The notes beneath the pieces were generated by a model. The model was not told where the DNA came from, did no database searches, and saw nothing but the letters and a program-made list of their open reading frames with translations. The position numbers were made by a program, and so were the translations under genes. From Betaproteobacteria bacterium (GTDB lineage: Bacteria > Pseudomonadota > Gammaproteobacteria > Burkholderiales > Casimicrobiaceae), in contig JAAFIS010000011.1 in assembly GCA_013298695.1 (NCBI GenBank), positions 62,001 through 126,000 of the forward strand: a stretch of 64,000 nucleotides of DNA, read 5' to 3'. Positions 1 through 64,000 of this stretch are shown here, piece by piece. Position 1 is the stretch's first letter, and every line of letters begins with the position of its first letter.

Positions 1-25
1 AGTAGTCTCGTAATTGCCGCTTGCT

Positions 26-42
26 GCCCTAGTTAATAGGGC
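26..42. repeat. GCCCAAT-family palindrome
   Basis: GCCCTA-GTTAA-TAGGGC, a perfect 6-bp inverted repeat with a 5-base spacer. It has the same architecture as copies near 16.7, 24.6, 30.3, 36.9, 41.6, 48.0, 53.1 and 59.2 kb. Confidence 0.6.
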
Positions 43-277
43 GGTTCGCTTACTTGCCGTTGCATCGTTCGACCACCGCACCGCGCACGCGTGAGCAAGA
101 TTGAAGCGCTCGGGAACGTCCCAATGCCACTGCTGCCGATGCGTCTCCCATGCGTCAACCACGAATTGTCCTTGGGTGTTTAGTCGTTGAGGAAGGTCCA
201 AGCCTCGCAAGAAGTGTATTGCTTCGAAAGAATGCGCGCCAACGCGCGGCAACATCGCGCGAAGTAAACTTGAGTTT

Positions 278-445
278 GTGGACAGCCCTGAATCTCAACC
301 TAATCAAGCCGCGACGACTGATCTCGTGTCGCGCAAGACGCGACTCGCGCTCTGGCTCATCGCTGCGGCGATGTTGCTATCGGTGTTTGCAGCGTATGGG
401 CAGCTCGCGTTGCTACTGCAATGGGTAGAGATGAGGCTTTGCTAA
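278..445 (+). CDS. Possible small single-span membrane protein
   Basis: Unrecognised. Reading in this frame gives about 55 residues from a GTG at 278, or 39 from a GTG at 326. A polar N-terminal stretch (ESQPNQAATTD) is followed by basic residues (SRKTR), one hydrophobic helix (LALWLIAAAMLLSVFAAYG) and a short tail ending EMRLC at a TAA. The positive-inside pattern is typical of a real membrane anchor, and the frame stays open back to about 191. No clear ribosome binding site was found and the true start is unknown, so this could also be a remnant of a longer gene. It is the only + strand candidate beside the glycan genes on the other strand. Confidence 0.3.
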   Translation: MDSPESQPNQAATTDLVSRKTRLALWLIAAAMLLSVFAAYGQLALLLQWVEMRLC

Positions 446-473
446 GCGTGCGAGTTACGAGACGTGTTTTCGC

Positions 474-1643
474 TCAAGTGTTGACTTCTTTAAGCGCGTC
501 GCGCACCGCTTCGATATAGCTTAGTCCGTGGCGTTCGTCAGGTTCGAGATACGTGCCTTCTGACCATTCGTTCCACGCATTGATAAACAAATGATTTTCC
601 GGCGCGGGTCTCGTTGCGGTGCGCTGGACCAATTCGCGAAAGTAGTGTCGGAATCGCTCCGGCGACGCGCCTCGAAATAAACGTGCTCGCTCTTTGTAGC
701 GCGCTGCGTTATCCCAGTCCATGAAGGCGCCGGGAAAACAAGGTAACTCAGGACGATCGCGCTCGATCTTTAGAATTTGCTGCCACACGGTTTCGTAGTC
801 ATAGAACTCAAGTTTCGACTTAAACCTTGCGTTCAGCGAGCGCCCCAAATCGAGCACAGATTCCGGCAATCTGCGCAGTGGCGAAAGCCAGCGATTGCGT
901 CGCGCAGCTTGTGCGTTTGGATTCGGATAGTCGGGCGAATACAACGCCTCAAACGGCTGAAAATGCATGGTCGCATCGAAGTGATCGAGCACCTCGGGAT
1001 TCGGATATTCGTACTGTTTGATCGCCACAAAATACAAACCCGGCAGGCCTCGCTGCTGTGCGAGTTCTCGCCAATGATCAAACATTCGCCCGATTTGTTC
1101 GATGCGATGCGGTCGATACACTAAAAACACCGGCTTGCCGTCGATTTTTATTGCGCGATCATCGCTCCACGCCTTAAAAAGATATTCGAAATGCGCGGTC
1201 CACTGTGCTGGCTCGGGGTCGTGCTTTTGCTGGATCAGAATATGGTGATCCAAGCCGTCCCACCGGCGCGACCACGTCTCGTTTGCCCACGCAAGACAAA
1301 ACGGCAAATTGAGTGATTTGTTGTCCAACATTAAATTGGTGGGCGTTTGCAGCAACTGCTTTCCCGAAAACCAATAGTGATAGTGGCAAAAACCAAACAA
1401 GCCGTGTCGCTTTGCGAGATCTTGCTGCCACGCAAGCGTCTCGAGTTTTGATTGATCGTAGTAGTTACCTGCGGCAGGCACTCGCGGCTGGTAATGACCG
1501 GAAAACTGTTGCTTTGCGGAGCGCACGTTGTCCCAATCGGTGAACCCCGCGCCCCACCACTCATCGTTTTCTGGGATCGCGTGGAATTGAGGAAAGTAAA
1601 GTGCGATCGCTTTGACGCGCGTGTCGACTGCGTTTTCTGTCAT
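474..1643 (-). CDS. WbsX-like glycosyltransferase (glycoside hydrolase 99-like domain)
   Basis: About 389 residues. The opening KAIALYFPQFHAIPEN, then WWGAGFTDWDNV, HYQPRVPA, FCHYHYWF, LAWANETWSRRWDG and the closing INAWNEWSEGTYLEPDE are the hallmark blocks of the WbsX/GH99-like family found in O-antigen and capsule clusters. By family, it probably adds or processes a sugar in a surface polysaccharide; the substrate cannot be read from sequence. I chose the ATG at 1643 because GGAG lies about 10 bases upstream and the protein then starts directly before the conserved domain. An upstream start at 1754 would overlap the methyltransferase gene. It is the last of four same-strand glycan genes. 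Confidence 0.85.
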   Translation of the reverse strand: MTENAVDTRVKAIALYFPQFHAIPENDEWWGAGFTDWDNVRSAKQQFSGHYQPRVPAAGNYYDQSKLETLAWQQDLAKRHGLFGFCHYHYWFSGKQLLQTPTNLMLDNKSLNLPFCLAWANETWSRRWDGLDHHILIQQKHDPEPAQWTAHFEYLFKAWSDDRAIKIDGKPVFLVYRPHRIEQIGRMFDHWRELAQQRGLPGLYFVAIKQYEYPNPEVLDHFDATMHFQPFEALYSPDYPNPNAQAARRNRWLSPLRRLPESVLDLGRSLNARFKSKLEFYDYETVWQQILKIERDRPELPCFPGAFMDWDNAARYKERARLFRGASPERFRHYFRELVQRTATRPAPENHLFINAWNEWSEGTYLEPDERHGLSYIEAVRDALKEVNT

Positions 1644-1711
1644 GTATCCGCCGCTCCGTGAGAGCGCCCCTTGAATGTATTTGTTATTCGATGAGTAGCA
1701 ACCGCGTGCGA

Positions 1712-2638
1712 CTATGCCGCTAACGCTCGCAGCTTGTTGATCGCACGACGCCACAGCGTGGGTCGAAGCGCGACCACGTTAGTCATCTCGACTGAAGGCT
1801 CCGGCGTGCTCGACAACTCTGCGAGCGCTGCGCTCGATTCGTGCGCCTCATTCTCAGTTTCACCGTAGCTGCCGTGTTGTGGAGGAGCGATGCCCAGCGA
1901 TTCGAAATGGATCGATACTAATGCGCCTTTCGCGGCAAAAAAACGACGCGTTTCCGGATCGTGACTTTCTTTGATTAACTCGATCACATTGGCGCATACA
2001 TTTGCGCCAACAGCGACTACGCCAAGTCCAAAGCAGTGATCAAACTCGCCGCTCGGGTAGGTTGACTTGATCGAATCGAAGAACGTGCGTACACCAAACT
2101 TTTCCGCAGCGGGTCCAACGTTTTCAACGGTCACGTTGATGTCATGAAACAACACCACGCCTTGATCTGACATCTTTGGGAGCCAAGTGTGAAAGTCATT
2201 GCTCACAGCCTCAAAGGTGTGGGTGCCGTCGATGTGAAGCAAGTCAATGGAACCGTCTGCAAAAGAGTGCACTGCCTCGTTGAAATTTTTGCGGATAAGT
2301 GTCGCGATGGTTGGGTAGCGGTCAGCGCAAAACTGCACCATTTCTTGGTAGAGCTCCTCTTCAAACCGCCCCATGTGGACGTCGCCTTGCCAGAGGTCGA
2401 CTCCGTAGACGTGACCGTTGCCGCCCGTGGCTTCGACCGCCTGACAAAACGCAGCAAACGAAGAACCGCTATAGGTGCCTAGCTCGACTGTGGTCTGGGG
2501 TTGCATGCGACCAACCAACTCGAACGCGAAAGGAATGTGGCCGATCCACCAGGGCGATTTGAGCCGCTCGGGGAAAAGCGCATTCGTCCATTGGTACTTC
2601 GTCGGCAACAAGTCTTCGGTTATATGATCAGTATTCAT
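1712..2638 (-). CDS. Class I SAM-dependent methyltransferase (Methyltransf_24 type)
   Basis: 308 residues. The Rossmann-fold SAM motif I is TVELGTYSGSSFAAF (around residue 50), followed by VYGVDLWQGD as the acidic loop, SIDLLHIDGTHTFEAV and GVVLFHDI. This layout is that of the Methyltransf_24 family, common in cell-surface glycan and secondary-metabolite clusters. The C-terminal third (after about residue 240) is less conserved, with a Glu/Ser-rich linker and a basic end (LWRRAINKLRALAA). It lies between the large glycosyltransferase and the WbsX gene, so it probably methylates a sugar or a glycan end group. The acceptor is unknown. Confidence 0.8.
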   Translation of the reverse strand: MNTDHITEDLLPTKYQWTNALFPERLKSPWWIGHIPFAFELVGRMQPQTTVELGTYSGSSFAAFCQAVEATGGNGHVYGVDLWQGDVHMGRFEEELYQEMVQFCADRYPTIATLIRKNFNEAVHSFADGSIDLLHIDGTHTFEAVSNDFHTWLPKMSDQGVVLFHDINVTVENVGPAAEKFGVRTFFDSIKSTYPSGEFDHCFGLGVVAVGANVCANVIELIKESHDPETRRFFAAKGALVSIHFESLGIAPPQHGSYGETENEAHESSAALAELSSTPEPSVEMTNVVALRPTLWRRAINKLRALAA

Positions 2639-2727
2639 GCCTTAATTTTAGGCGGTTTGCGTCGTGATTGCTCTTTTGTTGAAATCGAACATACGTTACG
2701 TTCGTCTACGTCGGCGCGAGCCTGCGA

Positions 2728-5700
2728 CTAAGGCTTTGGCTGAAGCGCCATTTCAAGCGATGCCTTCGCGGCGTCCATAGAGAAGTGTTTTTCCACAGAA
2801 CGTATGCCGTTCATTGAAAGTGTTTGCCAGAGCTTCTCGTCGCTGTGCGCAGACACGATGTGCTGAGCGAATTGAGATGCCTCATCAGCAACAAGGCAGT
2901 CGACACCGGGCTGCAGATACATACCCTCAACCGCCAACGATGTTGCAACTACTGGAATTCCGAAATTCATTGCTTCATTTATTTTCCCCTTTACGCCAGC
3001 ACCGTAGCGCAACGGGGCGATCGAAACTCGTGCGCTCCTCAACAGGGGGGTTATGTCGTTCACGTGTCCAAGGAATCGAAGACCGGCTTGCTCGAACGAC
3101 TTTAAGTCGTCAGGCATGTTGCTGCCTATGATCGACACGTCAATCGACGCGTCAATCGCACGAAGGCGTGGAAACACCTCCTCGGCAAACCAGCGAATCG
3201 CGTCAACGTTCGGGGGATGTCTGAATCCGCCGACAAATAATGCGCCGCGCCGCTCTTGAAAACCGGGGCGATACGTTTCAAGTTGGTGTACGTTCGACAA
3301 CACCAAGATGGGCTTGTCGGGAACCAGATTCTCAAGGAGCGCTTTCTCGACCGGCGACACCACCACCGTTGTGTCCGCCGCTCGAACCATTTCAAGTTCG
3401 GCGCACTTTGTCGCTTCCGCCTTGGCGGTTAATGCGTGATTGCCAAGCAGCTCCGCCTCACGTTCTTCACGCAGGTAGTGAAGATCTACGGTATCGAACA
3501 CCACCTTTGCTTGCGGAGCGTAGCGCCTAGCATCGCGCATGTGTGCCGAGGCGACATAGTGACGACAAAATACGATGGTCGAAAACTCGCTGCCGCGTTC
3601 TTGAAGCACGTGTCGAACGCTGCCCGCCCACGCGTCGTAGAGCACTTCAATGCCCATCGCTTCTAGCTTGTAGCGGTACTTGGCAGTGCCCTCCAGATTC
3701 TCCGCAAGGAACACGACGTGGCGACCGGAATCTCGCATCAGTTGCATGATGTTTTGCAAACGAATTGAGCCGGAATCTTGATCCGGCGTAATCATGCAAG
3801 CTTCGACAATCAAAACGCTTTCGAGCATTTTTCGTCGCGCCTCTTTGGCCGCGGCTTCACCATTCATCCGATGCGATTTCAGAGCGTCTTCCCATCGCGC
3901 AAAAAACCTTTTCTCGTTGACGGCTTGGTGCGCTTTTATCCCTTTACTTGGATCGGTGCCATGCGATACCCCCTCTACGTGATAGATGGCCGCGTGGGGT
4001 TGATACACAACGCGCAGACCCCGCTCCCGAACTCGGAACGCTAAATCTGTGTCTTCGTAGTAAGCAGGTAAAAAATGCTCGTCAAAACCATTCATCGACG
4101 CGAACATCTCTCGGCGAATCAAAAGCGCTGCGCCAGAACAATAATCAACGTCGCGCACGTAGTTGAAGCGAGGGTCGAGCGGGTGTTCACCTCGCCCCCA
4201 ATTCCAGGCGCTGCCGTCGCGCCAGACGATTCCGCCCGCCTCCTGCAGGCTGCCGTCTCGATTGAGTAGCTTTGCGCCCACGAGACCCACATCATGCTGT
4301 TCGCCAAAGGTGGCGATCATGGCATCGATCGCACGCGACGTCACCAGCGTGTCGTTGTTAAGTAGCAGTAAAAATTCGCCGCGCGCCTCTAAGGCAGCGG
4401 CATTGACGTTTCGAATGAAACCGAGATTCGAGCCGTGGCGAACGAAGCGCGGGCCGTGAACCGTAGCAAGCGCTGTTTCGGCTGGCGTTGGCGACGCGTC
4501 GTCTGCGATGATGATTTCTGTGGCAACGCTCGGGAAATGCGTGGCGATACTTTTCAAGCAGGCGAACGTGGTCGCATGCTGCTCATATACCGGGATCAGA
4601 ATAGACAATAAAGGCGCGTCGCTCGTCGGCAGAAACAAAGACGTAATCGATGAGTTCAGCTCGGTGTCGCTCAAGGCAAGCTTTGTGTCGGGTTGCTGAG
4701 TCTTGCGAATCTCGCGCCGCGTCCGCGAGACGACTCCGGTGATGCCCTCAGCGCGCAAGAGACGCCATGTTCGCTGCAATACATTTCGATCAGTCGACAC
4801 CACGCGCCATGAAGTGTTTAGTAGTCGAGGAACGATTCTGCCGATGCGAATTGCAACTCGCAATGGGCGCGTCCAACGCCAAGATCGTGATGTGACGATG
4901 CTGTGCAGTTCACTTTCGAGATATTGAATGTGTCGAGTCGCGTTGGCGGCTGCCTCTGCAGCTTCTGCGCGCATCCGCACGATTTCTTGTATTTGCGAGC
5001 CAATTTGCTGACGCTGCTGGTTTATCGTTTGCTTTGAACTGTCAACTTCGCCCAGAAGGTAGTCGCGGTGCGCACGAGTGGCATCAAAGACACTGCGTCC
5101 GACGATCTGTGATTCATTTGCCGGGAGCGATTCGAGCTGCGATTGCACGGCTTCGAACGATTCTCGGTGCCCGGCGTAGCGACCTAAATGGAAGAGGCTC
5201 ACGATTGAGCGATCAGGATTTGACGGCGCACTCGGTGATGCGCTGAGCAGCTCACGCAATCGGTGTCCAGAGGCTTCGGCTCGCATCTGTGACGAATTTG
5301 TCACGAAATAGTTGCGAGCGTATTCGCCGTCGCTCCAATCAGGAAGCTGCGCTTTTGAGGACGCTAGGCCATGACTGAGCGCGGCAATCCAGGCGGCGTG
5401 ATCGACGTTGTGAGGAACGAGTGTTTTTTTTGCGTATGTTGAGAGTCGCTCCACCGTGCTCCCGAAATCTGAAGCAACAATTGCCACGCCGGAGGCGATA
5501 GCCGCAGACAAGGTGTAGTTGAAGGTCTCGGGGACCTGAAATGGAAACCAGATCACATCGGGTCGCTCTTCGGCGATCAACCGTGGAAGCGCACTGTCTT
5601 CGTAGCTACCGCTGGCCGTGATGCCCGCCGGCAGCGGTTCTGACGCGTGACCGATCAATCGAAAACTAAGTTCCGGCCTTGTCTTACTCGCGAGAGTGAC

Positions 5701-6480
5701 TACGTCGACAACCGTTCGCAGCCCTTTCATGTGTGACAGACCACCAAGCAGGACGACTTTGCGAACTAGTGGCTCTGCAAGCGCTTTCTCTGGGTGAGCC
5801 CAAACAAGCGGCGTAAGCTTGGGGAAGTAGCGAGCGATTCGATGGGCGACGTCGTGCGTTGGTGCAATCACGCGGTCTGCGCGCGACAGCAGCGCGCCTA
5901 ACGTATTGCGCCACTCTCCGATTTGCATCTGCCACGCGTGCGGTCTCTTTTCGATGCAGATACGGCAGCCCGACTCGTCAGGTTCGCCGCAGTAACGATC
6001 ATTTTCATCAGAAAAATGATACTGTGGGCAGGCGAAAAAGTAATCGTGCAGTGTGATGTCGATGGGTAAATTAAGCTCGTCGATCAGACTCAAAACAGCT
6101 CGTGGCCACCCGTGCAAATGGTGAACGTGAACACGATCAAACGCAAGCTCGCGCAGAGCTTCGGACCAATCAGCGAGCGTTGACTCCGAGAAACCTCCAA
6201 CTCGGACGTGAATCGCTTGGGCGCTTCCGTCATACCAAGCTACGTCTACGCCACCGTTTGAAAATCCTCTGAGCACCAATACGTCTGATCGTGGCGCCGC
6301 AAGCTCAAGTAAATCGCGAACATGGCGCTCTACGCCGCCGCCCCACGCGTGTGAAATGAAGAGCAATCGCGGACGAGTCGAGGATTCGATACTCGGGCGC
6401 AAGGCTTCGACAACAGATGAGGCGTCCATTGATGCAGTCGACACTAGGGCGCTAGTCGCCGAGCCAAGCGCACGAGCCAC
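2728..6480 (-). CDS. Three-domain glycosyltransferase (GT4 - coiled coil - GT2 - GT4)
   Basis: 1250 residues, about three times a normal glycosyltransferase. Residues ~30-400 form a GT4-like domain (RLLFISHAWGGGVERH; later WFPFQVPETFNYTLSAAIAS). Residues ~480-530 are a coiled coil followed by a basic helix (SRSWRWTRPLRVAIRIGR) typical of glycan-cluster GT2 enzymes. Residues ~620-860 are a GT2 domain (LSILIPVYEQ, IIIADDASPTPAET, LLLLNNDTLV). Residues ~880-1245 are a second GT4-type domain (LFVGGFRHPPNVDAIRWF, APLRYGAGVKGKINEAMNFG). Such fusions build O-antigen or capsule chains by adding several sugars. The first codon is a GTG at 6480 inside the preceding methyltransferase gene; an ATG at 6429 is equally possible, and neither has a good ribosome site. 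Confidence 0.85.
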   Translation of the reverse strand: MARALGSATSALVSTASMDASSVVEALRPSIESSTRPRLLFISHAWGGGVERHVRDLLELAAPRSDVLVLRGFSNGGVDVAWYDGSAQAIHVRVGGFSESTLADWSEALRELAFDRVHVHHLHGWPRAVLSLIDELNLPIDITLHDYFFACPQYHFSDENDRYCGEPDESGCRICIEKRPHAWQMQIGEWRNTLGALLSRADRVIAPTHDVAHRIARYFPKLTPLVWAHPEKALAEPLVRKVVLLGGLSHMKGLRTVVDVVTLASKTRPELSFRLIGHASEPLPAGITASGSYEDSALPRLIAEERPDVIWFPFQVPETFNYTLSAAIASGVAIVASDFGSTVERLSTYAKKTLVPHNVDHAAWIAALSHGLASSKAQLPDWSDGEYARNYFVTNSSQMRAEASGHRLRELLSASPSAPSNPDRSIVSLFHLGRYAGHRESFEAVQSQLESLPANESQIVGRSVFDATRAHRDYLLGEVDSSKQTINQQRQQIGSQIQEIVRMRAEAAEAAANATRHIQYLESELHSIVTSRSWRWTRPLRVAIRIGRIVPRLLNTSWRVVSTDRNVLQRTWRLLRAEGITGVVSRTRREIRKTQQPDTKLALSDTELNSSITSLFLPTSDAPLLSILIPVYEQHATTFACLKSIATHFPSVATEIIIADDASPTPAETALATVHGPRFVRHGSNLGFIRNVNAAALEARGEFLLLLNNDTLVTSRAIDAMIATFGEQHDVGLVGAKLLNRDGSLQEAGGIVWRDGSAWNWGRGEHPLDPRFNYVRDVDYCSGAALLIRREMFASMNGFDEHFLPAYYEDTDLAFRVRERGLRVVYQPHAAIYHVEGVSHGTDPSKGIKAHQAVNEKRFFARWEDALKSHRMNGEAAAKEARRKMLESVLIVEACMITPDQDSGSIRLQNIMQLMRDSGRHVVFLAENLEGTAKYRYKLEAMGIEVLYDAWAGSVRHVLQERGSEFSTIVFCRHYVASAHMRDARRYAPQAKVVFDTVDLHYLREEREAELLGNHALTAKAEATKCAELEMVRAADTTVVVSPVEKALLENLVPDKPILVLSNVHQLETYRPGFQERRGALFVGGFRHPPNVDAIRWFAEEVFPRLRAIDASIDVSIIGSNMPDDLKSFEQAGLRFLGHVNDITPLLRSARVSIAPLRYGAGVKGKINEAMNFGIPVVATSLAVEGMYLQPGVDCLVADEASQFAQHIVSAHSDEKLWQTLSMNGIRSVEKHFSMDAAKASLEMALQPKP

Positions 6481-7349
6481 GACTCAGCCGATGCGGAAGA
6501 ATGCGCAGGCGCCGTGATTGCTGATGGTGCGTCCGTCGTAAAATCTGTTCGCGCGTCTAATCGCAAACGATCGACTTCCTCACGCAATTCGCGATTTTCG
6601 CGATAGGTACGCGACCACTCCGCGTACACCGAATTTTCGCGGTCAGCGAGCAAACTCAATGCCGGCGTGATGGTGCTGAGCTGAGCCGCGGATCGCGCAC
6701 AGAATACGAGGAAATACAGCGGTTCTGGATAGGATTTAACACCTTTATCATCCATCACCCAATTTTGTTGGGCGACCACGTTAATCGGCCATATGATCGA
6801 ATGGAAAGCCGGACGCTGTGCAAGCCACAATTTATCGGGCCAATATTCACTTAGCTGTTGCTCTAGTTCGGCTTTATCGAGTTCCTGGACGTGATATTCG
6901 TTTTTGTAGCCCGTTTTGTCGCTGTATTCGGGTCGGTTGGGAGACGAGACGAGGAACACACCGTCGGCTGTGAGCAATCGATTAACCTCGCTCAAAAATG
7001 CGCGCTGCGAATCGGCATCGATGTGTTCAATGGTTTCGAATGACACGATGAAATCGAAACTCGCATCCGGCAGCGGGATCTGCGTGCAGCTTGCTGCGAT
7101 GTACTGCAAATTGGGCTGTGCGTACTTTTCATTAGCATGCCGCACGGCGTCGGGCGAGATGTCTACGCCGGTCACAGATAGCGCCACATTCGCGAGCAAG
7201 TTAGATCCGTAGCCTTCTCCACTTGCAACGTCGAGTACGCGCTTGCCTGCCGAATATTCGCGGGCAAGAAAATAGCGATGCCAGTGCTCGTAGACCATCT
7301 CGCCCTGACACTCGGTCAAGAATCTTTCACCGGTGAATTCGAGCGTCAT
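6444..7349 (-). CDS. Class I SAM-dependent methyltransferase (Methyltransf_11 type)
   Basis: 301 residues. It starts MTLEFTGERFLTE, an opening typical of methyltransferases in O-antigen clusters, then motif I RVLDVASGEGYGSNLLA, acidic loop VTGVDISPDAV, DFIVSFETIEHI and GVFLVSSPNRPEYSD. The C-terminus (about 250-301) is a short helical stretch. The gene starts inside hslR (4-base ATGA overlap) and its end overlaps the giant glycosyltransferase, so the run is probably co-transcribed. Residues VVAQQNW (6758-6774 on DNA) coincide with a copy of the GCCCAAT palindrome. Acceptor unknown, presumably a sugar. Confidence 0.82.
   Translation of the reverse strand: MTLEFTGERFLTECQGEMVYEHWHRYFLAREYSAGKRVLDVASGEGYGSNLLANVALSVTGVDISPDAVRHANEKYAQPNLQYIAASCTQIPLPDASFDFIVSFETIEHIDADSQRAFLSEVNRLLTADGVFLVSSPNRPEYSDKTGYKNEYHVQELDKAELEQQLSEYWPDKLWLAQRPAFHSIIWPINVVAQQNWVMDDKGVKSYPEPLYFLVFCARSAAQLSTITPALSLLADRENSVYAEWSRTYRENRELREEVDRLRLDARTDFTTDAPSAITAPAHSSASAESWLVRLARRLAP
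6758..6774. repeat. GCCCAAT-family palindrome inside a methyltransferase gene
   Basis: CCCAAT-TTTGT-TGGGCG, an imperfect copy. Read on the coding strand it encodes VVAQQNW, close to what the urtB copy encodes (VIAQYNW). It may be a chance resemblance, because homologues of this methyltransferase could not be compared. Confidence 0.35.
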
Positions 7350-7786
7350 GAATTGTCCTGTTGATCGCGGTAGTGACCGGAGAAAAAATCTGCGAGTCGC
7401 CGTCGATCTTGCTTGGTGGGGCGGCCGCGCATGATCGGCGTCGCGTTAGCTGCGTGATTGGCTTTTCGAATCGCCTCGGCAGCTTCTCGCTTAGCGCGGC
7501 TGTCGTCGGTTTCTTTGTATAAAAGCGAAGCCTCTGTGGCCGAGCCTCGACGCTCGGAAATGTCGGTGACAATAATGGTTTGTTGCATGTCTCCGCGTTG
7601 AACTGAAAACGCGTCGCCACGTTTTACAGCGAGCGAAGGCTTAACACGGTCACCCGTCATGCCGTCGGAGGATACGCGCCGGACATGACCTGCATCGATG
7701 GCATCAACAGCGAGGCCGCGTGTTTTGAAGAAGCGCGCCGCCCACAGCCATTTGTCAATGCGAACTTCGGTGTTGCCGTTATTCAT
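7346..7786 (-). CDS. hslR: Heat-shock protein 15, ribosome-associated S4-domain RNA-binding protein
   Basis: 146 residues. The S4 RNA-binding domain is at residues 8-70 (VRIDKWLWAARFFKTRGLA, AGHVRRV, DRVKPS, LAVKRGDAFSV). A basic C-terminal tail (KREAAEAIRKA, RGRPTKQDRRRL) matches the Hsp15 layout and length. In E. coli Hsp15 binds free 50S subunits that carry nascent chains, helping recycling after heat stress; that role is inferred here by family. It follows hslO by 12 bases, as the pair does in enterics, and its last bases overlap the next methyltransferase start (ATGA), so this stress gene appears to read into the glycan cluster. Confidence 0.9.
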   Translation of the reverse strand: MNNGNTEVRIDKWLWAARFFKTRGLAVDAIDAGHVRRVSSDGMTGDRVKPSLAVKRGDAFSVQRGDMQQTIIVTDISERRGSATEASLLYKETDDSRAKREAAEAIRKANHAANATPIMRGRPTKQDRRRLADFFSGHYRDQQDNS

Positions 7787-7798
7787 CGTGTGGAGCGC

Positions 7799-8710
7799 TC
7801 ACTGCAGCGTTCGGGTGCCTGGCGCGGCGTTCGCGCTCGATTCAGCAAAGAGGCTTGCAAGCGTTGCACGATCAACGCTGTAGCGTTGGCCACAGAATTC
7901 GCAGCGCGTTTCGATGGTGCCGGTTTCGTCGGCAATCGGCATGAGCTCTTCTGCTCCGACCAATTTCAACGCGTTATGAACGCGATCAATTGAACAGGGG
8001 CAGGAAAAGCTTACTGCTTGCGCCGGATGAAGACGCACATCTTCGGATGCGAACGTGAAATTGAGCCACTCGGAATAAGGAAATGGCATGAAGGGCTGGG
8101 CAAATGTTGCCTCCATTAACGCGACGACGTTATCCCAGGCTCGCGAATCTTCCACCGATGCGTGCTCCGGTAAACGCTCCAACAAACACGCTTCAAGCGC
8201 CTCGCCGTCTTCGCGTAACCAGAGCCGCGTGTCCGTTTGCTGCGAATTGGTCAAATAGCTTTGCAGATTTTCTGCGACGCTCGCGTATTCGAGCGCCACA
8301 ATGCTTTGATACATCTGGCCGACATCGGGATCGATGGTTAACACCACGCGTCCGTTGTTGTTCCGATCGAGCATTTGCGGAAGCGTTGCATCGGCACTGA
8401 TGCGCGCGCTCTCACGCACGTTGGCATAAGCACGAAACGACAATGCCTGTGTCGCCTCAACGCAAAATAAGGGAACGTCGCCGTCGCCCTGTGCTTGCAG
8501 CACAATCGTCGCCGGCTGCTTTAAGTTGCTAGCGAGCAGCACAGCGGCGCCCGCCATCTCGCGAAGCACCGTGCGCACGGGCGCAGGGTAATCGTGGTCT
8601 CGTAGTGCACGCATGATGCTTTCATCAAGACGTGCGACAACACCACGCGCGGGCGAGTCGTTCAACCAGAAACGCGCGAGCTGATCAAATCCTGCGGTAG
8701 TGCGGTCCAT
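7799..8710 (-). CDS. hslO: Hsp33 redox-regulated chaperone
   Basis: 303 residues, normal family length. The N-terminal domain carries the substrate-binding fold (AGAAVLLASNLKQPATIVLQAQGDG; LTIDPDVGQMYQSIVAL). The C-terminal redox switch is intact, with CPC at about residue 243 and CEFC about 33 residues later. These four cysteines bind zinc when reduced and form disulfides under oxidative stress, activating holdase activity in the cytoplasm. The gene lies 10 bases after the BPH peptidase gene and 12 bases before hslR, forming a protein-quality-control block. The extreme C-terminus is a short variable tail rich in Ala and Ser. Confidence 0.95.
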   Translation of the reverse strand: MDRTTAGFDQLARFWLNDSPARGVVARLDESIMRALRDHDYPAPVRTVLREMAGAAVLLASNLKQPATIVLQAQGDGDVPLFCVEATQALSFRAYANVRESARISADATLPQMLDRNNNGRVVLTIDPDVGQMYQSIVALEYASVAENLQSYLTNSQQTDTRLWLREDGEALEACLLERLPEHASVEDSRAWDNVVALMEATFAQPFMPFPYSEWLNFTFASEDVRLHPAQAVSFSCPCSIDRVHNALKLVGAEELMPIADETGTIETRCEFCGQRYSVDRATLASLFAESSANAAPGTRTLQ

Positions 8711-8720
8711 GGAAGGTGAG

Positions 8721-9296
8721 CTAAACCTTGGTAATAAGTGGAACAGTGACGATGCTCAGCGGAAGCGAAGAATTTTTGTCGAACGTACACCCGGCTTCGA
8801 TGCCGACGCGCGCGATGGCTTCCGCCGATTCCAACTGATCATAGACCGTGTTCATCGCACCGAGTGCGTATTCGCGCCCGGATCCTGCGGCCCAAAATCG
8901 CTTGAACTCGAAAACTTCCCGCATAGAATATATGCCGTAAATTCCGGTTGGATTCGCGAGAAGTGCCGTGATGTGCGTGCTTTCGTACGCATCTTCGTCT
9001 TCTTCTTTTGGGTTTAGAAAATGCTGGTCTTTAAGCGTGGAATGCAGCTTGCGAAACGTCTCGAAAATTTCTGCTTTGCTATTGAAATTCAATTCCTTGG
9101 ATGTCGAGAACAAATTTTCGTAAACCAGTTGATGTGCAGCCGAACCGCAGAGTGCAATCACGGTTGATCCGTAGCGCACCATCTTGTCGGAGGCCGCATC
9201 GAAATTGTCTGAGAGGCGTGTGTCGCCGAATGTCGTGAGGGAGTCAGCAGCGATCGCCACCATGTTGCCCTTGCGAACCACTGCTAGTGTGGTCAT
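8721..9296 (-). CDS. Betaproteobacterial proteasome homologue (BPH), Ntn-hydrolase peptidase
   Basis: 191 residues of the proteasome/HslV Ntn-hydrolase fold. After removal of Met the chain starts TTLAVVRKG, giving a catalytic Thr1. Asp17 lies exactly where proteasome beta subunits have it (AIAADSLTTFGD), a candidate catalytic Lys is at ~37 (ASDKMVRYG), and GSGREYALGAM plus the D..S pattern near the C-terminus match the remaining active-site segments. The family forms self-compartmentalised barrels and differs from HslV and Anbu. No HslU-type ATPase lies nearby. Position directly upstream of hslO and hslR suggests a role in proteostasis. The assignment to BPH rather than HslV rests on the N-terminal pattern and host type. 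Confidence 0.8.
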   Translation of the reverse strand: MTTLAVVRKGNMVAIAADSLTTFGDTRLSDNFDAASDKMVRYGSTVIALCGSAAHQLVYENLFSTSKELNFNSKAEIFETFRKLHSTLKDQHFLNPKEEDEDAYESTHITALLANPTGIYGIYSMREVFEFKRFWAAGSGREYALGAMNTVYDQLESAEAIARVGIEAGCTFDKNSSLPLSIVTVPLITKV

Positions 9297-9317
9297 CGTG
9301 TGCCTTGTTGTTTTTGC

Positions 9318-10262
9318 TTAACGCTCCATTATAGATTTTGGGGCGAACTCGCTATTTTTCAACGCGATAACGCGTTGAGGCTGCCACAGCGGAATCGCTT
9401 TGGCCAGAAACTGCACAGCGGAGCTCGCGCCCTCAACAGGTGTTTGCGCTAGAAAACGCCACGCCAACTCAAGGTTTTCGAGAACTTCGTGCGCCTCGGT
9501 AGAAATCGGCTTTGCCCCAGATTGCTTAGATAGCTTCTCACCGCGTTCATTTCTGGCGATTGGAACATGCAGATATGCGGGCTGCGGGTAACCAAGCGCC
9601 CGCTGCAACGCGATCTGACGCGGCGTGTTGTGCAGCAAATCCGCGCCACGAACGACGTGCGTTATTCCTTGGATCGCGTCGTCGACAACTACCGCCAGCT
9701 GATACGCAAAATCGCCATCTGCACGAAGGATGACGAAATCACCCACATCACTTGCGAGCGATTGCCGCACGACGCCCATGACCCGATCGGTGAATTCGAC
9801 GCACTGCTGCTCGCCCAAGGCGGTGACGTTGAAACGAATGCTCTTGTGTTTAATCGAGTTCGCGATATTCGCCGATCTACAGGTACCTGGATAGATGATC
9901 TCCCCAACTTGATTGCGCGGCGCGTCGGTTAATCGCTTTCGCGTGCATAGGCAGCGGTACGTGAGCCCCTTTTTCTCGAGCGTGGCAAGCGCTTTCCTGT
10001 AGTGGGTCGATCTATCAGACTGTCGCGTCATCTCAGCATCGTGCTTGAGTCCATACGCTGCGAGTTGGTCGAGGATGATTGTTTCGTGGGCGCGCGAACA
10101 ACGCTCTGTATCAACGTCTTCGATACGCAGCAACCAACTGCCGTGGTGATGTTTTGCGTCGACATAGCTCGCTAACGCAGCGACCAACGATCCGAAATGC
10201 AGCGGCCCGGTCGGGGACGGCGCGAAGCGACCGAGATAGCTTTGCGATCCGTGCGCGATCAC
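9318..10262 (-). CDS. gluQ: Glutamyl-Q tRNA(Asp) synthetase
   Basis: 314 residues, a truncated GluRS paralogue that attaches glutamate to queuosine in the wobble position of tRNA(Asp). It shows the class I signature APSPTGPLHFGSLVAAL, LLRIEDVDTERC, a zinc site with CLC and C (TYRCLCTRKRL; YPGTCR), DFVILRADGDFAYQLAVVVDD and the KMSKS-like motif EKLSKQ. The anticodon-binding domain of normal GluRS is absent, as expected. I chose the GTG at 10262, which overlaps the TGA of the upstream transglycosylase (GTGA) and places the start just before the catalytic domain. Longer upstream reading in this frame is only a shadow of that gene. Confidence 0.92.
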   Translation of the reverse strand: MIAHGSQSYLGRFAPSPTGPLHFGSLVAALASYVDAKHHHGSWLLRIEDVDTERCSRAHETIILDQLAAYGLKHDAEMTRQSDRSTHYRKALATLEKKGLTYRCLCTRKRLTDAPRNQVGEIIYPGTCRSANIANSIKHKSIRFNVTALGEQQCVEFTDRVMGVVRQSLASDVGDFVILRADGDFAYQLAVVVDDAIQGITHVVRGADLLHNTPRQIALQRALGYPQPAYLHVPIARNERGEKLSKQSGAKPISTEAHEVLENLELAWRFLAQTPVEGASSAVQFLAKAIPLWQPQRVIALKNSEFAPKSIMER

Positions 10263-10939
10263 TGTTTCGTTGTGGTCGGTTCTGTGCTGGCCGAAACGCT
10301 TGCTGCGCTGGCGTCGGGGTAGGCCGGCGACGACCATTTCCATTGCCGTTCGAGAAAGCCGAGCACCACGTTGGGATACTCGAAACGCCCAAGCGATCCG
10401 TTGTAGCGGGCGAGCGCGCGAACGACGTCGCCCTTTTCTATGTCGAGATAGTGGCGAAGAATGACGCAACCGTAGCGCAGGTTGGTGCGCAGATGAAATA
10501 GATTGTGTTCGGAGGATCCAATGAGCCGAACCCAAAATGGCATGACTTGCATATACCCCCGCGCCGATGCGGAACTCACGGCGTATTTGCGAAACGCACT
10601 TTCGTGAGTAATTAGCGCGAGTACCAACTGCGGATCGAGTCCCGCGCGATGAGCTTCGTAGTGCACGGTGACTAAAAATTCGGTGCGAGCCTCGGGATCG
10701 GGCATGCGTTTGGCAAGCCGCGTTGACATTTCAGCAAGCCAAGCCTGTGTGACCCGCGAATCGCCAACCAGTCGGGGTGCACCGCGATCTGCAATTGCAG
10801 TGGCCAACGTGCTCTGGACTGACGGCACGAGTTTTTCTTCGATCTGCGAGCCCGCGTGCACACCGAACGCTGAAAACCCACCCACAACAAACGTCGCGAC
10901 GACACAAATTGCGCGTTTCAAATTTCTCATACGCAGCAT
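10259..10939 (-). CDS. Lytic transglycosylase (SLT domain)
   Basis: 226 residues with a signal peptide (KRAICVVATFVVGGFSAFGVHA, cleavage near residue 29) and an SLT goose-lysozyme-like domain at about 95-200. The catalytic Glu is in LALITHESAFRKYAVS, followed by SARGYMQVMPFW, NLRYGCVILRHYL and VRALARYNGS. It cleaves peptidoglycan glycan strands in the periplasm with formation of 1,6-anhydro ends. The C-terminal ~20 residues are a Ser/Thr/Ala-rich tail. The gene overlaps gluQ by 4 bases, so the two are translationally coupled. Which cell-wall process it serves cannot be told. Confidence 0.88.
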   Translation of the reverse strand: MLRMRNLKRAICVVATFVVGGFSAFGVHAGSQIEEKLVPSVQSTLATAIADRGAPRLVGDSRVTQAWLAEMSTRLAKRMPDPEARTEFLVTVHYEAHRAGLDPQLVLALITHESAFRKYAVSSASARGYMQVMPFWVRLIGSSEHNLFHLRTNLRYGCVILRHYLDIEKGDVVRALARYNGSLGRFEYPNVVLGFLERQWKWSSPAYPDASAASVSASTEPTTTKQ

Positions 10940-11009
10940 TGTTCACCAATCTCCACAATCACAATCAAGCGCGGCTCCATTCACAAAACAACGTAAAAGC
11001 GATAATTAG

Positions 11010-11073
11010 TTGGGCTAAAGGACGCATTTACGCATAAAGCGAGTAAAGAATAAATTAGCAATTTAACCCAACA
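11010..11073. repeat. Long-spaced inverted repeat, GCCCAAT-related
   Basis: GTTGGGCTAAA at 11010-11020 and TTTAACCCAAC at 11063-11073 form an 11-bp inverted repeat with one mismatch around a 42-base spacer that is A/T-rich at its 3' end. It lies in the divergent region between the transglycosylase gene and the BenE gene. It could be a member of the dispersed palindrome family or a regulatory site. Confidence 0.4.
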
Positions 11074-11199
11074 AAAGCGGCGACAAGCGCAATTCGCTGT
11101 TTAAGCGACAAATCATCACGCCGAGTACGTAGCGACATTAACCGGTACGCGGCAACGACGATCCGGCATTCTGTGACAATCTGAAAAACGTATTCGTTC

Positions 11200-12372
11200 A
11201 TGCAATTTTTCCGCGATTTATCTTTCCCCGCCGTTGTCGCTGGTTTCGTCGTGGTGCTCGTCGGCTACACGAGCAGCGCCGCTATCGTGTTTCAAGCGGC
11301 GCAGCAGCTTGGCGCAACCCAAGCGCAAATCAATTCGTGGATGTGGGCGCTCGGCTGGGGCATGGGGCTCGCGTGCATCATTCCCTCGCTCATGTATCGA
11401 AAACCGGTTGTCGCGGCGTGGTCAACGCCCGGTGCGGCTTTGATTGCGACGAGCGTCGGCGTAACGATGCCCGACGCGATTGGTGCGTTCATCATTTGCG
11501 CGATTCTGTTTGTTGTGGCGGGCGCGACGGGCTTTTTTGAGCGCATCATGAACCGCATTCCGATGGCGCTTGGCTCGGCCATGTTGGCTGGTTTGCTGCT
11601 GCGATTTTGTATGGAAGGGTTCGCTGCAGCGAAGAGCGCACCGTGGTTGGTGCTCGCGATGTTCGCCGCGTATTTAATCGGGCGAAAGTGGTGGCCGCGC
11701 TATGCGGTGGTCGGTGTGTTGCTTGTGGGGCTCGCCGTGGCTTTCGCGTCGCAATCGATGCGCCTTGAAAATCTCACGATTGCGCTAGCGACGCCGGTGT
11801 GGACGACGCCAACGTTTTCAGTGTCGGCGATTATTGGGCTCGCGATTCCGCTCTTCATCGTGACCATGACCTCGCAAAACATGCCCGGCGTTGCAGCCAT
11901 TCGCGCGGCTGGCTACGACACAAAAATCTCGCCCGTGATTACGACGATTGGTGCAGTGAATTTGCCGCTCGCACCGTTCGGTGCGTTTGCGCTCAACTTA
12001 GCCGCGATCACCGCTGCGATTGCGATGAGCCCGGAGGCGCACGAGAACAAAGATAAGCGCTACACGGCTGCCGTGATGACTGGCGTTTTCTATTGCATCA
12101 TAGGCGCGTTTGGCGCGGTGGTCGGAACGCTCTTCGCCGCGTTTCCGCGTGAATTCATTGTTGCGCTTGCGGGGCTCGCGCTCATCATGACGGTCGGTAA
12201 CGGCCTTTTCGCGGCGCTCAAAGATGACAATGATCGTGAGCCCGCGATGATCACGTTTTTGGTGACGGCTTCTGGCGTAACGCTGGTTGGAATAGGCAGC
12301 GCGTTTTGGGGCCTGGTGGCGGGAGTGATTGCGCTAGTCGTGCTTCGTAAGCGCGCTGGTCAGACGCGCTAA
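11200..12372 (+). CDS. BenE-family benzoate/H+ symporter-like transporter
   Basis: 390 residues, almost entirely hydrophobic, with about 12 membrane helices. Family features are PAVVAGFVVVLVGYTSSAAIVFQAA at the N-terminus, WSTPGAALIATS around residue 80, VTMTSQNMPGVAAIRAAGY around 230 and the Pro-rich loop NLPLAPFGAFALNLAAITAAI. BenE proteins import benzoate or related aromatic acids with protons across the inner membrane. No benzoate catabolic gene lies within the window, so the substrate is uncertain. The start is ATG at 11200. The stop codon overlaps that of urtE on the opposite strand (12369-12372). Confidence 0.88.
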   Translation: MQFFRDLSFPAVVAGFVVVLVGYTSSAAIVFQAAQQLGATQAQINSWMWALGWGMGLACIIPSLMYRKPVVAAWSTPGAALIATSVGVTMPDAIGAFIICAILFVVAGATGFFERIMNRIPMALGSAMLAGLLLRFCMEGFAAAKSAPWLVLAMFAAYLIGRKWWPRYAVVGVLLVGLAVAFASQSMRLENLTIALATPVWTTPTFSVSAIIGLAIPLFIVTMTSQNMPGVAAIRAAGYDTKISPVITTIGAVNLPLAPFGAFALNLAAITAAIAMSPEAHENKDKRYTAAVMTGVFYCIIGAFGAVVGTLFAAFPREFIVALAGLALIMTVGNGLFAALKDDNDREPAMITFLVTASGVTLVGIGSAFWGLVAGVIALVVLRKRAGQTR

Positions 12373-13061
12373 ATCGACATTAGCTGACGCGCGCCGTCTT
12401 GCTCCATATCTGCGCCACGACCTGATTTGATGATCGCACCGCGCTCCATCACAACGTACTGATCCGCGAGTTCAGCAGCGAAGTCGTAATACTGCTCGAC
12501 CAAAACAATCGCCATCGTTTTTCGATGTGCAAGCAAGCGCAGCACACGACCAATATCTTTGATCACACTGGGTTGAATGCCTTCGGTTGGCTCATCAAGA
12601 ATGAGAAGCTTTGGATCCGCCGCGAGCGCTCGCGCAATCGCGAGTTGCTGTTGTTGACCACCCGATAGATCGCCGCCACGTCGCGAGAGCATTTGCTTGA
12701 GCACCGGAAAAAGTTCGTAGAGCTCGCTCGGAATTTTTGCGCTCGCGCGTTTGTACGAAAGTCCCATCAACAAATTATCTTCAACGGTAAGTCGGCCAAA
12801 AATCTCACGCCCTTGCGGCACGAAACCCACGCCGCGACGCACACGATTGAAGCTCGTTTCCTTGTGAATCTCCGCACCATCGAGATTGATCGATCCCGAT
12901 TTGATCGGCACCACGCCCATGATGCTTTTCAACAGCGTGGTTTTGCCAACGCCATTGCGGCCGAGAATCACCGTGATTTCGCCGACTTTGGCAGTCAGCG
13001 ACACATCGCGCAAAATGTGCGAGCCACCGTAGTATTGGTTGACGTTGCTGAGTTCAAGCAT
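12369..13061 (-). CDS. urtE: Urea ABC transporter ATP-binding subunit UrtE
   Basis: 230 residues, LivF-type ATPase. Walker A is GRNGVGKTTLLKS, the Q-loop region VPQGREIFGRLTVEDNL, the ABC signature LSGGQQQQLAIARAL and Walker B LLILDEPTEGIQPSV. The GIQPSVI segment after Walker B is characteristic of UrtE compared with LivF. It pairs with UrtD to drive urea import through the UrtBC channel. It is the last gene of the urt operon, separated from urtD by an unusually long 152-base gap that holds an inverted-repeat element, so its translation needs its own ribosome site. Confidence 0.95.
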   Translation of the reverse strand: MLELSNVNQYYGGSHILRDVSLTAKVGEITVILGRNGVGKTTLLKSIMGVVPIKSGSINLDGAEIHKETSFNRVRRGVGFVPQGREIFGRLTVEDNLLMGLSYKRASAKIPSELYELFPVLKQMLSRRGGDLSGGQQQQLAIARALAADPKLLILDEPTEGIQPSVIKDIGRVLRLLAHRKTMAIVLVEQYYDFAAELADQYVVMERGAIIKSGRGADMEQDGARQLMSI

Positions 13062-13087
13062 AACTTTTGCGCGAGATGTTAGATGCC

Positions 13088-13185
13088 GTTCGTGGTGAGC
13101 AAAGTCGAACCATGAACCGTCTTTGCACCATCTGCATCATTCGTGAATAAATATGCGTCACGTGGTTCGACAGGCTCACCACGAG
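13088..13185. repeat. Inverted-repeat element (GTGGTGAGC..TCGAAC family) within the urt operon
   Basis: Left arm 13090-13113 (CGTGGTGAGCAAAGTCGAAC...) and right arm 13161-13184 (GTGGTTCGACAGGCTCACCA...) are inverted copies with a few mismatches, enclosing about 47 bases. The same sequence type recurs at 45248-45276 and, altered, at 22629-22679 inside ureF. It separates urtD from urtE. Such nested palindromes are dispersed in many proteobacterial genomes; no transposase is present. Confidence 0.8.
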
Positions 13186-13213
13186 CGGAGACAACGTTGC
13201 CTTCATTCGGTGC

Positions 13214-14119
13214 CTATCTGCCAAGATACACCTCAATCACCCGCTCATTACTTTGTACATCCGCAAGCGAGCCTTCCGCGAGCACGCTACCCTCGTGAAG
13301 CACAGTTACTACTTTCTTTTTCTCACGCTGACCACCATTGAGCAATTCGCCAATGAACTTCATGTCATGCTCCACGACGACCAGCGAGTGTTTGCCTTCG
13401 AGCGATAGAAACAATTCCGCTGTGCGCTCGGTTTCTTCATCGGTCATGCCTGCGACAGGCTCGTCGAGCAACAAGAGTTTCGGGTTTTGCATCAAAAGCA
13501 TCCCGATTTCGAGCCACTGTTTCTGCCCATGTGACAAATTGCCAGCGATGCGGGCGCTGTCTTTTTCCAGATGAATTAACGTGAGCGTGGCGTGTAGCTG
13601 ATCGAGTTCGCTCGGCCTGAGTTTTGCGAACATTGTCCGTCGAACACGGCGATCCGTTTTCGCGGCTAGCTCTAAATTTTCGAACACGCTCAATTGCTCA
13701 AACACTGTAGGTTTTTGGAACTTTCGACCGATGCCACGCTCGGCGATTTCGCTCTCGCGTAAACGCAGTAAATCAATGTTTGATCCGAAAAAAGCCTTGC
13801 CGCTATCGGGCTTGGTCTTCCCGGTAATCACGTCCATCATCGTCGTTTTACCCGCACCGTTTGGTCCGATGATGCAGCGAAGTTCGCCCACGCGAATATC
13901 AAGGGAGAGCTTGTTGAGCGCGCGGAAGCCGTCGAATGAAACGGTAATTTCATCGACATAGAGAATTCCGCCAGCACTCATGTCGACAACGTTAGGTTGC
14001 ACTACACGCGCGAAGCTAGCGGACTGTCCGCCTGATTGCGAGATCGACTCGTCAGCGTTGCGCTTTGCCTCATAAGCCTCGCGGCGCAATGCGCCTGCTT
14101 CGAGGAGTTCGGGCGTCAT
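13214..14119 (-). CDS. urtD: Urea ABC transporter ATP-binding subunit UrtD
   Basis: 301 residues. The ABC ATPase domain (about 55-301) has Walker A GPNGAGKTTMMDVITG, a Q-loop FQKPTVFEQLSVFENLELA, signature LSHGQKQWLEIGMLL and Walker B LLLLDEPVAGMTDEETE, the standard UrtD pattern. The first ~55 residues are an extra polar N-terminal stretch. Between EHDMKF and VTVLHEGSVLAEG it has about eight extra residues (LLNGGQREKKK region) relative to the form I know for this family. The ATG at 14119 overlaps the urtC stop (ATGA). A longer open frame upstream lies inside urtC and is discarded. Confidence 0.95.
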   Translation of the reverse strand: MTPELLEAGALRREAYEAKRNADESISQSGGQSASFARVVQPNVVDMSAGGILYVDEITVSFDGFRALNKLSLDIRVGELRCIIGPNGAGKTTMMDVITGKTKPDSGKAFFGSNIDLLRLRESEIAERGIGRKFQKPTVFEQLSVFENLELAAKTDRRVRRTMFAKLRPSELDQLHATLTLIHLEKDSARIAGNLSHGQKQWLEIGMLLMQNPKLLLLDEPVAGMTDEETERTAELFLSLEGKHSLVVVEHDMKFIGELLNGGQREKKKVVTVLHEGSVLAEGSLADVQSNERVIEVYLGR

Positions 14120-15201
14120 GATTGACCTCGCTTGTTGGCGAGCTTGCGAATCAATCCGACAATGCCTTGCGGCAAAAATAGAGTAACGGCGATGAACAAC
14201 GCACCGAGAAAATAAAGCCAAAATTCCGGGAATGCCACGGTGAACCAGCTCTTTGCGCCATTCACAAAGAAGGCGCCGAGAATCGGGCCGATCAACGTCG
14301 CGCGACCGCCGACCGCTGCCCAAATCGCGATTTCGATACTTGCTGCGGGGCTCATTTCCCCAGGATTGATGATGCCCACTTGCGGCACGTAGAGCGCTCC
14401 GGCCACGCCGCACATCATTGCGGAAATCGTCCAGATCGAGAGCTTGTACCAAAGCGTGTTGTAGCCCGTAAACAGCACCCTCGACTCGGCATCGCGAATA
14501 GCTTGCAACACCCGACCGTACTTGCTCTGCACGATGTAGCGCGCGATCAAATAAAAACCAATCAACACGAGTCCGGTGATCACACACAGCGCGATGCGCA
14601 TCGACGGCGTTGCAATCGGGATGTCGAGGATACGTTTGAAATCAGTAAAGCCGTTGTTGCCACCGAAGCCTGTTTCGTTGCGGAAAAAAAGCAGCATCGC
14701 GGCAAATGTCATCGCTTGCGTGATGATTGAAAAGTACACGCCTTTGATACGCGAACGAAACGCAAAATAACCGAACACAAACGCAAGTAAGCCTGGCGCG
14801 GCGACTACCAAAATCATCGCCCAGAAAAAGTGTTCGCTGCCCGTCCATTGCCACGGAAGCTCTTTCCAATCGAGGAAGACCATGAAATCTGGCAAGTCTT
14901 GTTTGTACACACCATCGCGACCGATTTGCCGCATGAGATACATGCCCATTGCATAGCCGCCGAGTGCGAAGAACAGGCCGTGGCCGAGCGAAAGGATTCC
15001 GGTGTAACCCCAGATCAAATCCATCGCCAGCGCGCAGATGGCGAAGCACATGATTTTGCCTAGCAGCGTCACGTAGAAATCCGGAAGGAAGGGCACCACT
15101 GCGAACAGCAACACGAGCGATGCAACGAGTCCTCTGCGAACTCCATTACTAAAAAGCGAAGTACGCTGAATGGGAATGGCTATGGCGGATATGCTGCTCA
15201 T
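14116..15201 (-). CDS. urtC: Urea ABC transporter permease UrtC
   Basis: 361 residues, LivM-type permease with about 8-10 membrane helices. Recognisable blocks are DLIWGYTGILSLGHGLFFALGGYAMGMYLM (about 65-90), FRSRIKGVYFSIITQAMTFA, GFGGNNGFTDFK and SPAASIEIAIWAAVGGRATLIGPILGAF. GGNNG and SLGHG are conserved in UrtC/LivM proteins. It forms the membrane channel with UrtB. Both ends overlap neighbours by 4 bases (urtB stop, urtD start), so translation is coupled across the three genes. Confidence 0.95.
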   Translation of the reverse strand: MSSISAIAIPIQRTSLFSNGVRRGLVASLVLLFAVVPFLPDFYVTLLGKIMCFAICALAMDLIWGYTGILSLGHGLFFALGGYAMGMYLMRQIGRDGVYKQDLPDFMVFLDWKELPWQWTGSEHFFWAMILVVAAPGLLAFVFGYFAFRSRIKGVYFSIITQAMTFAAMLLFFRNETGFGGNNGFTDFKRILDIPIATPSMRIALCVITGLVLIGFYLIARYIVQSKYGRVLQAIRDAESRVLFTGYNTLWYKLSIWTISAMMCGVAGALYVPQVGIINPGEMSPAASIEIAIWAAVGGRATLIGPILGAFFVNGAKSWFTVAFPEFWLYFLGALFIAVTLFLPQGIVGLIRKLANKRGQS

Positions 15202-16814
15202 GCCTCGGCGCTCCGACCTTTGAGCGCAAAGATGCCTTGAGGACGTCGCTGAATGAATATCACGATAAACACAAGCACGAAGATCTTCGCGAGCACCGCG
15301 CCGGTCCAGCCCTCAAGAAATTTGTTGAGTACGCCGAGTCCCAGCGCTGCGTACACCGTGCCCGCGAGCTGACCCACACCGCCCAGCACCACGACCATGA
15401 ACGAATCAACGATGTAGCTTTGGCCTAGGTCGGGTCCCACGTTGCCCACCTGTGAGAGCGCGCAACCCGCGAGCCCCGCGATGCCTGCGCCGAGCGCGAA
15501 CGCGTAGGTGTCGATACGCGCGGTGTTCACGCCCATGCACGAGGCCATCGTGCGGTTCTGGGTGACGCCGCGAACGAATAGACCGAGCCGTGTTTTATTG
15601 ATGAGTAGGTAGACCAAAAGCAATACAAAAAACGCGAAACCAATGATCGCAATTCGGTTGTAGGGCAGCGTCAAATTGGCCATAACTGCGACGCCGCCGG
15701 AAAGCCATGACGGGTTTTCTACCGGCACGTTCTGTGCACCAAACGTTGAGCGCACAAGCTGGATGAGCATCAGCGATATGCCCCAGGTCGCGAGCAATGT
15801 CTCAAGCGGTCGGCCGTAGAGCCAACGAATGACGGTGCGCTCAAGCGCCGCGCCGACCAGAGCAGCAACCGCAAACGCTACCGGTATTGCAGCGAGGATG
15901 TAGAAATCGAAGGCATCAGGCAGATATTGCCGAAACAAATTTTGTACGAAGTACGTGGTGTATGCGCCGATCATCATAAGCTCGCCGTGCGCCATATTGA
16001 TCACGCCCATGAGGCCATAGGTGATTGCGAGACCTAGCGCGACGAGTAACAAAATCGAGCCGAGCGATGCGCCGCTAAAAATCACGCCAAGTCGCTCGCC
16101 CCACACCAGTTTTCCGTCGATGGTTTTTATCGCGCCGACGAGGGCAGCGCGAACTTCGGGATCGCTCTCCGCGCTGGGTTGCAATCTTTCCTGCAACAAG
16201 GATTTAACCGAGGGTTCACCGCTTGATGCGAGTGCTGCGATGGCGTCGAGTCGTTTCGATTTGTCAGTACTGGCAACGAGCATCGCTGCACGGAGTTGCT
16301 GCAATTTCGCTTTGAGCTCTGCGTCGCTCTCTTTTGCAATCGCTCGATCGATAAGCGGCAGTCGTGCTTCGTCGGCCGCGTCCTTGAGTTCAATGATGGC
16401 TTTCGCTCGCACGTTGCGATCGGTGGACAGCAACGACAGCGCGGCTTTGGCGGCATCGAGTTCACCACGCACGCGGTTGTTGTTGATGATGTCTTCAGCG
16501 TTTGACGGTAAGGGGACTTCGATGCCACTTACTGCGTCAATCGCTTTTCCATCGCGCACTATGAACGCGCGACCGTCGGCGATTTTCACTGCATCGTCGA
16601 GCAAGGCATCAATCAAGCGCGTGAGCGACTCATCGGGCGAAGTCATCGCTTTTGTTAGCGCAGCAATGCGGTCGTCGTTTTCGCCGGTAGTAATTGCCTT
16701 AACAGCATCAGCACTTAGTGCCCAATTATATTGGGCAATTACGGAAAATAAGATAATTACCAATATATTTGATAACAACCTTGCTATCCCAGTGCAACTG
16801 AGCGAAACAGGCAT
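15198..16814 (-). CDS. urtB: Urea ABC transporter permease UrtB
   Basis: 538 residues. UrtB proteins carry an N-terminal periplasmic helical region before a LivH-type permease, and that is seen here: signal-like segment (residues 10-36), a helical repeat region (about 40-240), then membrane helices from about 250 (GASLGSILLLVALGLAITYGLMGVINMAHGELMMIGAY, GGVGQLAGTVYAALGLG). Residues 25-32 (VIAQYNWA) are encoded by a perfect copy of the GCCCAAT palindrome inside the end of the signal segment, so the leader has apparently been altered by the repeat. No good ribosome site precedes the start, and an intrinsic terminator lies between urtA and this gene. Confidence 0.93.
   Translation of the reverse strand: MPVSLSCTGIARLLSNILVIILFSVIAQYNWALSADAVKAITTGENDDRIAALTKAMTSPDESLTRLIDALLDDAVKIADGRAFIVRDGKAIDAVSGIEVPLPSNAEDIINNNRVRGELDAAKAALSLLSTDRNVRAKAIIELKDAADEARLPLIDRAIAKESDAELKAKLQQLRAAMLVASTDKSKRLDAIAALASSGEPSVKSLLQERLQPSAESDPEVRAALVGAIKTIDGKLVWGERLGVIFSGASLGSILLLVALGLAITYGLMGVINMAHGELMMIGAYTTYFVQNLFRQYLPDAFDFYILAAIPVAFAVAALVGAALERTVIRWLYGRPLETLLATWGISLMLIQLVRSTFGAQNVPVENPSWLSGGVAVMANLTLPYNRIAIIGFAFFVLLLVYLLINKTRLGLFVRGVTQNRTMASCMGVNTARIDTYAFALGAGIAGLAGCALSQVGNVGPDLGQSYIVDSFMVVVLGGVGQLAGTVYAALGLGVLNKFLEGWTGAVLAKIFVLVFIVIFIQRRPQGIFALKGRSAEA
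16719..16737. repeat. GCCCAAT palindrome inside the urtB leader region
   Basis: TGCCCAAT-TAT-ATTGGGCA is a perfect 19-base palindrome with an 8-bp arm, located in the urtB coding region at about codons 26-32, where it encodes IAQYNWA on the - strand. Confidence 0.75.
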
Positions 16815-16838
16815 AAGTTAGCGCTTGAATTTGAGTCG

Positions 16839-16872
16839 AAAAAAATGGGAATTCACTATCGTGCAATTCCCA
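16839..16872 (-). terminator. Intrinsic terminator between urtA and urtB
   Basis: Read on the - strand, TGGGAATT, an 11-base loop and AATTCCCA form an 8-bp stem (16846-16872) followed directly by seven T residues (16845-16839). This is a normal Rho-independent terminator inside the urt operon, 69 bases after the urtA stop. It probably acts as a partial terminator so that UrtA is made in excess over the permease and ATPases. A second hairpin (16900-16927) lies just upstream. Confidence 0.75.
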
Positions 16873-16899
16873 CCAAGGAGGAGACATTGAGCAATTTTC

Positions 16900-16927
16900 G
16901 CGAGTGAATGCAGGAGCAATCACTCGC
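16900..16927. other. Stem-loop after urtA
   Basis: GCGAGTGA at 16900-16907 and TCACTCGC at 16920-16927 make an 8-bp stem with a 12-base loop, 14 bases after the urtA stop. On the - strand no T-run follows directly, so it may be an mRNA 3'-end stabiliser for urtA rather than a terminator. Confidence 0.5.
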
Positions 16928-16941
16928 TTTTCCGTAACGAT

Positions 16942-18231
16942 TTAGATCGATTTGCCGTCCGGCACATCTTTCTTCTTGTCGTTACCCGGAATGAACGGAC
17001 TCCACGGATTCGCGCGAACGGGGCCCGGAGTTTTCCAAACAATGTTGAACTGACCATCAGCCTTGATTTCGCCGATAAATACCGGCTTGTGCAGATGGTG
17101 ATTCTTCTCGTCCATCTTCGCCGTGAAGCCCGATGGCGCCTTGAACGTTTGACCGGCCATTGCGGCGATTACTTTATCGGTTTCGACAGACTTCGCCTTT
17201 TCAACCGCTTGTTTCCACATGTAGATGCCGATATAAGTCGCCTCCATCGGATCATTGGTAAGCGGCTTGTCTTTATGACCCGGCAGATTCTTCGCCTTCG
17301 CGTAGGCAGCCCACTTCTTCGTGAACTCATCATTTGAAGGATTCTTCAAGCTCATGAAGTAATTCCACGCGGCAAGGTGGCCAACGAGTGGTTTCGTGTC
17401 GACGCCGCGCAGCTCTTCTTCACCCACCGAGAATGCAACAACAGGAACGTCTTTTGCCTTCAAGCCTTGATTGCCAGCCTCTTTGTAAAACGGTACGTTC
17501 GAGTCGCCATTGATCGTTGAAATCACTGCGGTTTTTTTGCCTTCAGCAGAGAATTTCTTGATCTTTGCGATGATGGTTTGATAGTCGCTGTGTCCGAACG
17601 GCGTGTACTCTTCCATGATGTCTGCGTCGGCGATCCCTTTTGACTTAAGGAACGAGCGCAGAATCTTGTTCGTGGTGCGTGGATAAACGTAATCGGTGCC
17701 GAGTAGAACGAAGCGCTTTGCCGAACCGCCGTCTTTGCTCATTAAATATTCAACTGCAGGAATCGCTTGTTGATTCGGTGCGGCGCCCGTGTAGAACACG
17801 TTTTTCGAAAGTTCTTCGCCTTCATATTGCACGGGATAGAAAAGAAGACCGTTTAGCTCTTCATAGACTGGCAACACCGATTTGCGTGACACCGACGTCC
17901 AGCATCCGAACGTCACCGCAACTTTGTCTTTGCTGACCAGCTGCCGTGCTTTCTCTGCGAACAGCGGCCAGTTCGATGCCGGATCAACGACAACGGGCTC
18001 CAACTTGCGACCGAGCACGCCGCCCTTGGCGTTAATCTCTTCGATTGCCATCATGGCAACATCTTTAAGTACGGTCTCTGAAATTGCCATCGTGCCCGAT
18101 AGCGAATGCAGCACGCCGACTTTGATCGGCTCGCCTTGCGCAAATGCGAACGAAGGCAGTGAACCGCTGACAGCGGCAAGCGTTGCGACCGCAAGCGCTT
18201 TCATTGCGCCGCGACGTGTCGATTGGGTCAT
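16942..18231 (-). CDS. urtA: Urea ABC transporter substrate-binding protein UrtA
   Basis: 429 residues, periplasmic binding protein of the Peripla_BP_5/UrtA group. The signal peptide includes a twin Arg (STRRGAMKALAVATLAAV, cleavage near AFA-QGEP), so Tat export is possible. Mature landmarks are IKVGVLHSLSGTMAISE, NAKGGVLGRKLEPVVVDPASNWPLFAEKA, FGCWTSVSRKSVLPV and LLFYPVQYEGEE, all standard for UrtA. I chose the ATG at 18231, with GGGAG 8-12 bases upstream, over a start at 18285. A consensus sigma-54 promoter lies about 80 bases upstream, indicating nitrogen-limitation control. Confidence 0.96.
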   Translation of the reverse strand: MTQSTRRGAMKALAVATLAAVSGSLPSFAFAQGEPIKVGVLHSLSGTMAISETVLKDVAMMAIEEINAKGGVLGRKLEPVVVDPASNWPLFAEKARQLVSKDKVAVTFGCWTSVSRKSVLPVYEELNGLLFYPVQYEGEELSKNVFYTGAAPNQQAIPAVEYLMSKDGGSAKRFVLLGTDYVYPRTTNKILRSFLKSKGIADADIMEEYTPFGHSDYQTIIAKIKKFSAEGKKTAVISTINGDSNVPFYKEAGNQGLKAKDVPVVAFSVGEEELRGVDTKPLVGHLAAWNYFMSLKNPSNDEFTKKWAAYAKAKNLPGHKDKPLTNDPMEATYIGIYMWKQAVEKAKSVETDKVIAAMAGQTFKAPSGFTAKMDEKNHHLHKPVFIGEIKADGQFNIVWKTPGPVRANPWSPFIPGNDKKKDVPDGKSI

Positions 18232-18309
18232 CTGAGTAGCTCCCGAAAGTAATTGGTGACGTTGGATGTTTCGTTCTTTTCGCAAGCGATGCTCGCGCTT
18301 CTTGTTATC

Positions 18310-18324
18310 GCAAACCCTGTGCCA
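18310..18324 (-). promoter_or_regulatory. Sigma-54 promoter of urtA
   Basis: On the - strand the sequence is TGGCAC-AGGGT-TTGC, an exact match to the -24/-12 consensus (TGGCAC-N5-TTGC). Predicted transcription starts near 18298, giving a leader of about 67 bases to the urtA ATG. Sigma-54 promoters need an enhancer-binding activator. NtrC is the expected one for a urea transporter. The imperfect dyad at 18434-18461 (GTGCGCACCG / CGGTCCGTGC), about 110-125 bases upstream of -24, is a weak candidate binding site. Confidence 0.75.
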
Positions 18325-18460
18325 AGGGTGTCGATGCGCCTACGGATTCATCCGAGCTTTGCGCTCGAACCAAAAGAGGGCGCTTTCGAGCGGATGCGTG
18401 AAAGCGTCGCGTCATTTGCGTGCGAGACATCGCGTGCGCACCGAAAACGCTCGGTCCGTG

Positions 18461-18477
18461 CAGAGCGATACGCTCTG
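18461..18477. promoter_or_regulatory. Perfect inverted repeat in the urtA-ureD control region
   Basis: CAGAGCG-ATA-CGCTCTG, 7-bp arms, 3-base spacer, 60 bases before the ureD start. It could be an operator for the urease operon or a hairpin in its leader. No known consensus is matched. Confidence 0.4.
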
Positions 18478-18536
18478 TTTGGTCGCGGATCTCTACAATG
18501 GATTGAAGCCCACACCACCGCGACGGATAGTTTCGA

Positions 18537-19433
18537 TTGAACGCCCGCAACGACTCTGTAGACGACATTCCAGCTCGACCTTTATCGAGCCCGTGGCGAG
18601 CTAAATTAACGCTTGAGTTCACTAGCGCCACGGCACGAACGCAGATTTCTCGGCGCGAGCATGAGGGGCCATTGCGGGTATTAAAGCCGCTCTATCCAGA
18701 AGGCGAGTCGTGTTGTCATGCAGTGGTTGTCCATCCCCCAGGGGGCGTGGTCGGCGGCGACCGCTTGCAACTCAATGTGTCGGCGGGCGAATCGTCTCAC
18801 GCAGTAGTAACGACGCCCGGCGCACAAAAGTGGTATCGATCTATCGCGGGCGAATCACAATCGTGCACCGAGTTGCGTGTCGAGCAAAACGCGCGATTGG
18901 AATGGCTACCGCAGGAAACCATTGTGTTCGATGGTGCGCAGGCGCACCAAGCGCTGAAGATTTCGTTGCACAAAGATGCCCACTTCGTCGGCTGGGAAAT
19001 TGTGTGCTTCGGTCGCACAGCTAGCAACGAAAAATTCACCCTGGGAAGGTTTCGGCAAACTATCGAGATTTCGCGAGATGACCGTTTGCTATGGCTTGAA
19101 CGAAGTTTGATCGACGGGAGCGACCCGCTGCTGCAGTCTGGTCTAGGCTGGGGCGGTTTCGCGGTTGGCGCTACCGCGTGGATTGTTTTACCCAACCCTG
19201 GAACTGATCTCACGGGCGATGAAAATTCGAATTCGGTACTCGCACGAGTGCGCGAGATGATTGCTGGCGAATCTCACGCGGCAGCGTCAATGCCCAAGAA
19301 TGGGTTCATCGTGATTAAAGTTGTCGGGGTTTCAACTGAATCGGTACGCGAATTGCTGATTCGCGTCTGGTGCGAAGTAAGATTGAGTGTGACGGGCATC
19401 GACGCGCAATTGCCGCGCATTTGGAGCACTTAG
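18537..19433 (+). CDS. ureD: Urease accessory protein UreD
   Basis: 298 residues. UreD (UreH) is the scaffold that binds apo-urease and with UreF and UreG delivers nickel. Diagnostic blocks are GPLRVLKPLYPEGESCCHAVVVHPPGGVVGGDRLQLNV near residue 45 (shown split in the family as GPLRV, PLYPEG, HPPGG and GGD), TTPGAQKWYRS, LEWLPQETIVFDGA and GWEIVCFGR. A stop lies 3 codons upstream of the first possible start, a TTG at 18537, so that TTG is the likely start. The gene is first of the + strand urease operon, directly abutting ureA. Confidence 0.93.
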   Translation: MNARNDSVDDIPARPLSSPWRAKLTLEFTSATARTQISRREHEGPLRVLKPLYPEGESCCHAVVVHPPGGVVGGDRLQLNVSAGESSHAVVTTPGAQKWYRSIAGESQSCTELRVEQNARLEWLPQETIVFDGAQAHQALKISLHKDAHFVGWEIVCFGRTASNEKFTLGRFRQTIEISRDDRLLWLERSLIDGSDPLLQSGLGWGGFAVGATAWIVLPNPGTDLTGDENSNSVLARVREMIAGESHAAASMPKNGFIVIKVVGVSTESVRELLIRVWCEVRLSVTGIDAQLPRIWST

Positions 19434-19736
19434 ATGGATTTAAGTCCAAGAGAAAAAGATAAATTGCTGATATTTACTGCGGCGCTGGTAGCGGAGCGAC
19501 GTCGCGCGCGTGGTTTGAAACTCAATCACCCCGAAGCGATTGCATTCATCACCGCAGCAGTACTCGAAGGCGCGCGCGATGGCAGAACTGTTGCAGAACT
19601 TATGAGTTTCGGCACCACGATCTTGAAGCGCAGCGATGTGATGGAAGGGGTGCCGGAAATGATTCCCGATATTCAAGTGGAAGCCACGTTTCCGGATGGT
19701 ACGAAGCTCGTGACAGTGCATGCGCCGATTCAGTAA
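19434..19736 (+). CDS. ureA: Urease gamma subunit
   Basis: 100 residues, exact family length. [35 protein letters not shown] at the start, then [44 protein letters not shown] are the standard UreA blocks. It forms the smallest chain of the (UreABC)3 enzyme that hydrolyses urea to ammonia and carbamate in the cytoplasm. The start ATG follows the ureD TAG with no spacer bases, so translation is probably coupled. Confidence 0.97.
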
Positions 19737-19756
19737 CAAGTTCTTTTGTGAGGTGA

Positions 19757-20176
19757 ATGGTGATTCCAGGTGAAGTGATTACGCAGGCGGGTGAAATTGA
19801 GCTCAACGTGGGGCGCTGTACGGAAACACTGGCCGTCGCCAATACCGGCGATCGCCCGATTCAAGTCGGCTCGCATTACCACTTTTTCGAAACCAATGGG
19901 GCACTTGCGTTCGCGCGCAACGCGGCCCGCGGTATGCGTTTGAACATTGCAGCGGGAACAGCCGTGCGGTTTGAACCTGGACAAACGCGCACAGTTCAAC
20001 TCGTCGCGCTCGCGGGCGCGCGCAAAGTGTTTGGGTTTCAAGGCAAAGTGATGGGATCGCTGGACGGCAAGGTCGCGGCGAAAGCAACTAAATCGCCCGC
20101 GACAAAACCAATGTCAAAAGTCGCGTCAAAATCCAAAGCGATGAAATCCGTCGCTAAGAAAGCAGCGAAAAAATGA
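19757..20176 (+). CDS. ureB: Urease beta subunit with a Lys/Ala-rich C-terminal tail
   Basis: 139 residues against about 100-105 for the family. Residues 1-105 are a normal Ure[54 protein letters not shown] and [18 protein letters not shown]. After about residue 107 comes a low-complexity tail of Lys, Ala, Ser and Thr ([16 protein letters not shown], then KKAAKK) like histone H1-type tails. Start choice: ATG at 19757 lies very close to the GAGGTG ribosome site; the in-frame GTG at 19760 would give the usual MIPGE start with better spacing. The stop overlaps ureC (ATGA). Confidence 0.93.
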
Positions 20177-21981
20177 CGACGTTGAATCGCCGCGCGTATG
20201 CGGAAATGTTTGGACCAACGGTCGGTGATCGCGTGCGCTTGGCCGACACCGACCTCTTCATCGAAGTTGAGCATGACTTAACGACCTACGGTGAGGAGGT
20301 CAAATTCGGTGGTGGCAAAGTCATTCGCGACGGCATGGGGCAATCGCAATTACCCGCTGATAAAGTCGCTGACACCATCATCACTAACGCTCTGATTCTG
20401 GACGCAAAACTCGGCGTCCTCAAAGCCGACATCGGTTTGAAAAACGGTCGCGTGTGGAAAATCGGCAAAGGTGGAAATCCGGATATTCAGCCGAATGTCA
20501 CGGTGCCGATTGGCGGTGCAACGGAGGTGATCGCAGGCGAAGGCATGATTGTCACCGCGGGCGGCATCGATTGCCATATTCATTTCATTTGCCCGCAACA
20601 GATTGAGGAAGCGCTCGCAAGTGGTGTGACCACAATGATCGGTGGCGGCACGGGACCAGCCGCAGGAACGAGTGCAACGACGGTGACCCCCGGTCTTTTT
20701 CACATGCGCGAAATGCTGCGCGCAGCGGATGCATTCCCGATGAATTTGGGTTTTTTCGGCAAAGGCAATATCAGCCAACCGCAACCGATCGCCGAGCAAA
20801 TCGAAGCGGGCGCGATTGGTTTGAAGTTGCACGAAGATTGGGGCACCACGCCCGCAGCGATTGATAACTGTTTGAGCGTTGCCGACAAATACGATGTGCA
20901 GGTTGCGATTCATTCGGACACCTTGAACGAATCGGGCTTCGTTGAAAACACAGTCGCTGCGACGAAAGGCCGTACGCTGTGCGCGTTTCACACCGAGGGC
21001 GCAGGCGGTGGTCATGCGCCGGATATTTTGCGCGTGATTGGTTACGAAAACTTTTTGCCTTCGTCAACCAATCCTACGATGCCGTATACGAAAAATACGG
21101 TCGACGAGCATCTCGATATGTTGATGGTGTGTCATCACCTGGATGCGGGGATTGCCGAAGATCTCGCGTTCGCTGAGTCGCGTATTCGTCGCGAAACGAT
21201 TGCCGCAGAAGACATCTTGCACGATCTCGGCGCGATCTCGATGATGTCGTCCGATTCGCAAGCGATGGGGCGCGTGGGCGAGGTCATCACACGCACGTGG
21301 CAGACGGCGCACAAGATGAAAGTGCAACGGGGTTGGTTACCCCCTCTCCCCGCGGGAGAGGGTGCCCGCAGGGCGGGTGAGGGAGGCAATCCGAAACCCT
21401 CATCCGCGCTTTCAGCGCGACCTCTCCCACAGGGAGAGGCAACTCGAACCCACTCCCGCAACGACAATTTCCGCGCCCTGCGCTACATCGCGAAATACAC
21501 GATTAACCCTGCGATCGCACACGGCGTATCGCACGAAGTCGGTTCGTTGGAAGAGGGCAAATGGGCGGACATCGTGATTTGGCGACCCGCATTTTTCGGC
21601 GTGAAGCCCTCACTCATTTTGAAAGGCGGACAAATCGCCTGGGCGCTCATGGGTGATGCCAACGCATCAATCCCGACGCCGCAACCCGTTCACGGTCGCC
21701 CGATGTTTGGGGCATTCGGCGGCGCGCTACATTCTTCGTCGCTCACTTTCGTTTCGCAGGCGGCGATGAAACTCGGTGTTGCAAAAAAGTACGGCCTACA
21801 CAAGAACATCGTCGCGGTGAAAAACATTCGCAAAATTAAAAAACGACACATGATTCACAACCACTATTTGCCCAACATGGAAGTCGATCCTGAGACCTAC
21901 GAAGTGCGCGCAGACGGCGAGCGCTTGGTGTGCGAACCTGCGAGCGTGCTTCCGATGGCGCAACGGTATTTCCTTTTTTGA
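20173..21981 (+). CDS. ureC: Urease alpha (catalytic) subunit with an in-frame repeat insertion
   Basis: 602 residues versus about 567-572 typical. The nickel site is complete: H135 and H137 ([11 protein letters not shown]), the carbamylated K218 ([12 protein letters not shown]), H247 (AIHSDT), H273 ([13 protein letters not shown]) and D361 ([12 protein letters not shown]); the flap Cys/His are C320 and H321. Between KMKVQRG (about 387) and [24 protein letters not shown] (about 428) there is an insert rich in Pro, Gly, Arg and Ala that is encoded by a dispersed inverted repeat. Reading frame is kept, so the enzyme may still work if the insert is a surface loop. The gene overlaps ureB by 4 bases. 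Confidence 0.96.
21340..21439. repeat. Inverted-repeat element inserted in frame in ureC
   Basis: Two hairpins bound the element: CCCTCTCCC-CGC-GGGAGAGGG at about 21342-21363 and CCTCTCC-CACAG-GGAGAGG at 21421-21439, with GGGTGAGGG and CCCTCATCC inside as further inverted parts. This is the layout of a repeat common between genes in many proteobacteria. Here it lies inside a conserved enzyme gene and adds about 35 codons without a stop. Confidence 0.8.
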
Positions 21982-22018
21982 GTTAACTCCGCCCCATGTT
22001 CTGCACTACTCAACAGTC

Positions 22019-22119
22019 TGTCATTCCCGCGAAGGCGGGAATCTATCGTTGCCTATGAGCTTCGTTTCTACAAGCAGTGAACTTACTCCTCCATCGATTC
22101 CCGCCTTGGCGGGAATGAC
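22019..22119. repeat. Inverted-repeat element between ureC and ureE
   Basis: TGTCATTCCCGCGAAGGCGG at the left (22019-22043) and GATTCCCGCCTTGGCGGGAA at the right (22096-22119) are inverted near-copies; each arm is itself a hairpin. The element fills most of the ureC-ureE gap and ends six bases before the ureE ATG, so it occupies the place where a ribosome site would be. This sequence type is a known dispersed repeat class in proteobacteria. Confidence 0.85.
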
Positions 22120-22125
22120 GGCACT

Positions 22126-22629
22126 ATGAAAACAGCAACCCACGTTATCGCCCAATCTACTAAGGCGATAGACTCAATACTACTCACTTTCGACCAGAGA
22201 GAAAAATCGCGTTTACGGGCGGAAACAACGGGCGGAATAGTGCTGGGGCTGATGCTAAAGATTGGTACGGTACTTTCTCATGGCGATAAGCTGCAAATTG
22301 ATGACGGCAGCGTGGTTGAAGTGATCGCCGCCGATGAAAAACTCCACGAGATTCGCGCGGTGAACGCAACGCAACTCGCACGCATCGCGTATCACGTCGG
22401 CAATCGCCACGTCCCGCTCCAAGTCAACGACGATCATTTACTGATGCTCCCCGATCATGTGCTGCGCGCGATGGTCGAAGGCTTAGGCGGCACGGTGACC
22501 GAAGTTACGCGACCGTTTCAACCTGAGAGCGGCGCTTACGGTCATTCGCACGTACATCATTCGCATGACGACGAAGGCCACGGCGGACGCATTCACGATG
22601 GCTTGAAGCCGAGTACACAGGATCGTTGA
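22126..22629 (+). CDS. ureE: Urease accessory protein UreE (nickel metallochaperone)
   Basis: 167 residues. The N-terminal peptide-binding domain includes LTFDQREKSRLRAETTGG and the C-terminal nickel-binding domain VGNRHVPLQVNDDHLLMLPDHVL, followed by a His-rich tail (HSHVHHSHDDEGHGGRIHD) that binds extra nickel. UreE passes nickel to UreG for urease activation. Residues 7-16 (VIAQSTKAID) replace the usual opening and are encoded by DNA that resembles the GCCCAAT palindrome. No clear ribosome site is seen because a repeat ends just before the ATG; an alternative start is not apparent. Confidence 0.93.
   Translation: MKTATHVIAQSTKAIDSILLTFDQREKSRLRAETTGGIVLGLMLKIGTVLSHGDKLQIDDGSVVEVIAADEKLHEIRAVNATQLARIAYHVGNRHVPLQVNDDHLLMLPDHVLRAMVEGLGGTVTEVTRPFQPESGAYGHSHVHHSHDDEGHGGRIHDGLKPSTQDR
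22147..22169. repeat. Degenerate GCCCAAT palindrome in the ureE start region
   Basis: ATCGCCCAATCT-ACTAAGGCGAT has ATCGCC/GGCGAT arms around 11 bases. It encodes IAQSTKAI, starting with the same IAQ as the copies in urtB (IAQYNWA) and ispF (IAQ-stop), in the same reading phase. Confidence 0.45.
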
Positions 22630-22679
22630 TGGTTCGATCCTTCGACAAACTCCGGACAAAGCGAGCTCACCATGAACGG
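22629..22679. repeat. Repeat-derived 5' end of ureF
   Basis: TGGTTCG...TTCGACAAACTC...GAGCTCACCATGAAC is an altered member of the family seen at 13088-13185 and 45248-45276 (TGGTTCGACAGGCTCACCA type). In this frame it gives the peptide SFDKLRT, a familiar mark of translated repeats of this kind. Confidence 0.65.
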
Positions 22680-23360
22680 ATACATGCAAAAGTGAATACA
22701 CGTCTGTTGCAACTCGCGTCGCCCGCGCTGCCCGTCGGCGCTTACAGTTATTCGCAAGGTTTGGAATGGGCGATTGAGTCAGGTGCAGTGAACTCGACCA
22801 CTCTGGCGTCTTCGTGGATTCGCGATCATTTGCAGCTGGTATTCGCGAAATTTGAAGCAGCGATTTACGTGGCTGCGTTTCGAGCATGGCAATCGAGCGA
22901 CGCGCAGGAAATTGATCGATTGAACGCTGAGTTCATTGCATCGCGTGAATCAAGTGAACCGCGCGCCGAGACGATCCAAGTCGGTTTTTCGTATGCGGCG
23001 TGGTGTCGTGAAGTTGCGACTTTGAGTGAATCTCAACGCGGGATGCTTGCGAGCATCGATTCGCCTTGTGCACCAATCGCTGCAAGCCTCGCCGCATGCG
23101 CCTGCGGATTGAGCGCTCGTGATGGTTTGACCGCTTATGTTTTCGGTTTTGCAGAAAACCAAGTAATGGTACTTGCCAAGGCCATGCCGCTCGGGCAAAT
23201 CGCTTCGCAAAAAATGCTTCTTGCATTGGGTGACGCTGTCGAATCCTGCGTGGAAACTGCGCTCGAGATGCGTGAAGAAAATTGGTCATCCGCTTCTCCG
23301 CTGCTAGCGATTGCGCAGATGAAACACGAAACACAATATTCAAGGTTGTTTCGATCGTGA
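22629..23360 (+). CDS. ureF: Urease accessory protein UreF
   Basis: 243 residues from the ATG at 22629, which overlaps the ureE stop (TGATG). The UreF core starts at NTRLLQLASPALPVGAYSYSQGLEWAIESG (split here: LLQLASPALPVGAYSYSQG, then LEWAIE), with WCREVATLSESQRGM and AFALGDAVE-like helices later. The first ~22 residues (VRSFDKLRTKRAHHERIHAK) are not UreF sequence; they are the translation of a dispersed repeat. A GTG at 22692 would remove them and give a normal UreF start. UreF is the GTPase-gating partner that assembles UreD and UreG on urease. Confidence 0.9.
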   Translation: MVRSFDKLRTKRAHHERIHAKVNTRLLQLASPALPVGAYSYSQGLEWAIESGAVNSTTLASSWIRDHLQLVFAKFEAAIYVAAFRAWQSSDAQEIDRLNAEFIASRESSEPRAETIQVGFSYAAWCREVATLSESQRGMLASIDSPCAPIAASLAACACGLSARDGLTAYVFGFAENQVMVLAKAMPLGQIASQKMLLALGDAVESCVETALEMREENWSSASPLLAIAQMKHETQYSRLFRS

Positions 23361-23764
23361 GACTGATCCGCGTCTTTCACATAACGTCTCTCTCGTTGTT
23401 GTTGTTTTACGGCGTGCTAGCCGTGCATCGTATTAATTTCGGCTCACTCGTTTTTTGGTCATTTTGGTTGGCTTACGCGGGTTTAGTCTTTGGTATGCAG
23501 GGTGAGCGCATCTGGTGCCTGCGCCTCTTGGTCTTGCCACCACTAATCGTTTTTCTTTCGACCGTTCCAAATGTGGTCTACAACATTTATGCTTTTCTAA
23601 TTGGCGATCCGCTGTACCAAGATTCACCAGCAACTATTCTCATCGTTGGTATTGTGGCGGTTTTCGTGACGCTTCCCTCCGGTTTGGTGTTAGCGGCATA
23701 CTGGCGCTACCGACAAGAAGTGTTTAAGGCTAGGACACTAAGCAATTCACCTACTACACAATAG
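23357..23764 (+). CDS. Unknown four-helix membrane protein in the urease operon
   Basis: 135 residues. Not recognised. The GTG at 23357 overlaps the ureF TGA (GTGA), so it is translated with the operon. Hydrophobic helices lie at about 8-25 (ITSLSLLLFYGVLAVH), 30-48 (LVFWSFWLAYAGLVFGM), 58-82 (RLLVLPPLIVFLSTVPNVVYNIY) and 94-116 (ATILIVGIVAVFVTLPSGLVLAA), followed by a polar tail. It is not UreI, HupE/UreJ or a Yut/UT urea channel by any motif I can see. Position between ureF and ureG suggests a link to nickel or urea handling, but that is inference only. Confidence 0.7.
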   Translation: MRLIRVFHITSLSLLLFYGVLAVHRINFGSLVFWSFWLAYAGLVFGMQGERIWCLRLLVLPPLIVFLSTVPNVVYNIYAFLIGDPLYQDSPATILIVGIVAVFVTLPSGLVLAAYWRYRQEVFKARTLSNSPTTQ

Positions 23765-23773
23765 ATTGAACCC

Positions 23774-24385
23774 ATGAACATACACGGCCCCTTACGCGTC
23801 GGCATCGGCGGCCCCGTCGGCTCCGGCAAAACTGCGCTCACGCTCGAACTCTGCCGTCGCTTCCGCGATTCGCACAACATTGCAGCGGTGACGAACGACA
23901 TCTACACGAAGGAAGACGCGCAGTTCTTGGTCGATCACGCCGCGCTGTCGGCGGAGCGCATTATCGGCGTTGAGACTGGCGGCTGTCCGCACACGGCCAT
24001 TCGAGAAGACGCTTCGATCAATCTTGAAGCCGTAGATCGTTTGAACAAGCGCTTTCCGGATCTCGACATGATTTTTGTTGAAAGCGGAGGCGACAATCTT
24101 GCGGCGACGTTTTCGCCAGAACTTTCGGATCTAACGCTCTACGTGATTGACGTTGCTGCAGGCGAAAAAATCCCGCGCAAAGGCGGCCCCGGCATCATGA
24201 AAAGCGACTTGCTCGTGATCAACAAAATCGATCTTGCGCCATACGTGGGCGCGTCACTTGAAGTGATGGATCGCGATGCGAAAAAAATGCGCGGCGCGAA
24301 GCCGTTCGTGTTTTCGAATTTGAAAGTTGGCAAAGGTGTTGATGAAATCGTTGCTTTCATCAAACATCAAGGCATGTTGAGTTGA
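23774..24385 (+). CDS. ureG: Urease accessory GTPase UreG
   Basis: 203 residues. The P-loop is [18 protein letters not shown], then [16 protein letters not shown], the nickel-binding CPH motif in [38 protein letters not shown], and [16 protein letters not shown] as the guanine specificity motif. UreG hydrolyses GTP to drive nickel transfer into the urease active site with UreD, UreF and UreE. All catalytic parts are intact and the length is normal. It follows the unknown membrane-protein gene by nine bases. Confidence 0.97.
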
Positions 24386-24399
24386 AGTTAGGATCTTCT

Positions 24400-24612
24400 A
24401 TGAAATTTCACTTTTTTTATATGCGTTTCTGCACGTTTATTGGCGCGCTGTTTGCGTTAATCGGTAGCGCTCATGCGCATCCTGGCCATGAGCCGGAAGA
24501 CTTTGTTCACGCACTCGCGCATGAACTCGCGAGCCCCCGAGGTATTCTGGCAATCATCATTTTGATCGTCGCGGGTGCGCTTTGGTTGTACGGTCGTGGT
24601 ACAAAAAAATAG
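24400..24612 (+). CDS. Small exported His-containing membrane protein at the end of the urease operon
   Basis: 70 residues, unrecognised. A signal-like N-terminus (MRFCTFIGALFALIGSAHA) is followed by HPGHEPEDFVHALAHE, with four His in 15 residues, and a C-terminal membrane helix (GILAIIILIVAGALWLYG) ending RGTKK. The HPGH opening after the signal resembles that of HupE/UreJ nickel permeases, but the protein is far too short to be one. A periplasmic metal-binding or scavenging role is possible. I chose the ATG 14 bases after ureG; an in-frame TTG at 24382 overlaps the ureG stop. Confidence 0.65.
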   Translation: MKFHFFYMRFCTFIGALFALIGSAHAHPGHEPEDFVHALAHELASPRGILAIIILIVAGALWLYGRGTKK

Positions 24613-24631
24613 CGTAAACACTATGATGGAT

Positions 24632-24650
24632 CGCCCGTAAATACTGGGCG
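24632..24650. repeat. GCCCAAT-family palindrome after the urease operon
   Basis: CGCCC-GTAAATACT-GGGCG at the 3' end of the urease operon, 20 bases after the last stop. No T-run follows, so it is not a standard terminator. Confidence 0.55.
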
Positions 24651-24740
24651 CTTGCGTTGATTAAATATCGTGGCGAAAAATTCGCAAAAGCATTGCATAG
24701 CCCACAGAAATAGGCGCTACAAGTGAATCGCTATAGTCGC

Positions 24741-24768
24741 TTGATGTTTCGCACGATCGTGCGATAAT
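24741..24768 (+). promoter_or_regulatory. Promoter of the TetR-family gene with operator in the spacer
   Basis: TTGATG (24741-24746), 16 bases, GATAAT (24763-24768) form a good sigma-70 promoter. The palindrome TCGCAC-GATC-GTGCGA (24749-24764) fills the spacer and touches the -10, the classic place for self-repression. The expected start of transcription, near 24775, nearly coincides with the ATG at 24776, so the message may be leaderless. Confidence 0.7.
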
Positions 24769-24775
24769 ATGAATC

Positions 24776-25453
24776 ATGAGTCGGTCCACTGCAATTCGAA
24801 AAACTGCGTCGCCGCTGTCAAAAGTTGCGGTCATTGCACCTGCGCTCGAAGCGAAAACCGCGAAGAGCGAAATGACACGCGCCGCTATCATTGGCGCGGC
24901 GCTTGATCTTGCAGCAGAGCAGGGATTAGAGGCGATCAGTTTGCAGGCGGTGGCTGATCGCGTTGCTTTGTCGAAAAGCGGCGTTTTCTCTCGCGTGGGC
25001 TCGCGCGAAGCCTTGCAGCAAGCGGTGATTGAAGAGTTCGAGCGTCGTTTTCTCGCTGACGTTTTCGTCCCAGCGATGCAAGCACCCAAAGGACTTCCGC
25101 GGCTCAACGCCATCGTGCGTCGCTGGATTGAGCGAACCCGCGTTGTTGAAGCGCATACGGGTTGTCTCTACACCGCGGGCGCGTTTGAACTTGACGACTG
25201 CGAAGGTGAACTTCGCGAAACCTTACACAAGGGCGTCGTTTCTTGGCGTGCAGCGCTTCGTCGCGCGACCCTACAAGCCGTGAACGAAGGGCATTTGCCA
25301 CACACAACGCCGATTGACGAATTGGTCAGCGTGATCTACTCGCTGATGATCGGTTTGGTGCACGATGCTCGCTTTTTGCGGGACGACGCAGCCGCTGATC
25401 GCACCCACGCAAGCTACGAGCGGTTGATTCGTAGCTACTCACAGGCCCAGTAA
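24776..25453 (+). CDS. TetR-family transcriptional repressor
   Basis: 225 residues. The helix-turn-helix is at about 35-80 (RAAIIGAALDLAAEQGLEAISLQAVADRVALSKSGVFSRVGSREAL, in pieces AALDLAAEQG, SLQAVADRVALSKSGVFSR), typical of TetR; the ligand-binding C-terminal domain (about 100-225) is of the TetR_C type seen with hydrolase or efflux neighbours. The first 30 residues are an extra basic/polar stretch. Palindromes with identical half-sites lie in its own promoter and just before the following alpha/beta hydrolase gene, so it probably represses both. The inducer is unknown. Confidence 0.88.
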   Translation: MSRSTAIRKTASPLSKVAVIAPALEAKTAKSEMTRAAIIGAALDLAAEQGLEAISLQAVADRVALSKSGVFSRVGSREALQQAVIEEFERRFLADVFVPAMQAPKGLPRLNAIVRRWIERTRVVEAHTGCLYTAGAFELDDCEGELRETLHKGVVSWRAALRRATLQAVNEGHLPHTTPIDELVSVIYSLMIGLVHDARFLRDDAAADRTHASYERLIRSYSQAQ

Positions 25454-25496
25454 TTTTTCCGAGACAACAAGATACTGACCTTCTCCTCCATCTAAA

Positions 25497-25516
25497 TTTC
25501 GCACAGATGTGCGAAA
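25497..25516 (+). promoter_or_regulatory. Second TetR operator, before the alpha/beta hydrolase gene
   Basis: TTTCGCAC-AGAT-GTGCGAAA is a perfect dyad with the same half-site and 4-base spacing as the operator at 24749-24764. It ends 18 bases before the hydrolase ATG, with an AAGGAT ribosome site between. Confidence 0.75.
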
Positions 25517-25534
25517 AACAAAAAAGGATAAATC

Positions 25535-26476
25535 ATGAATGCCGTTACTAACGAATCGATTCGCGCCACCGCTGAGTTCTATGAGCGCAGCGTCGGCGTG
25601 AAATTTTTCCGTGCTGCGTTATCGATGACTGAGCGGCTCGCGCCAGCGCTCGCCGTGCGATTTGCACATAGACTGTTTCTTACGCCGCTGCCGCCAAAAT
25701 GGTTGCAACGTCGCCACGCGTGGAGCCCGAGCTGGACAATCGAATCATGGCTGTTTGAAGACGCAGCGCTCACCGTATATCGCCGCATGTCGAGCGATTG
25801 CGATGGTATGGGCGCTGCAAGCGTTAGTGATCGGCAGCACGTGTTACTGATCCACGGTTGGGGCGGCAGCGCCGCGCAAATGCAACCTATTGCTAATGCA
25901 ATCGCCGATCGCGGGATGGTGCCCATCATCGTCGAAGCGCCAGCGCACGGGCGCAGCAAGGGCGCAACAAGTAGTCTGCCGCAATTTGCCCGCGCGATGG
26001 AGTATGTCGCGACTCGGCTCACACTGCAGGGGATTTCAATCCAGGGTGTGATCGCTCATTCGCTCGGCGCTTCTGCAACAGCGTTTGCAGTTGCTCGCGG
26101 CTTGCCCACAGAACGACTTGTGCTCATTGCGCCACCGGATCGCCCGCGCGACTTCACGCACATGTTTGCCAGCGTTTTTGGCTTATCCGAGCAAACGCGT
26201 GCACGAATGCAGCGGCGCATTGAGGCACGCGAGGCCGCGCACATGGACGCGTTTGCGTCGCGTCGACTGGCCACCCAGATCTCGATGCCTACCTTGATCG
26301 TTCACGACGAAAATGACGGCGTAAATCCGTTTGTGTCGGCGAGCCGTTGGATGTCCTATTTGACCAACGCGCAACTCGTTGCCACGCAGCGTCTTGGCCA
26401 TCGTAAGGTGCTCCGAGAAAACGACGTGGTTGACGCAATCGCGTCTTTTGTCGCGCTGCCGCACTACGTTTCGTGA
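25535..26476 (+). CDS. Alpha/beta-hydrolase
   Basis: 313 residues, alpha/beta-hydrolase fold from about residue 105. The oxyanion segment is LLIHGWGGSAAQM, the nucleophile elbow is AHSLGASA (Ser near 172), the acid is in LIVHDENDGVNPF, and the His in LGHRKVLR (near 289). The first 100 residues are a helical N-terminal extension found in this group of esterase-like proteins. Substrate not identifiable. It follows the tetR gene, with a matching operator just upstream, so it is likely induced by a compound it degrades. Its 3' end overlaps the convergent MFS gene by 13 bases. Confidence 0.85.
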   Translation: MNAVTNESIRATAEFYERSVGVKFFRAALSMTERLAPALAVRFAHRLFLTPLPPKWLQRRHAWSPSWTIESWLFEDAALTVYRRMSSDCDGMGAASVSDRQHVLLIHGWGGSAAQMQPIANAIADRGMVPIIVEAPAHGRSKGATSSLPQFARAMEYVATRLTLQGISIQGVIAHSLGASATAFAVARGLPTERLVLIAPPDRPRDFTHMFASVFGLSEQTRARMQRRIEAREAAHMDAFASRRLATQISMPTLIVHDENDGVNPFVSASRWMSYLTNAQLVATQRLGHRKVLRENDVVDAIASFVALPHYVS

Positions 26477-27648
26477 GCGCGCTTGAGAACGGTGTTGGCG
26501 AGCAACGCAACAAGCGGCGCGCCAACGGCCATCGCAACCACTAGCGGCCACGCTCCTGATCCCAAGAATGGTGAGATAGTTTGCCCAATGATGAATGCAA
26601 CGACCATCATTGCGAAACCGGAAAGGGCAGATGCGCGTCCGGCATATTGCGGCGCGTCGGCAACTGCGCCCGCTTGCGCGCAGGGCTGGACAACGCCGTG
26701 ACCGATTGAGAAAAGAAACTGCCCGGCGAGCATTGCTGGTAACCACGGTTCGTAGACGAGCGCAGGAGCCAGCGTGGCCACGCCGGCTGCGAGGTGAAAC
26801 CAAGATGCGCGCGCCGTTGCCTGATAGGGCCGCAGATATGACAGCATGCGACGGCACCACATTGTGCCGACGATATAGAACACACAGTTGCCGGCTAACA
26901 CCAGCCCCGATCCCAGGATGCCGAGCTTAAAGGCGTTGCCGTATACAAATGCCGAACTCAGTAAGAAGCAAAAAAGCGTGGCGTAACTGGTGGCGACGAT
27001 GTAGGTCCATGCGCGAAATCGAGGGTTGCGCAGGATCGCGGTGGTCGCGCCCGGCAATGTAAATCGTGCGCTACGTCGATCAGCGGGTAGCGATTCGGGA
27101 AATGACCAGTAGAGCCACGCCAACACAATTCCACCAAACACGCCCATCGCAGCAAGTGAGCCGCGCCAAGGCGTGACGCTTGCAAGCGCGGCGCCAATTA
27201 AGGGGGAGACGAGCGCTATGAGCCCCAAGCCGGATAGCCCCTTACTCAAGATGCGCGTGCCTTCTTGTGGCGAGAAGAGGTCGCGCGAACTTGCGCGCGC
27301 GACCACGATTAAACCGGCTAAGCCAACACCCTGCAGCACGCGACAGCCCACCAGCAGCGACATGTCTGCCGCGAACGCTGCGGCAAAGCAGGCAAGCGCG
27401 TAGAGCGTCGCGCCACACAGCGCCACCGGTCTGCGACCGTAGTGATCAGAAATCGGCCCCCACGCCAACTGCGCAACCCCAAACGCGAGTAGCAGCGCTG
27501 TTAACGATAGAGACGGATTGCCGAGCTCAGCTTTCAGCGCAGGCAGCGCTGGAAGATACAGATCGGTGGCAATGGGCTGGGCGCCGAGTAGGAGCGCAAG
27601 CAAAACGATGTAGCGCCAAGTGGGCGCAGCGTGAACGGCTGATGACAC
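26464..27648 (-). CDS. MFS drug-efflux transporter, Bcr/CflA type
   Basis: 394 residues, 12 membrane helices. Family motifs are ALLLGAQPIATDLYLPALPALKAELG at the start, AQLAWGPISDHYGRRPVALCGA (motif A) near residue 60, LVGCRVLQGVGLAGLIVVARA (motif B region) near 105, and VSPLIGAALASVTPWRG (motif C) near 150. These proteins export chloramphenicol, bicyclomycin, sulfonamides or related compounds with protons. Specificity cannot be told. It points toward the hydrolase gene and shares no visible operator with it. Start ATG at 27648. Confidence 0.88.
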   Translation of the reverse strand: MSSAVHAAPTWRYIVLLALLLGAQPIATDLYLPALPALKAELGNPSLSLTALLLAFGVAQLAWGPISDHYGRRPVALCGATLYALACFAAAFAADMSLLVGCRVLQGVGLAGLIVVARASSRDLFSPQEGTRILSKGLSGLGLIALVSPLIGAALASVTPWRGSLAAMGVFGGIVLAWLYWSFPESLPADRRSARFTLPGATTAILRNPRFRAWTYIVATSYATLFCFLLSSAFVYGNAFKLGILGSGLVLAGNCVFYIVGTMWCRRMLSYLRPYQATARASWFHLAAGVATLAPALVYEPWLPAMLAGQFLFSIGHGVVQPCAQAGAVADAPQYAGRASALSGFAMMVVAFIIGQTISPFLGSGAWPLVVAMAVGAPLVALLANTVLKRAHET

Positions 27649-27737
27649 GTAGATCTCGGTAGGGCTCGGCGAGCGCGGCTGGTAGGATACCTGAAGCGCG
27701 GTTGTACGAACTCACGCTCGGATTCGCTGCGGCTTAA

Positions 27738-28679
27738 TCAACGCCCAGTCATGAACGACGCGTTTACCGCCTCACCGAGTTTGGCCATATCGTGCAGGAA
27801 GTCGGCGATGTAGCGTTTAAGGCCATAGCTCAACACTTCATCGACCGTGCCGTAACGCAAGCGAGCGTTAATCTCCGAGGCGATACGGCGCGGAATGCGA
27901 CCCGAATCTTTGGGAAGATAGTCGAGTACGTTCGTGGTTTCGTCCATGCAAAAACGAAGAGAGCGTGGGAGTCGCGCGTCAAAAATCATGATCTCTGCTA
28001 CGCGCCGCGCGTCGATTGCATCGCGATAGGTGTCGCGGTAAGCCTCCAGCGCGGACACCGAACGCAGCACCGCTGAGAGCCGGTAGTAGTCAGCCTGATC
28101 GTCGCTGTGCTCCTGGAAATCATCGGGCGCTTCCTGAGCATATTTCACGTTCAAGATACGTGCCGTGTTGTCCGCGCGTTCAAGGAAAGTGCCCAATCGC
28201 GTGAAGTGATACGGTTGACCACGATGCGCCGTCGCGAAGGTGACACCGCGAAACAAGTGTGAACGCTCTTTCACCCATTCGAAAAACTCGTTACCCGTCA
28301 TCAGTGGATCCGTTTGCTTGGCTTTCTCATGAAATGCGATCCAGGTGTCGTTGATGTTTTCCCACATCTCACTGGTGATCGATCCGCGAACGGCGCGCGC
28401 ATTCTCGCGCGCGGCCTCAATGCAATTCCGAATTGAGGAGGGATGGAATCGATCCCAGGCCAGAAACGCAACGACGTTGGGATAAGTGGCAGGCAGTCCG
28501 GTTGCGGTGAATTCTTTATACGTGTCGGTGATCACGATCGGCGTCATCGCGCCGCCTGAATCAGCGCCGGGATCGAGCATCGCGAGCGATTGCGTGACGT
28601 CAAGAATGCGCGCCATGTTTTCTGCGCGCTCAAGATAGCGCGACAGCCAATAGAGGTGGGAGGCGGTGCGTGAGAGCAT
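27738..28679 (-). CDS. Alpha-E domain protein
   Basis: 313 residues, the all-helical alpha-E (DUF403) family. MLSRTASHLYWLSRYLERAENMARILDV is the family's exact opening, with further blocks GSITSEMWENINDTW, FFEWVKERSHLFRGVT, FTRLGTFLERADNTARILNVKY and YLPKDSGRIPRRIASEI. It is almost always encoded with a circularly permuted ATP-grasp enzyme, as here (4 bases apart). The family is thought to take part in ATP-dependent peptide-bond formation on an unknown substrate, often alongside transglutaminase-like and Anbu proteasome-like genes. Neither of those is adjacent in this window. Confidence 0.9.
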   Translation of the reverse strand: MLSRTASHLYWLSRYLERAENMARILDVTQSLAMLDPGADSGGAMTPIVITDTYKEFTATGLPATYPNVVAFLAWDRFHPSSIRNCIEAARENARAVRGSITSEMWENINDTWIAFHEKAKQTDPLMTGNEFFEWVKERSHLFRGVTFATAHRGQPYHFTRLGTFLERADNTARILNVKYAQEAPDDFQEHSDDQADYYRLSAVLRSVSALEAYRDTYRDAIDARRVAEIMIFDARLPRSLRFCMDETTNVLDYLPKDSGRIPRRIASEINARLRYGTVDEVLSYGLKRYIADFLHDMAKLGEAVNASFMTGR

Positions 28680-28683
28680 CTGG

Positions 28684-30138
28684 TTACGCTCCCAAGACCC
28701 AAGTGTCTTTGGTGCCGCCGCCTTGCGATGAATTCACCACCAGCGATCCTTCCTTAAGCGCCACGCGCGTGAGCCCGCCGGGCACCATGCGGATTTCACG
28801 GCCCGTTAACACGAACGGTCGTAGATCAATATGACGCGGTGCGATGCCCGCACCCACGAAACAAGGGCAGCTTGATAGCGCGAGCGTGGGCTGGGCGATG
28901 TAGTTTCCCGGATTCTGTTTGATCAGCTCGGCGAAGTGTGTGCGCTCCGCGTCGGTCGCGGCAGGGCCGACCAACATGCCGTAACCGCCCGCGCCGTGAA
29001 CTTCTTTGACCACTAACTCTTTCAGATTTGCGAGCACATAGCTCAGCTCATCGGGCTTACGACACTGATACGTTGGAACGTTATTGAGTATCGGCTCTTC
29101 GTCAAGGTAGAACTTGATCATGTCCGGCACGTACGGATAAATCGATTTATCGTCGGCCACGCCAGTGCCAATCGCGTTGGCGATCACCACGTTGCCTTTG
29201 CGATAAGCCTCGAACAAACCCGGCACGCCCAGTGCGGAATCTGCGCGAAACACCCACGGGTCTAAAAATACGTCGTCGATTCTTCGGTACATCACATCAA
29301 CGCGCTGCGGCCCAGTGGTAGTTCGCATGTAGACAAAGTCGTCCTTAACGAACAGGTCTTGACCTTCGACGAGTTCGACGCCCATTTGCTGCGCAAGAAA
29401 CGTGTGTTCAAAGTACGCGCTGTTGTAGCGACCGGGCGTGAGCAAAACAACGTTGGGGTTTTCAACCAAACTCGATTCGCGCAACGTTTGCAGCAAAAGC
29501 GCCGGATAGTGCTCGACCGGGCGCACGCTTTGTTTTAAGAACAATTCAGGAAACAAGCGCATCATCATCTTGCGATTCATGAGCATGTAGCTCACGCCCG
29601 AAGGCACGCGAAGATTGTCTTCAAGCACGTAATACTTGCCGTCGTTATTGCGCACGATATCGACACCGGTAATCGATACATACACGTCGTGCGGCACGTC
29701 AACGCCGACCATCTTGGTTTGAAACTGCGCGTTGCCGAGGATTTGCTCACTCGGGATGAGTTTTTCCTTCAGAATTTTTTGATCGTGATAAATGTCTGCG
29801 AGGAACATGTTGATCGCGCGCACGCGCTGCGCCAAACCGCGCTCCAAATACTCCCAATCTTCGCTGGTAATAATTCGCGGAATGACATCAGACGGGATGA
29901 GTCGCTCGGTGCCGCCTTCATCGCCGTACACCGTGAACGTGATTCCCATGCGTCGAAACAAGAGGTCGGCTTGCGCTCGGCGCTGGGTGAGCGTTTGTTC
30001 CGGCGAGCTGTTAAGCCACTGAAAATATTCGCGGTAGTGATCACGCGTTTGCGGGTTTATCGAATTTGCGCTGCTCACCAACATCTCGTCGAAGTGATGC
30101 GCTGGCGGCATCTTGATGGCGTGCATAGCAATAGACAT
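28684..30138 (-). CDS. Circularly permuted ATP-grasp type 2 protein
   Basis: 484 residues (DUF404/DUF407 family). Conserved blocks are FDEMLVSSANSINPQTRDHY, FTVYGDEGGTERLIPSDVIPRII, FLADIYHDQKILKEKLIP, DGKYYVLEDNLRVPSGVSYMLMNRKMM, VLLTPGRYNSAYFEHTFLAQQMGVELVEG (in parts) and VVKEVHGAGGYGMLVGP. ATP-grasp enzymes join a carboxylate to an amine through an acyl-phosphate, and here the product is unknown. It lies immediately before the alpha-E gene and is likely co-transcribed with it. Start ATG at 30138; a Leu/Met-rich longer start is not apparent. Confidence 0.9.
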   Translation of the reverse strand: MSIAMHAIKMPPAHHFDEMLVSSANSINPQTRDHYREYFQWLNSSPEQTLTQRRAQADLLFRRMGITFTVYGDEGGTERLIPSDVIPRIITSEDWEYLERGLAQRVRAINMFLADIYHDQKILKEKLIPSEQILGNAQFQTKMVGVDVPHDVYVSITGVDIVRNNDGKYYVLEDNLRVPSGVSYMLMNRKMMMRLFPELFLKQSVRPVEHYPALLLQTLRESSLVENPNVVLLTPGRYNSAYFEHTFLAQQMGVELVEGQDLFVKDDFVYMRTTTGPQRVDVMYRRIDDVFLDPWVFRADSALGVPGLFEAYRKGNVVIANAIGTGVADDKSIYPYVPDMIKFYLDEEPILNNVPTYQCRKPDELSYVLANLKELVVKEVHGAGGYGMLVGPAATDAERTHFAELIKQNPGNYIAQPTLALSSCPCFVGAGIAPRHIDLRPFVLTGREIRMVPGGLTRVALKEGSLVVNSSQGGGTKDTWVLGA

Positions 30139-30274
30139 AAATGTTTACTCGAATCTTTGGGCAACAATCTCTAGCAACTATTGTGCAACAAAGTCAGCTC
30201 GCGTTCAGGTAAACATTTTCGGCAAGCGACAACATAACTTCAAACTTGCGAGAGGTTATAGAAAATGTAGCAAA

Positions 30275-30359
30275 CGCCAAAATTTACTGGGCTTACCCAT
30301 GCATATCGAGTATTACCGAAAAACGAAAAAAAGCTGGGCTAAGCCCAATTAAATTGGGC
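30275..30359. repeat. Clustered GCCCAAT-family palindromes
   Basis: CGCCAAAATTTACTGGGC (30275-30292), then TGGGCTTACCCA just overlapping, and GCCCAATT-A-AATTGGGC (30343-30359), a perfect 8-bp-arm copy preceded by TGGGCTAAGCCCA, which shares bases with it. Two or three units lie within 85 bases, the densest cluster in the window. Confidence 0.65.
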
Positions 30360-30382
30360 TTTAATATGCAAAGATAAAAACG

Positions 30383-30408
30383 AAAACGCCAGCGTAAGCT
30401 GGCGTTTT
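30383..30408. terminator. Bidirectional intrinsic terminator after hsp20
   Basis: AAAACGCCAGC-GTAA-GCTGGCGTTTT, 11-bp arms with A/T runs at both sides, so it can stop transcription from either strand. It lies 22 bases after the hsp20 stop. Confidence 0.85.
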
Positions 30409-30429
30409 ACTAGTGGCGAAAGCGATCAA

Positions 30430-30873
30430 TTAGTTGATCGTCAAGCGCTTTTGCGCCGCTGAAGCTTTCTTGGGCAAGGTTAGCGTGAGTACACCATGCT
30501 CGTGCGTGGCAACCGCCGCGTCGGAATCCAGCGAAACCGGGAAACGGAAGCTGCGCGATGCGGCGCCGTTGAGCCGCTCTGTGCGCACGGTGCGCTCGCC
30601 CTCGTTCAACACGGTCGCGAAATTTACTTCAACTTTCACCAGCTTTTCTTCCACGGTCACCGCGATGTTTTCTTTAGCGACACCGGGCACATCGAAACGC
30701 ACAATGTACGACGCGTCAGTTTCCGAGACATCGGCGCGCAGGCCCGCGTCTTGGGCCGTTGCATCGCCGAAAAGCTGCGTCGCAAAAGAATCAAGCGCAC
30801 GATCAAAATCGCCAAACGCAGGAGCGACAAGCGCGCGTGGGGTCAAGGGGCTAAAGCGAATCAAACCAGTCAT
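30430..30873 (-). CDS. Small heat-shock protein Hsp20
   Basis: 147 residues. The alpha-crystallin domain is residues ~45-140 (LRADVSETDASYIVRFDVPGVAKENIAVTVEEKLVKVEV, in parts), with the closing GVLTLTLPKK motif; the N-terminal arm is FDRALDSFATQLFG. It is an ATP-independent holdase that keeps unfolding proteins soluble. The start was set at the ATG of MTGLIRF (30873) with GGAG eight bases upstream; a longer frame reaches 30933. CTTGAAAC at 30960-30953 on the - strand resembles a sigma-32 -35 box, but a clear CCCCAT -10 box is not visible. Confidence 0.9.
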   Translation of the reverse strand: MTGLIRFSPLTPRALVAPAFGDFDRALDSFATQLFGDATAQDAGLRADVSETDASYIVRFDVPGVAKENIAVTVEEKLVKVEVNFATVLNEGERTVRTERLNGAASRSFRFPVSLDSDAAVATHEHGVLTLTLPKKASAAQKRLTIN

Positions 30874-31113
30874 TTTCATTTCTCCTGTTGGACCAAACAA
30901 GCGCGGTAGAAATGTCGCGCTGATGAATACCAAAGTGCGACCCGTCTGGATCGTTTCAAGAGCTAGAAAGAGAAGTTTTGGGTGCAGCCACTAAAGTGGT
31001 GGCGCAGGTCTTGAACCCTGAAAAATCGCGCCAATGTTCCGGTGTTTTTTTTGATTTTCTTGTTGCGGAACAGCAGGGGCGACGCGCTGCGACTGCGGCG
31101 CGTTGACGAAGGC

Positions 31114-31617
31114 TCAACCCAAGTGTTTGCGCATGCGAATAGGCTGCAGCGCCCCCGCGAAAATCGTCGCGAACGTACGATCAGATTCAACGCTGAAACC
31201 GAGTTTCTCGAAATAGGCTTTGTATTGGGGCGAGTACGTGTCGACCGGAATACGAATCGACGTTACTTCATTTTTCTTTGCGAGCTTTTCCAAAGAGTCC
31301 AGTAACAATGTGGTGAACCCGCGCCCAGAGAAAGACTTGCTCACACCTAAGCGGCGAAGCTCCCAGCTTCCATCTTTTGCTGGCACATAAGACAGGGCGG
31401 CGACTGGCAGATTGCTGCGATACAACACTAGCCCGCCGCCCGCGCGCAGGTCGTCGGCGATTTGGTTCGAGTTATCTTTGAGGCGGCGCTGTGAAATAGC
31501 GACTCGCTCCGACCATTCACCTTTGGCCAGAGCAGATAGGATCGGAGCATCGCGAACGCTGGCGCGCAAAATCTTGTATTTATCCTGCTCAAAAACTGTG
31601 CGTTTCGTACCAAACAT
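31114..31617 (-). CDS. GNAT-family acetyltransferase
   Basis: 167 residues. The acetyl-CoA binding motif is seen in LRRLGVSKSFSGRGFTTLLLDSLEKLAKK (conserved RGFTTLL site) with the C-terminal strand YKAYFEKLGFSVESD. The N-terminal part (about 1-70) is a polar region with RLKDNSNQI. The gene starts directly after the metG stop (TAAATG), so it is translated in the same message. Substrate unknown. Between its end and hsp20 (30874-31113) there is a non-coding stretch with a CACTAAAGTG hairpin and a T-run. Confidence 0.8.
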   Translation of the reverse strand: MFGTKRTVFEQDKYKILRASVRDAPILSALAKGEWSERVAISQRRLKDNSNQIADDLRAGGGLVLYRSNLPVAALSYVPAKDGSWELRRLGVSKSFSGRGFTTLLLDSLEKLAKKNEVTSIRIPVDTYSPQYKAYFEKLGFSVESDRTFATIFAGALQPIRMRKHLG

Positions 31618-33810
31618 TTAACTAACTTTCATTCCGGGTGAAGCGCCGGTGTGTGGATTCAAAATGTAGAGTCCGCTTGCATTGTCGCCATCTTTAGACG
31701 ATGCGGCAAGCACCATGCCTTCGGAAATGCCAAACTTCATTTTTCGAGGGGCAAGATTAGCAACGAGCACTGTCAGTTGCCCCACAAGCTGCTCCGGTGC
31801 ATACGCTGATTTAATCCCCGAAAACACATTGCGTAAGCGAGGCGTGCCGTCCTCGTTTTTCTCGTTGACATCAAGCGTGAGCCGCAACAATTTGTCGCTG
31901 CCGTCAACATGCTCGGCGTTCAGAATTTTCGCGATTCGGAGGTCAATCTTTGAGAAATCGTCGATGTTGATGAAGTCGGATGATGAAGCGCCGGGTGAAT
32001 TCTGGCTTTTCGGCTTGACCCCCGACAAGTTTGGTGCGTTAGTCGCTTTTGATGGCTTCTCAGCTTTACTATTTTCTGTTGAATTCACGCCATTTAAACG
32101 GCTGTCAGGCGTTGGCGCTAAATCTAGCAATGCGTCAAGTTGCGATTCCTCCACTCGAGACATGAGGTGTTTGTAAGTGTTGATTTTGTGATTCGCGGGC
32201 AGCGTGTTTCCGACATCAGCCCAAGTCTGGGGTGGGATGTTCAGAAACTCGAAAGCTTTAGCCGCTAGCGTCGGCATGATCGGGGCGAGGTAAATCGAAA
32301 GAACCCGAAAAGACTCGATTACATGCGAGCACACAAGATGCAGTTGAATTTTCTGCGAGCTCCCGGGATCGGATTTCGCGAGTTCCCATGGCTTTGAAAC
32401 ATCGTAGAAACTATTCACAGCATCGGCAGCTTCCATGATTCGACGAATCGCTTTGCCAAACTCGCGCTGATCAAAATGGTCGCGAATTTCGTCAGCCGCC
32501 ACTCCAACGACAGCGTCAGGGAACAAATTGATCGTCTCGCGTTCGAACAATTTACCTTGAAAGTGTTTGTGAATAAATCCTGCCGTGCGGCTCGCAATAT
32601 TCACGTACTTGCCGATCAAATCCGAGTTCACTCGAGCCATAAAATCTTCGGCAGTGAAATCGAAATCTTCGACGTTGGCGTTTAACTTCGCGGCGATGTA
32701 GTAGCGCAGCCACTCGGGGTTCATGCCGATGCTTAAATACTTGAGCGGATCAAGGCCGGTACCGCGGCTCTTGCTCATCTTCTCGCCAGCCATTTGAATG
32801 AAGCCGTGTACGTTCACGCTATCGGGCGCTTTGTAGCCCGCAAACTTGAGCATCGCGGGCCAAAAGAGCACGTGGAAATACGCGATGTCTTTGCCGATGA
32901 AATGAATTTGCTCAGTTTCAGGATCGGCCAAGAATTCTGCGAACGTGCGTGACTCGCCGTTCGCTTTCGCCTTGCCCGAATCAAAATAGCTTTTCAGCGA
33001 CGCGAGGTAGCCAACTGGCGCGTCAAGCCACACGTAGAAAAATTTTCCTGGCGCGTCGGGAATCGGGATGCCGAAATAGGGAGCGTCGCGGGAAATATCC
33101 CAATCGCCCATCTTGCCGTCTTCACCAAGCCACTCCTTCGTTTTCGCGATGATTTCGCTTTGCAAGCGAGGCACGCCATGACGATCAATAGAACGCGTCC
33201 ATTCGCGTAAAAATTCAACGCACTTTGGATCGGAGAGTTTGAAGAAAAAATGCTCGCTTGAACGCATTTCGGGCGTTGCACCAGAAAGCGTTGAATACGG
33301 ATTTTTCAAATCGGTGGGTGCATACACCGCGCCGCACACTTCGCATGAGTCGCCGTACTGATCTTTTGCGCCGCATTTTGGACACTCGCCTTTGATGTAG
33401 CGATCAGGCAAAAACATGCCTTTCACCGTATCGTAAAACTGGTCAATCGTCTTTGTAGAGATGAAGCCGTTTGCTTTGAGTTTTTTATAGATGTCCTGCG
33501 CGAGTTCGACGTTTTCGGGCGAATCTGTCGAGTACCAGTGGTCAAACGACAAATGAAAACCGTCGTGATATTGCTTTCGTGTTGCTGCGATTTCAGCGAC
33601 GAATTCCTGCGGCGTCTTGCCCGCTTTTTCTGCGGCAATCATGATCGGTGCACCGTGCGTGTCGTCGGCGCACACCCAGTGCACTTTGTGCCCCTGCATC
33701 CGCTGAAACCGCACCCAGATATCAGCCTGGATGTACTCCATCATGTGGCCGATATGGAAGCGACCGTTGGCGTAGGGTAGAGCGGTGGTGATGAAAAGGT
33801 TACGGATCAT
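31618..33810 (-). CDS. metG: Methionyl-tRNA synthetase
   Basis: 730 residues, the long dimeric form. Class I signatures are HIGH ([10 protein letters not shown], residue ~18) and KMSKS ([11 protein letters not shown], residue ~345). The zinc knuckle CPKC...CEVC lies near residue 145. The C-terminal 110 residues are a tRNA-binding EMAP-like domain ([50 protein letters not shown]), joined by a Ser/Asn/Lys-rich linker. It charges initiator and elongator tRNA(Met). It is followed without spacing by the GNAT gene. Confidence 0.97.
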
Positions 33811-33845
33811 TTTCGGCTTGCGCGACGTAGAGTTCGCACATATTT

Positions 33846-34079
33846 TTAGTTTTTGTTAGGGGGCTTTTGCGGGATGCGCTTCGCGGGCGGGATAGCCTCG
33901 GGTAGCGCTCGCGCACGCGCCAGACCGATTTCCAGTGCTGTTTCAAGTCGAATCACTCGTTCAGTGAGATTTTCGATCTTGGTTTGCTGGGCTTTAATCG
34001 CTTCCGACTGCCGCGTGACTTTATCTTCGAGTTTGATCATCGAAGTGAGAGCGGCCCAGATTCGTTCGGTAACGCCCAT
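33846..34079 (-). CDS. Small coiled-coil protein of unknown function
   Basis: 77 residues from the ATG at 34079 (a TTG at 34112 would add 11). The body [21 protein letters not shown] is followed by a helical heptad stretch ([29 protein letters not shown]) suited to oligomerisation, then a basic, proline-rich tail ([14 protein letters not shown]). It lies 100 bases downstream of the RHH protein gene on the same strand. It is not a family I recognise. The pair could be a plasmid-type or toxin-antitoxin-like module, but no toxin motif is visible. Confidence 0.55.
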
Positions 34080-34179
34080 CGCTAAATGCTCGTTTGGGCG
34101 CTGACCCAACAAGAATCATTCAGCACTTCTCTAGGGGTGAGGGAGTGAATACTCAATATCGGAGTGGTGAAAATATTCA

Positions 34180-34446
34180 TCAGCGGCGCTCCATCTTCGC
34201 GATACGCTTTTCGCTCGCCGCTACGAAAGCGAGGCAATCGTCAATGGCTTTGCAGGAACGCTCCGCCGCGGCGTGTGCGGCGTCGGCGAGCGTTGCAAGC
34301 TCGGTTTGATCGGATTCCGGGGTGAAAGCGTTGGCACTGCGTCGCATGAGTTCGCTGACTGGAATACCCATGCTTTTCGCTTTCGAAGTGATGGTGCGTT
34401 TCTCCAGCGGCGTGGCTTGAACGACAATTCGAGCAGTGGCAGACAT
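34180..34446 (-). CDS. Ribbon-helix-helix-like regulator
   Basis: 88 residues. MSATARIVVQATPLEKRTITSKAKSMGIPVSELMRRS has the strand-helix-helix pattern of RHH (CopG/ParD-like) DNA-binding proteins; the rest is a helical segment (AAHAAAERSCKAIDDCLAFVAASEKRI). A perfect 14-base palindrome (34465-34478) lies 18 bases before the ATG, as expected for self-repression. The downstream partner is the coiled-coil gene. It could be the antitoxin of an unknown pair, or a stand-alone regulator. Confidence 0.7.
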   Translation of the reverse strand: MSATARIVVQATPLEKRTITSKAKSMGIPVSELMRRSANAFTPESDQTELATLADAAHAAAERSCKAIDDCLAFVAASEKRIAKMERR

Positions 34447-34464
34447 AGCGATTCGCCTCAGAAA

Positions 34465-34478
34465 ATGTACATGTACAT
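34465..34478 (-). promoter_or_regulatory. RHH operator-like palindrome
   Basis: ATGTACATGTACAT, a perfect 14-bp palindrome 18 bases upstream of the RHH gene. TACATGTA-type sites are a normal binding pattern for dimeric RHH regulators. Confidence 0.6.
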
Positions 34479-34563
34479 GGTATGGACATTCTAGCGCAGT
34501 TCAAGGTTTCGATCCCACGCACTCGCAAGCTAGCTGGCGGCGGCGACTCACTACAATCCGGAT

Positions 34564-35643
34564 ATGAATCAAACAGACGTTCTCTCGCACTTATCGACCT
34601 GCATCGATCCGAACACCGGGCGCGATTTCATTAAAGACAAAGCGATCAAATCCGTCAACGTAACTGGCGGCGATGTATCGATCGAAGTCGTTGTTGGCTA
34701 TCCGGCGAAAAGCCAGCACGATGCGCTTCGTCAAATCGTCACCCAACATGTGCGCTCAATGCCGGGCGTCGGCAAAGTCAGTGTTGTAGTCACGCACAAA
34801 ATCGTGTCGCACGCCGTTCAGCGCGGCGTAAAACTGAAGGCCGGCATCAAAAACATAATTGCAGTGGCCTCGGGCAAAGGTGGCGTTGGTAAGAGTACGA
34901 CAGCGGTCAATTTAGCACTTGCGCTCTCGGCCGAAGGCGCGACCGTGGGTTTGCTAGATGCCGATATTTATGGCCCATCGCAACCGGTGATGCTCGGCAT
35001 TACAGGGCGCCCCGAAAGCGCGGACGGCAAAACGCTTGAACCAATGGAGGCGCACGGTATTCAAGCGATGTCAATTGGCTTCTTGATTGATTCCGACACG
35101 CCGATGGTGTGGCGCGGACCGATGGTCACCCAGGCGCTTGAACAGTTGCTCTCGGATACGAATTGGCGCGATCTCGATTACCTGGTGATCGACATGCCGC
35201 CCGGCACGGGTGACATTCAGTTGACGCTTTCGCAAAAAGTGCCGGTCACCGGCGCGGTGATTGTGACCACGCCGCAAGAAATTGCCGTGATTGATGCGCG
35301 CAAAGGTTTGAAGATGTTCGAAAAAGTCGGCATTCCAATTGTTGGTATCGTTGAAAACATGAGTACGCACGTGTGCACAAAGTGCGGGCATGTCGAGCCC
35401 ATCTTCGGTGAAGGTGGTGCGAAAGCGATGTGTAATGACTACAGCGTGCCTTTCTTGGGCGGCTTGCCGCTTGATTCAAAAATTCGCCTGCAGGCCGATA
35501 GCGGTCGCCCAACCGTCGTCGCCGAACCCGACAGCGCGGTGTCCACGGCGTACAAAGACATCGCGAGAAAAGTCGCCGTTTTCATCGCGCAAAAGAGCGA
35601 GGATCACACGGCGAAGTTCCCGACTATTAAGGTTGTGAGCTAG
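34564..35643 (+). CDS. apbC: Iron-sulfur cluster carrier protein (Mrp/ApbC)
   Basis: 359 residues. The N-terminal MIP18/DUF59 domain (residues 1-85; DFIKDKAIKSVNVTGGDVSIEV) precedes the P-loop ATPase: deviant Walker A VASGKGGVGKSTTAVNLALAL, LLDADIYGPSQP, VIDMPPGTGDIQLTLSQ and the CxxC pair near the C-terminus (STHVCTKCGH) that binds a bridging [4Fe-4S] cluster. It transfers clusters to apo-proteins. It is divergent from metG and abuts ispD, whose TTG start follows its stop codon directly. Confidence 0.95.
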   Translation: MNQTDVLSHLSTCIDPNTGRDFIKDKAIKSVNVTGGDVSIEVVVGYPAKSQHDALRQIVTQHVRSMPGVGKVSVVVTHKIVSHAVQRGVKLKAGIKNIIAVASGKGGVGKSTTAVNLALALSAEGATVGLLDADIYGPSQPVMLGITGRPESADGKTLEPMEAHGIQAMSIGFLIDSDTPMVWRGPMVTQALEQLLSDTNWRDLDYLVIDMPPGTGDIQLTLSQKVPVTGAVIVTTPQEIAVIDARKGLKMFEKVGIPIVGIVENMSTHVCTKCGHVEPIFGEGGAKAMCNDYSVPFLGGLPLDSKIRLQADSGRPTVVAEPDSAVSTAYKDIARKVAVFIAQKSEDHTAKFPTIKVVS

Positions 35644-36372
35644 TTGAGCGATTCCGAACGTCGCCTTCGCACGGTTGCGATTGTTCCTGCGGGTGGTAGC
35701 GGGGCACGTTTTGGTGCTGCTGTGCCTAAGCAATATCTTGAACTTGCCGGCAAGAAAGTGCTTCAACACTCGTTGCTTGCGCTGCTAGCTGCGCCTCAGA
35801 TTGAGCGAGTTTTTCTCGTCGTCCAAGCCGATGATGCACACGCGGCGCATCTTCTTTTCAACACCGCGCTTGCTTCAGTCACGTTGCTCCGTTGTGCGGG
35901 CGAGACGCGTGCGCAGACCGTTGTCAATGCGCTCGATGCCATTCGTTCGCAGGTCGCGCGCGACGCTCGCGTGCTGGTGCACGACGCCGCTCGCCCCTGC
36001 GTAACGCGAGAATCCATCGAGCGCTTATTGCTTGAGACAAAAGACGCACCCGCCGGCGGTTTGCTCGCGCTGCCGATTAACGACACCATGAAACGTGCGG
36101 ACAGCAGCGGAGACTATGTTGAGACTGTTTCGCGTGAAGGTTTGTGGCGAGCACTAACGCCGCAGGTGTTTCCTTACGAAATGCTGGTGCATGCGTTGAG
36201 CTCGTCGCCGGATGTTACGGATGAAGCGCAAGCGATCGAAGCGCTCGGTTTGCGACCGAAACTCGTACGCGGTGAGGCTCGGAATATCAAAATCACCTTC
36301 CCAGAAGACCTGGAGCTGGCAGCCTTTTATTTAAGCCAACCTTCGTCTGTGGTTGCGCGACTGCTAGGGTAA
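35644..36372 (+). CDS. ispD: 2-C-methyl-D-erythritol 4-phosphate cytidylyltransferase
   Basis: 242 residues, MEP isoprenoid pathway. The nucleotide-binding opening is [49 protein letters not shown] and [36 protein letters not shown] complete the family pattern (long blocks split). It converts MEP and CTP to CDP-ME. The start is a TTG at 35644, which follows the apbC TAG with no space; no other in-frame start fits the first strand. ispF follows after four bases. Confidence 0.95.
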
Positions 36373-36376
36373 TCCA

Positions 36377-36865
36377 ATGAATTTCCGCATCGGCACAGGC
36401 TTCGACGTTCATCAACTTGTTACTGGGCGGAAGCTCATCATGGGTGGCGTTGAAATTCCGTATGAAAAAGGATTGCTCGGACATTCCGATGCTGACGTGT
36501 TGCTCCACGCGATTTCTGATGCGCTGCTTGGAGCGGCCGCGCTTGGTGATATTGGCAAACATTTTCCGGATACCGACGCGTCGTATGCGGGCGCAGATTC
36601 GCGCGCGCTTTTGCGCAGTGTCATCGCAACACTGCGAAAACACGGCTACGTGGTCGGTAATATCGACTCAACGATCATTGCGCAAGCGCCAAAAATGGCA
36701 CCGCACATCGCGCAGATGAGAGCCCATATCGCAGCTGACTGTGCAGTTTCCATCGACCAGATCAGCGTGAAAGCAACTACTACGGAAACGCTTGGTTTTA
36801 CTGGGCGAGGCGAGGGTATAGCAGCAAACGCGGTTGCAATTATTACTAAGCTAATCGCCCAATAG
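36377..36865 (+). CDS. ispF: 2-C-methyl-D-erythritol 2,4-cyclodiphosphate synthase
   Basis: 162 residues, normal length. The zinc ligands are in [11 protein letters not shown] (Asp/His) and [30 protein letters not shown] and [15 protein letters not shown] are the other signatures. It cyclises CDP-ME 2-phosphate to MEcPP, the step two after IspD. The last three codons (IAQ) and the TAG stop lie within a GCCCAAT palindrome at 36856-36873. Confidence 0.97.
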
Positions 36866-36873
36866 AATAGGCG
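36856..36873. repeat. GCCCAAT palindrome across the ispF stop codon
   Basis: CGCC-CAATAGAATA-GGCG with CGCCCAAT at its left overlaps the ispF end (codons GCC CAA TAG). Encodes IAQ-stop, the same phase as the urtB and ureE copies. Confidence 0.6.
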
Positions 36874-36927
36874 TTTAGTGGTTATTGTGGAAACCGACCC
36901 AAGGAATCCGCCGAGTAAAATTGAACG

Positions 36928-37317
36928 ATGAAACTGCATGAAAAACTCGGTCGCTGCTGGAGTATCGCCGCCGCCGTCGCTGGTTTAGCAATCACTCAAA
37001 GCGCGATGGCTGCACCCGAGGCAACCCCTGACGGTGCGCCGACTATTGATAAGAACAACGGCGTTGTGAGCGCAGGCACCACGTCAAGCACACGCAAAGA
37101 CGCGGTGGTCGACGGCGCTAGCTCCGATGCAGCGACCCGTTCTGACGGACGGCGTGATGATGCGACCGTTTCTGAAGAGAAAGTTGAAAACCGATTGGCG
37201 GTTATTCGATCTGGCAAAACGACGACGACTGACCCCAACGTCGGTCGCTATGATTGTGCGGCGGTAAGTGGTCAGCGACGCGTAACGCCGTCGATGTGGG
37301 AGCTGTTTCGCTTCTAG
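36928..37317 (+). CDS. Small secreted protein of unknown function
   Basis: 129 residues, unrecognised. A signal peptide (CWSIAAAVAGLAITQSAMA, cleavage near residue 27) is followed by a Ser/Thr/Asp/Ala-rich low-complexity stretch (about 30-80) and a short C-terminal part (VENRLAVIRSGKTTT, VGRYDCAAVSGQRRVTP, ending SMWELFRF). The disordered middle suggests a linker or a small surface protein. It lies between ispF and thrB on the same strand. An overlapping alternative frame reaches into thrB and is not needed. Confidence 0.55.
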   Translation: MKLHEKLGRCWSIAAAVAGLAITQSAMAAPEATPDGAPTIDKNNGVVSAGTTSSTRKDAVVDGASSDAATRSDGRRDDATVSEEKVENRLAVIRSGKTTTTDPNVGRYDCAAVSGQRRVTPSMWELFRF

Positions 37318-37373
37318 TCCATCGCGTTTGCAGTTCAAACTCATCCGCCGCCGATAACTCTCTCCTTCCTGAT

Positions 37374-38327
37374 ATGTCTGTATTCACTCGCGTCACCGAC
37401 GCTGAACTTGTCGCTTGGCTGCCCCGATTCAATGTTGGGCAATTGGTGTCACTGACCCCAATTTCTGAGGGCATTGAGAACACGAATTACTTTTTGTCGA
37501 CGTCGGGTGGAAATTTCGTGCTCACGCTCTACGAGCGAATTCCCGTCGAAGATCTTCCGTTCTACCTAAATTTCGCTGCGCATCTCGCGGCCGCCGAGGT
37601 TGCTGTCCCGTCGCCCATTGCGGATCGAAGCGGCGCGCTGTTTTCTATGCTCAACGGTAAGCCTGCAGCGTTAACTGAGCGCGTTTCCGGTCGACCCAAT
37701 ATGCAGCCCGACGCCAGCCACTGCGCGGCAGTTGGAGCAGAGCTCGCAAAGCTTCATCGCGCCAGCGAGCGCTTTCGCGGCAGAATGACGAACAAACGTG
37801 GGCCCGGCTGGATGCTTTCCACCTATCGTCGCGTGCGCACGGTGGTCGACGCAGCGCGCGCAGAACTCATTAATTCGGAGCTCACATTCCAGCGTGCGCA
37901 ACGCGAAACGCGAGTGCCGACCGGTGCAATTCACGGCGATTTATTCTGTGACAATGTGCTCTTTGACAACCACCAACTAAGCGGCATTATTGATTTTGGT
38001 TTCGCTGCGACCGATGCGTTTGTCTACGATCTCGCGATCACGGTCAATGACTGGTGTATCGATGCGGAGGGTGAATTAGACGCACCGCGTCGCGATGCGA
38101 TGATCGCTGCGTATTCCAGCGTTCGACCGCTCAATGAGGCCGAGCAGCAGCTATGGCCGGCAATGCTTAGGCTGGGTGCGCTTCGTTTTTGGTTGTCGCG
38201 GCTCGATGATTTTCATTTCCCTCGTGCGGCTGAATTGAACACACCGAAAGACCCATCCCATTTCGAACGAATATTGCGCGCACGCATCGATCGCGCGCAA
38301 TACTGGCCACAGGAATTCGCCGCATGA
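37374..38327 (+). CDS. thrB: Homoserine kinase (type II, ThrB-like)
   Basis: 317 residues of the aminoglycoside-phosphotransferase fold. MSVFTRVTDAELVAWLPRFNVG opens the family; EGIENTNYFLSTSGGNFVLTLYE is the nucleotide strand, IHGDLFCDNVLFDNHQLSGIIDFGFAATD is the Brenner catalytic motif with DFG-like metal site. It phosphorylates L-homoserine for threonine synthesis. The ATG at 37374 is preferred over upstream in-frame starts that lie in the previous gene's shadow. The end overlaps the next gene by 4 bases. Confidence 0.92.
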   Translation: MSVFTRVTDAELVAWLPRFNVGQLVSLTPISEGIENTNYFLSTSGGNFVLTLYERIPVEDLPFYLNFAAHLAAAEVAVPSPIADRSGALFSMLNGKPAALTERVSGRPNMQPDASHCAAVGAELAKLHRASERFRGRMTNKRGPGWMLSTYRRVRTVVDAARAELINSELTFQRAQRETRVPTGAIHGDLFCDNVLFDNHQLSGIIDFGFAATDAFVYDLAITVNDWCIDAEGELDAPRRDAMIAAYSSVRPLNEAEQQLWPAMLRLGALRFWLSRLDDFHFPRAAELNTPKDPSHFERILRARIDRAQYWPQEFAA

Positions 38328-39154
38328 GCGACTCGCCCGAAAATCCGAACCCAAAAATGACTGTCATCAACATCTCAGTGGTGCCCGCACGCGACGGCTA
38401 CGACTGGTGGCGGCTGTCGCTTCGCTTGTTCCGCATGCAGTGGCTTCGTTATTGCGCGCTGGCGGCATCGTTTATCTTGATCATTCAGTTTTCTGGCGCG
38501 ATTTCAGGTGGCTTGCTCGCGTTTTTCTTGAAGCCGATTCTCTCGGTAGGCTTCCTTGCTGCGACGTGGCATCACGAACGCGGAGAGCAACCGACGATGC
38601 GGCATTTGTTTGCGGGATTTCGCTCCAACGTGAGTGCGCTGCTGCCGATGGGGCTTGTTTACTTGCTCGGCATTTTGGTGTCGGTCACCATCGCCTCTTA
38701 TGCAACGGGTTTTGATTTGCGTTTGTTGATGGAGGTCACGCAACCCGAACAATTGCCGGCAGAAACCTTATCGCAGTTCATGTTGGTCACCGTAGCGTGT
38801 TTGCTACCGGTCAACGCAGCGCTTTGGTTTGCACCCGCGCTGGTCGTGTTTTCCGACGTCGGGCTGTGGCGCGCGCTGATGTTGTCGTTTCAAGCGTGGA
38901 CTCGCAATATTGGTGCGGTCGCGGTGTACGGATTGGCAATGTTTGGGCTTGCGTTAGTCGCTGCAATCGCCCTATCTCCCGTGTTAATTCTGGCCCCGCC
39001 ATCGGTTCGCTCAGTGATCATGATGATCGCTGTGGTGCCGATGTTCGCGGTCGTTTTTATTAGCGATTACGTGAGTTATCGGCGTGTGTTTCATCGCACC
39101 GAGCGCCTGCAAGCCAATGACATCGCGAGTGACGCGGGCGCTAGCAAAGACTAG
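38324..39154 (+). CDS. BPSS1780-family membrane protein
   Basis: 276 residues, a betaproteobacterial membrane-protein family of unknown function. After a short polar N-terminus (VPARDGYDWWRLSLRLFRMQW) there are about six helices: 45-70, 80-100, 120-145, 160-190, 210-235 and 240-262, with HHERGEQPTMRHLFAGFRSN as a conserved loop. It overlaps thrB by 4 bases (ATGA), a usual association in betaproteobacteria. The tail is a short acidic stretch. Confidence 0.85.
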   Translation: MSDSPENPNPKMTVINISVVPARDGYDWWRLSLRLFRMQWLRYCALAASFILIIQFSGAISGGLLAFFLKPILSVGFLAATWHHERGEQPTMRHLFAGFRSNVSALLPMGLVYLLGILVSVTIASYATGFDLRLLMEVTQPEQLPAETLSQFMLVTVACLLPVNAALWFAPALVVFSDVGLWRALMLSFQAWTRNIGAVAVYGLAMFGLALVAAIALSPVLILAPPSVRSVIMMIAVVPMFAVVFISDYVSYRRVFHRTERLQANDIASDAGASKD

Positions 39155-39182
39155 CGTCACCTCAGGCTTTGTGAATTCATAT

Positions 39183-39199
39183 AGCCGCAAGCTGCGGCT
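39183..39199. terminator. Hairpin between convergent BPSS1780 and uvrD genes
   Basis: AGCCGC-AAGCT-GCGGCT, 6-bp arms, 28 bases after the BPSS1780 stop and touching the uvrD stop. No clear T-run, so termination strength is doubtful. Confidence 0.4.
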
Positions 39200-41436
39200 C
39201 AAGCGGCCGTGAGCTTTGCGAATTCAAGCGCCAGACGCTTGATGCCGTGCTCCGCGAAATTCACTTCGACCTGGGTATTCTTCCCTGAGCCTTCAGCGCC
39301 AATGATGACGCCTGTGCCAAACTTTGCATGCTTGACTTGCTGGCCCACACGAAAGCCGCCATGATCGGCGCTGGCGACGGCATTCGAAGTCCAGTTGCTC
39401 CGCGTCTCTTGGGATGAATGAAGCGGCGTATCGAGGAAGTTTTTGGGTTTCGCTGAGAGCCATTGCAGTAATGACGCTGGCAGCTCGTCAACAAAGCGAG
39501 AAGGCACGTTGTAGCGGGTTTGGCCATGCAACATTCGCATCTGTGCAAACGACATATGCAGGCGTTTCTTAGCTCGCGTAACGGCCACGTACATCAAGCG
39601 CCGCTCTTCTTCCAGTCCGCCATCGTCATTGAGCGAATTGTCGTGCGGAAAAAGCCCTTCTTCGAGCCCGGTGATGAACACGTAGTCGAATTCAAGCCCT
39701 TTAGCCGAATGCACTGACATCATTTGCAGGGCGGCACGACCTTCGGCGGCTTGCGTGTCGCCCGCTTCCAGTGAGGCGTGCGCAAGAAACGCGGTAATTG
39801 GGTCGGTGTTGGACTGAGTCTCCCCCGCCTCGCCTGGGTCGCTCTCAACTTGGATGACGCCGCCGGTTTCGCGCAAAAAGCTATCCGCCGCACTCACCAA
39901 CTCCTCCAAGTTTTCGACGCGATCTTGGCCTTCTTTTTCTAGTCGATAGTGTCCGATGAGTCCGCTCGTTTCAATCAAGTGGCGAACAATTTCGGGCAAC
40001 ACTAATCCTTTGGTTGCGATGCGCATGTTCTCAATCAAACCAATGAACTGCGCCATTGCTGCTTGCGCCCGCCCGCCCGCGCCACCAGCACATGCCGACT
40101 GCCAGAGCGTTGCGCCCGATTGCTTGGCCACAGCTTGCAGATTTTCAATTGACTTCGCGCCGATGCCACGCGGCGGAAAATTTACAACGCGCAATAACGC
40201 ATTGTCATCCTCCGGGTTGTTGATGAGGCGCAAATACGCCATCGCGTGCTTAACCTCAGCGCGCTCAAAAAAGCGCAAACCGCCATACACGCGGTACGCG
40301 ATTCGCGCGTTAAACAAGCCGTGCTCAAACAAACGCGACTGCGCGTTCGACCGGTAGAGAATCGCGATCTCATCAAGCGAAACACCATCATTAATCGCCG
40401 CTTTTACGCTGTCGATCACGAACGCTGCTTCGTCGCCATCGCTGTAGCCTTGAAACACGCGGATCGGTTCGCCGTGCCCACGATCTGTCCACAGTTCTTT
40501 GCCGAGCCGACCTTGGTTGTTGCGAATGAGCGTGTTAGCAGCGTCGAGAATATTGCCGAAGCTTCGGTAGTTTTGTTCGAGTTTAATGAGTTTCGCTGGC
40601 GCAAAATCATGCTCGAAGCGCTGCATGTTGGCAACCTTCGCGCCGCGAAAACTATAGATTGATTGATCATCATCACCCACGCTAAACACAACGCTCTCGC
40701 GGCCCGCCAGCAACCGTAGCCACTTGTACTGCAGCGAGTTGGTGTCTTGAAACTCGTCCACAAGAATGTGTCGAAACCGCGCGTTGTAGTGTTCGCGTAG
40801 CGCCTGATTGTTAGAGAGCACTTCGTACGTGCGCAGCAATAGTTCGGAAAAGTCGACCACGCCTTCGCGCTGGCAGGTCGCCTCGTAGAGCTGATAGATC
40901 TCAACTTGTTTGCGAGTGAAATCATCGTAAGCCTCGACTGCGTTTGCGCGAACGCCTTCTTCCTTGGCCGATGAGATGAACCACGCCATTTGTTTCGGCG
41001 GGAATTTTTCGTCATCGATACTGGCCGCCTTCATTACGCGTTTTATGAGTGCGACCTGATCTTGCGTGTCCATAATCGAAAACGTTTGCGGCAGCGCCGC
41101 CTCGCGCCAGTGCATTCGCAAGAATCGATTGCACAGCCCGTGAAACGTACCGATCCACATCGTGCGTACGTTAATCGGGGCCATGCCCGCGAGTCGCGTG
41201 AGCATTTCTTTCGCCGCTTTATTGGTGAAGGTCACCGCAAGTACGCCCTGTGGTGAGACTTGACCGGTTGCAAGTAACCAAGCGATTCGCGTGGTGAGTA
41301 CGCGAGTTTTTCCAGAGCCTGCGCCCGCGAGAACCATTGCGGAAATGTGCGGCAGAGTGACCGCCGTGCGTTGCGGTTCGTTAAGGTTGGCGAGCAGAGA
41401 TTGCGACGGATGCGTCGTCGATTGCGTTTCAAACAT
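39199..41436 (-). CDS. uvrD: DNA helicase II (UvrD/PcrA)
   Basis: 745 residues, superfamily 1A helicase. Motif I is LAGAGSGKTRVLTTRIAWLL (residue ~37), motif Ia VTFTNKAAKEM, motif II DEFQDTNSLQY, motif III VGDDDQSIYSFRGA, motif IV LEQNYRS, motif V TLMSVHSAKGLEFDYVFI (as MSVHSAKGLEF), motif VI VAVTRAKKRL. It acts in nucleotide excision and mismatch repair. The start is set at the ATG at 41436; a TTG just before it is an alternative. The C-terminal Tudor-like part (VGQQVKHAKFGTGVIIGAEGSGK) is present. Confidence 0.96.
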   Translation of the reverse strand: MFETQSTTHPSQSLLANLNEPQRTAVTLPHISAMVLAGAGSGKTRVLTTRIAWLLATGQVSPQGVLAVTFTNKAAKEMLTRLAGMAPINVRTMWIGTFHGLCNRFLRMHWREAALPQTFSIMDTQDQVALIKRVMKAASIDDEKFPPKQMAWFISSAKEEGVRANAVEAYDDFTRKQVEIYQLYEATCQREGVVDFSELLLRTYEVLSNNQALREHYNARFRHILVDEFQDTNSLQYKWLRLLAGRESVVFSVGDDDQSIYSFRGAKVANMQRFEHDFAPAKLIKLEQNYRSFGNILDAANTLIRNNQGRLGKELWTDRGHGEPIRVFQGYSDGDEAAFVIDSVKAAINDGVSLDEIAILYRSNAQSRLFEHGLFNARIAYRVYGGLRFFERAEVKHAMAYLRLINNPEDDNALLRVVNFPPRGIGAKSIENLQAVAKQSGATLWQSACAGGAGGRAQAAMAQFIGLIENMRIATKGLVLPEIVRHLIETSGLIGHYRLEKEGQDRVENLEELVSAADSFLRETGGVIQVESDPGEAGETQSNTDPITAFLAHASLEAGDTQAAEGRAALQMMSVHSAKGLEFDYVFITGLEEGLFPHDNSLNDDGGLEEERRLMYVAVTRAKKRLHMSFAQMRMLHGQTRYNVPSRFVDELPASLLQWLSAKPKNFLDTPLHSSQETRSNWTSNAVASADHGGFRVGQQVKHAKFGTGVIIGAEGSGKNTQVEVNFAEHGIKRLALEFAKLTAA

Positions 41437-41439
41437 CAA

Positions 41440-41818
41440 CCAATTTTAGGCGCGCGCCAAGTGGGTCGGATTTTGTTCAGCAGGCGCGCGCAGTCGACAA
41501 ACAATGCAAACCTCAGCGCGCTGTGAGTGCTTGATCGGTTATTTGGCAAAGCGCGTGTCAGTATAAAACTAGCCTCAGAACGCCTATTACATTGGGCGAT
41601 CAGCAAGTCTAGGGGTATACACGAGTAGGCCGCGTTTCGCTCGATTAGTCCATTGTGAAAGTCGTTACAGTGCATACTTTTGGATACAGCGCACGAATTG
41701 GCATGAGCTCAGTCAGTTTCATACTAGCTTCAAGTCCAGTTCAAGTGAATAATTCGGACGCGCAGCAACTATTGCGGCGATACGTCCGCGCGTTTTTTTG
41801 CTCATTTAATTGCTGTGT
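41440..41818. other. Divergent region between uvrD and the GGDEF gene
   Basis: About 380 bases without a gene. It contains a GCCCAAT palindrome at 41581-41598 and presumably the promoters of both divergent genes. The short + frame at 41655-41900 runs into the GGDEF gene and lacks protein character. Confidence 0.55.
41581..41598. repeat. GCCCAAT-family palindrome
   Basis: CGCC-TATTACATTG-GGCG followed by ATCAGC; the right side TTGGGCGATC is shared with the copies at 59.2 kb. Confidence 0.6.
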
Positions 41819-43582
41819 ATGGTTTCTCCGTTTCGCTCGTTGCGCTTCACGCTGCTGGTTCCGTTTGTCGGGCTGGTGGTGGCCGTTGCGGCGGCCGTAA
41901 CCTGGCTCTCGTATCAGGCCAGTGTTCGCGCCGTCGACGAAGTGTCCCGCCGATTGCTCGAGGACGTTGCGAATCGAATCGCGCAAACGACGACTCAATA
42001 TTTGTCTACGCCCGCCGTGGTCCTCAATGTTATTGCGCCGGAATCGCAACCCGACGTCAGTGGCGCGGATCTAAGCTCGTTGTCGCCAGTACTGGTTTCG
42101 GATTTTGAGAAGCGGCTTTGGGTCGCGTCAAATTTGTTTCCCAAACAAAATCATTACGTTTACTACGGTGCGGACAGCGGTCGCTTTGTTGGTTTGCAGC
42201 GCGATGCGCCTGGCGGAGCGGAACTACGTTTGCGAGCGCAGCCCGACGAGCCGCGTCGTGTGTATCGCGCTGTGTCGCCTGAGGTGCGCGGCGAAGTTTT
42301 GCGCGAGGAAGCTTACGACCCAAAGACTCGACCCTGGTACAAGCTTGTTGTCGAAAAGCGCGTGACAACGTGGACGCCGATGTACCGCAACTTCGCCTCC
42401 GGTGAGCTCACGATCACGTTGGCGCGTCCTGTGTTTCGGCCCGATGGCACGGTGCGCGGTGTTGCGGCCACAGATTTGTCGCTTGCCCAGCTCGCGAAGT
42501 TCGTTCGTGCGCTCACCATCAGTGAAAGCGGTGTTGCATTTATCGTCGACCCCGCGGGGCAACTGATTGCTTCATCGTTCGCGGAGTCGGCGGCAGGCCA
42601 AACCTCTCAGACCCAAACCTCTGGCGCGCTCGATAGCGCCTCTCCGCTAATTCGGGACGCGTTCGCCACGATTGTGGCCGCAAGAAATCCAGACACACCA
42701 TTAACGTCGAATTCAACGACGGTGCGCCATCAGCCGTTTAAAAGTTCGCTCGGGCCGGCTCATTTATCGGTGATCGATTACCACGACGGCGCGGGGCTCG
42801 ATTGGCGCCTCGTCGTTGCCGTCCCGCGAGCTGACCACATGGCGCCGGTGTATCAAAACATGACGGAGAATCTCACTATTGGTGCGCTGGCGGTGTTGCT
42901 TGCTTTAGCGTTGGGTGCATGGATGATCCACCGCGTCGCGCGAGATGTGAGCGATGTTTCTCGCGCTGCAGATAGGCTGATGCGAGGTGACGGACCGATC
43001 ACTCGGATCCCCACGCGCGGCGATGAAATTGGCGTGCTCGCGACTTCGGTGGCCGCGATCCAAGATCAGCTTTTGTACGACCCGCTCACAGGCGCGCTGA
43101 ATCGTTCCGCGTTCGTGCGCCAATTTGGCGTTGTCGTCGATGAGTTAGCTGCAGGCGAACGTTTAGCGCTCGTGTACATCGATCTTGACCGCTTCAAAAA
43201 AGTAAACGACCGACACGGTCACGCAATGGGCGACATCGTGCTCGCGAAATCTGCGGAGCGGATCCGTCGTCGACTGCGAGAAAAAGATTTGTTTGCACGC
43301 TACGGCGGAGACGAATTTGTCGTGATGGTGCGCGGGAAAGCGGCGGTTGACGCAGCGCCCGCCTTGGCAGACCGTTTGCGCGAGCGTTTATCGATGGGAA
43401 TGACGATTGGCGAGCTTAGTGTTTCGGTCGGCGCTTCAATCGGAATTGCAATCTATCCCGATGATGGCGACTCGCTCGACGAGCTCCTCGCTCGCGCCGA
43501 CAGCCGGATGTACGACGAAAAACGCAAAACCGCGTCGGAGCGGAAGGATCGTAGACGCAACTTTTTTGTTTCAGCGCCCTAG
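41819..43582 (+). CDS. Membrane diguanylate cyclase with Cache sensor domain
   Basis: 587 residues. A first membrane helix (about 8-30), a periplasmic double-Cache-type sensor (about 35-345; YDPKTRPWYKL is the family's mark), a second helix (about 353-372), a HAMP-like linker (VSRAADRLMRGDGPITRI) and a GGDEF domain from about 420. The active site is YGGDEFVVM and an intact allosteric I-site RxxD (REKD) lies five residues before it. It should make cyclic-di-GMP in response to an outside signal, product-inhibited. The ATG at 41819 follows the TTG of the longer frame. Confidence 0.93.
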   Translation: MVSPFRSLRFTLLVPFVGLVVAVAAAVTWLSYQASVRAVDEVSRRLLEDVANRIAQTTTQYLSTPAVVLNVIAPESQPDVSGADLSSLSPVLVSDFEKRLWVASNLFPKQNHYVYYGADSGRFVGLQRDAPGGAELRLRAQPDEPRRVYRAVSPEVRGEVLREEAYDPKTRPWYKLVVEKRVTTWTPMYRNFASGELTITLARPVFRPDGTVRGVAATDLSLAQLAKFVRALTISESGVAFIVDPAGQLIASSFAESAAGQTSQTQTSGALDSASPLIRDAFATIVAARNPDTPLTSNSTTVRHQPFKSSLGPAHLSVIDYHDGAGLDWRLVVAVPRADHMAPVYQNMTENLTIGALAVLLALALGAWMIHRVARDVSDVSRAADRLMRGDGPITRIPTRGDEIGVLATSVAAIQDQLLYDPLTGALNRSAFVRQFGVVVDELAAGERLALVYIDLDRFKKVNDRHGHAMGDIVLAKSAERIRRRLREKDLFARYGGDEFVVMVRGKAAVDAAPALADRLRERLSMGMTIGELSVSVGASIGIAIYPDDGDSLDELLARADSRMYDEKRKTASERKDRRRNFFVSAP

Positions 43583-43640
43583 CGTATTGGCAAAGCGTTC
43601 GTAAAAAGAATTTGTTGATTAATTACGCGTTAACCAGTTT

Positions 43641-43658
43641 CGCCCAATAAATGCGGCG
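43641..43658. repeat. GCCCAAT-family palindrome, degenerate
   Basis: CGCCCAATAAATGCGGCG has CGCC/GGCG arms around 10 bases; lies in the 197-base gap between the GGDEF gene and argA. Confidence 0.45.
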
Positions 43659-43779
43659 TTTACTGTATGCAGCTGATTGCTGATTTCGAGCTTTGTCTAA
43701 TCGAATTCATCGGCCATCTGCGTCGTCGATATGCACTGGGTACTCGCCTAATTTGCAGCTAGCGCGCCGATAGAATCGC

Positions 43780-45123
43780 ATGATGACTCCACCTGTGTCC
43801 TCCGCCGCTCCGTTGACTGAGCTCTCCGCGTTTGTGCCGTCTTTTCGCGCCTCAGCGCCGTACATTCATGCGTTTCGCGGCAAAACTTTTGTCGTGGCTT
43901 TCGGCGGAGAGGTGATTGCGGATGAAACGTTCCCCAACTTCATCGCTGACTTAAATTTGCTTGCAAGCTTGGGCGTTCGATTGGTGCTCGTTCACGGCTC
44001 GCGACCGCAGATCGAAAAATTACTCGTTCAGCGCGAAATGAAATCGACGTATCACCGCGGTGTTCGTGTGACGGACGAGCATCAGCTGGGCAGCGTCATC
44101 GGAGCCACCGCTCGCGCGAAAGCGCGGGTGGAAGCCGCGCTCTCAATGGCCCCGCGCACAGCATCAGTTGCACCGATCCACAACCGCGTGACCAGCGGCA
44201 ATTTTGTTGTAGCGAAGCCGATCGGCGTGGTCGATGGCGTTGACATGAAATACAGCGGCGAAGTGCGCCGTATCGATGCGCTTGCGATCAATGACTGCCT
44301 GAAAGATGGCGACATCGTTTTGATGTCAACGCTTGCCTATTCCACGTCGGGCGACACGTTTAACTTAACGGTCGAAGAAGTGGCCACGCAAACCGCCATT
44401 GCGCTAAAAGCACAAAAGCTCATTTTCTTGCTCGACACGCCGGGCGTGCTCAACGGTGACGGCAGCGTGATCAGCACGCTATACACCCGAGAAGCGGCCG
44501 ATATCGCGAACAAAGCGCCGCAAGCCTCCGACGTGCAACTCTTTCTCTCCGCATCAGTGCGTGCCTGTCAAAAAGGCGTGTCGCGCGCGCATTTGATTGG
44601 TCGGAAGCTAGACGGCGCAATTCTGCAGGAGCTCTTCACGCGTGACGGCATCGGCACGATGATTTCGGTGGACAGCCTCGACAATTTACGGCAAGCCACG
44701 ATTGATGATGTTGGTGCGCTACTCTCGATCATCGAGCCGCTTGAAAAACAAGGCATTCTCGTGCCGCGTGCGCGGGCGACGTTCGAGCGCGAAATCGAGC
44801 GCTTCTTCCTTGCCGAACACGATGGACAAGTGATTGGCTGCGCTGCGCTCTACCCGTTTCCGGAAGCCAACAAAGCAGAGCTTGCTTGCCTCGCGGTGAA
44901 CCCCGATTACCGCCGCGAAGGCTACGGCGAACGTTTGATGAAAGCAGTTGAGCGTGCGGCGAAAGATCACGGTATCAATACCTTGTTCGTGTTGACAACG
45001 CGTACCGCGCACTGGTTCATCGAACGTGGTTTTCGCGCAGCGACAATTGCGGATTTGCCTGAGAAAAAACAAGCACTTTACAACTTTGAAAGAAACTCAC
45101 AGGTTTATGTGAAGTCGCTATAA
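43780..45123 (+). CDS. argA: N-acetylglutamate synthase
   Basis: 447 residues, first step of arginine synthesis. The N-terminal amino-acid-kinase-like domain (residues ~25-290; KTFVVAFGGEVIADE, LGVRLVLVHGSRPQIEKLL, KYSGEVRRID) is the arginine-sensing part; the C-terminal GNAT domain (about 300-447) has ACLAVNPDYRREGYGERLMKAVERAAK with the acetyl-CoA loop, and LTTRTAHWFIERGF. Both domains are complete. The start is one of two ATGs at 43780/43783. It is followed by a repeat element instead of a normal terminator. Confidence 0.95.
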   Translation: MMTPPVSSAAPLTELSAFVPSFRASAPYIHAFRGKTFVVAFGGEVIADETFPNFIADLNLLASLGVRLVLVHGSRPQIEKLLVQREMKSTYHRGVRVTDEHQLGSVIGATARAKARVEAALSMAPRTASVAPIHNRVTSGNFVVAKPIGVVDGVDMKYSGEVRRIDALAINDCLKDGDIVLMSTLAYSTSGDTFNLTVEEVATQTAIALKAQKLIFLLDTPGVLNGDGSVISTLYTREAADIANKAPQASDVQLFLSASVRACQKGVSRAHLIGRKLDGAILQELFTRDGIGTMISVDSLDNLRQATIDDVGALLSIIEPLEKQGILVPRARATFEREIERFFLAEHDGQVIGCAALYPFPEANKAELACLAVNPDYRREGYGERLMKAVERAAKDHGINTLFVLTTRTAHWFIERGFRAATIADLPEKKQALYNFERNSQVYVKSL

Positions 45124-45126
45124 GTT

Positions 45127-45232
45127 CCCTCCCCTTCAAGGGGAGGGTTAGGGTGGGGATGGGGTTGCTCGGCATGTTTCTAATCGGTACGAAACCCCAT
45201 CCCCCTCCTAGCCTCCCCCTTGAAGGGGGAGG
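45127..45232. repeat. Large inverted-repeat element between argA and yggX
   Basis: CCCTCCCCTTCAAGGGGAGG at 45127-45147 and CCTCCCCCTTGAAGGGGGAG at 45212-45232 are inverted copies, each a hairpin; the inner GGGTGGGGATGGGGTT and AACCCCATCCCCCTCC segments also pair. The whole 106-base unit can fold into one long structure and probably ends argA transcription. No transposase. Confidence 0.85.
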
Positions 45233-45247
45233 AACTGTGTTGTCCCC

Positions 45248-45276
45248 GTTCTTGGTGAGCTTGTCGAACCATGAAC
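45248..45276. repeat. Half-copy of the TGGTGAGC..TCGAACCATGAAC repeat
   Basis: TTCTTGGTGAGCTTGTCGAA then CCATGAAC matches the left arm of the element at 13088-13185. It lies just before the yggX ribosome site. Confidence 0.7.
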
Positions 45277-45298
45277 ACAATAGTTTGGAGAAATTGTT

Positions 45299-45580
45299 AT
45301 GACACGAATGGTTCAATGCATCAAATTAGGTCGCGAAGCCGAAGGGCTCGCGCTGCCACCGTACCCAGGAGAACTCGGTAGGAAGATTTGGGAAAACGTG
45401 AGCAAAGAAGCGTGGGCGGGTTGGGTGAAACATCAAACGATGCTTATCAACGAAAACCGCCTCGGTCTTGCCGATCCACGCGCTCGTAAATATTTGGCCG
45501 AACAAATGGAGAAATACTTTTTTTCCGGCGGCGCTGAAATCGCAAGCGGCTACGTCCCCGAAAAAACGCAAGATCGATGA
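45299..45580 (+). CDS. yggX: Fe(2+)-trafficking/oxidative damage protection protein (YggX)
   Basis: 93 residues, full length. [39 protein letters not shown] is the family pattern with the conserved Cys7; then [25 protein letters not shown] and [11 protein letters not shown]. The protein protects iron-sulfur enzymes from oxidative damage. A GGAG ribosome site lies 8 bases before the ATG. The stop overlaps the peroxidase-like gene (ATGA), suggesting one oxidative-stress unit. Confidence 0.94.
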
Positions 45581-46182
45581 ACGCGATTTCGCGCTTCCCA
45601 GTTCCGGCGTTGCAGGATGTTGCCGAAGACATTCGCGCGCGCATGCTCGAAGTGCAAGAAAAAGCGGGCTTCATTCCGAATGTGTTTTTCACGCTCGCGC
45701 ATCGCCCCGCGGAATGCCGAGCCTTCTTCGCGTATCACGATGCGCTCATGATGAAGGAATCGCCCGCGCTTAACAAAGCTGAGCGCGAAATGATCGTCGT
45801 CGCCACGAGCGGCGCAAACGATTGCTTGTATTGCGTCGTCGCACACGGCGCGATCCTGCGGGTGTACACAAAGAATCCGCGCATCGCCGATCAAGTCGCC
45901 GTGAATCATCGCAAGGCGGAGATCACTCCGAAACAGCGCGCGATGCTTGATTACGCCATGAAAGTCGCGCTGCACTCGAACGAGATCGAAGCCAGTGAAT
46001 TCGATGCGCTGCGCGCGCACGGCTTCACCGACGACGACATCTGGGACATCGGCTCGATCACTGCGTTTTTTGGGATGAGCAATCGAATTGCAAATTTTTC
46101 GAGCATGCGACCGAACGATGAGTTCTATTTGATGGGGCGTGTACCGCGCGCGAAATCCGCGCCACCGAACGCCGAAGGTTAG
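45577..46182 (+). CDS. AhpD/CMD-family peroxidase-related protein
   Basis: 201 residues. The carboxymuconolactone-decarboxylase/AhpD-like fold contains the redox CxxC with downstream His, [15 protein letters not shown], and helices [14 protein letters not shown] and [23 protein letters not shown]. Members use the Cys pair to remove peroxides. Its ATG overlaps the yggX stop, consistent with a joint oxidative-stress role. The C-terminal stretch ([15 protein letters not shown]) is a variable tail. Confidence 0.85.
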
Positions 46183-46183
46183 T

Positions 46184-46639
46184 ATGGCGACGGCGCTCGA
46201 TCGCGTCAGTATTCGCGCGGCGCTTGCCACCGACGCACAAACTATCGCGAAACACATTCATTCGCATCGCGACGCAACTGCAAACGATGTTGCCGTGTAC
46301 ACAAAGTGGCTCGAATCGGCCATCCATCGCGATATCTACATTGGATTCGTCGCAATCCACAACGAACGAACCATTTCTGGTGCGGGTGTCATCTTGTTTG
46401 AACTTGGTCCGATTCGCGGCACGACTAACCCCATTCGCGGGCGCTTGACGGCCGTATTCACTGAGCCAGAGTTTCGTGGGCGCGGTCTTGCAAAAGAGGT
46501 TTGTCAACGTGCGATTGGCGCGGCTCGGGCACGAGGCATTGAAGTTTTTTCGCTCGCCGCAACCGATTTAGGTCGATCTGTTTACGAGCGCTTAGGCTTT
46601 ACGCCTTATCCGGGCGAGATGCGTTTGGTCTCTCGCTAG
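46184..46639 (+). CDS. GNAT-family acetyltransferase
   Basis: 151 residues. Motif A is LTAVFTEPEFRGRGLAKEVCQRAIGAARARG with the RGRGLAK acetyl-CoA loop, then LGRSVYERLGF near the end. The start at 46184 follows the AhpD stop by one base; a longer frame begins inside that gene and is rejected. Its 3' end overlaps the convergent NTPase gene by 41 bases. Substrate unknown. Confidence 0.85.
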   Translation: MATALDRVSIRAALATDAQTIAKHIHSHRDATANDVAVYTKWLESAIHRDIYIGFVAIHNERTISGAGVILFELGPIRGTTNPIRGRLTAVFTEPEFRGRGLAKEVCQRAIGAARARGIEVFSLAATDLGRSVYERLGFTPYPGEMRLVSR

Positions 46640-47165
46640 GGCTCGAATTCGCAACACGCCACTCAAACGCATCGACCTGAGCTCGCGAGCGCAAAATGAT
46701 CACGGTGCGGTCAACGCCATACGTATTCAGCGCCAGTGGGAATCGGCGCAGATTTCGCCAATAAGATTTCAGTAACCACAAGAGAATCGATTCGCGCGAA
46801 AAACTGAGTCGCCAACTCTCGCGATTTCCTCCGCAGCACGGTTCGCCGGTCACATTGCGCCGCCAGGTGCGCCGCACGAGTTGCCACGCCGTAGTTCGAA
46901 ACGGCAAATTAATCCACACAATCGTGTCTGCGCGACCCCACACCAAATCACGCACTTCGCTGTAGCCGCCCTCGACTATCCAGCGCTCCGGTGCGGTTGC
47001 CGCGTCAACTAGTTTGCGAAAAGACGCTTCGTCGCGCTCAATCCAGCCGGGCAACCAGTACAGCGAATCAAGCTCAACTACCGGCGCGGCGAGCGCTTGC
47101 GATAACCGTTTTGCGAGCGTTGACTTGCCCGAGCCGGTCGAGCCGATGATCGCAATTCGTTTCAT
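46599..47165 (-). CDS. P-loop NTPase, FlaR/adenylate-kinase-like
   Basis: 188 residues. Walker A is IAIIGSTGSGKSTLAKRLSQAL at the N-terminus, followed by VVELDSLYWLPGW and RWIVEGGYSEVRDLVWGRADTIVWINLPFRTT, the pattern of the small 'topology modulation protein' FlaR-type kinases. The C-terminal segment is basic (RTWRRNV, SYWRNLRRFPLAL). Function in the cell is not established. Convergent overlap with the GNAT gene (46599-46639). Confidence 0.75.
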   Translation of the reverse strand: MKRIAIIGSTGSGKSTLAKRLSQALAAPVVELDSLYWLPGWIERDEASFRKLVDAATAPERWIVEGGYSEVRDLVWGRADTIVWINLPFRTTAWQLVRRTWRRNVTGEPCCGGNRESWRLSFSRESILLWLLKSYWRNLRRFPLALNTYGVDRTVIILRSRAQVDAFEWRVANSSPSERPNASRPDKA

Positions 47166-47309
47166 AGGAAAACAGGACTCCTCGCCACGCGCGGGCGCGC
47201 GTTTGCGTGAAGCAGATTTTTTGGAAGGAGGCGAATTCTACTCAAGCTCAACGCCCACTCCGTTTTGCGGCAAAATGTCGGCAATCGCTTCACTTATCAA
47301 TGCAACGCA

Positions 47310-47639
47310 ATGACCTACGCCGTAAACGACAGCTGCATCAAATGCAAATACACCGATTGTGTGGACGTGTGCCCGGTCGATTGTTTCTACGAAGGCGAGA
47401 ACATGCTCGTCATCCATCCGGATGAATGTATCGATTGCGGTGTGTGCGAACCCGAATGCCCGGTTGACGCGATCAAACCCGATTCGGACATCGACGAAAA
47501 GTGGATCAAACTCAACGCCGAATTCGCGAGCCAGTGGCCCAACATTTCGCGCAAAAAAGCCGCACCTGCGGACGCCGATGATTGGCGCAACAAGCCGAAC
47601 AAAATCGACTTTTTTTCGCCGAATCCGGGGAAGAAATAG
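47310..47639 (+). CDS. fdxA: 7Fe ferredoxin (FdxA)
   Basis: 109 residues. Two cluster motifs are intact: [17 protein letters not shown] for the first [3Fe-4S]/[4Fe-4S] site pair and [15 protein letters not shown] for the second. The C-terminal extension ([24 protein letters not shown]) is that of bacterial FdxA. The ATG at 47310 gives the canonical MTYAVND start; earlier in-frame codons are unlikely. It probably serves as an electron carrier. Confidence 0.96.
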
Positions 47640-48208
47640 GCGGACTTTTTTGGTCAATCGCAACGTTCGTTGTGATGAGTCCGTGCGAGACTGGGCGGGG
47701 GCTGCGTCGCCTGTTCTTGCGCACCAATCTTAACTATTGCGATCTCGGCACCTGACACATGTGCGATGAAACCACACGGGTTTGCAACGTCGTTTGAGAT
47801 AAGAGCGTGTTGAACGACCGCGATCTCGTCGACCGCGTTATGTACGCTGCGGCTCGGGGCGTTTGACTCGTGTAAACGCTAGTGTCTGCCCGTACATGAG
47901 CAGAACGCCGGGCGAGAGCGATGTGGAATCGCTGAAATAAATTTACGTCTACGAGCCCAATTCAATTGGGTAAAAACGATATTTTATTTGATACCCGATT
48001 TTATATATTTATCGACTTTAGCCCATATATTCAGTCGGAAGCGAAGATTTATCTAAATGAATGTTGAGGCAGCTTCACACCCACTGCCACCCGCGCGTCG
48101 TCTATCACGCAACACCCCTTCCGCGAACGGTCGCGATTGCCCGCGCCTTATCGCCTGCCCCGTGACAGCGTTTTTGCGCTTGTCGATACTGCGTAGCATT
48201 CAGTCAAT
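47640..48208. other. Intergenic region before the TM2 kinase, partly A/T-rich
   Basis: About 570 bases with no gene. The half near 47930-48060 is A/T-rich and holds a GCCCAAT palindrome (47955-47970) plus a second GGGTA...TACCC inverted pair (47968-47972, 47992-47996). It probably carries the promoter of the histidine-kinase operon. Confidence 0.6.
47955..47970. repeat. GCCCAAT-family palindrome
   Basis: CCCAATT-C-AATTGGG, 7-bp arms with one base spacer, preceded by G; near-perfect member in the A/T-rich region before the kinase gene. Confidence 0.65.
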
Positions 48209-50968
48209 ATGTCCGCCGTACGCATGAGCGATTCCGCAAACCCAAGTTCTTCTATACCCAGCCCACCGCTGCCACCTTTGCCGCCGTCTCCTGCCGTGGC
48301 CGCTACGCCTGCGGGCCAGCGCGTCCAGGGTTGGAGTAACCGGGCTTGGCGCGCGTTCGGTACCACTCCGTGGTGGCGGCTGGTCGCTGGCGGCATGATC
48401 GTGATCATTGGCACTGTTTTGCTCGCGGTTCCGTTCGACGCGATTCGCATCGCCAACAAAATCCGTTCGCAAGCGGCGAAAGACGCTCTCCGCAATTCGC
48501 TACAACTTGAGGTGCTTGAGCGCGCCCGCGATGGTTTGTTAATTGCGCGAGGGGTCGCGGTCGGTAGCGAACAAGCTGGCGATATCGATGCGGCGATTGA
48601 AGAGGTGGAGCGGCAGCTAGCGCGCCCAATTGCGACCGAGCGGTTTGACGGGTCGCTGCGGGAATTGCTCACCAAAATTGACGCGGAGCGCACCAAGCGA
48701 AACGAAGCCGTTCAGCGACTCAACGTGGTTGCCAACAAATTTGCCGCAAGTAAACCTGAAGCACAAGCCAAACTCGCCGAGCAAGTGCGCGAGATTACTG
48801 AGGAAATTGAGACCGCCAACGAGCGCATGGCAACCTTTGAAGAGCAGCGCGTTGAGATGGAAACGGAGCGCGCCACCACCGAAGCCGAACGCGCGACGGA
48901 GGAAGCAGAACGCGCTGCAACCGAAGCGAAGAAAGCGGCGGCAGAGGCCGAACAAGCCGCATCGCGTAGCAAGTCCGAGACCGGCGCGAAACCGAGCGAA
49001 AAATCACCTTCACCCGTACCGCCAAAGGCCCCGAACGCACCTGCAGTGCCCGCGACGCCAGGCGCCACCAACTCAGCAAAACCGATTGCAACCCGCTCGC
49101 TGGCAGCGGCCAATGGCGCAACCGACGAGCCGATCCCAAACACCGTAACGGTATCCAGCGAAACGAAGTGTCAGCCCGCTGAAGTGGGTGTTCGTGTGTT
49201 CGGCCGTGAACTGATGCGCCAAGATTGCAGCACCAGCACCACAACCGTTAGCACCACTGCACTCGGCTTTCAACCGGGCGAGCCAAGCGCGCAGCGAATT
49301 CGCGAAACGGTCAGTCGCGATGTTCGCAAGTTAATCATCGCGGGCACCGCCTCAGCGCTGCTCGTCGTGTTGTTTTTATTCATGCTGATCGCACGCTCAT
49401 TCGCTGGACGTGCAGCACGGGGTGAACAACGTGCAGTCATTGCGGAGTCGCGCGAACGCACGGAGAGTCACGCACGCCAACTTGCGGAAGCACGTTTAAC
49501 GCTGATGCGCGCTCAGGTGGAGCCTCACTTTTTGTTCAACACGCTCGCGCACGTGCAAGCGCTTCAAGAAATTGATCCACCTCAAGCGAGCACGATGCTG
49601 GAGCGATTGATTTCGTACTTGCGCGCGGCAATGCCGTCGATGCGCGAAACGAAATCAACGCTTGGCCGCGAAGTTGAGGTGGTTCGCGCGTATCTAGATC
49701 TGCTCAAGATTCGGATGGGCGATCGGCTGAAATACTCGATCAGCGTTCCCGCAGATTTGAATGAAATTTCGCTGCCACCCACCATGATCGCAACGTTGGT
49801 TGAGAACGCGATTAAGCACGGACTTGAGCCAAAGAGAGAGGGCGGCAATATCGCGGTTCAGGTGCGCAAGCTCCCCGAAAACGAAGCTCATGCTGAGCGG
49901 CTTGAGGTGCTCGTCGCTGATGACGGATTGGGCTTTGGTGGAGCTGACACAAGTGGAACCGGCGTTGGACTCGTCAACACGCGCGAGCGTTTGAAAATGC
50001 TCTACGGAAGTCAGGCTGAGCTCGTGGTGGAGCCCAACGCGCCGAGCGGCGTTCGGGCCATTATTCGTGTGCCGGTAGTGGCGCCTGAAACCATTGATGT
50101 TGAGCACGATGATCCGGTAGTGGGTGCTGATGCAGGCGGGCTCTCGCCTTTTACGGTGAAAACGGTCGTGCTGCTGGCGCTATGTTTCGGCTGGCTCGGT
50201 GTGCATCGCTTCTACGTTGGCCTCACCCGGAGCGGGCTCGCGCAAACCGCGCTTGGCATACTCTCCATTCTCTCCGGCGGGGTGATTGTGTTTCTCGCAC
50301 CGCTCGTCGTTTGGGTGGTGCTCGATGTGGTTTGGATTGCAACACGCGAATTCCGCGACGCGCGCGGTCTGCGTATTTCGCGAGTTCGATCTGCCGACGG
50401 CGTTGAATCTGCTGATGTGTCATACGGCAGCGCCTCAAGCGCCAATGTTTCGCCTTACACGCTACAAGTCATGGCGCCGCTTGCCCTCTTTCTTGGCGTG
50501 CTTGGTGTGCATCGGTTTTATGTGGGGCGCTATCGTACCGGTGCATTGCAGGCGGGGCTTTTCGTGATGTCAATTGTCACCGGCGGTTTGCCGATTTTTC
50601 TGCTGCCACTTGTCATGTGGATCGTACTTGATCTCGCGTGGATTCTGAGCCGCGATTTTCGCGACGCCAAAGGGCGCCGAATCATGCGACGCGATAGCGA
50701 TGACAAGCGCAGCTATAGCGCGACGCAAGCGCTCAACCGAAGGGCTGATCCGAGCGTTTCCCAATCGTCCCGCGGCATCGCACTGCTGCTTGCAATTCCG
50801 CTGGGTTGGTGCGGCGTTCATCGGTTTTATGTAGGCCGCGTTGGCACTGGAGTCGCGATGCTGTTTACACTCGGTGGTCTGGGCATCTGGTGGATTGTTG
50901 ACATCGTGATGGTGGCGGCAGGACAACTCAAAGACATGGACGGAAAGTGGGTGAGCGAATGGGAATGA
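48209..50968 (+). CDS. LytS-type histidine kinase with three C-terminal TM2 domains
   Basis: 919 residues. Order: Pro-rich N-terminus, membrane helix (about 53-76), a long periplasmic part with a coiled coil (about 190-265, rich in EAERA repeats) and Pro/Ala linker, second helix (about 380-405), then a His_kinase domain (RAQVEPHFLFNTLAHVQAL, phospho-His near 438; MIATLVENAIKHGLEP N-box; VADDGLGFGGAD; GTGVGLVNTRERL). After about residue 645 follow three TM2 domains, each with HRFYVG and helix pairs (GWLGVHRFYVG, GVLGVHRFYVG, GWCGVHRFYVG) and W..D ends, at ~645-715, 750-820 and 852-915. TM2 modules are known mostly as small stand-alone proteins; three at the end of a kinase is unusual. The regulator gene overlaps its stop. 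Confidence 0.9.
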   Translation: MSAVRMSDSANPSSSIPSPPLPPLPPSPAVAATPAGQRVQGWSNRAWRAFGTTPWWRLVAGGMIVIIGTVLLAVPFDAIRIANKIRSQAAKDALRNSLQLEVLERARDGLLIARGVAVGSEQAGDIDAAIEEVERQLARPIATERFDGSLRELLTKIDAERTKRNEAVQRLNVVANKFAASKPEAQAKLAEQVREITEEIETANERMATFEEQRVEMETERATTEAERATEEAERAATEAKKAAAEAEQAASRSKSETGAKPSEKSPSPVPPKAPNAPAVPATPGATNSAKPIATRSLAAANGATDEPIPNTVTVSSETKCQPAEVGVRVFGRELMRQDCSTSTTTVSTTALGFQPGEPSAQRIRETVSRDVRKLIIAGTASALLVVLFLFMLIARSFAGRAARGEQRAVIAESRERTESHARQLAEARLTLMRAQVEPHFLFNTLAHVQALQEIDPPQASTMLERLISYLRAAMPSMRETKSTLGREVEVVRAYLDLLKIRMGDRLKYSISVPADLNEISLPPTMIATLVENAIKHGLEPKREGGNIAVQVRKLPENEAHAERLEVLVADDGLGFGGADTSGTGVGLVNTRERLKMLYGSQAELVVEPNAPSGVRAIIRVPVVAPETIDVEHDDPVVGADAGGLSPFTVKTVVLLALCFGWLGVHRFYVGLTRSGLAQTALGILSILSGGVIVFLAPLVVWVVLDVVWIATREFRDARGLRISRVRSADGVESADVSYGSASSANVSPYTLQVMAPLALFLGVLGVHRFYVGRYRTGALQAGLFVMSIVTGGLPIFLLPLVMWIVLDLAWILSRDFRDAKGRRIMRRDSDDKRSYSATQALNRRADPSVSQSSRGIALLLAIPLGWCGVHRFYVGRVGTGVAMLFTLGGLGIWWIVDIVMVAAGQLKDMDGKWVSEWE

Positions 50969-51780
50969 CATTAACGGCGGTGCTGGCGGAAGACGAATCG
51001 CTTCTTCGGCAGTTTCTAAAAAAGAAGCTTGAAAAGCTTTGGCCTGATCTGGCAATCGTAGGTGAGGCTGAAGATGGGAAATCAGCGGCTGATCTGATCG
51101 GGACGCTCCGACCGACAGTTGCTTTTCTTGATATTCGGATGCCCGAAATGACGGGCCTTGAGGTAGCCACAGCGGTTGCTGAGTCAAGCCCCGATACTCA
51201 TATCGTTTTTGTGACTGCGTACCACGAGTATGCGGTGGCGGCGTTTGAACGAGGTGCGGTTGATTACTTGCTTAAGCCGTTGCAAGAAGATCGTTTGGTG
51301 ACCACCATCGAACGGCTGCGCGAACACATCGAATCCGAAGACCGCGACGCACCGACGCTTCCAGACAACATGGCGCAGTTGATTTCGCAACTCAAACGCG
51401 ACATGCGCGCAAGCGTCGGCGGTGGCGCAGGCAACGCGGGCGCGAGTGACGCCGAGCCTTTGCGCTGGATCAAGGCTTCATTAGGCAATACGCTCAAATT
51501 GATTGACATCAAAGACGTGCTATTTTTTAATTCAGACGAGAAGTACACGCGCGTTGTAACGGCTACGGAAGAAGCGTTGATTCGTAAGCCATTGCGTGAA
51601 TTGCTCGACGAAGTAGACGCTAATCAGTTTTGGCAAATTCATCGTGGCACCATTGTGAATGTCGCGGCAATTGCGGGTGTGACTCGTGATTTTCGAGGCG
51701 ACGCTACGGTGAAAGTCAAAGGCCACAACGAACAATTGAAAGTGTCCCGACCGTTTTCACATCTGTTCAAACAGATGTAG
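50965..51780 (+). CDS. LytTR-type response regulator
   Basis: 271 residues. The receiver domain (1-120) has the acidic pair EDE, phospho-Asp in FLDIRMPEM and the switch residues T..K (VTAYHEYAV, LLKPLQ). The LytTR DNA-binding domain (about 165-271) shows IKASLGNTLKLIDIKDVLFFNSDEKYTRV and the closing FWQIHRGTIVNVAAIAGVTRDF. It is the partner of the TM2 kinase: its ATG at 50965 overlaps that gene's TGA (ATGA). An earlier GTG at 50947 is possible. The target gene is not visible, but the secreted repeat-protein gene directly downstream is a candidate. Confidence 0.93.
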   Translation: MTLTAVLAEDESLLRQFLKKKLEKLWPDLAIVGEAEDGKSAADLIGTLRPTVAFLDIRMPEMTGLEVATAVAESSPDTHIVFVTAYHEYAVAAFERGAVDYLLKPLQEDRLVTTIERLREHIESEDRDAPTLPDNMAQLISQLKRDMRASVGGGAGNAGASDAEPLRWIKASLGNTLKLIDIKDVLFFNSDEKYTRVVTATEEALIRKPLRELLDEVDANQFWQIHRGTIVNVAAIAGVTRDFRGDATVKVKGHNEQLKVSRPFSHLFKQM

Positions 51781-51813
51781 TCGAAGCGACGCTGTTCAAA
51801 GGAAAAAGCACGG

Positions 51814-53067
51814 ATGAGAGTTACTAATGTGTTTGCGCGCGCGGCTATTTTTTTCGCTGCTGCGGTGAGCGTTACTGTGTCAGTCGGGTCGGCAAACGCG
51901 GCCTGTATGTTTCGGGTTACCGGATGGGAGCCGACCGATGAGGGCGTGCTGCTTGCGCGATACGCTGCGGGCGTTACGGGGCCGGCGCTGCTGGCATCCA
52001 CCCGCTATGCGGGGCGCGATGCTGCTGTGATTAAAGCCGCGTTTGATTCGGTGCGGCTCACTTTCGACATGAATGGCGACAACGATGTAAATGCGGTCGA
52101 CACAACGATTGTGCTTCGCTATGTCACTGGGATTCGCGGCAATGCACTCACTCAAGGGCTTAACTTGGCGGGCGGCACCCGAGCTTCAACCATTGCGATT
52201 CAAGCGTTCATCGACAGCGGATGCGTCGCGCCAATTGTCCGGCGCGCACCGCTTTATCTCGCACTCTCAGCAACCGCGGATCGCGCATCTTTCCTGAGTC
52301 AGGCAAACACCGAAGGCGACCGCGCTTTTGTGTTTTTGAGCTCACTCATTTACGGCGCTACGCAATCCAATCTGTATGCAAACGACACGCCTGGCGTGTT
52401 TACCTATCGAAGCCTCGACACACCGAGCACGAAAACTGCGTTTGAGGGGCAGCTCAATTCGCAGGGTGCAGAGCGCTATCGTTTCGGCGGAGTGCTGACA
52501 TCAGGTTCGTATTTCTATCGTGATGAAAACAGCGACCGTACGTTCAGTTATCGACTGCTGCCATCTCCCGGCACGACCACTGAATTTCTAACGCAGGCGA
52601 ATGCGCAAGGTGCTGAGGGTTACTTTTACTTTTTGCCTTATTTTGTCGAATCGTCTTTCTATGCGATCTACGCCAAGGAAAGCGGCACATCGACATACTC
52701 GTACGCGCTACAGCCATCGACCGATGTCAATTCAACGGCAGACGATTTTGTAGCCCAAGCAAACACGCAAGGCGCAAACGGATTTAAATTTCGCACGTCA
52801 TTTCAGTTCAGCGACGGCAGCCGAAATATCTACGTCAAAGACACCTCACAAGCCGCAACCTTCAGTTGGAAACACAATCAAGATGTTGCCAGCGCATCGG
52901 CCTTGGTCACGCAAGCAAACGCAGAGGGAGTCAACGGTTTCGTTTATCTAGGCTCTCGAGTTTTCTTTCCGAACGGATTCGCCAGTCCCTCGCAAACGCG
53001 GATCATTTACTTCAGCCCGCTCAATTGCGCTGGAAGTGTTCTATGCAGCCCGGGTGGTCCTTTTTAG
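51814..53067 (+). CDS. Secreted protein with dockerin-like calcium motif and five Q-A-N repeats
   Basis: 417 residues, unrecognised family. Signal peptide to about residue 29 (FFAAAVSVTVSVGSANA). Residues 30-145 hold two dockerin-like units; the second is good (FDMNGDNDVNAVDTTIVLRYV, calcium-loop D.N.D.N), the first is degenerate. From about 150 to the end are five repeats of about 48 residues with the consensus F..QAN.QGA.GY.F, then aromatic strands (Y..Y) and TYSY-type ends (FLSQANTEGDRAFVF, FEGQLNSQGAERYRF, FLTQANAQGAEGYFY, FVAQANTQGANGFKF, LVTQANAEGVNGFVY). It is 34 bases after the LytTR gene and may be regulated by it. Function unknown, presumably extracellular. Confidence 0.75.
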   Translation: MRVTNVFARAAIFFAAAVSVTVSVGSANAACMFRVTGWEPTDEGVLLARYAAGVTGPALLASTRYAGRDAAVIKAAFDSVRLTFDMNGDNDVNAVDTTIVLRYVTGIRGNALTQGLNLAGGTRASTIAIQAFIDSGCVAPIVRRAPLYLALSATADRASFLSQANTEGDRAFVFLSSLIYGATQSNLYANDTPGVFTYRSLDTPSTKTAFEGQLNSQGAERYRFGGVLTSGSYFYRDENSDRTFSYRLLPSPGTTTEFLTQANAQGAEGYFYFLPYFVESSFYAIYAKESGTSTYSYALQPSTDVNSTADDFVAQANTQGANGFKFRTSFQFSDGSRNIYVKDTSQAATFSWKHNQDVASASALVTQANAEGVNGFVYLGSRVFFPNGFASPSQTRIIYFSPLNCAGSVLCSPGGPF

Positions 53068-53100
53068 GTCGGAACATCGTTACAGCTTCCGATGTATAAC

Positions 53101-53124
53101 GCCCATTTAAATGGGCTTTGTTTT
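53101..53124 (+). terminator. Intrinsic terminator formed by a GCCCAAT-family palindrome
   Basis: GCCCATTT-AAATGGGC (8-bp perfect palindrome) is followed by TTTGTTTT at 53117-53124, so the copy acts as a normal Rho-independent terminator for the repeat-protein gene. Confidence 0.75.
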
Positions 53125-53206
53125 ACTATTTCGCTACTCACAAAGTTGAGTAGAAAATGCATTATCGCCCGAGCTAACTGCCATCTCCGACTCCAAGCTG
53201 TTGTGG

Positions 53207-54184
53207 TTATACCCACTTAATCTGCCTAAAAAACCACCAGAGCGCCGCGCTGCCACAGGCCATCAATAACAGTGCGAACGGATAGCCGAACACCCATTCA
53301 AGTTCGGGCATGTGTTTGAAATTCATTCCGTAAATTGCGCCAACGATGGTCGGAACCATCAAGATTGCGCCCCAGCTCGCAAGTTTCTTTGTGACCTCAG
53401 TTTCCTGCAAAGTAATGAGCGACAAATTAGTTTGCGTCGCGCTGTTTTCGAGTTCGCGCAAATTGTCGAGTGACTCATCGATGCGGATAACGTGGTCGAG
53501 CACGTCTCTGAAATATGGTCGCAACATTTCGCTAAAGATGGGATGCTTGTGCGCGACTAATCTCCCCGCTACATCAACGAGCGGCGTCACAGCGCGGCGC
53601 AAACAAATCGTGTCCCGCTTAAGATCGTAGATCTTTTCTGCGGCGGCGCGGCGATCCACACCAGCCGCAAAAATCGTCTCTTCGATTAGGTCAAGACGGT
53701 CTTCGAGATTTTCAAGCAGCGGAAAGTGCCGATCAACGACTTCATCAATGAGCGCATGAACCGCTGCGCCTGCCCCGAGCGCCAGGAATTCGGGCTCGCG
53801 CTCTAACTCTGAACGAACGCGCTTGAAATCAAGCTGCGCACGATGGCGCACCGTGAGGACGAAACGGTCTGTTGCGTACACGTGAAGCTCACCGTCGACA
53901 AACTCATCGCCTCGGTGTTCAACCGTGTGCAGTACCAGAAATAAGGTGCTGCCGTATTCTTCAAGTTTCGCGCGCTGTGATCCGCGATTGGTGTCTTCAA
54001 TCGCAAGCTCGTGCAGATTGAATTCTTCTTGCATCTTCGCGAGCGTCGCCGCGTCGGGTTCAAATAGCGCGACCCAAACAAATGATTTTGACGGCGGATT
54101 GGAATCCAGAAAATCGCTGATTGCTTCGATATCGATCGGCTTCTGGCGAACCCCGTTGACGTAAGCAGCGCAATCTATAAGCAT
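53207..54184 (-). CDS. corA: CorA-type magnesium/divalent-metal transporter
   Basis: 325 residues. The soluble N-terminal domain (about 1-255) and coiled helices (LENLEDRLDLIEETIFAAG) lead to two C-terminal membrane helices with the pore motif GMN (VPTIVGAIYGMNFKHMPELEWVFGYPFALLLM, in pieces YGMNFKHMPELEW). The protein forms a pentameric Mg2+/Co2+ channel. Its ATG is only 36 bases from the divergent phosphatase start, so the two share a very short control region. Confidence 0.92.
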   Translation of the reverse strand: MLIDCAAYVNGVRQKPIDIEAISDFLDSNPPSKSFVWVALFEPDAATLAKMQEEFNLHELAIEDTNRGSQRAKLEEYGSTLFLVLHTVEHRGDEFVDGELHVYATDRFVLTVRHRAQLDFKRVRSELEREPEFLALGAGAAVHALIDEVVDRHFPLLENLEDRLDLIEETIFAAGVDRRAAAEKIYDLKRDTICLRRAVTPLVDVAGRLVAHKHPIFSEMLRPYFRDVLDHVIRIDESLDNLRELENSATQTNLSLITLQETEVTKKLASWGAILMVPTIVGAIYGMNFKHMPELEWVFGYPFALLLMACGSAALWWFFRQIKWV

Positions 54185-54220
54185 TATGCGAGTTGTATTT
54201 GTAGTAGCGAGGCGGGCATT

Positions 54221-54793
54221 ATGCGTCGATTGGGTGTAGCGATCCTTGTTGGACTGTTGACGATGTCAGCGCACCTTGGCAATGTCGCGCATGCCGCCGA
54301 CCCGAGCAAACTGCTTGCCGCGCTCAAAAGCGGCGGCCATGTGCTTTTGTTGCGGCACGCGCAAACGGTATCCGGGATTGGAGATCCACCACAGTTCAAG
54401 CTAAACGATTGCAGCACGCAGCGCAATCTTTCAGTGGAAGGGCGCGCCCAAGCTGAGCGCGGTGCCGCCTCGCTTCGTGGTGCTGGAATTACGTTTTCTA
54501 GAGTGCTAACCAGTCAATGGTGTCGTTGTCGAGATACCGCAGCTGCTTTTTCAAACGCGCCCGAGGATTTCACGCCGCTGAACTCGTTCTTCGAAAATCG
54601 CGGCACCGAGCCAAAGCAAACGCGCGAGGTACGCGCACGAGTCAAAAACGTCCAGGTGCGTGAAACGTGGCTGCTGGTCACGCATCAGGTCAACATTTCG
54701 GCGCTCACCGGTGTGACGCCTTCGATGGGCGAAGGCGTCGTCGTGCGCGTAGCTAACGGCGAGTGGAAAGTGCTGGGTAGTCTCGCGCTCTAG
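54221..54793 (+). CDS. Exported histidine phosphatase
   Basis: 190 residues. A signal peptide (VAILVGLLTMSAHLGNVAHA) precedes the histidine-phosphatase core: LLLRHAQTVSG is the RH(A/G) catalytic motif and LLVTHQVNISALTG the second His. LNDCSTQRNLSVEGRAQAERG is the usual spacer. The length is close to that of secreted phosphatases of unknown target. It lies on the other strand from corA, with a good AGGCGGG ribosome site. Confidence 0.85.
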   Translation: MRRLGVAILVGLLTMSAHLGNVAHAADPSKLLAALKSGGHVLLLRHAQTVSGIGDPPQFKLNDCSTQRNLSVEGRAQAERGAASLRGAGITFSRVLTSQWCRCRDTAAAFSNAPEDFTPLNSFFENRGTEPKQTREVRARVKNVQVRETWLLVTHQVNISALTGVTPSMGEGVVVRVANGEWKVLGSLAL

Positions 54794-54838
54794 CGATGGA
54801 TCGTGCGAACTTTTGCGCCCGGTGTAGGACAATAGGCA

Positions 54839-56674
54839 ATGGCTCAAGCATCTCTCTCCATCGCTCCAGTAAATCCAACTGCTGGAAGTTCAGTGTCCCC
54901 TGCGGGTGCAAGTAACGGGCCGCAAGTAGACCGACCGTTGACCCTAGACGCCATCCTTCGTGAGATGGAGCTTGACGCACTTGCCGACGTAGCGGTGATC
55001 AACGAGCTGCGAAATACCGCGAAGTTTCGCACCTACGACCATCCCCTGATTTTGATTGCTGAGCAAAAGTGGCGCAGCGCTAAGCCACCCGCTCGCATGC
55101 TGACGCTCGAAATTCTCAGCGAGTGGCTCGCTAAACGCCTTGACGTGCCCTACATTCACATTGATCCGCTCAAAGTGGACTTCTCGGCGGTCGGTTCGGT
55201 AATGAGTTCGAACTACGCGCAGCGCTATCGCATTCTGCCGATTGCAGTGACGCACGACACGGTGACCATCGCCACCAGCGAGCCTTTTGTTCGCTCGTGG
55301 GTGACTGAGATTTCCAATTTGCTTCGGCGTAAGGTTGAGCTCGTATTCGCCAATCCGCTCGACGTCAAACGCTACGTTGCCGAATTCTTTTCGCTCGCAC
55401 AATCAGTTCGCCGTGCGCAGGAAAAAGTTGAAGACGATAAATCGGCGATTTCTTCTTTCGAACAATTGGTTCAGCTGGGCACGACTGGAACTCCGGACGC
55501 CAATGATCGCCACATCGTGCGCATTGTTGACTGGCTCTGGCAGTATGCGTTTGAGCAGCGAGCGAGTGACATACACGTAGAGCCGCGACGCGATTCGGGC
55601 ATAGTGCGGTTTCGTATCGACGGCGTGTTGCACCAGGCCTATCAGATTCCGCCCGCAGTGTTGACCGCGATGACCAGTCGCATCAAACTGCTCGCTCGGA
55701 TGGAAATCGTTGAGAAGCGGCGGCCGCAAGATGGACGCATCAAAACCAAATCGCCAGAAGGCGATGAAGTTGAGTTGCGTGTTGCAACGATGCCCACCGC
55801 GTTTGGCGAAAAAATCGTGATGCGAATTTTCGATCCTGAAGTGCTGATGCGCGACTTCCGGGATCTGGGTTTTAGCGACGACGATTTCGTACGATGGCAG
55901 GGAATGACTGCGAAACCGCACGGCATTATTTTGGTGACCGGACCCACCGGCTCAGGCAAAACGACAACGCTTTACTCCACACTAAAAACCCTCGCGACCC
56001 CCGAGGTGAATGTGTGCACCATTGAAGATCCGATTGAAATGGTTGAAGCCTCGTTCAACCAAATGCAGGTTCAGGCCGCGATTGGTGTGAATTTTGAAAG
56101 CGGTGTGCGCACCTTGATGCGCCAAGATCCTGACATCATTATGGTCGGTGAGATCCGAGATTTGGCAACGGCGGAAATGGCGGTGCAAGCAGCGCTTACA
56201 GGACATCTAGTGTTGTCAACGTTGCACACCAATGATGCGCCGACCGCAGTAACTCGGCTCATCGATTTAGGCATTCCTCCGTATCTCGTGAATTCCACTT
56301 TGCTAGGGGTGATGGCCCAAAGGCTCGTGCGCACGCTGTGTGACACGTGCAAAGTCGAAGCTGAGCCGCTGATGGAAGAGACCTGGCAGGCGCTCACACT
56401 GCCGTATCGCGCAACGAAACCGGCGAAGACGTATCGCAATTTCGGCTGTTTGGAATGCCGGATGACGGGCTACAAGGGACGCGTGGGGTTGTACGAGGTC
56501 ATGCTATTTACCCCCGAGCTGCGCAAGACCATCGCGGGGAATGCTTCCATCGATGATTTGCGCGCGCAGGCATTTCGCGACGGCATGAAACCGCTGCGCG
56601 CGTCGGGTGCACACAAAATCGCGCTCGGTATCACTACGCTCGAAGAAGTTGAGCGCGTTGCGCCGCCGATGTAG
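54839..56674 (+). CDS. Orphan GspE/PilB-type secretion ATPase
   Basis: 611 residues. The N-terminal N1/N2 domain (about 40-210) is followed by the ATPase: Walker [20 protein letters not shown], Asp box and Walker [15 protein letters not shown], His box [18 protein letters not shown], and the zinc-binding C-terminus CDTCKVEAE...[18 protein letters not shown]. It powers type II secretion or type IV pilus assembly. No gspF, pilC or other secretion gene lies nearby; such lone GspE-like genes are common in betaproteobacteria. Confidence 0.92.
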
Positions 56675-56775
56675 AGTTCATGCCTGTCGGCGGACGCGGC
56701 CTGCTGCGGACCGGCGACAGTCACACCACTGTCACAGCCGAAACCTATGCTGAACTTCTAACTTTTGGAGCCAGC

Positions 56776-57948
56776 ATGATTTCTAAGATTCGCTTCCGTC
56801 TGTGTTTCACAACGATTGTCGTCGCGATCAGTATCGCTGCCTGCGGAAGTGACGATGCGCCTCAATTCCCCACGCTTGATGGAGGTAAACCGCTCGTGAT
56901 CGGTCACCGTGGCGCGAGCGGCTACTTGCCTGAGCACACACTCGAATCGTACAAACGCGCGATAGAAATGGGCGCGGACTTCATTGAACCGGATCTCGTT
57001 GCCACAAAAGACGGTGAACTGATCGCGAGGCACGAACCTAACATCACTAACACGACCGATGTATCCGAACGCACGGAGTTCGCGAATCGGAAAACCAAGA
57101 AAATCGTTGACGGCGTTGAGGAAGAGGGATGGTTTGCGAGCGACTTCACGCTTGCGGAAATAAAAACTTTGCGCGCGAAGCAAGCGTTTGCGGAACGCGA
57201 TCAATCCTTCAACGGCAGGTATCAAATTCCGACCCTGCGAGAAGTACTCGATTTGGCGAAATCGGAAAGCACTCGAGTGGCGCGAACGATCGGCGTGTAC
57301 CCCGAAACAAAGCACCCGACGTATCACTCTGGCTTAAATCTCGCGCTTGAAGATCGCTTGCTACAAGTGCTTTCGAGCTATGGCTACACCACCAAAACCT
57401 CGCCGATCATCATTCAGTCATTTGAAGTGGCGAACTTAAAATATTTGCGTACAAAAACACAAGTTCGTATCGTGCAATTGATTGACGCGGATGATGTAGA
57501 CGCCAACGGAAAAATTACTTTGGCCGCGCCGTACGATAAACCATACGATTTCGCGGTTGCGAAAGATTCGCGCACGTTTGTAGACATGGTGACTCCGACA
57601 GGTCTCGCGGAGATTAAGAAGTATGCCGACGGCATCGGTCCGTGGAAGCCTTACATCCTTGCGGGAAAATTGACCGATACCAACAACGACGGGAAACCGG
57701 ATGACCTCAATGGCGATGGAAAGATTGACGAACGTGATCGCACGCTGATCACGCCGACGAACGTTGTGAAAGACGCGCACGCTGCTGGTTTGTTTGTCCA
57801 CGCCTACACGTTTCGCAATGAAGCGCGTCGTCTGGCGTCTGATTTCAAGGGCGATCCCAAAGCTGAGTACAAGCGCTTCTTCGCGCTCGGTGTCGACGGT
57901 TTGTTTAGCGACTTCCCCGATACCGCTGTTGACGCGCGAGATAAGTAA
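56776..57948 (+). CDS. glpQ: Glycerophosphodiester phosphodiesterase lipoprotein
   Basis: 390 residues. A lipoprotein signal ends at ISIAAC (Cys+1), then GD domain: [50 protein letters not shown] with the two catalytic His, and [13 protein letters not shown] later. A Ca-binding-type insertion ([21 protein letters not shown], split [10 protein letters not shown] / [10 protein letters not shown]) lies near 310. It cleaves deacylated phospholipids to glycerol 3-phosphate in the periplasm. I chose the ATG at 56776 with GGAG in place; a longer frame starts at 56680. Confidence 0.9.
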
Positions 57949-58099
57949 AAGATCTACTGCGGTTCGCGGTAAGGCAACTGCTCTGCTAACGGGTTACTAG
58001 CCAGTCTTGTTTGTTTAGTCCGAGAATTCGATGTAGATCGCCTGAGCTAATCGATGGCTCGCCTAGAATCGCTCCTTAAAACAACATAAAGGAGCGAGT

Positions 58100-59005
58100 G
58101 TGCAAATTATTCTTTTGGGTCTCGGTCGCATGGGCGCGAACATGGCGCGACGTTGGGCGCGCGGTGGTGTGAAAGTCGCCGCGTTTGATGTGAGCGAGGA
58201 GACGCGAGCATCGGTTGCCGAAGCGAATATCACGACCGTTGAAACCCATGATGCCGCACTCGCCGCTATGCCAACGCCGCGCATCGTTTGGATGATGTTG
58301 CCCGCGGGTGAAATCACCGAATCAACGATTGATGCGCTGCTTCCGAGGCTCGCGAAAGGCGATTTGCTGGTTGATGGCGGCAACGCGAACTATAAAGACA
58401 CGCTACGTCGTGCAGCAAAAGCGAATGCAGCAGGCGTTGAATACGCAGACGTTGGCGTTTCTGGCGGTGTCTGGGGTTTGCAGAATGGCTACTGCGTGAT
58501 GGCGGGCGCGAGTGAAGCGAACTACGCGCGCTTGCAGCCGTATCTCGAAGTCCTCGCGCCGTCAAAAACTGAAGGCATCGTTCACGCGGGAAAAGTCGGC
58601 GCGGGTCACTTCGCCAAGATGGTTCACAACGGCATCGAATACGGCATGATGCAAGCGCTCGCTGAAGGCTTCGCGCTGATGGAAGCGAAGAAGGATTTCG
58701 CGATGCCGATTGATGAAATCGCCAAGGCATGGCGAAGCGGCTCGGTGGTGCGTTCATGGTTGCTTGATTTAACCGCCGACGCGCTCAAGAAGCCAGACGA
58801 CATCGCCGCGATTGCGCCCTACGTTTCTGACTCCGGCGAAGGCCGCTGGGCGGTCGAGGCGATGGTCGATTTAGGCGTTCCCGCGCCAGTCACCGCACTC
58901 GCGCTCACGACACGTTTCGCGACGCAAGGCAAAGGCGATTACGCAGCGAAGCTGTTAGCGCAAATGCGGGCGGGGTTTGGTGGTCATGCGGTGAAGAAAG
59001 TCTGA
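58100..59005 (+). CDS. gnd: 6-phosphogluconate dehydrogenase, decarboxylating (short form)
   Basis: 301 residues, the short YqeC/GndA type. The NAD-binding motif GLGRMGANMARRWARGGVKV opens the protein; WMMLPAGEITESTIDALLP, DLLVDGGNANYKDTLRR and EYADVGVSGGVWGLQNGYCVMAGG-like motif (VGVSGGVWGL) and KMVHNGIEYGMMQALAEG are the catalytic blocks. It converts 6-phosphogluconate to ribulose 5-phosphate. The start is a GTG at 58100 with AAGGAG seven bases upstream. Confidence 0.93.
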   Translation: MQIILLGLGRMGANMARRWARGGVKVAAFDVSEETRASVAEANITTVETHDAALAAMPTPRIVWMMLPAGEITESTIDALLPRLAKGDLLVDGGNANYKDTLRRAAKANAAGVEYADVGVSGGVWGLQNGYCVMAGASEANYARLQPYLEVLAPSKTEGIVHAGKVGAGHFAKMVHNGIEYGMMQALAEGFALMEAKKDFAMPIDEIAKAWRSGSVVRSWLLDLTADALKKPDDIAAIAPYVSDSGEGRWAVEAMVDLGVPAPVTALALTTRFATQGKGDYAAKLLAQMRAGFGGHAVKKV

Positions 59006-59197
59006 ATTCAGTCATGTGAATGCGCCGCACGGTACTTTCGCCGCTTTCACGATCCGAACTGATCACTGATTGCGAGTTTGCAAGTAGCTAGCTTCATTGA
59101 ACACTTGTGTTTTTCTGTGGCGTTGATGCGTGGTGTGTGTCGTAGTGCGCGAGTGGTTGCGTATTGATCATATTAATATCAACTTTTTTTTGTTATT

Positions 59198-59213
59198 CCC
59201 AATTTACTTGGGC
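59198..59213. repeat. GCCCAAT-family palindrome
   Basis: CCCAA-TTTAC-TTGGGC followed by GATCAATG. Confidence 0.6.
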
Positions 59214-59263
59214 GATCAATGCATTTCGTAACATTATCAATATCCACATAAACTTATCTTATT

Positions 59264-59280
59264 GCCCAACATCATTGGGC
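59264..59280. repeat. GCCCAAT-family palindrome
   Basis: GCCCAA-CATCA-TTGGGC, then GATTCGATG; 51 bases from the preceding copy. Confidence 0.65.
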
Positions 59281-59449
59281 GATTCGATGAAGCGTTGATT
59301 CGATTCAACGCCCATTCACACTCCGTGCTAATTACTCATCCAAACTCATCTCATCACCGATTTCGTACTCGTCACGCGCTGTGTCGCACGTTCCGATTCA
59401 ACTGTGTCTCGGGCTTCATCGCCCCGACTTTAGCGACTAGATCAAGCCG

Positions 59450-60031
59450 CTAAGAAAAATTCTTCACCAGCGTAGCAATGAAAGCCTCTGCGGGCCGTCC
59501 TGTACTAAGCAGCCCATTAGCAACAAAGGTGTCGCAGCTCAACCATTTGTCGCCGATGACTTCGAGGTGCGCCGCGTTTGAAACTGCGAGTATCGCGCAC
59601 TCAAAACTTCTGTTCGCATAGATCGAGAACTGCTGGTTCGATGCAACGAAGCAAAGAATCTCAGCGTTGTATCGCAGCGCATCCGCACCGCTGTTTCCAG
59701 GATCGGCGGCGAGCAATCGCAGATAGTCAGATCCGGTCGCAACGTCATCTACGACCCACCAGCCGGGATGCCCGAAGTGTCTAACGTAGTAATCAATCGG
59801 ATTTGGATCAAGCGATCCAACGAACATTTCGCCGCAGCAAGCAACGTTTAGCAGGGAGACGCAATCCGTCCAGCCTTCCTCTGAAAGTAAATAGTCGAAT
59901 TCAGCAAAACGAAAATACATGTTCTCATTGCGAAAGACTCGCGAGGGTAATAACGCCGTTTGATCCATGGTCAAAGCAACTGTGGACCAAACGCGCTTAA
60001 ACTCTTCGTGATCGACGATCAATCTATTCAC
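59450..60031 (-). CDS. Probable immunity protein for the mini-RHS protein
   Basis: 193 residues, unrecognised. Starts GTG at 60031, overlapping the TGA of the RHS gene (GTGA), the tight toxin-to-immunity order known for RHS and other polymorphic toxin loci. Sequence features include RVFRNENMYFRFAEFDYLLSEEGWTD, LNVACCGEMFVGSLDPNPI and PGWWVVDDVA; it looks like a cytoplasmic globular protein with no signal or membrane helix. The immunity role is inferred only from position and size. Confidence 0.6.
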   Translation of the reverse strand: MNRLIVDHEEFKRVWSTVALTMDQTALLPSRVFRNENMYFRFAEFDYLLSEEGWTDCVSLLNVACCGEMFVGSLDPNPIDYYVRHFGHPGWWVVDDVATGSDYLRLLAADPGNSGADALRYNAEILCFVASNQQFSIYANRSFECAILAVSNAAHLEVIGDKWLSCDTFVANGLLSTGRPAEAFIATLVKNFS

Positions 60032-61083
60032 GGTACCCTCGCGCCTTCCGCCGAATCAAGTCGAATCTTGAGGTTTACTCTTTCCGTTCCGCTGCTGGAG
60101 TAGTCGGCCGTGGGTCCCTTGGTGCTGTCTGCGTTGTCCCTGACCGCGTAATTCTTGCCGTCCTTTGAGTAGTTAACGACCTTGCCGTCCTTACTGACGG
60201 AACGCGAAAAACCGGAAGCCGACAGATTGGCCTCAAGCTCTGCGCGCGTGACGTCAGTAGATCGATTTGGGACACTTCTCGCGCCGCTACCGTTCACGTA
60301 GCTGGAGGACGGACTCGCAGGATTTATTGCGGCGCTAGTGGAAGTGGCGACGTCAGTTTTCGCAGCATTACTCGCCGCAGCGCGAGCTTCAACACCAGCC
60401 GTGCTGCGCATACCCGCGCCAAGCCCTGCACTATTCGGGCCAAGCACCATTCCGATAACCGCGCCCTCGCTCGCAGCATCGAAAACACCGTTCACACCGC
60501 CCCACTGAACTGACCCGTTCATGATGAGCTGACCCATTGCGTTCACGGCACCGCCCGATAACCACCCAACCGATGAGCCTCCGCCCACGTGAATCGCCAC
60601 GGCCACGTGAACGGGCGTACGCCCGTCCGGATCCAAATACTTATAAGGATTGTTCTTGCCGCATGCGTAGCGGTTAAACGAGTGCGGGTTGTCTTCATCC
60701 GCGCCCGTCGGATCGAAGCCCACGAAGCGCCCGACGGCGGGGCTCAGTTGGCAAATGCGGCCGCTTGCGCCGAAGTACACGAGCCCCGTGGCGCTATCCT
60801 GCGGTTTGCCGATGTACCAGAGCTTGTTCGCGATCGTTCCGGTGTTCGCCCCCGATTCATTCTTCCGGCGCACGTTGATGTCAGACCAAATCGCTTCCAG
60901 TTGTCGCGATTTGTCATCCCGCCACAGCGCAACCCCGGCGCTATCCGTGGGCATCAGCGGCGAGCCTTTGACGTCGGGGTGGATGACTGGTTTAGTGCCC
61001 AGCGTGTCGCGCGCAAACGCGGACGCATGCGTGACTAGCACGATCCCAATGAGCGATACAACAATCTTTGTGTTCAATGACAA
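60028..61083 (-). CDS. Mini-RHS protein with variable C-terminal domain (putative toxin)
   Basis: 351 residues, far shorter than true RHS proteins (over 1000). A signal peptide (VVSLIGIVLVTHASAFA) is followed by one RHS-core block: TGLVYFGASGRICQLSPAVGRFVGFDPTGADEDNPHSFNRYACGKNNPYKYLDPDGR (key parts GRFVGFDPTG, NPYKYLDPDG) near residues 95-155. After this core comes a Gly/Ser/Ala-rich stretch and a C-terminal domain (about 270-351; RAELEANLSASGFSR, KVVNYSKDGKNYAVRDNADS, VNLKIRL) that differs from the core, as in polymorphic toxins. The start codon is a TTG at 61083; its ribosome site is weak. The toxic activity is not identifiable. Confidence 0.7.
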   Translation of the reverse strand: MSLNTKIVVSLIGIVLVTHASAFARDTLGTKPVIHPDVKGSPLMPTDSAGVALWRDDKSRQLEAIWSDINVRRKNESGANTGTIANKLWYIGKPQDSATGLVYFGASGRICQLSPAVGRFVGFDPTGADEDNPHSFNRYACGKNNPYKYLDPDGRTPVHVAVAIHVGGGSSVGWLSGGAVNAMGQLIMNGSVQWGGVNGVFDAASEGAVIGMVLGPNSAGLGAGMRSTAGVEARAAASNAAKTDVATSTSAAINPASPSSSYVNGSGARSVPNRSTDVTRAELEANLSASGFSRSVSKDGKVVNYSKDGKNYAVRDNADSTKGPTADYSSSGTERVNLKIRLDSAEGARVP

Positions 61084-61187
61084 GCGGTCGCGCCTTTCTC
61101 AATCACATCTCGACCAGACAACAAACGAGTACTAATAAATCATATGCAATTTGAAGTGGATCACAAATCTTAGCGCTCCCCCGCGCG

Positions 61188-62381
61188 CTAGCACGCAAGC
61201 CGTACCGTCGCATCACGACGCTTGTGCAAATCTGGCAACAACTCGATACCCAACCCAGGTTTGTCATTCAGCGAAATCGACCCGTGCACAACGCGCGGTA
61301 ATTCGGTGACGAGTTCTTTGTACCAACCTGAATAAAACGCGCGCACGCTTTCTTGAATGAGCGCGTTTGGGGCGTGAAGCGAGAGATGGGTGCTCGCCGT
61401 CCACACCACTGGTCCGGTGCAATCGTGCGGAGCGACTGGCAGCTGCCATGCGTCAGCCATCGCAGCAATTTTTCGCGCTTCAGTCAATCCGCCGCACCAT
61501 GATAAATCGAGCATTGCGAGGCCTGCCACGCCGGTTTGCAGCAAATCTTTGAAGCCCCACTTGTACGAAAGTGTTTCGCTTGCGCAGATGAGCGCATCGG
61601 TGTGCGGCGCGTATTGCTTGAGCAGGTCAAGCGAATCCATGCGAATTGCGTCTTCGTGCCAAAACGTGTTGAACGGCTTCAACGCGCGTGCGATTTTTTG
61701 CGCCATCGGTAAACGCCACAGCGAATGAAATTCGACCATGATGTCCATGTCGTTGCCGACCGCGCTGCGGATTTTGCGAAATGGCTCGAGTGCTCTTTCA
61801 AGGTCGACGTTAGAAATGTATTGACCGTTGCTCGCCTCTGCCGCCGGATCGAACGGCCAAATCTTCATCGCAGAAATGCCTTCGCTTTTGAGCGAGAGCG
61901 CAAGTTCATCGGCGTGATGCAAAAACCCATCAAGGTCTTCATACGGCCCTGCGTTGTTGCCTAAACCCCAATTACTGGTGCTTTGGTTCGTGCTGTTACG
62001 AACGTATTGATAGCCTGCGCAAGTGTTGTAGATACGAATCGCATCGCGCGATTTGCCCCCAAGCGCGGTGTGAATTGGCATGTTCGCCGCTTTGCCGAAT
62101 ACGTCCCACAGCGCGATATCAATCGCGCTGTTGCCGCGCGTTTCAACCCCTGATCCGCGCCAGCCGAGATAGCCGAGCAAATCCATATTGCGCACTTCAA
62201 TGGCGAGTGGATTTTTACCGATTAGTTTTTGCGCCGCCCATTCGTGAATATAGGCTTCAACGGCTGCTGCGCCCATGAAGGTTTCGCCGAGACCGACGAG
62301 ACCTTCGTCGGTATACAAACGAACCCAGAGAATGTTTGGGAACTCACCGAGACGAATTGTTTCAACTTGCGTGATCTTCAT
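61188..62381 (-). CDS. Enolase-superfamily (mandelate racemase/muconate lactonizing-type) enzyme
   Basis: 397 residues. MKITQVETIRLGEFPN opens the capping domain; the barrel contains KIWPFD (Lys near 190), the metal-ligand series VEFHSLW, WHEDAI and ICASETL, and the His-Asp APHDCTGPV at the end, arranged as in acid-sugar dehydratases of the MR group. It likely dehydrates a sugar acid; the substrate is unknown. It lies on the same strand downstream of TRAP transporter genes, which probably import that acid. Confidence 0.85.
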   Translation of the reverse strand: MKITQVETIRLGEFPNILWVRLYTDEGLVGLGETFMGAAAVEAYIHEWAAQKLIGKNPLAIEVRNMDLLGYLGWRGSGVETRGNSAIDIALWDVFGKAANMPIHTALGGKSRDAIRIYNTCAGYQYVRNSTNQSTSNWGLGNNAGPYEDLDGFLHHADELALSLKSEGISAMKIWPFDPAAEASNGQYISNVDLERALEPFRKIRSAVGNDMDIMVEFHSLWRLPMAQKIARALKPFNTFWHEDAIRMDSLDLLKQYAPHTDALICASETLSYKWGFKDLLQTGVAGLAMLDLSWCGGLTEARKIAAMADAWQLPVAPHDCTGPVVWTASTHLSLHAPNALIQESVRAFYSGWYKELVTELPRVVHGSISLNDKPGLGIELLPDLHKRRDATVRLAC

Positions 62382-62652
62382 ATCAGTTCCGTTTCCCGCA
62401 CACGTCAGAAGACTAAGGTAATGGTTGTGAAGTGATTAGAGAATTGAAGATATAGAGAGAAGCGCGGGTGTGCGTACGCAGGTATAAACGTAGAGGGGCG
62501 GGGTTAGGCGCCCTCACCCCAACCCACCTCCCAGATCACGCTCGCGCAAGCGAGCAATCGTTTCGGCGGCGGATCGCGTGAGATCCGGAACATCACCACC
62601 AACCCGCGCTGCAACAGAGAGCGAGTTAGGTAGCGCTACTAACCCCGACAAA

Positions 62653-63657
62653 TCATCCGCCGCGCGCCTTCTTGAGTGCGTCAACCACTACATTAATGGC
62701 ATCAGCGCCAATGGTTGCTGCGTTCTTGTCATAAACCGGTTTTACTTTTTCGAACATGCGGCGCTGTTCTGCTGCGCTGATTTCGTTGACTTGCATGCCT
62801 TTCGCTTTGAGATCAGCGAGCGCTTTGCCGTCGTTCGCGCGAATTGTCGCGCGCTGTACTTTTTGTCCTTCAATCGCGGCTTCGCGAAGTGCGGCTTGCT
62901 CGTCTTTCGAGAGTTGATCCCAGAGCTTTTTGCTGTAGAGCACCAAAAACGGTGTGTACGCGTGGCGAGTGACACTCAGAAATTTTTGTACTTCAAAAAA
63001 CTTCGATGTGTTGATCGTGACGAACGGATTTTCTTGCCCGTCGATTGTTTTGGTTTCAAGCGCGGTAAACACTTCGCCGAACGCCATCGGTACGGCGTTG
63101 GTGCCGAGTGTTTTGAACGTATCGAGGAAGATGTTGTTCTGCATCACGCGAACTTTGATGCCATCGAAATCTTCAACTTTATTGACCGGCTTCTTGCTGT
63201 TGGTAAGGTTGCGGAAACCGTTTTCCCAATAAGCGAGATTGACGAGTCCGGCTTCTTCGAGCTTCTTGTTGAAGTAGGCACCCGCAGTACCGTCTAGCAC
63301 TGCGTCTACTTCCTTTTCGTTACCAAACAAAAATGGCAAGTCAAACACGCCAAGTTCTTTCACGATCCCCACGAGCGGCGACGATGAGGTGACAACCATC
63401 TCTTGGGTGCCTGCGCGCAGCGCTTGAGTGGCTTGCAAATCACCACCCGCCGAGCCGCCCCAGAACGCGTTCATCTTGAGCTTCCCGCCGGATTTCGCGG
63501 TGAGGATTTCCTGCATCTTCTTTACACCAGCGCCGACCGGATGGTCTTCATTCACGCCGTTGCTCATCTTAATGTTGCGTTCGGAAAACTGCGCAAGTGC
63601 AGCCGTTGTAGCGAGCGCCGTCGTTGCGAGCAACGTAGCTAGAGTTCTCAGTTTCAT
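62653..63657 (-). CDS. dctP: TRAP transporter solute-binding protein (DctP)
   Basis: 334 residues. Signal peptide (LRTLATLLATTALATTAALA), then the DctP pattern: KMSNGVNEDHPVGAGVKKMQEILTAKSGGKLKMNAFWGGS (parts), LGVFDLPFLFGNEKEVDAVLDG, DGIKVRVMQNNIFLDTFKTLG with the conserved Arg that binds the ligand carboxylate, and AMAFGEVFTALETKTIDGQENP. It captures an organic or sugar acid in the periplasm. The ATG at 63657 has AGGAG nine bases upstream; a longer frame to 63714 is rejected. It follows the dctM gene with 44 bases between. Confidence 0.95.
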   Translation of the reverse strand: MKLRTLATLLATTALATTAALAQFSERNIKMSNGVNEDHPVGAGVKKMQEILTAKSGGKLKMNAFWGGSAGGDLQATQALRAGTQEMVVTSSSPLVGIVKELGVFDLPFLFGNEKEVDAVLDGTAGAYFNKKLEEAGLVNLAYWENGFRNLTNSKKPVNKVEDFDGIKVRVMQNNIFLDTFKTLGTNAVPMAFGEVFTALETKTIDGQENPFVTINTSKFFEVQKFLSVTRHAYTPFLVLYSKKLWDQLSKDEQAALREAAIEGQKVQRATIRANDGKALADLKAKGMQVNEISAAEQRRMFEKVKPVYDKNAATIGADAINVVVDALKKARGG

Positions 63658-63701
63658 CGGTTTCTCCTTTGTTGAGGTTGATTGGTATCTTCTTATTAAC
63701 G

Positions 63702-64000
63702 CTATTTCATCCACCAGGATAGCGGCACCATCACTAGATCGGGAAATAGCACGAGCAAAAACAAAACTATGAGTTGTGCGATCAAAAATGGCATCACGCC
63801 CTTGAATGCGTCATCCATCGAGATTCGTGCGACACCGCTGACCACGTTTAGCACGGTGCCGACTGGTGGCGTAATGAGGCCAATCGCATTGTTCATGATA
63901 AACAGAACGCCAAAGTACACAGGATCAATGCCCGCCTTGATGACAACCGGCATCAATACGGGCGTCAAAATTAGCACCGTGGGCGCGAAATCCAGCGCGG
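63702..64000 (-). CDS. dctM: TRAP transporter large permease (DctM), partial
   Basis: C-terminal ~99 residues, cut by the window end. ALDFAPTVLILTPVLMPVVIKAGIDPVYFGVLFIMNNAIGLITPPVGTVLNVV (parts) is the DctM core with NNAIGLITPPVG, and the last helix ends PLSWWMK. It moves the acid delivered by DctP using a sodium gradient. The upstream part, and probably dctQ, lies beyond the window. Confidence 0.92.
   Translation of the reverse strand, partial: ALDFAPTVLILTPVLMPVVIKAGIDPVYFGVLFIMNNAIGLITPPVGTVLNVVSGVARISMDDAFKGVMPFLIAQLIVLFLLVLFPDLVMVPLSWWMK

Follow-up and report, generated by a model that had tools for sequence, protein, structure and literature searches.

The palindrome that recurs through the 64-kb window (the whole stretch of DNA analysed, 64,000 nucleotides long) is one part of a composite, mirror-symmetric element of about 125 bp, in which two 17-bp palindromes lie 67 bp apart with a TCGA dyad between them and AGCT blocks outside. 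Copy numbers are estimated at about 640 in this genome (G000) and about 400 in the congener G005, both values being extrapolations from 400 kb rather than whole-genome counts. We propose, with confidence that falls just short of even, that the elements are inherited arrays of double-stranded DNA, putatively bound by a protein complex, which set topological or folding points of the chromosome. Protein binding, DNA rather than RNA as the target and a role in topology or folding are what we infer from sequence comparisons.

In the 4.08-Mb genome G000, to which the window belongs, the fixed form GCCCAA-N5-TTGGGC is present at 106 sites and its reversed form at none, while the nonamer TTGGGCGAT is found 261 times genome-wide against 33 in the reversed control; the palindrome described in the earlier note is real. 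With spacers of 0 to 25 bases, GCCCAA-N0..25-TTGGGC yields 114 sites genome-wide against 7 in the control. A second palindrome-like 17-mer, with at least 8 of 12 arm bases, was present at +67 or -67 bp (±2) in 73 of the 98 fixed sites, out of 106, that were read for pairing. For defining the anatomy, 57 distinct elements were kept, each with its partner exactly 67 bp away and with a single entry per pair, and 4 doubtful ones were excluded from alignment A1. The blocks are ordered AGCT(TTT), palindrome (GCCC..GGGC), TCGA dyad centre, palindrome and (AAA)AGCT, and their dyad centres fall at approximately -56, -33.5, 0, +33.5 and +56 bp, at distances of 22.5, 33.5, 33.5 and 22.5 bp; an early reading of these distances as 2:3:3:2 turns of 11.2 bp was set aside. 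AT-rich tracts occur at offsets of about 3.5, 13.5, 23.5, 33.5, 44 and 53 bp. The blocks are conserved and the spacers carry approximately zero information, yet they are exact in length. Identity between any two of 53 compared copies is at most 64% (nearest-neighbour maximum 0.64), and the non-conserved columns average 31–37% identity between different copies. In the unbiased G000 set the outer arm is far less conserved than the inner arm, the selection of exact palindromes having made the G000 palindrome appear more perfect than it is. The consensus derives from indel-free matches only (55 of 63 in G000 and 12 of 36 in G005).

Scoring with models R1 and R2 and with a refined HMM located 12 elements in the window and one cut at its edge. 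The recurrence of the palindrome described in the earlier note was confirmed at 11 places, with arms that are in part imperfect, and every place is recognised by one or more element models, most of them by several; two elements, at about 6733-6864 and 22126-22258, were absent from that first list. The window's best element lies at 59173..59304 (R1 E=3.5e-23) and its palindromes, at 59197-59213 and 59264-59280, are 67 bp apart. Complete elements are also present 3' of an hsp20 gene at 30252..30383 (R1 E=2.7e-21; palindromes 30276-30292 and 30343-30359), at 16696..16827 (R1 E=3e-20; palindrome 16720-16736), at 24609..24740 (R1 E=1.7e-5; refined HMM 35 bits; palindrome 24633-24649) and at 6733..6864, within a methyltransferase ORF and outside its Pfam domain (R1 E=1.2e-10; refined HMM 29 bits). 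Others occur at 22126..22258 (R1 E=2.1e-7; refined HMM 22 bits), at 43558..43682 between a GGDEF gene and the following AA-kinase/acetyltransferase gene (R1 E=3.1e-5; refined HMM 25 bits), at 36767..36896 overlapping the end of a YgbB-family gene (refined HMM 27 bits; R1 E=0.014; R2 E=0.0022) and at 53076..53207 in a convergent gap (53067 + / 53207 -; R1 E=0.0023; refined HMM 21 bits), where the palindrome at 53101-53116 also scores as terminator-like. The sites at 11010-11073 and 47968-47996, earlier taken for long-spaced relatives of the palindrome, are real, but they are parts of 67-bp pairs rather than separate features; the former is covered by an element at 10993..11102 (R2 E=1.9e-4; refined HMM 24 bits) and the latter belongs to one at 47931..48062 that covers the palindromes at 47955 and 47968 (R1 E=3.2e-8). 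Two matches are weak, namely 41564..41654 in a divergent gap, detected by the refined HMM only (14 bits, E=0.002) and not by R1 or R2, and the right half of the edge-cut element at 1..66, with its palindrome at 26-42 (R1 model positions 67-132, E=0.011; refined HMM 5 bits).

Samples of 400 kb contained 63 elements of at least 10 bits in G000 and 36 in G005, and the same sequences reversed contained none; of 40 stretches of 20 kb that were sampled, 39 had an element. Low-scoring copies form a tail in the G000 sample, and in the G005 sample 36 of the 37 matches of at least 6 bits reach at least 25 bits, with almost no decayed tail. The range of the element is near genus-restricted in the genomes searched. 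In the genome searches with R1 and R2, where most elements appear on both strands, at most 150 candidates per genome were scored (53 and 22 in larger searches), which caps the counts. Within the genus, 15 of 17 genomes, G000 included, had R1 matches among the candidates scored. In the two others, G011 and G014, none of the candidates scored matched R1, a model biased to the G000 arms. None of 47 genomes from other genera of the family had a match among the candidates scored, and for a sample of the order a five-species model gave matches, again among the candidates scored, in 4 of 150 genomes, three of them members of the genus and one with a single weak match. No earlier description of the element was encountered in the literature searched, which does not prove its absence in print; PMC6379681, PMC12393610, PMC3116915 and PMC2229807 served for comparison.

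The elements lie preferentially at gene 3' ends and in convergent gaps. They occupy 15 of 27 convergent gaps of at least 100 bp in G000 and 10 of 21 in G005, and 24 of 105 and 15 of 93 tandem gaps, respectively; divergent gaps are not avoided, with 7 of 35 and 8 of 41 carrying an element, or about 20% of those of at least 100 bp. Of the 63 elements in the G000 sample, 48 lie in gaps, 12 in called genes and 3 at the sample edges, while 2 of 36 in the G005 sample and 22 of the 98 fixed-palindrome sites are inside called genes, counts that include overcalled starts since the gene caller is a hexamer score. Spacing is over-regular in most, not all, segments. Mean intervals range from 5 to 13 kb, with a coefficient of variation (CV) of 0.30–0.64 compared with 0.73–0.95 for random gaps, and at a threshold of at least 10 bits the five-segment mean CV is 0.49 against 0.88 for random gaps, with none of 2000 null draws as even. 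The evenness falls short of significance in segment G005a (P=0.06-0.08) and, at thresholds of at least 15 bits, in segment G000b (P=0.14-0.24), and in the window significance is lost at 25 bits, where 6 elements are left.

The palindrome arms differ by species. The outer arm reads GCCCAA rather than GCCCAT by 15 to 1 among 110 half-sites of the unbiased G000 sample and by 5 to 41 among 122 half-sites of G005, G016 and G018, whose sets consist of the best R1 matches and were expected to favour the G000 form. The sets compared comprised 55 elements from G000 and the best R1 matches from G005 (23), G006 (24), G016 (20) and G018 (18). Many copies, although not all, occupy orthologous places, and these places are not fixed, among genomes whose nearest kin show MetG identities of at most 78%. 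Six locus pairs have both flanking genes in common, with 2 of the 12 copies matching weakly; all six were chosen for carrying an element and they demonstrate shared places, not the frequency of empty ones. Downstream of hsp20 an element occurs in 6 of 10 loci and none was detected in the other 4, and for the window's hsp20 element (30252..30383) an element is present at the matching place in five kin contigs. Kin contig L016 carries one at 1514-1630, at the place matching 41564..41654, and L017, where it is syntenic with a stretch of the window holding four elements, matches a single one of them, that at hsp20. A trace was seen by eye in L017 at window position 43641, where there is no model match.

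The earlier note considered a REP-like mobile palindrome, and an old mobile element of the MITE/ERIC or REPIN kind, which spread in the ancestor of the genus and is now fossil or domesticated, possibly with target immunity, would account for hundreds of mostly intergenic and near genus-restricted copies, for places partly unshared between species, for the low-scoring tail in G000 and, given target immunity, for the even spacing as well. The size is close to that of ERIC (about 127 bp), which is likewise intergenic with inverted ends, and REPINs resemble the element in their hundreds of intergenic copies, in a less conserved spacer and in palindromic units paired at a fixed distance in extragenic space, 67 bp here and 71 bp in the GI REPINs, as far as the published excerpts go. 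We nevertheless regard such an origin as unlikely. Among the copies compared none are near-identical; they share short blocks while their spacers are unrelated, the AGCT and TCGA blocks are additional to the REPIN plan, many places are shared, and the evenness of the spacing differs from the near-random distribution over extragenic space reported for REPIN doublets in the section consulted (PMC3116915). The arms that differ between species argue against neutral decay of shared old copies, and G005 almost lacks decayed ones. Furthermore, the one Y1_Tnp match in G000 (E<=0.001), RAYT-sized at 173 aa, is flanked by a different, GTAG-type REP, GTAGGGTGGGCA..TGCCCACC, and its flanks carry GTAGGGTGGGCACCCCGTGCCCACC and not the element's palindromes. 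A Y1/RAYT-type gene with other REPs, the lack of highly similar copies among those compared and the over-regular spacing in most segments led us to reject membership of the REPIN/REP-RAYT group, and the mobile-palindrome proposal is not supported.

An uptake signal, also raised earlier, is not supported either, since 12 of 16 copies of TTGGGCGAT in a 400-kb sample lie inside an element or no more than 70 bp from one, so that the nonamer is mostly the element's inner arm rather than independent of it, and a fixed 67-bp geometry would be superfluous for uptake. The idea of a regulator site came nearest, in that the element resembles a sequence-specific protein-binding array; the copy number, the bias to 3' ends and convergent gaps and the even spacing indicate chromosome organisation rather than conventional regulation. 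Palindromic sites undergoing coordinated species-specific change might belong to one large conventional regulon or to several regulators, but we judge this very improbable for hundreds of evenly spaced sites, many of them behind genes and built as a complex fixed array. A transcribed RNA element at mRNA 3' ends, forming paired hairpins, a cloverleaf or a terminator, is also improbable, if less strikingly so. It would be in keeping with the bias to gene 3' ends, with the overlap of two window palindromes with terminator-like matches (30334-30348 and 53101-53116) and with compensatory-like changes at the P1 flanks and the outer arms in G000, where both-sided changes amount to 132 cells against 109±8 and covariation is seen at P1 (z=4.5) and the outer arms (z=2.4). 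Against it, the P1, P2, outer and centre helices of G005 show no pair excess over shuffles and those of G006 a weak excess only, and on the transcript strand GU (252) is about as frequent as AC (228; P=0.29) in 108 tandem-gap elements out of 209 entries in partly overlapping sets. Covariation gives little support, and wobble none, for an RNA hairpin, and such a role is weakened. The spacers are exact in length and unconserved in sequence, about one in five of the longer divergent gaps carries an element, and the terminator-like stem-loop of the hsp20 gene sits at the element's outer edge (30383-30408). Nor is there a consistent T run after the palindromes, the mean sense-strand T content of the following 8 nt being 1.7 after P1 and 2.9 after P2 in the 108 tandem elements; intrinsic terminators were rejected as a general identity, a GC stem with a T run being absent at most copies. 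Terminator-like matches in 16000-35000 and 41000-60500 number 25 and 41, compared with 28.3 and 29.8 in shuffles, and in the window Rfam, at gathering scores, matched 5_ureB_sRNA only and nothing at an element.

A specific version of the protein-bound chromosome site, which we consider rather doubtful, would have each element act as a strong DNA gyrase site, with about 130 bp wrapped, a 4-bp-stagger cut at the central TCGA and phased AT/GC arms favouring wrapping, located where positive supercoils collect, behind genes and between convergent ones. In the published portions consulted, the E. coli gyrase motif spans 130 bp, is symmetric about the 4-bp cleavage and shows a 10.75-bp GC periodicity to -63 and +66, and the enzyme is enriched 3' of active transcription units. 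The dyad symmetry, length and 4-bp TCGA centre of the element agree with that motif. The AT-rich tracts, the bias to gene 3' ends and convergent gaps and the spacing of 5-13 kb also speak for this version, and BIME-2 and strong gyrase sites of E. coli similarly lie 3' of genes. The arm phasing is statistically mixed: power at 9.5-11.5 bp gave P=0.004 over 10-60 bp and P=0.17 over 18-66 bp, the pooled data peak most strongly at 7.4-7.6 bp, and per species over 10-60 bp a peak near 10 bp appears in G000 and G016 only, the other three lying near 7.6, a pattern that follows in part from the placing of the palindromes. Gyrase is universal, whereas the element is near genus-restricted. Moreover, its blocks show strong base identity, whereas the known motif, as far as the sources consulted describe it, is degenerate and its readout presumed indirect. 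Gyrase is our leading candidate occupant, as a guess.

For the protein-bound sites that we favour, a complex would recognise the symmetric blocks of the double-stranded element and, once bound, would wrap or bridge the DNA, such that topological or folding points may arise every ~5-13 kb, mostly just 3' of genes and between convergent genes. Like these elements, matS and the binding sites of SlmA and Noc are dispersed palindromes, used to organise the chromosome or to couple that organisation to division; each of them is a single, short palindrome limited to parts of the chromosome, whereas here a ~125-bp composite occurs in nearly every stretch sampled. No sequence code is known to us that would place the boundaries of small supercoil domains at regular distances. 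A fuller form of the proposal, possible but one that we would lean against, is that in this genus of Burkholderiales ~400-640 composite nucleoprotein sites, spaced about 5-13 kb apart, constitute an inherited grid delimiting near-equal topological domains, with site and putative binder co-evolving in each species; the bacterial chromosome would then have a quasi-periodic scaffold written in its sequence. For bacteria, supercoil domains of about 10 kb are mentioned in the text consulted (PMC3420936). Even if the elements are old mobile ones, their even spacing and their species-specific yet conserved palindromes still need explaining; if the proposal is true, the long-standing question of how small topological domains are defined becomes testable with a 125-bp sequence.

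The palindromes of core GCCCAAT-n-ATTGGGC that an earlier note had read in the window from sequence alone were correctly placed on rereading, and they are over-represented in the whole 4.08-Mb source genome (G000), where GCCCAA-N0..25-TTGGGC occurs 114 times, against 7 in the reversed control. The spacer is exactly 5 in 106 of these sites, a form with 0 occurrences in the reversed genome. The TTGGGCGAT extension, also counted genome-wide, occurs 261 times versus 33 in reverse, and 12 of 16 copies in a 400-kb sample lie in, or at most 70 bp from, a larger element of which the palindrome forms part.

At 73 of the 98 sites read in G000, a partner palindrome-like 17-mer occurs at 67 bp (±2) on either side, and alignment of 57 such pairs yielded a dyad of about 125 bp. 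Its consensus, which was sharpened by the selection for exact palindromes, reads tatCAGCTtT-n5-TnATC-GCCCAATTTAATTGGGC-GATAa on the left and ...TTaTCGATAA...TC-GCCCAATTaAATTGGGC-GAT...aaAGCTGnt through the centre and right, with close to zero information in the spacers. Five dyads occupy fixed positions across about 112 bp, from AGCT to AGCT. An unbiased G000 sample (n=55) shows TTGGGC, the inner arm, to be well conserved and the outer arm far less so. AT tracts recur at approximately 10-bp steps (3.5, 13.5, 23.5, 33.5, 44 and 53), and a spectral test of this phasing gave a mixed result. Models derived from the alignments detected 12 elements and one cut element in the window, with no convincing match in the reversed window; two window elements lie at places absent from the earlier list.

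Samples of 400 kb, chosen irrespective of palindromes, contained 63 elements of at least 10 bits (HMM score) in G000 and 36 in the congener G005, and none when reversed, which extrapolates to about 640 and 400 per genome, respectively. Among the matches listed, a model biased to the G000 arms (R1) matched 15 of the 17 genomes searched within the genus, including G000, and 0 of 47 genomes from six other genera of the family, while a five-species model was positive, again among listed matches, in 4 of 150 genomes sampled from the order, three belonging to the same genus and one giving a single weak match. Judged by MetG, the closest named kin are uncultured Betaproteobacteria/Burkholderiales MAGs, with a top identity of 78%. 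Two genomes of the genus, G011 and G014, lack an R1 match and are candidates for loss of the element together with its putative binder, unless their arms are too divergent for R1.

The exact palindrome is scarce beyond G000 (10 copies in G007, 8 in G008 and 0–2 in other genomes of the genus) because the architecture is the same but the arms and neighbouring bases differ between species. Of 110 half-sites in G000, 15 have GCCCAA and 1 has GCCCAT as the outer arm; the corresponding numbers are 5 and 41 of 122 pooled from G005, G016 and G018, and G006 carries GCC with a different inner part. Of 28 positions tested, each species departs from G000 at 7–11 (P<0.05/28), the two halves of one element being entered as separate sites. 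Scores in G005 (samples L306-L325 and L368-L387) are almost all at least 25 bits and G000 shows a long low-scoring tail; constraint on the element may be relaxing in G000.

Among gaps of 100 bp or longer, elements occur in 15 of 27 convergent ones in G000 and 10 of 21 in G005, compared with 24/105 and 15/93 of the tandem and 7/35 and 8/41 of the divergent ones. Within tandem gaps, the centre of an element lies at a median of 87–90 bp past the stop codon. The 98 sites with the exact palindrome were mapped as well: 46 are tandem, 26 convergent and 3 divergent, whereas 22 fall within called genes and 1 at an edge.

In the segments compared, the elements are spaced more evenly than random gaps. 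At a threshold of at least 10 bits, the coefficient of variation (CV) of intervals was 0.64 versus a null mean of 0.91 (G005a), 0.33 versus 0.95 (G005b), 0.62 versus 0.90 (G000a) and 0.57 versus 0.89 (G000b) in four contiguous 220-kb segments, and 0.30 versus 0.73 in the window, the null being randomly chosen intergenic gaps. The mean across the five is 0.49 versus 0.88, with 0 of 2000 draws as low. Even spacing holds at all five thresholds in G005b and G000a; G005a gave P=0.06–0.08, G000b is not significant at thresholds of at least 15 bits, and in the window the signal is gone at 25 bits, where just 6 elements are left. Element numbers in 20-kb stretches are likewise under-dispersed (variance/mean 0.58 and 0.50), and mean intervals range from 4.8 kb (window) to 12.7 kb (G005a).

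Other repeats occur nearby or elsewhere in the genome. A RAYT-sized Y1 transposase gene (L206:1298-2124; contig C1 of G000, about 100-101 kb) with GTAGGGTGGGCACCCCGTGCCCACC repeats on its flanks is a separate, typical REP/RAYT arrangement, whose G007 version (L207) carries GTAGGGTGCAATCTCATTGCACC. In the window, 27-nt GTCATTCCCGCGAAGGCGGGAATC-type repeats form an inverted pair 46 bp apart at 22020-22119, directly adjoining the element at 22126-22258, and an inverted repeat with 44-nt, 84% complementary arms (45123-45236) begins at the 3' end of an AA-kinase/acetyltransferase gene. On the minus strand at 20322-20611, antisense to the gene for urease alpha, Rfam gives a 5_ureB_sRNA match of 63.7 bits that may stem from coding homology alone.

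Changes on both sides of pairs are in modest excess in G000 (132 versus 109±8 cells in shuffles, reached in 1 of 500), mostly at the flanks of the first palindrome helix (z=4.5) and the outer arms (z=2.4), as a role in RNA would predict; signals in G006 are weak, and G005 shows no excess over shuffles in either palindrome helix, the outer helices or the centre. Across 108 elements from tandem gaps, the transcript strand shows GU no more often than AC (252 versus 228, P=0.29), and a consistent T run was not found. We therefore favour action at the DNA level and consider a function in RNA improbable.

The main rival to a chromosomal site is an old family of the MITE or REPIN type; it may have target immunity, in which case its copies would likewise be evenly spaced. 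We judge this reading unlikely, if less so than a role in RNA. The 53 G000 elements compared share at most 64% pairwise identity, with 31% mean agreement in non-conserved columns, and thus show no recent copying among themselves. Six locus pairs, G000 versus congener, have homologous genes on both sides of a gap that holds an element in each member (L115/L252, L130/L280, L164/L218, L100/L239, L127/L219 and L141/L188), one gap being divergent and two members scoring weakly with the G000 HMM (L164, 14.7 bits; L239, 5.1 bits); ten further pairs have in common just a single flanking gene or a paralogue, and all pairs were retrieved as element-bearing, so that they do not give the frequency of empty places. 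An element lies at most 100 bp downstream of hsp20 in 6 of 10 loci compared (window 30252-30383, L016, L017, L020, L021 and L022) and is not detectable there in L018, L019, L023 and L024. Of four window elements in the stretch syntenic with L017 (30252, 36767, 41564 and 43558), only that at 30252 is matched. Some places are thus retained and others gained or lost. Old shared sites with species-specific arms are expected of sites tracking a putative trans-acting binder, and are not what a mobile element in neutral decay would yield.

On the features compared, the element fits none of the REPIN, ERIC/MITE, terminator, uptake-sequence or gyrase-site classes in full. With the E. coli gyrase motif, as described in PMC6379681, it has in common length, symmetry, a 4-bp centre and location. 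It is a putatively new family among interspersed palindromic elements, and the portions of the literature searched yielded no description of such a family with even spacing and species-specific arms. The array of five dyads, the even spacing at 5–13 kb and the bias towards gene ends and convergent gaps are consistent with a putative nucleoprotein site, at which a protein complex would occupy the array in the folding or topology of the chromosome.
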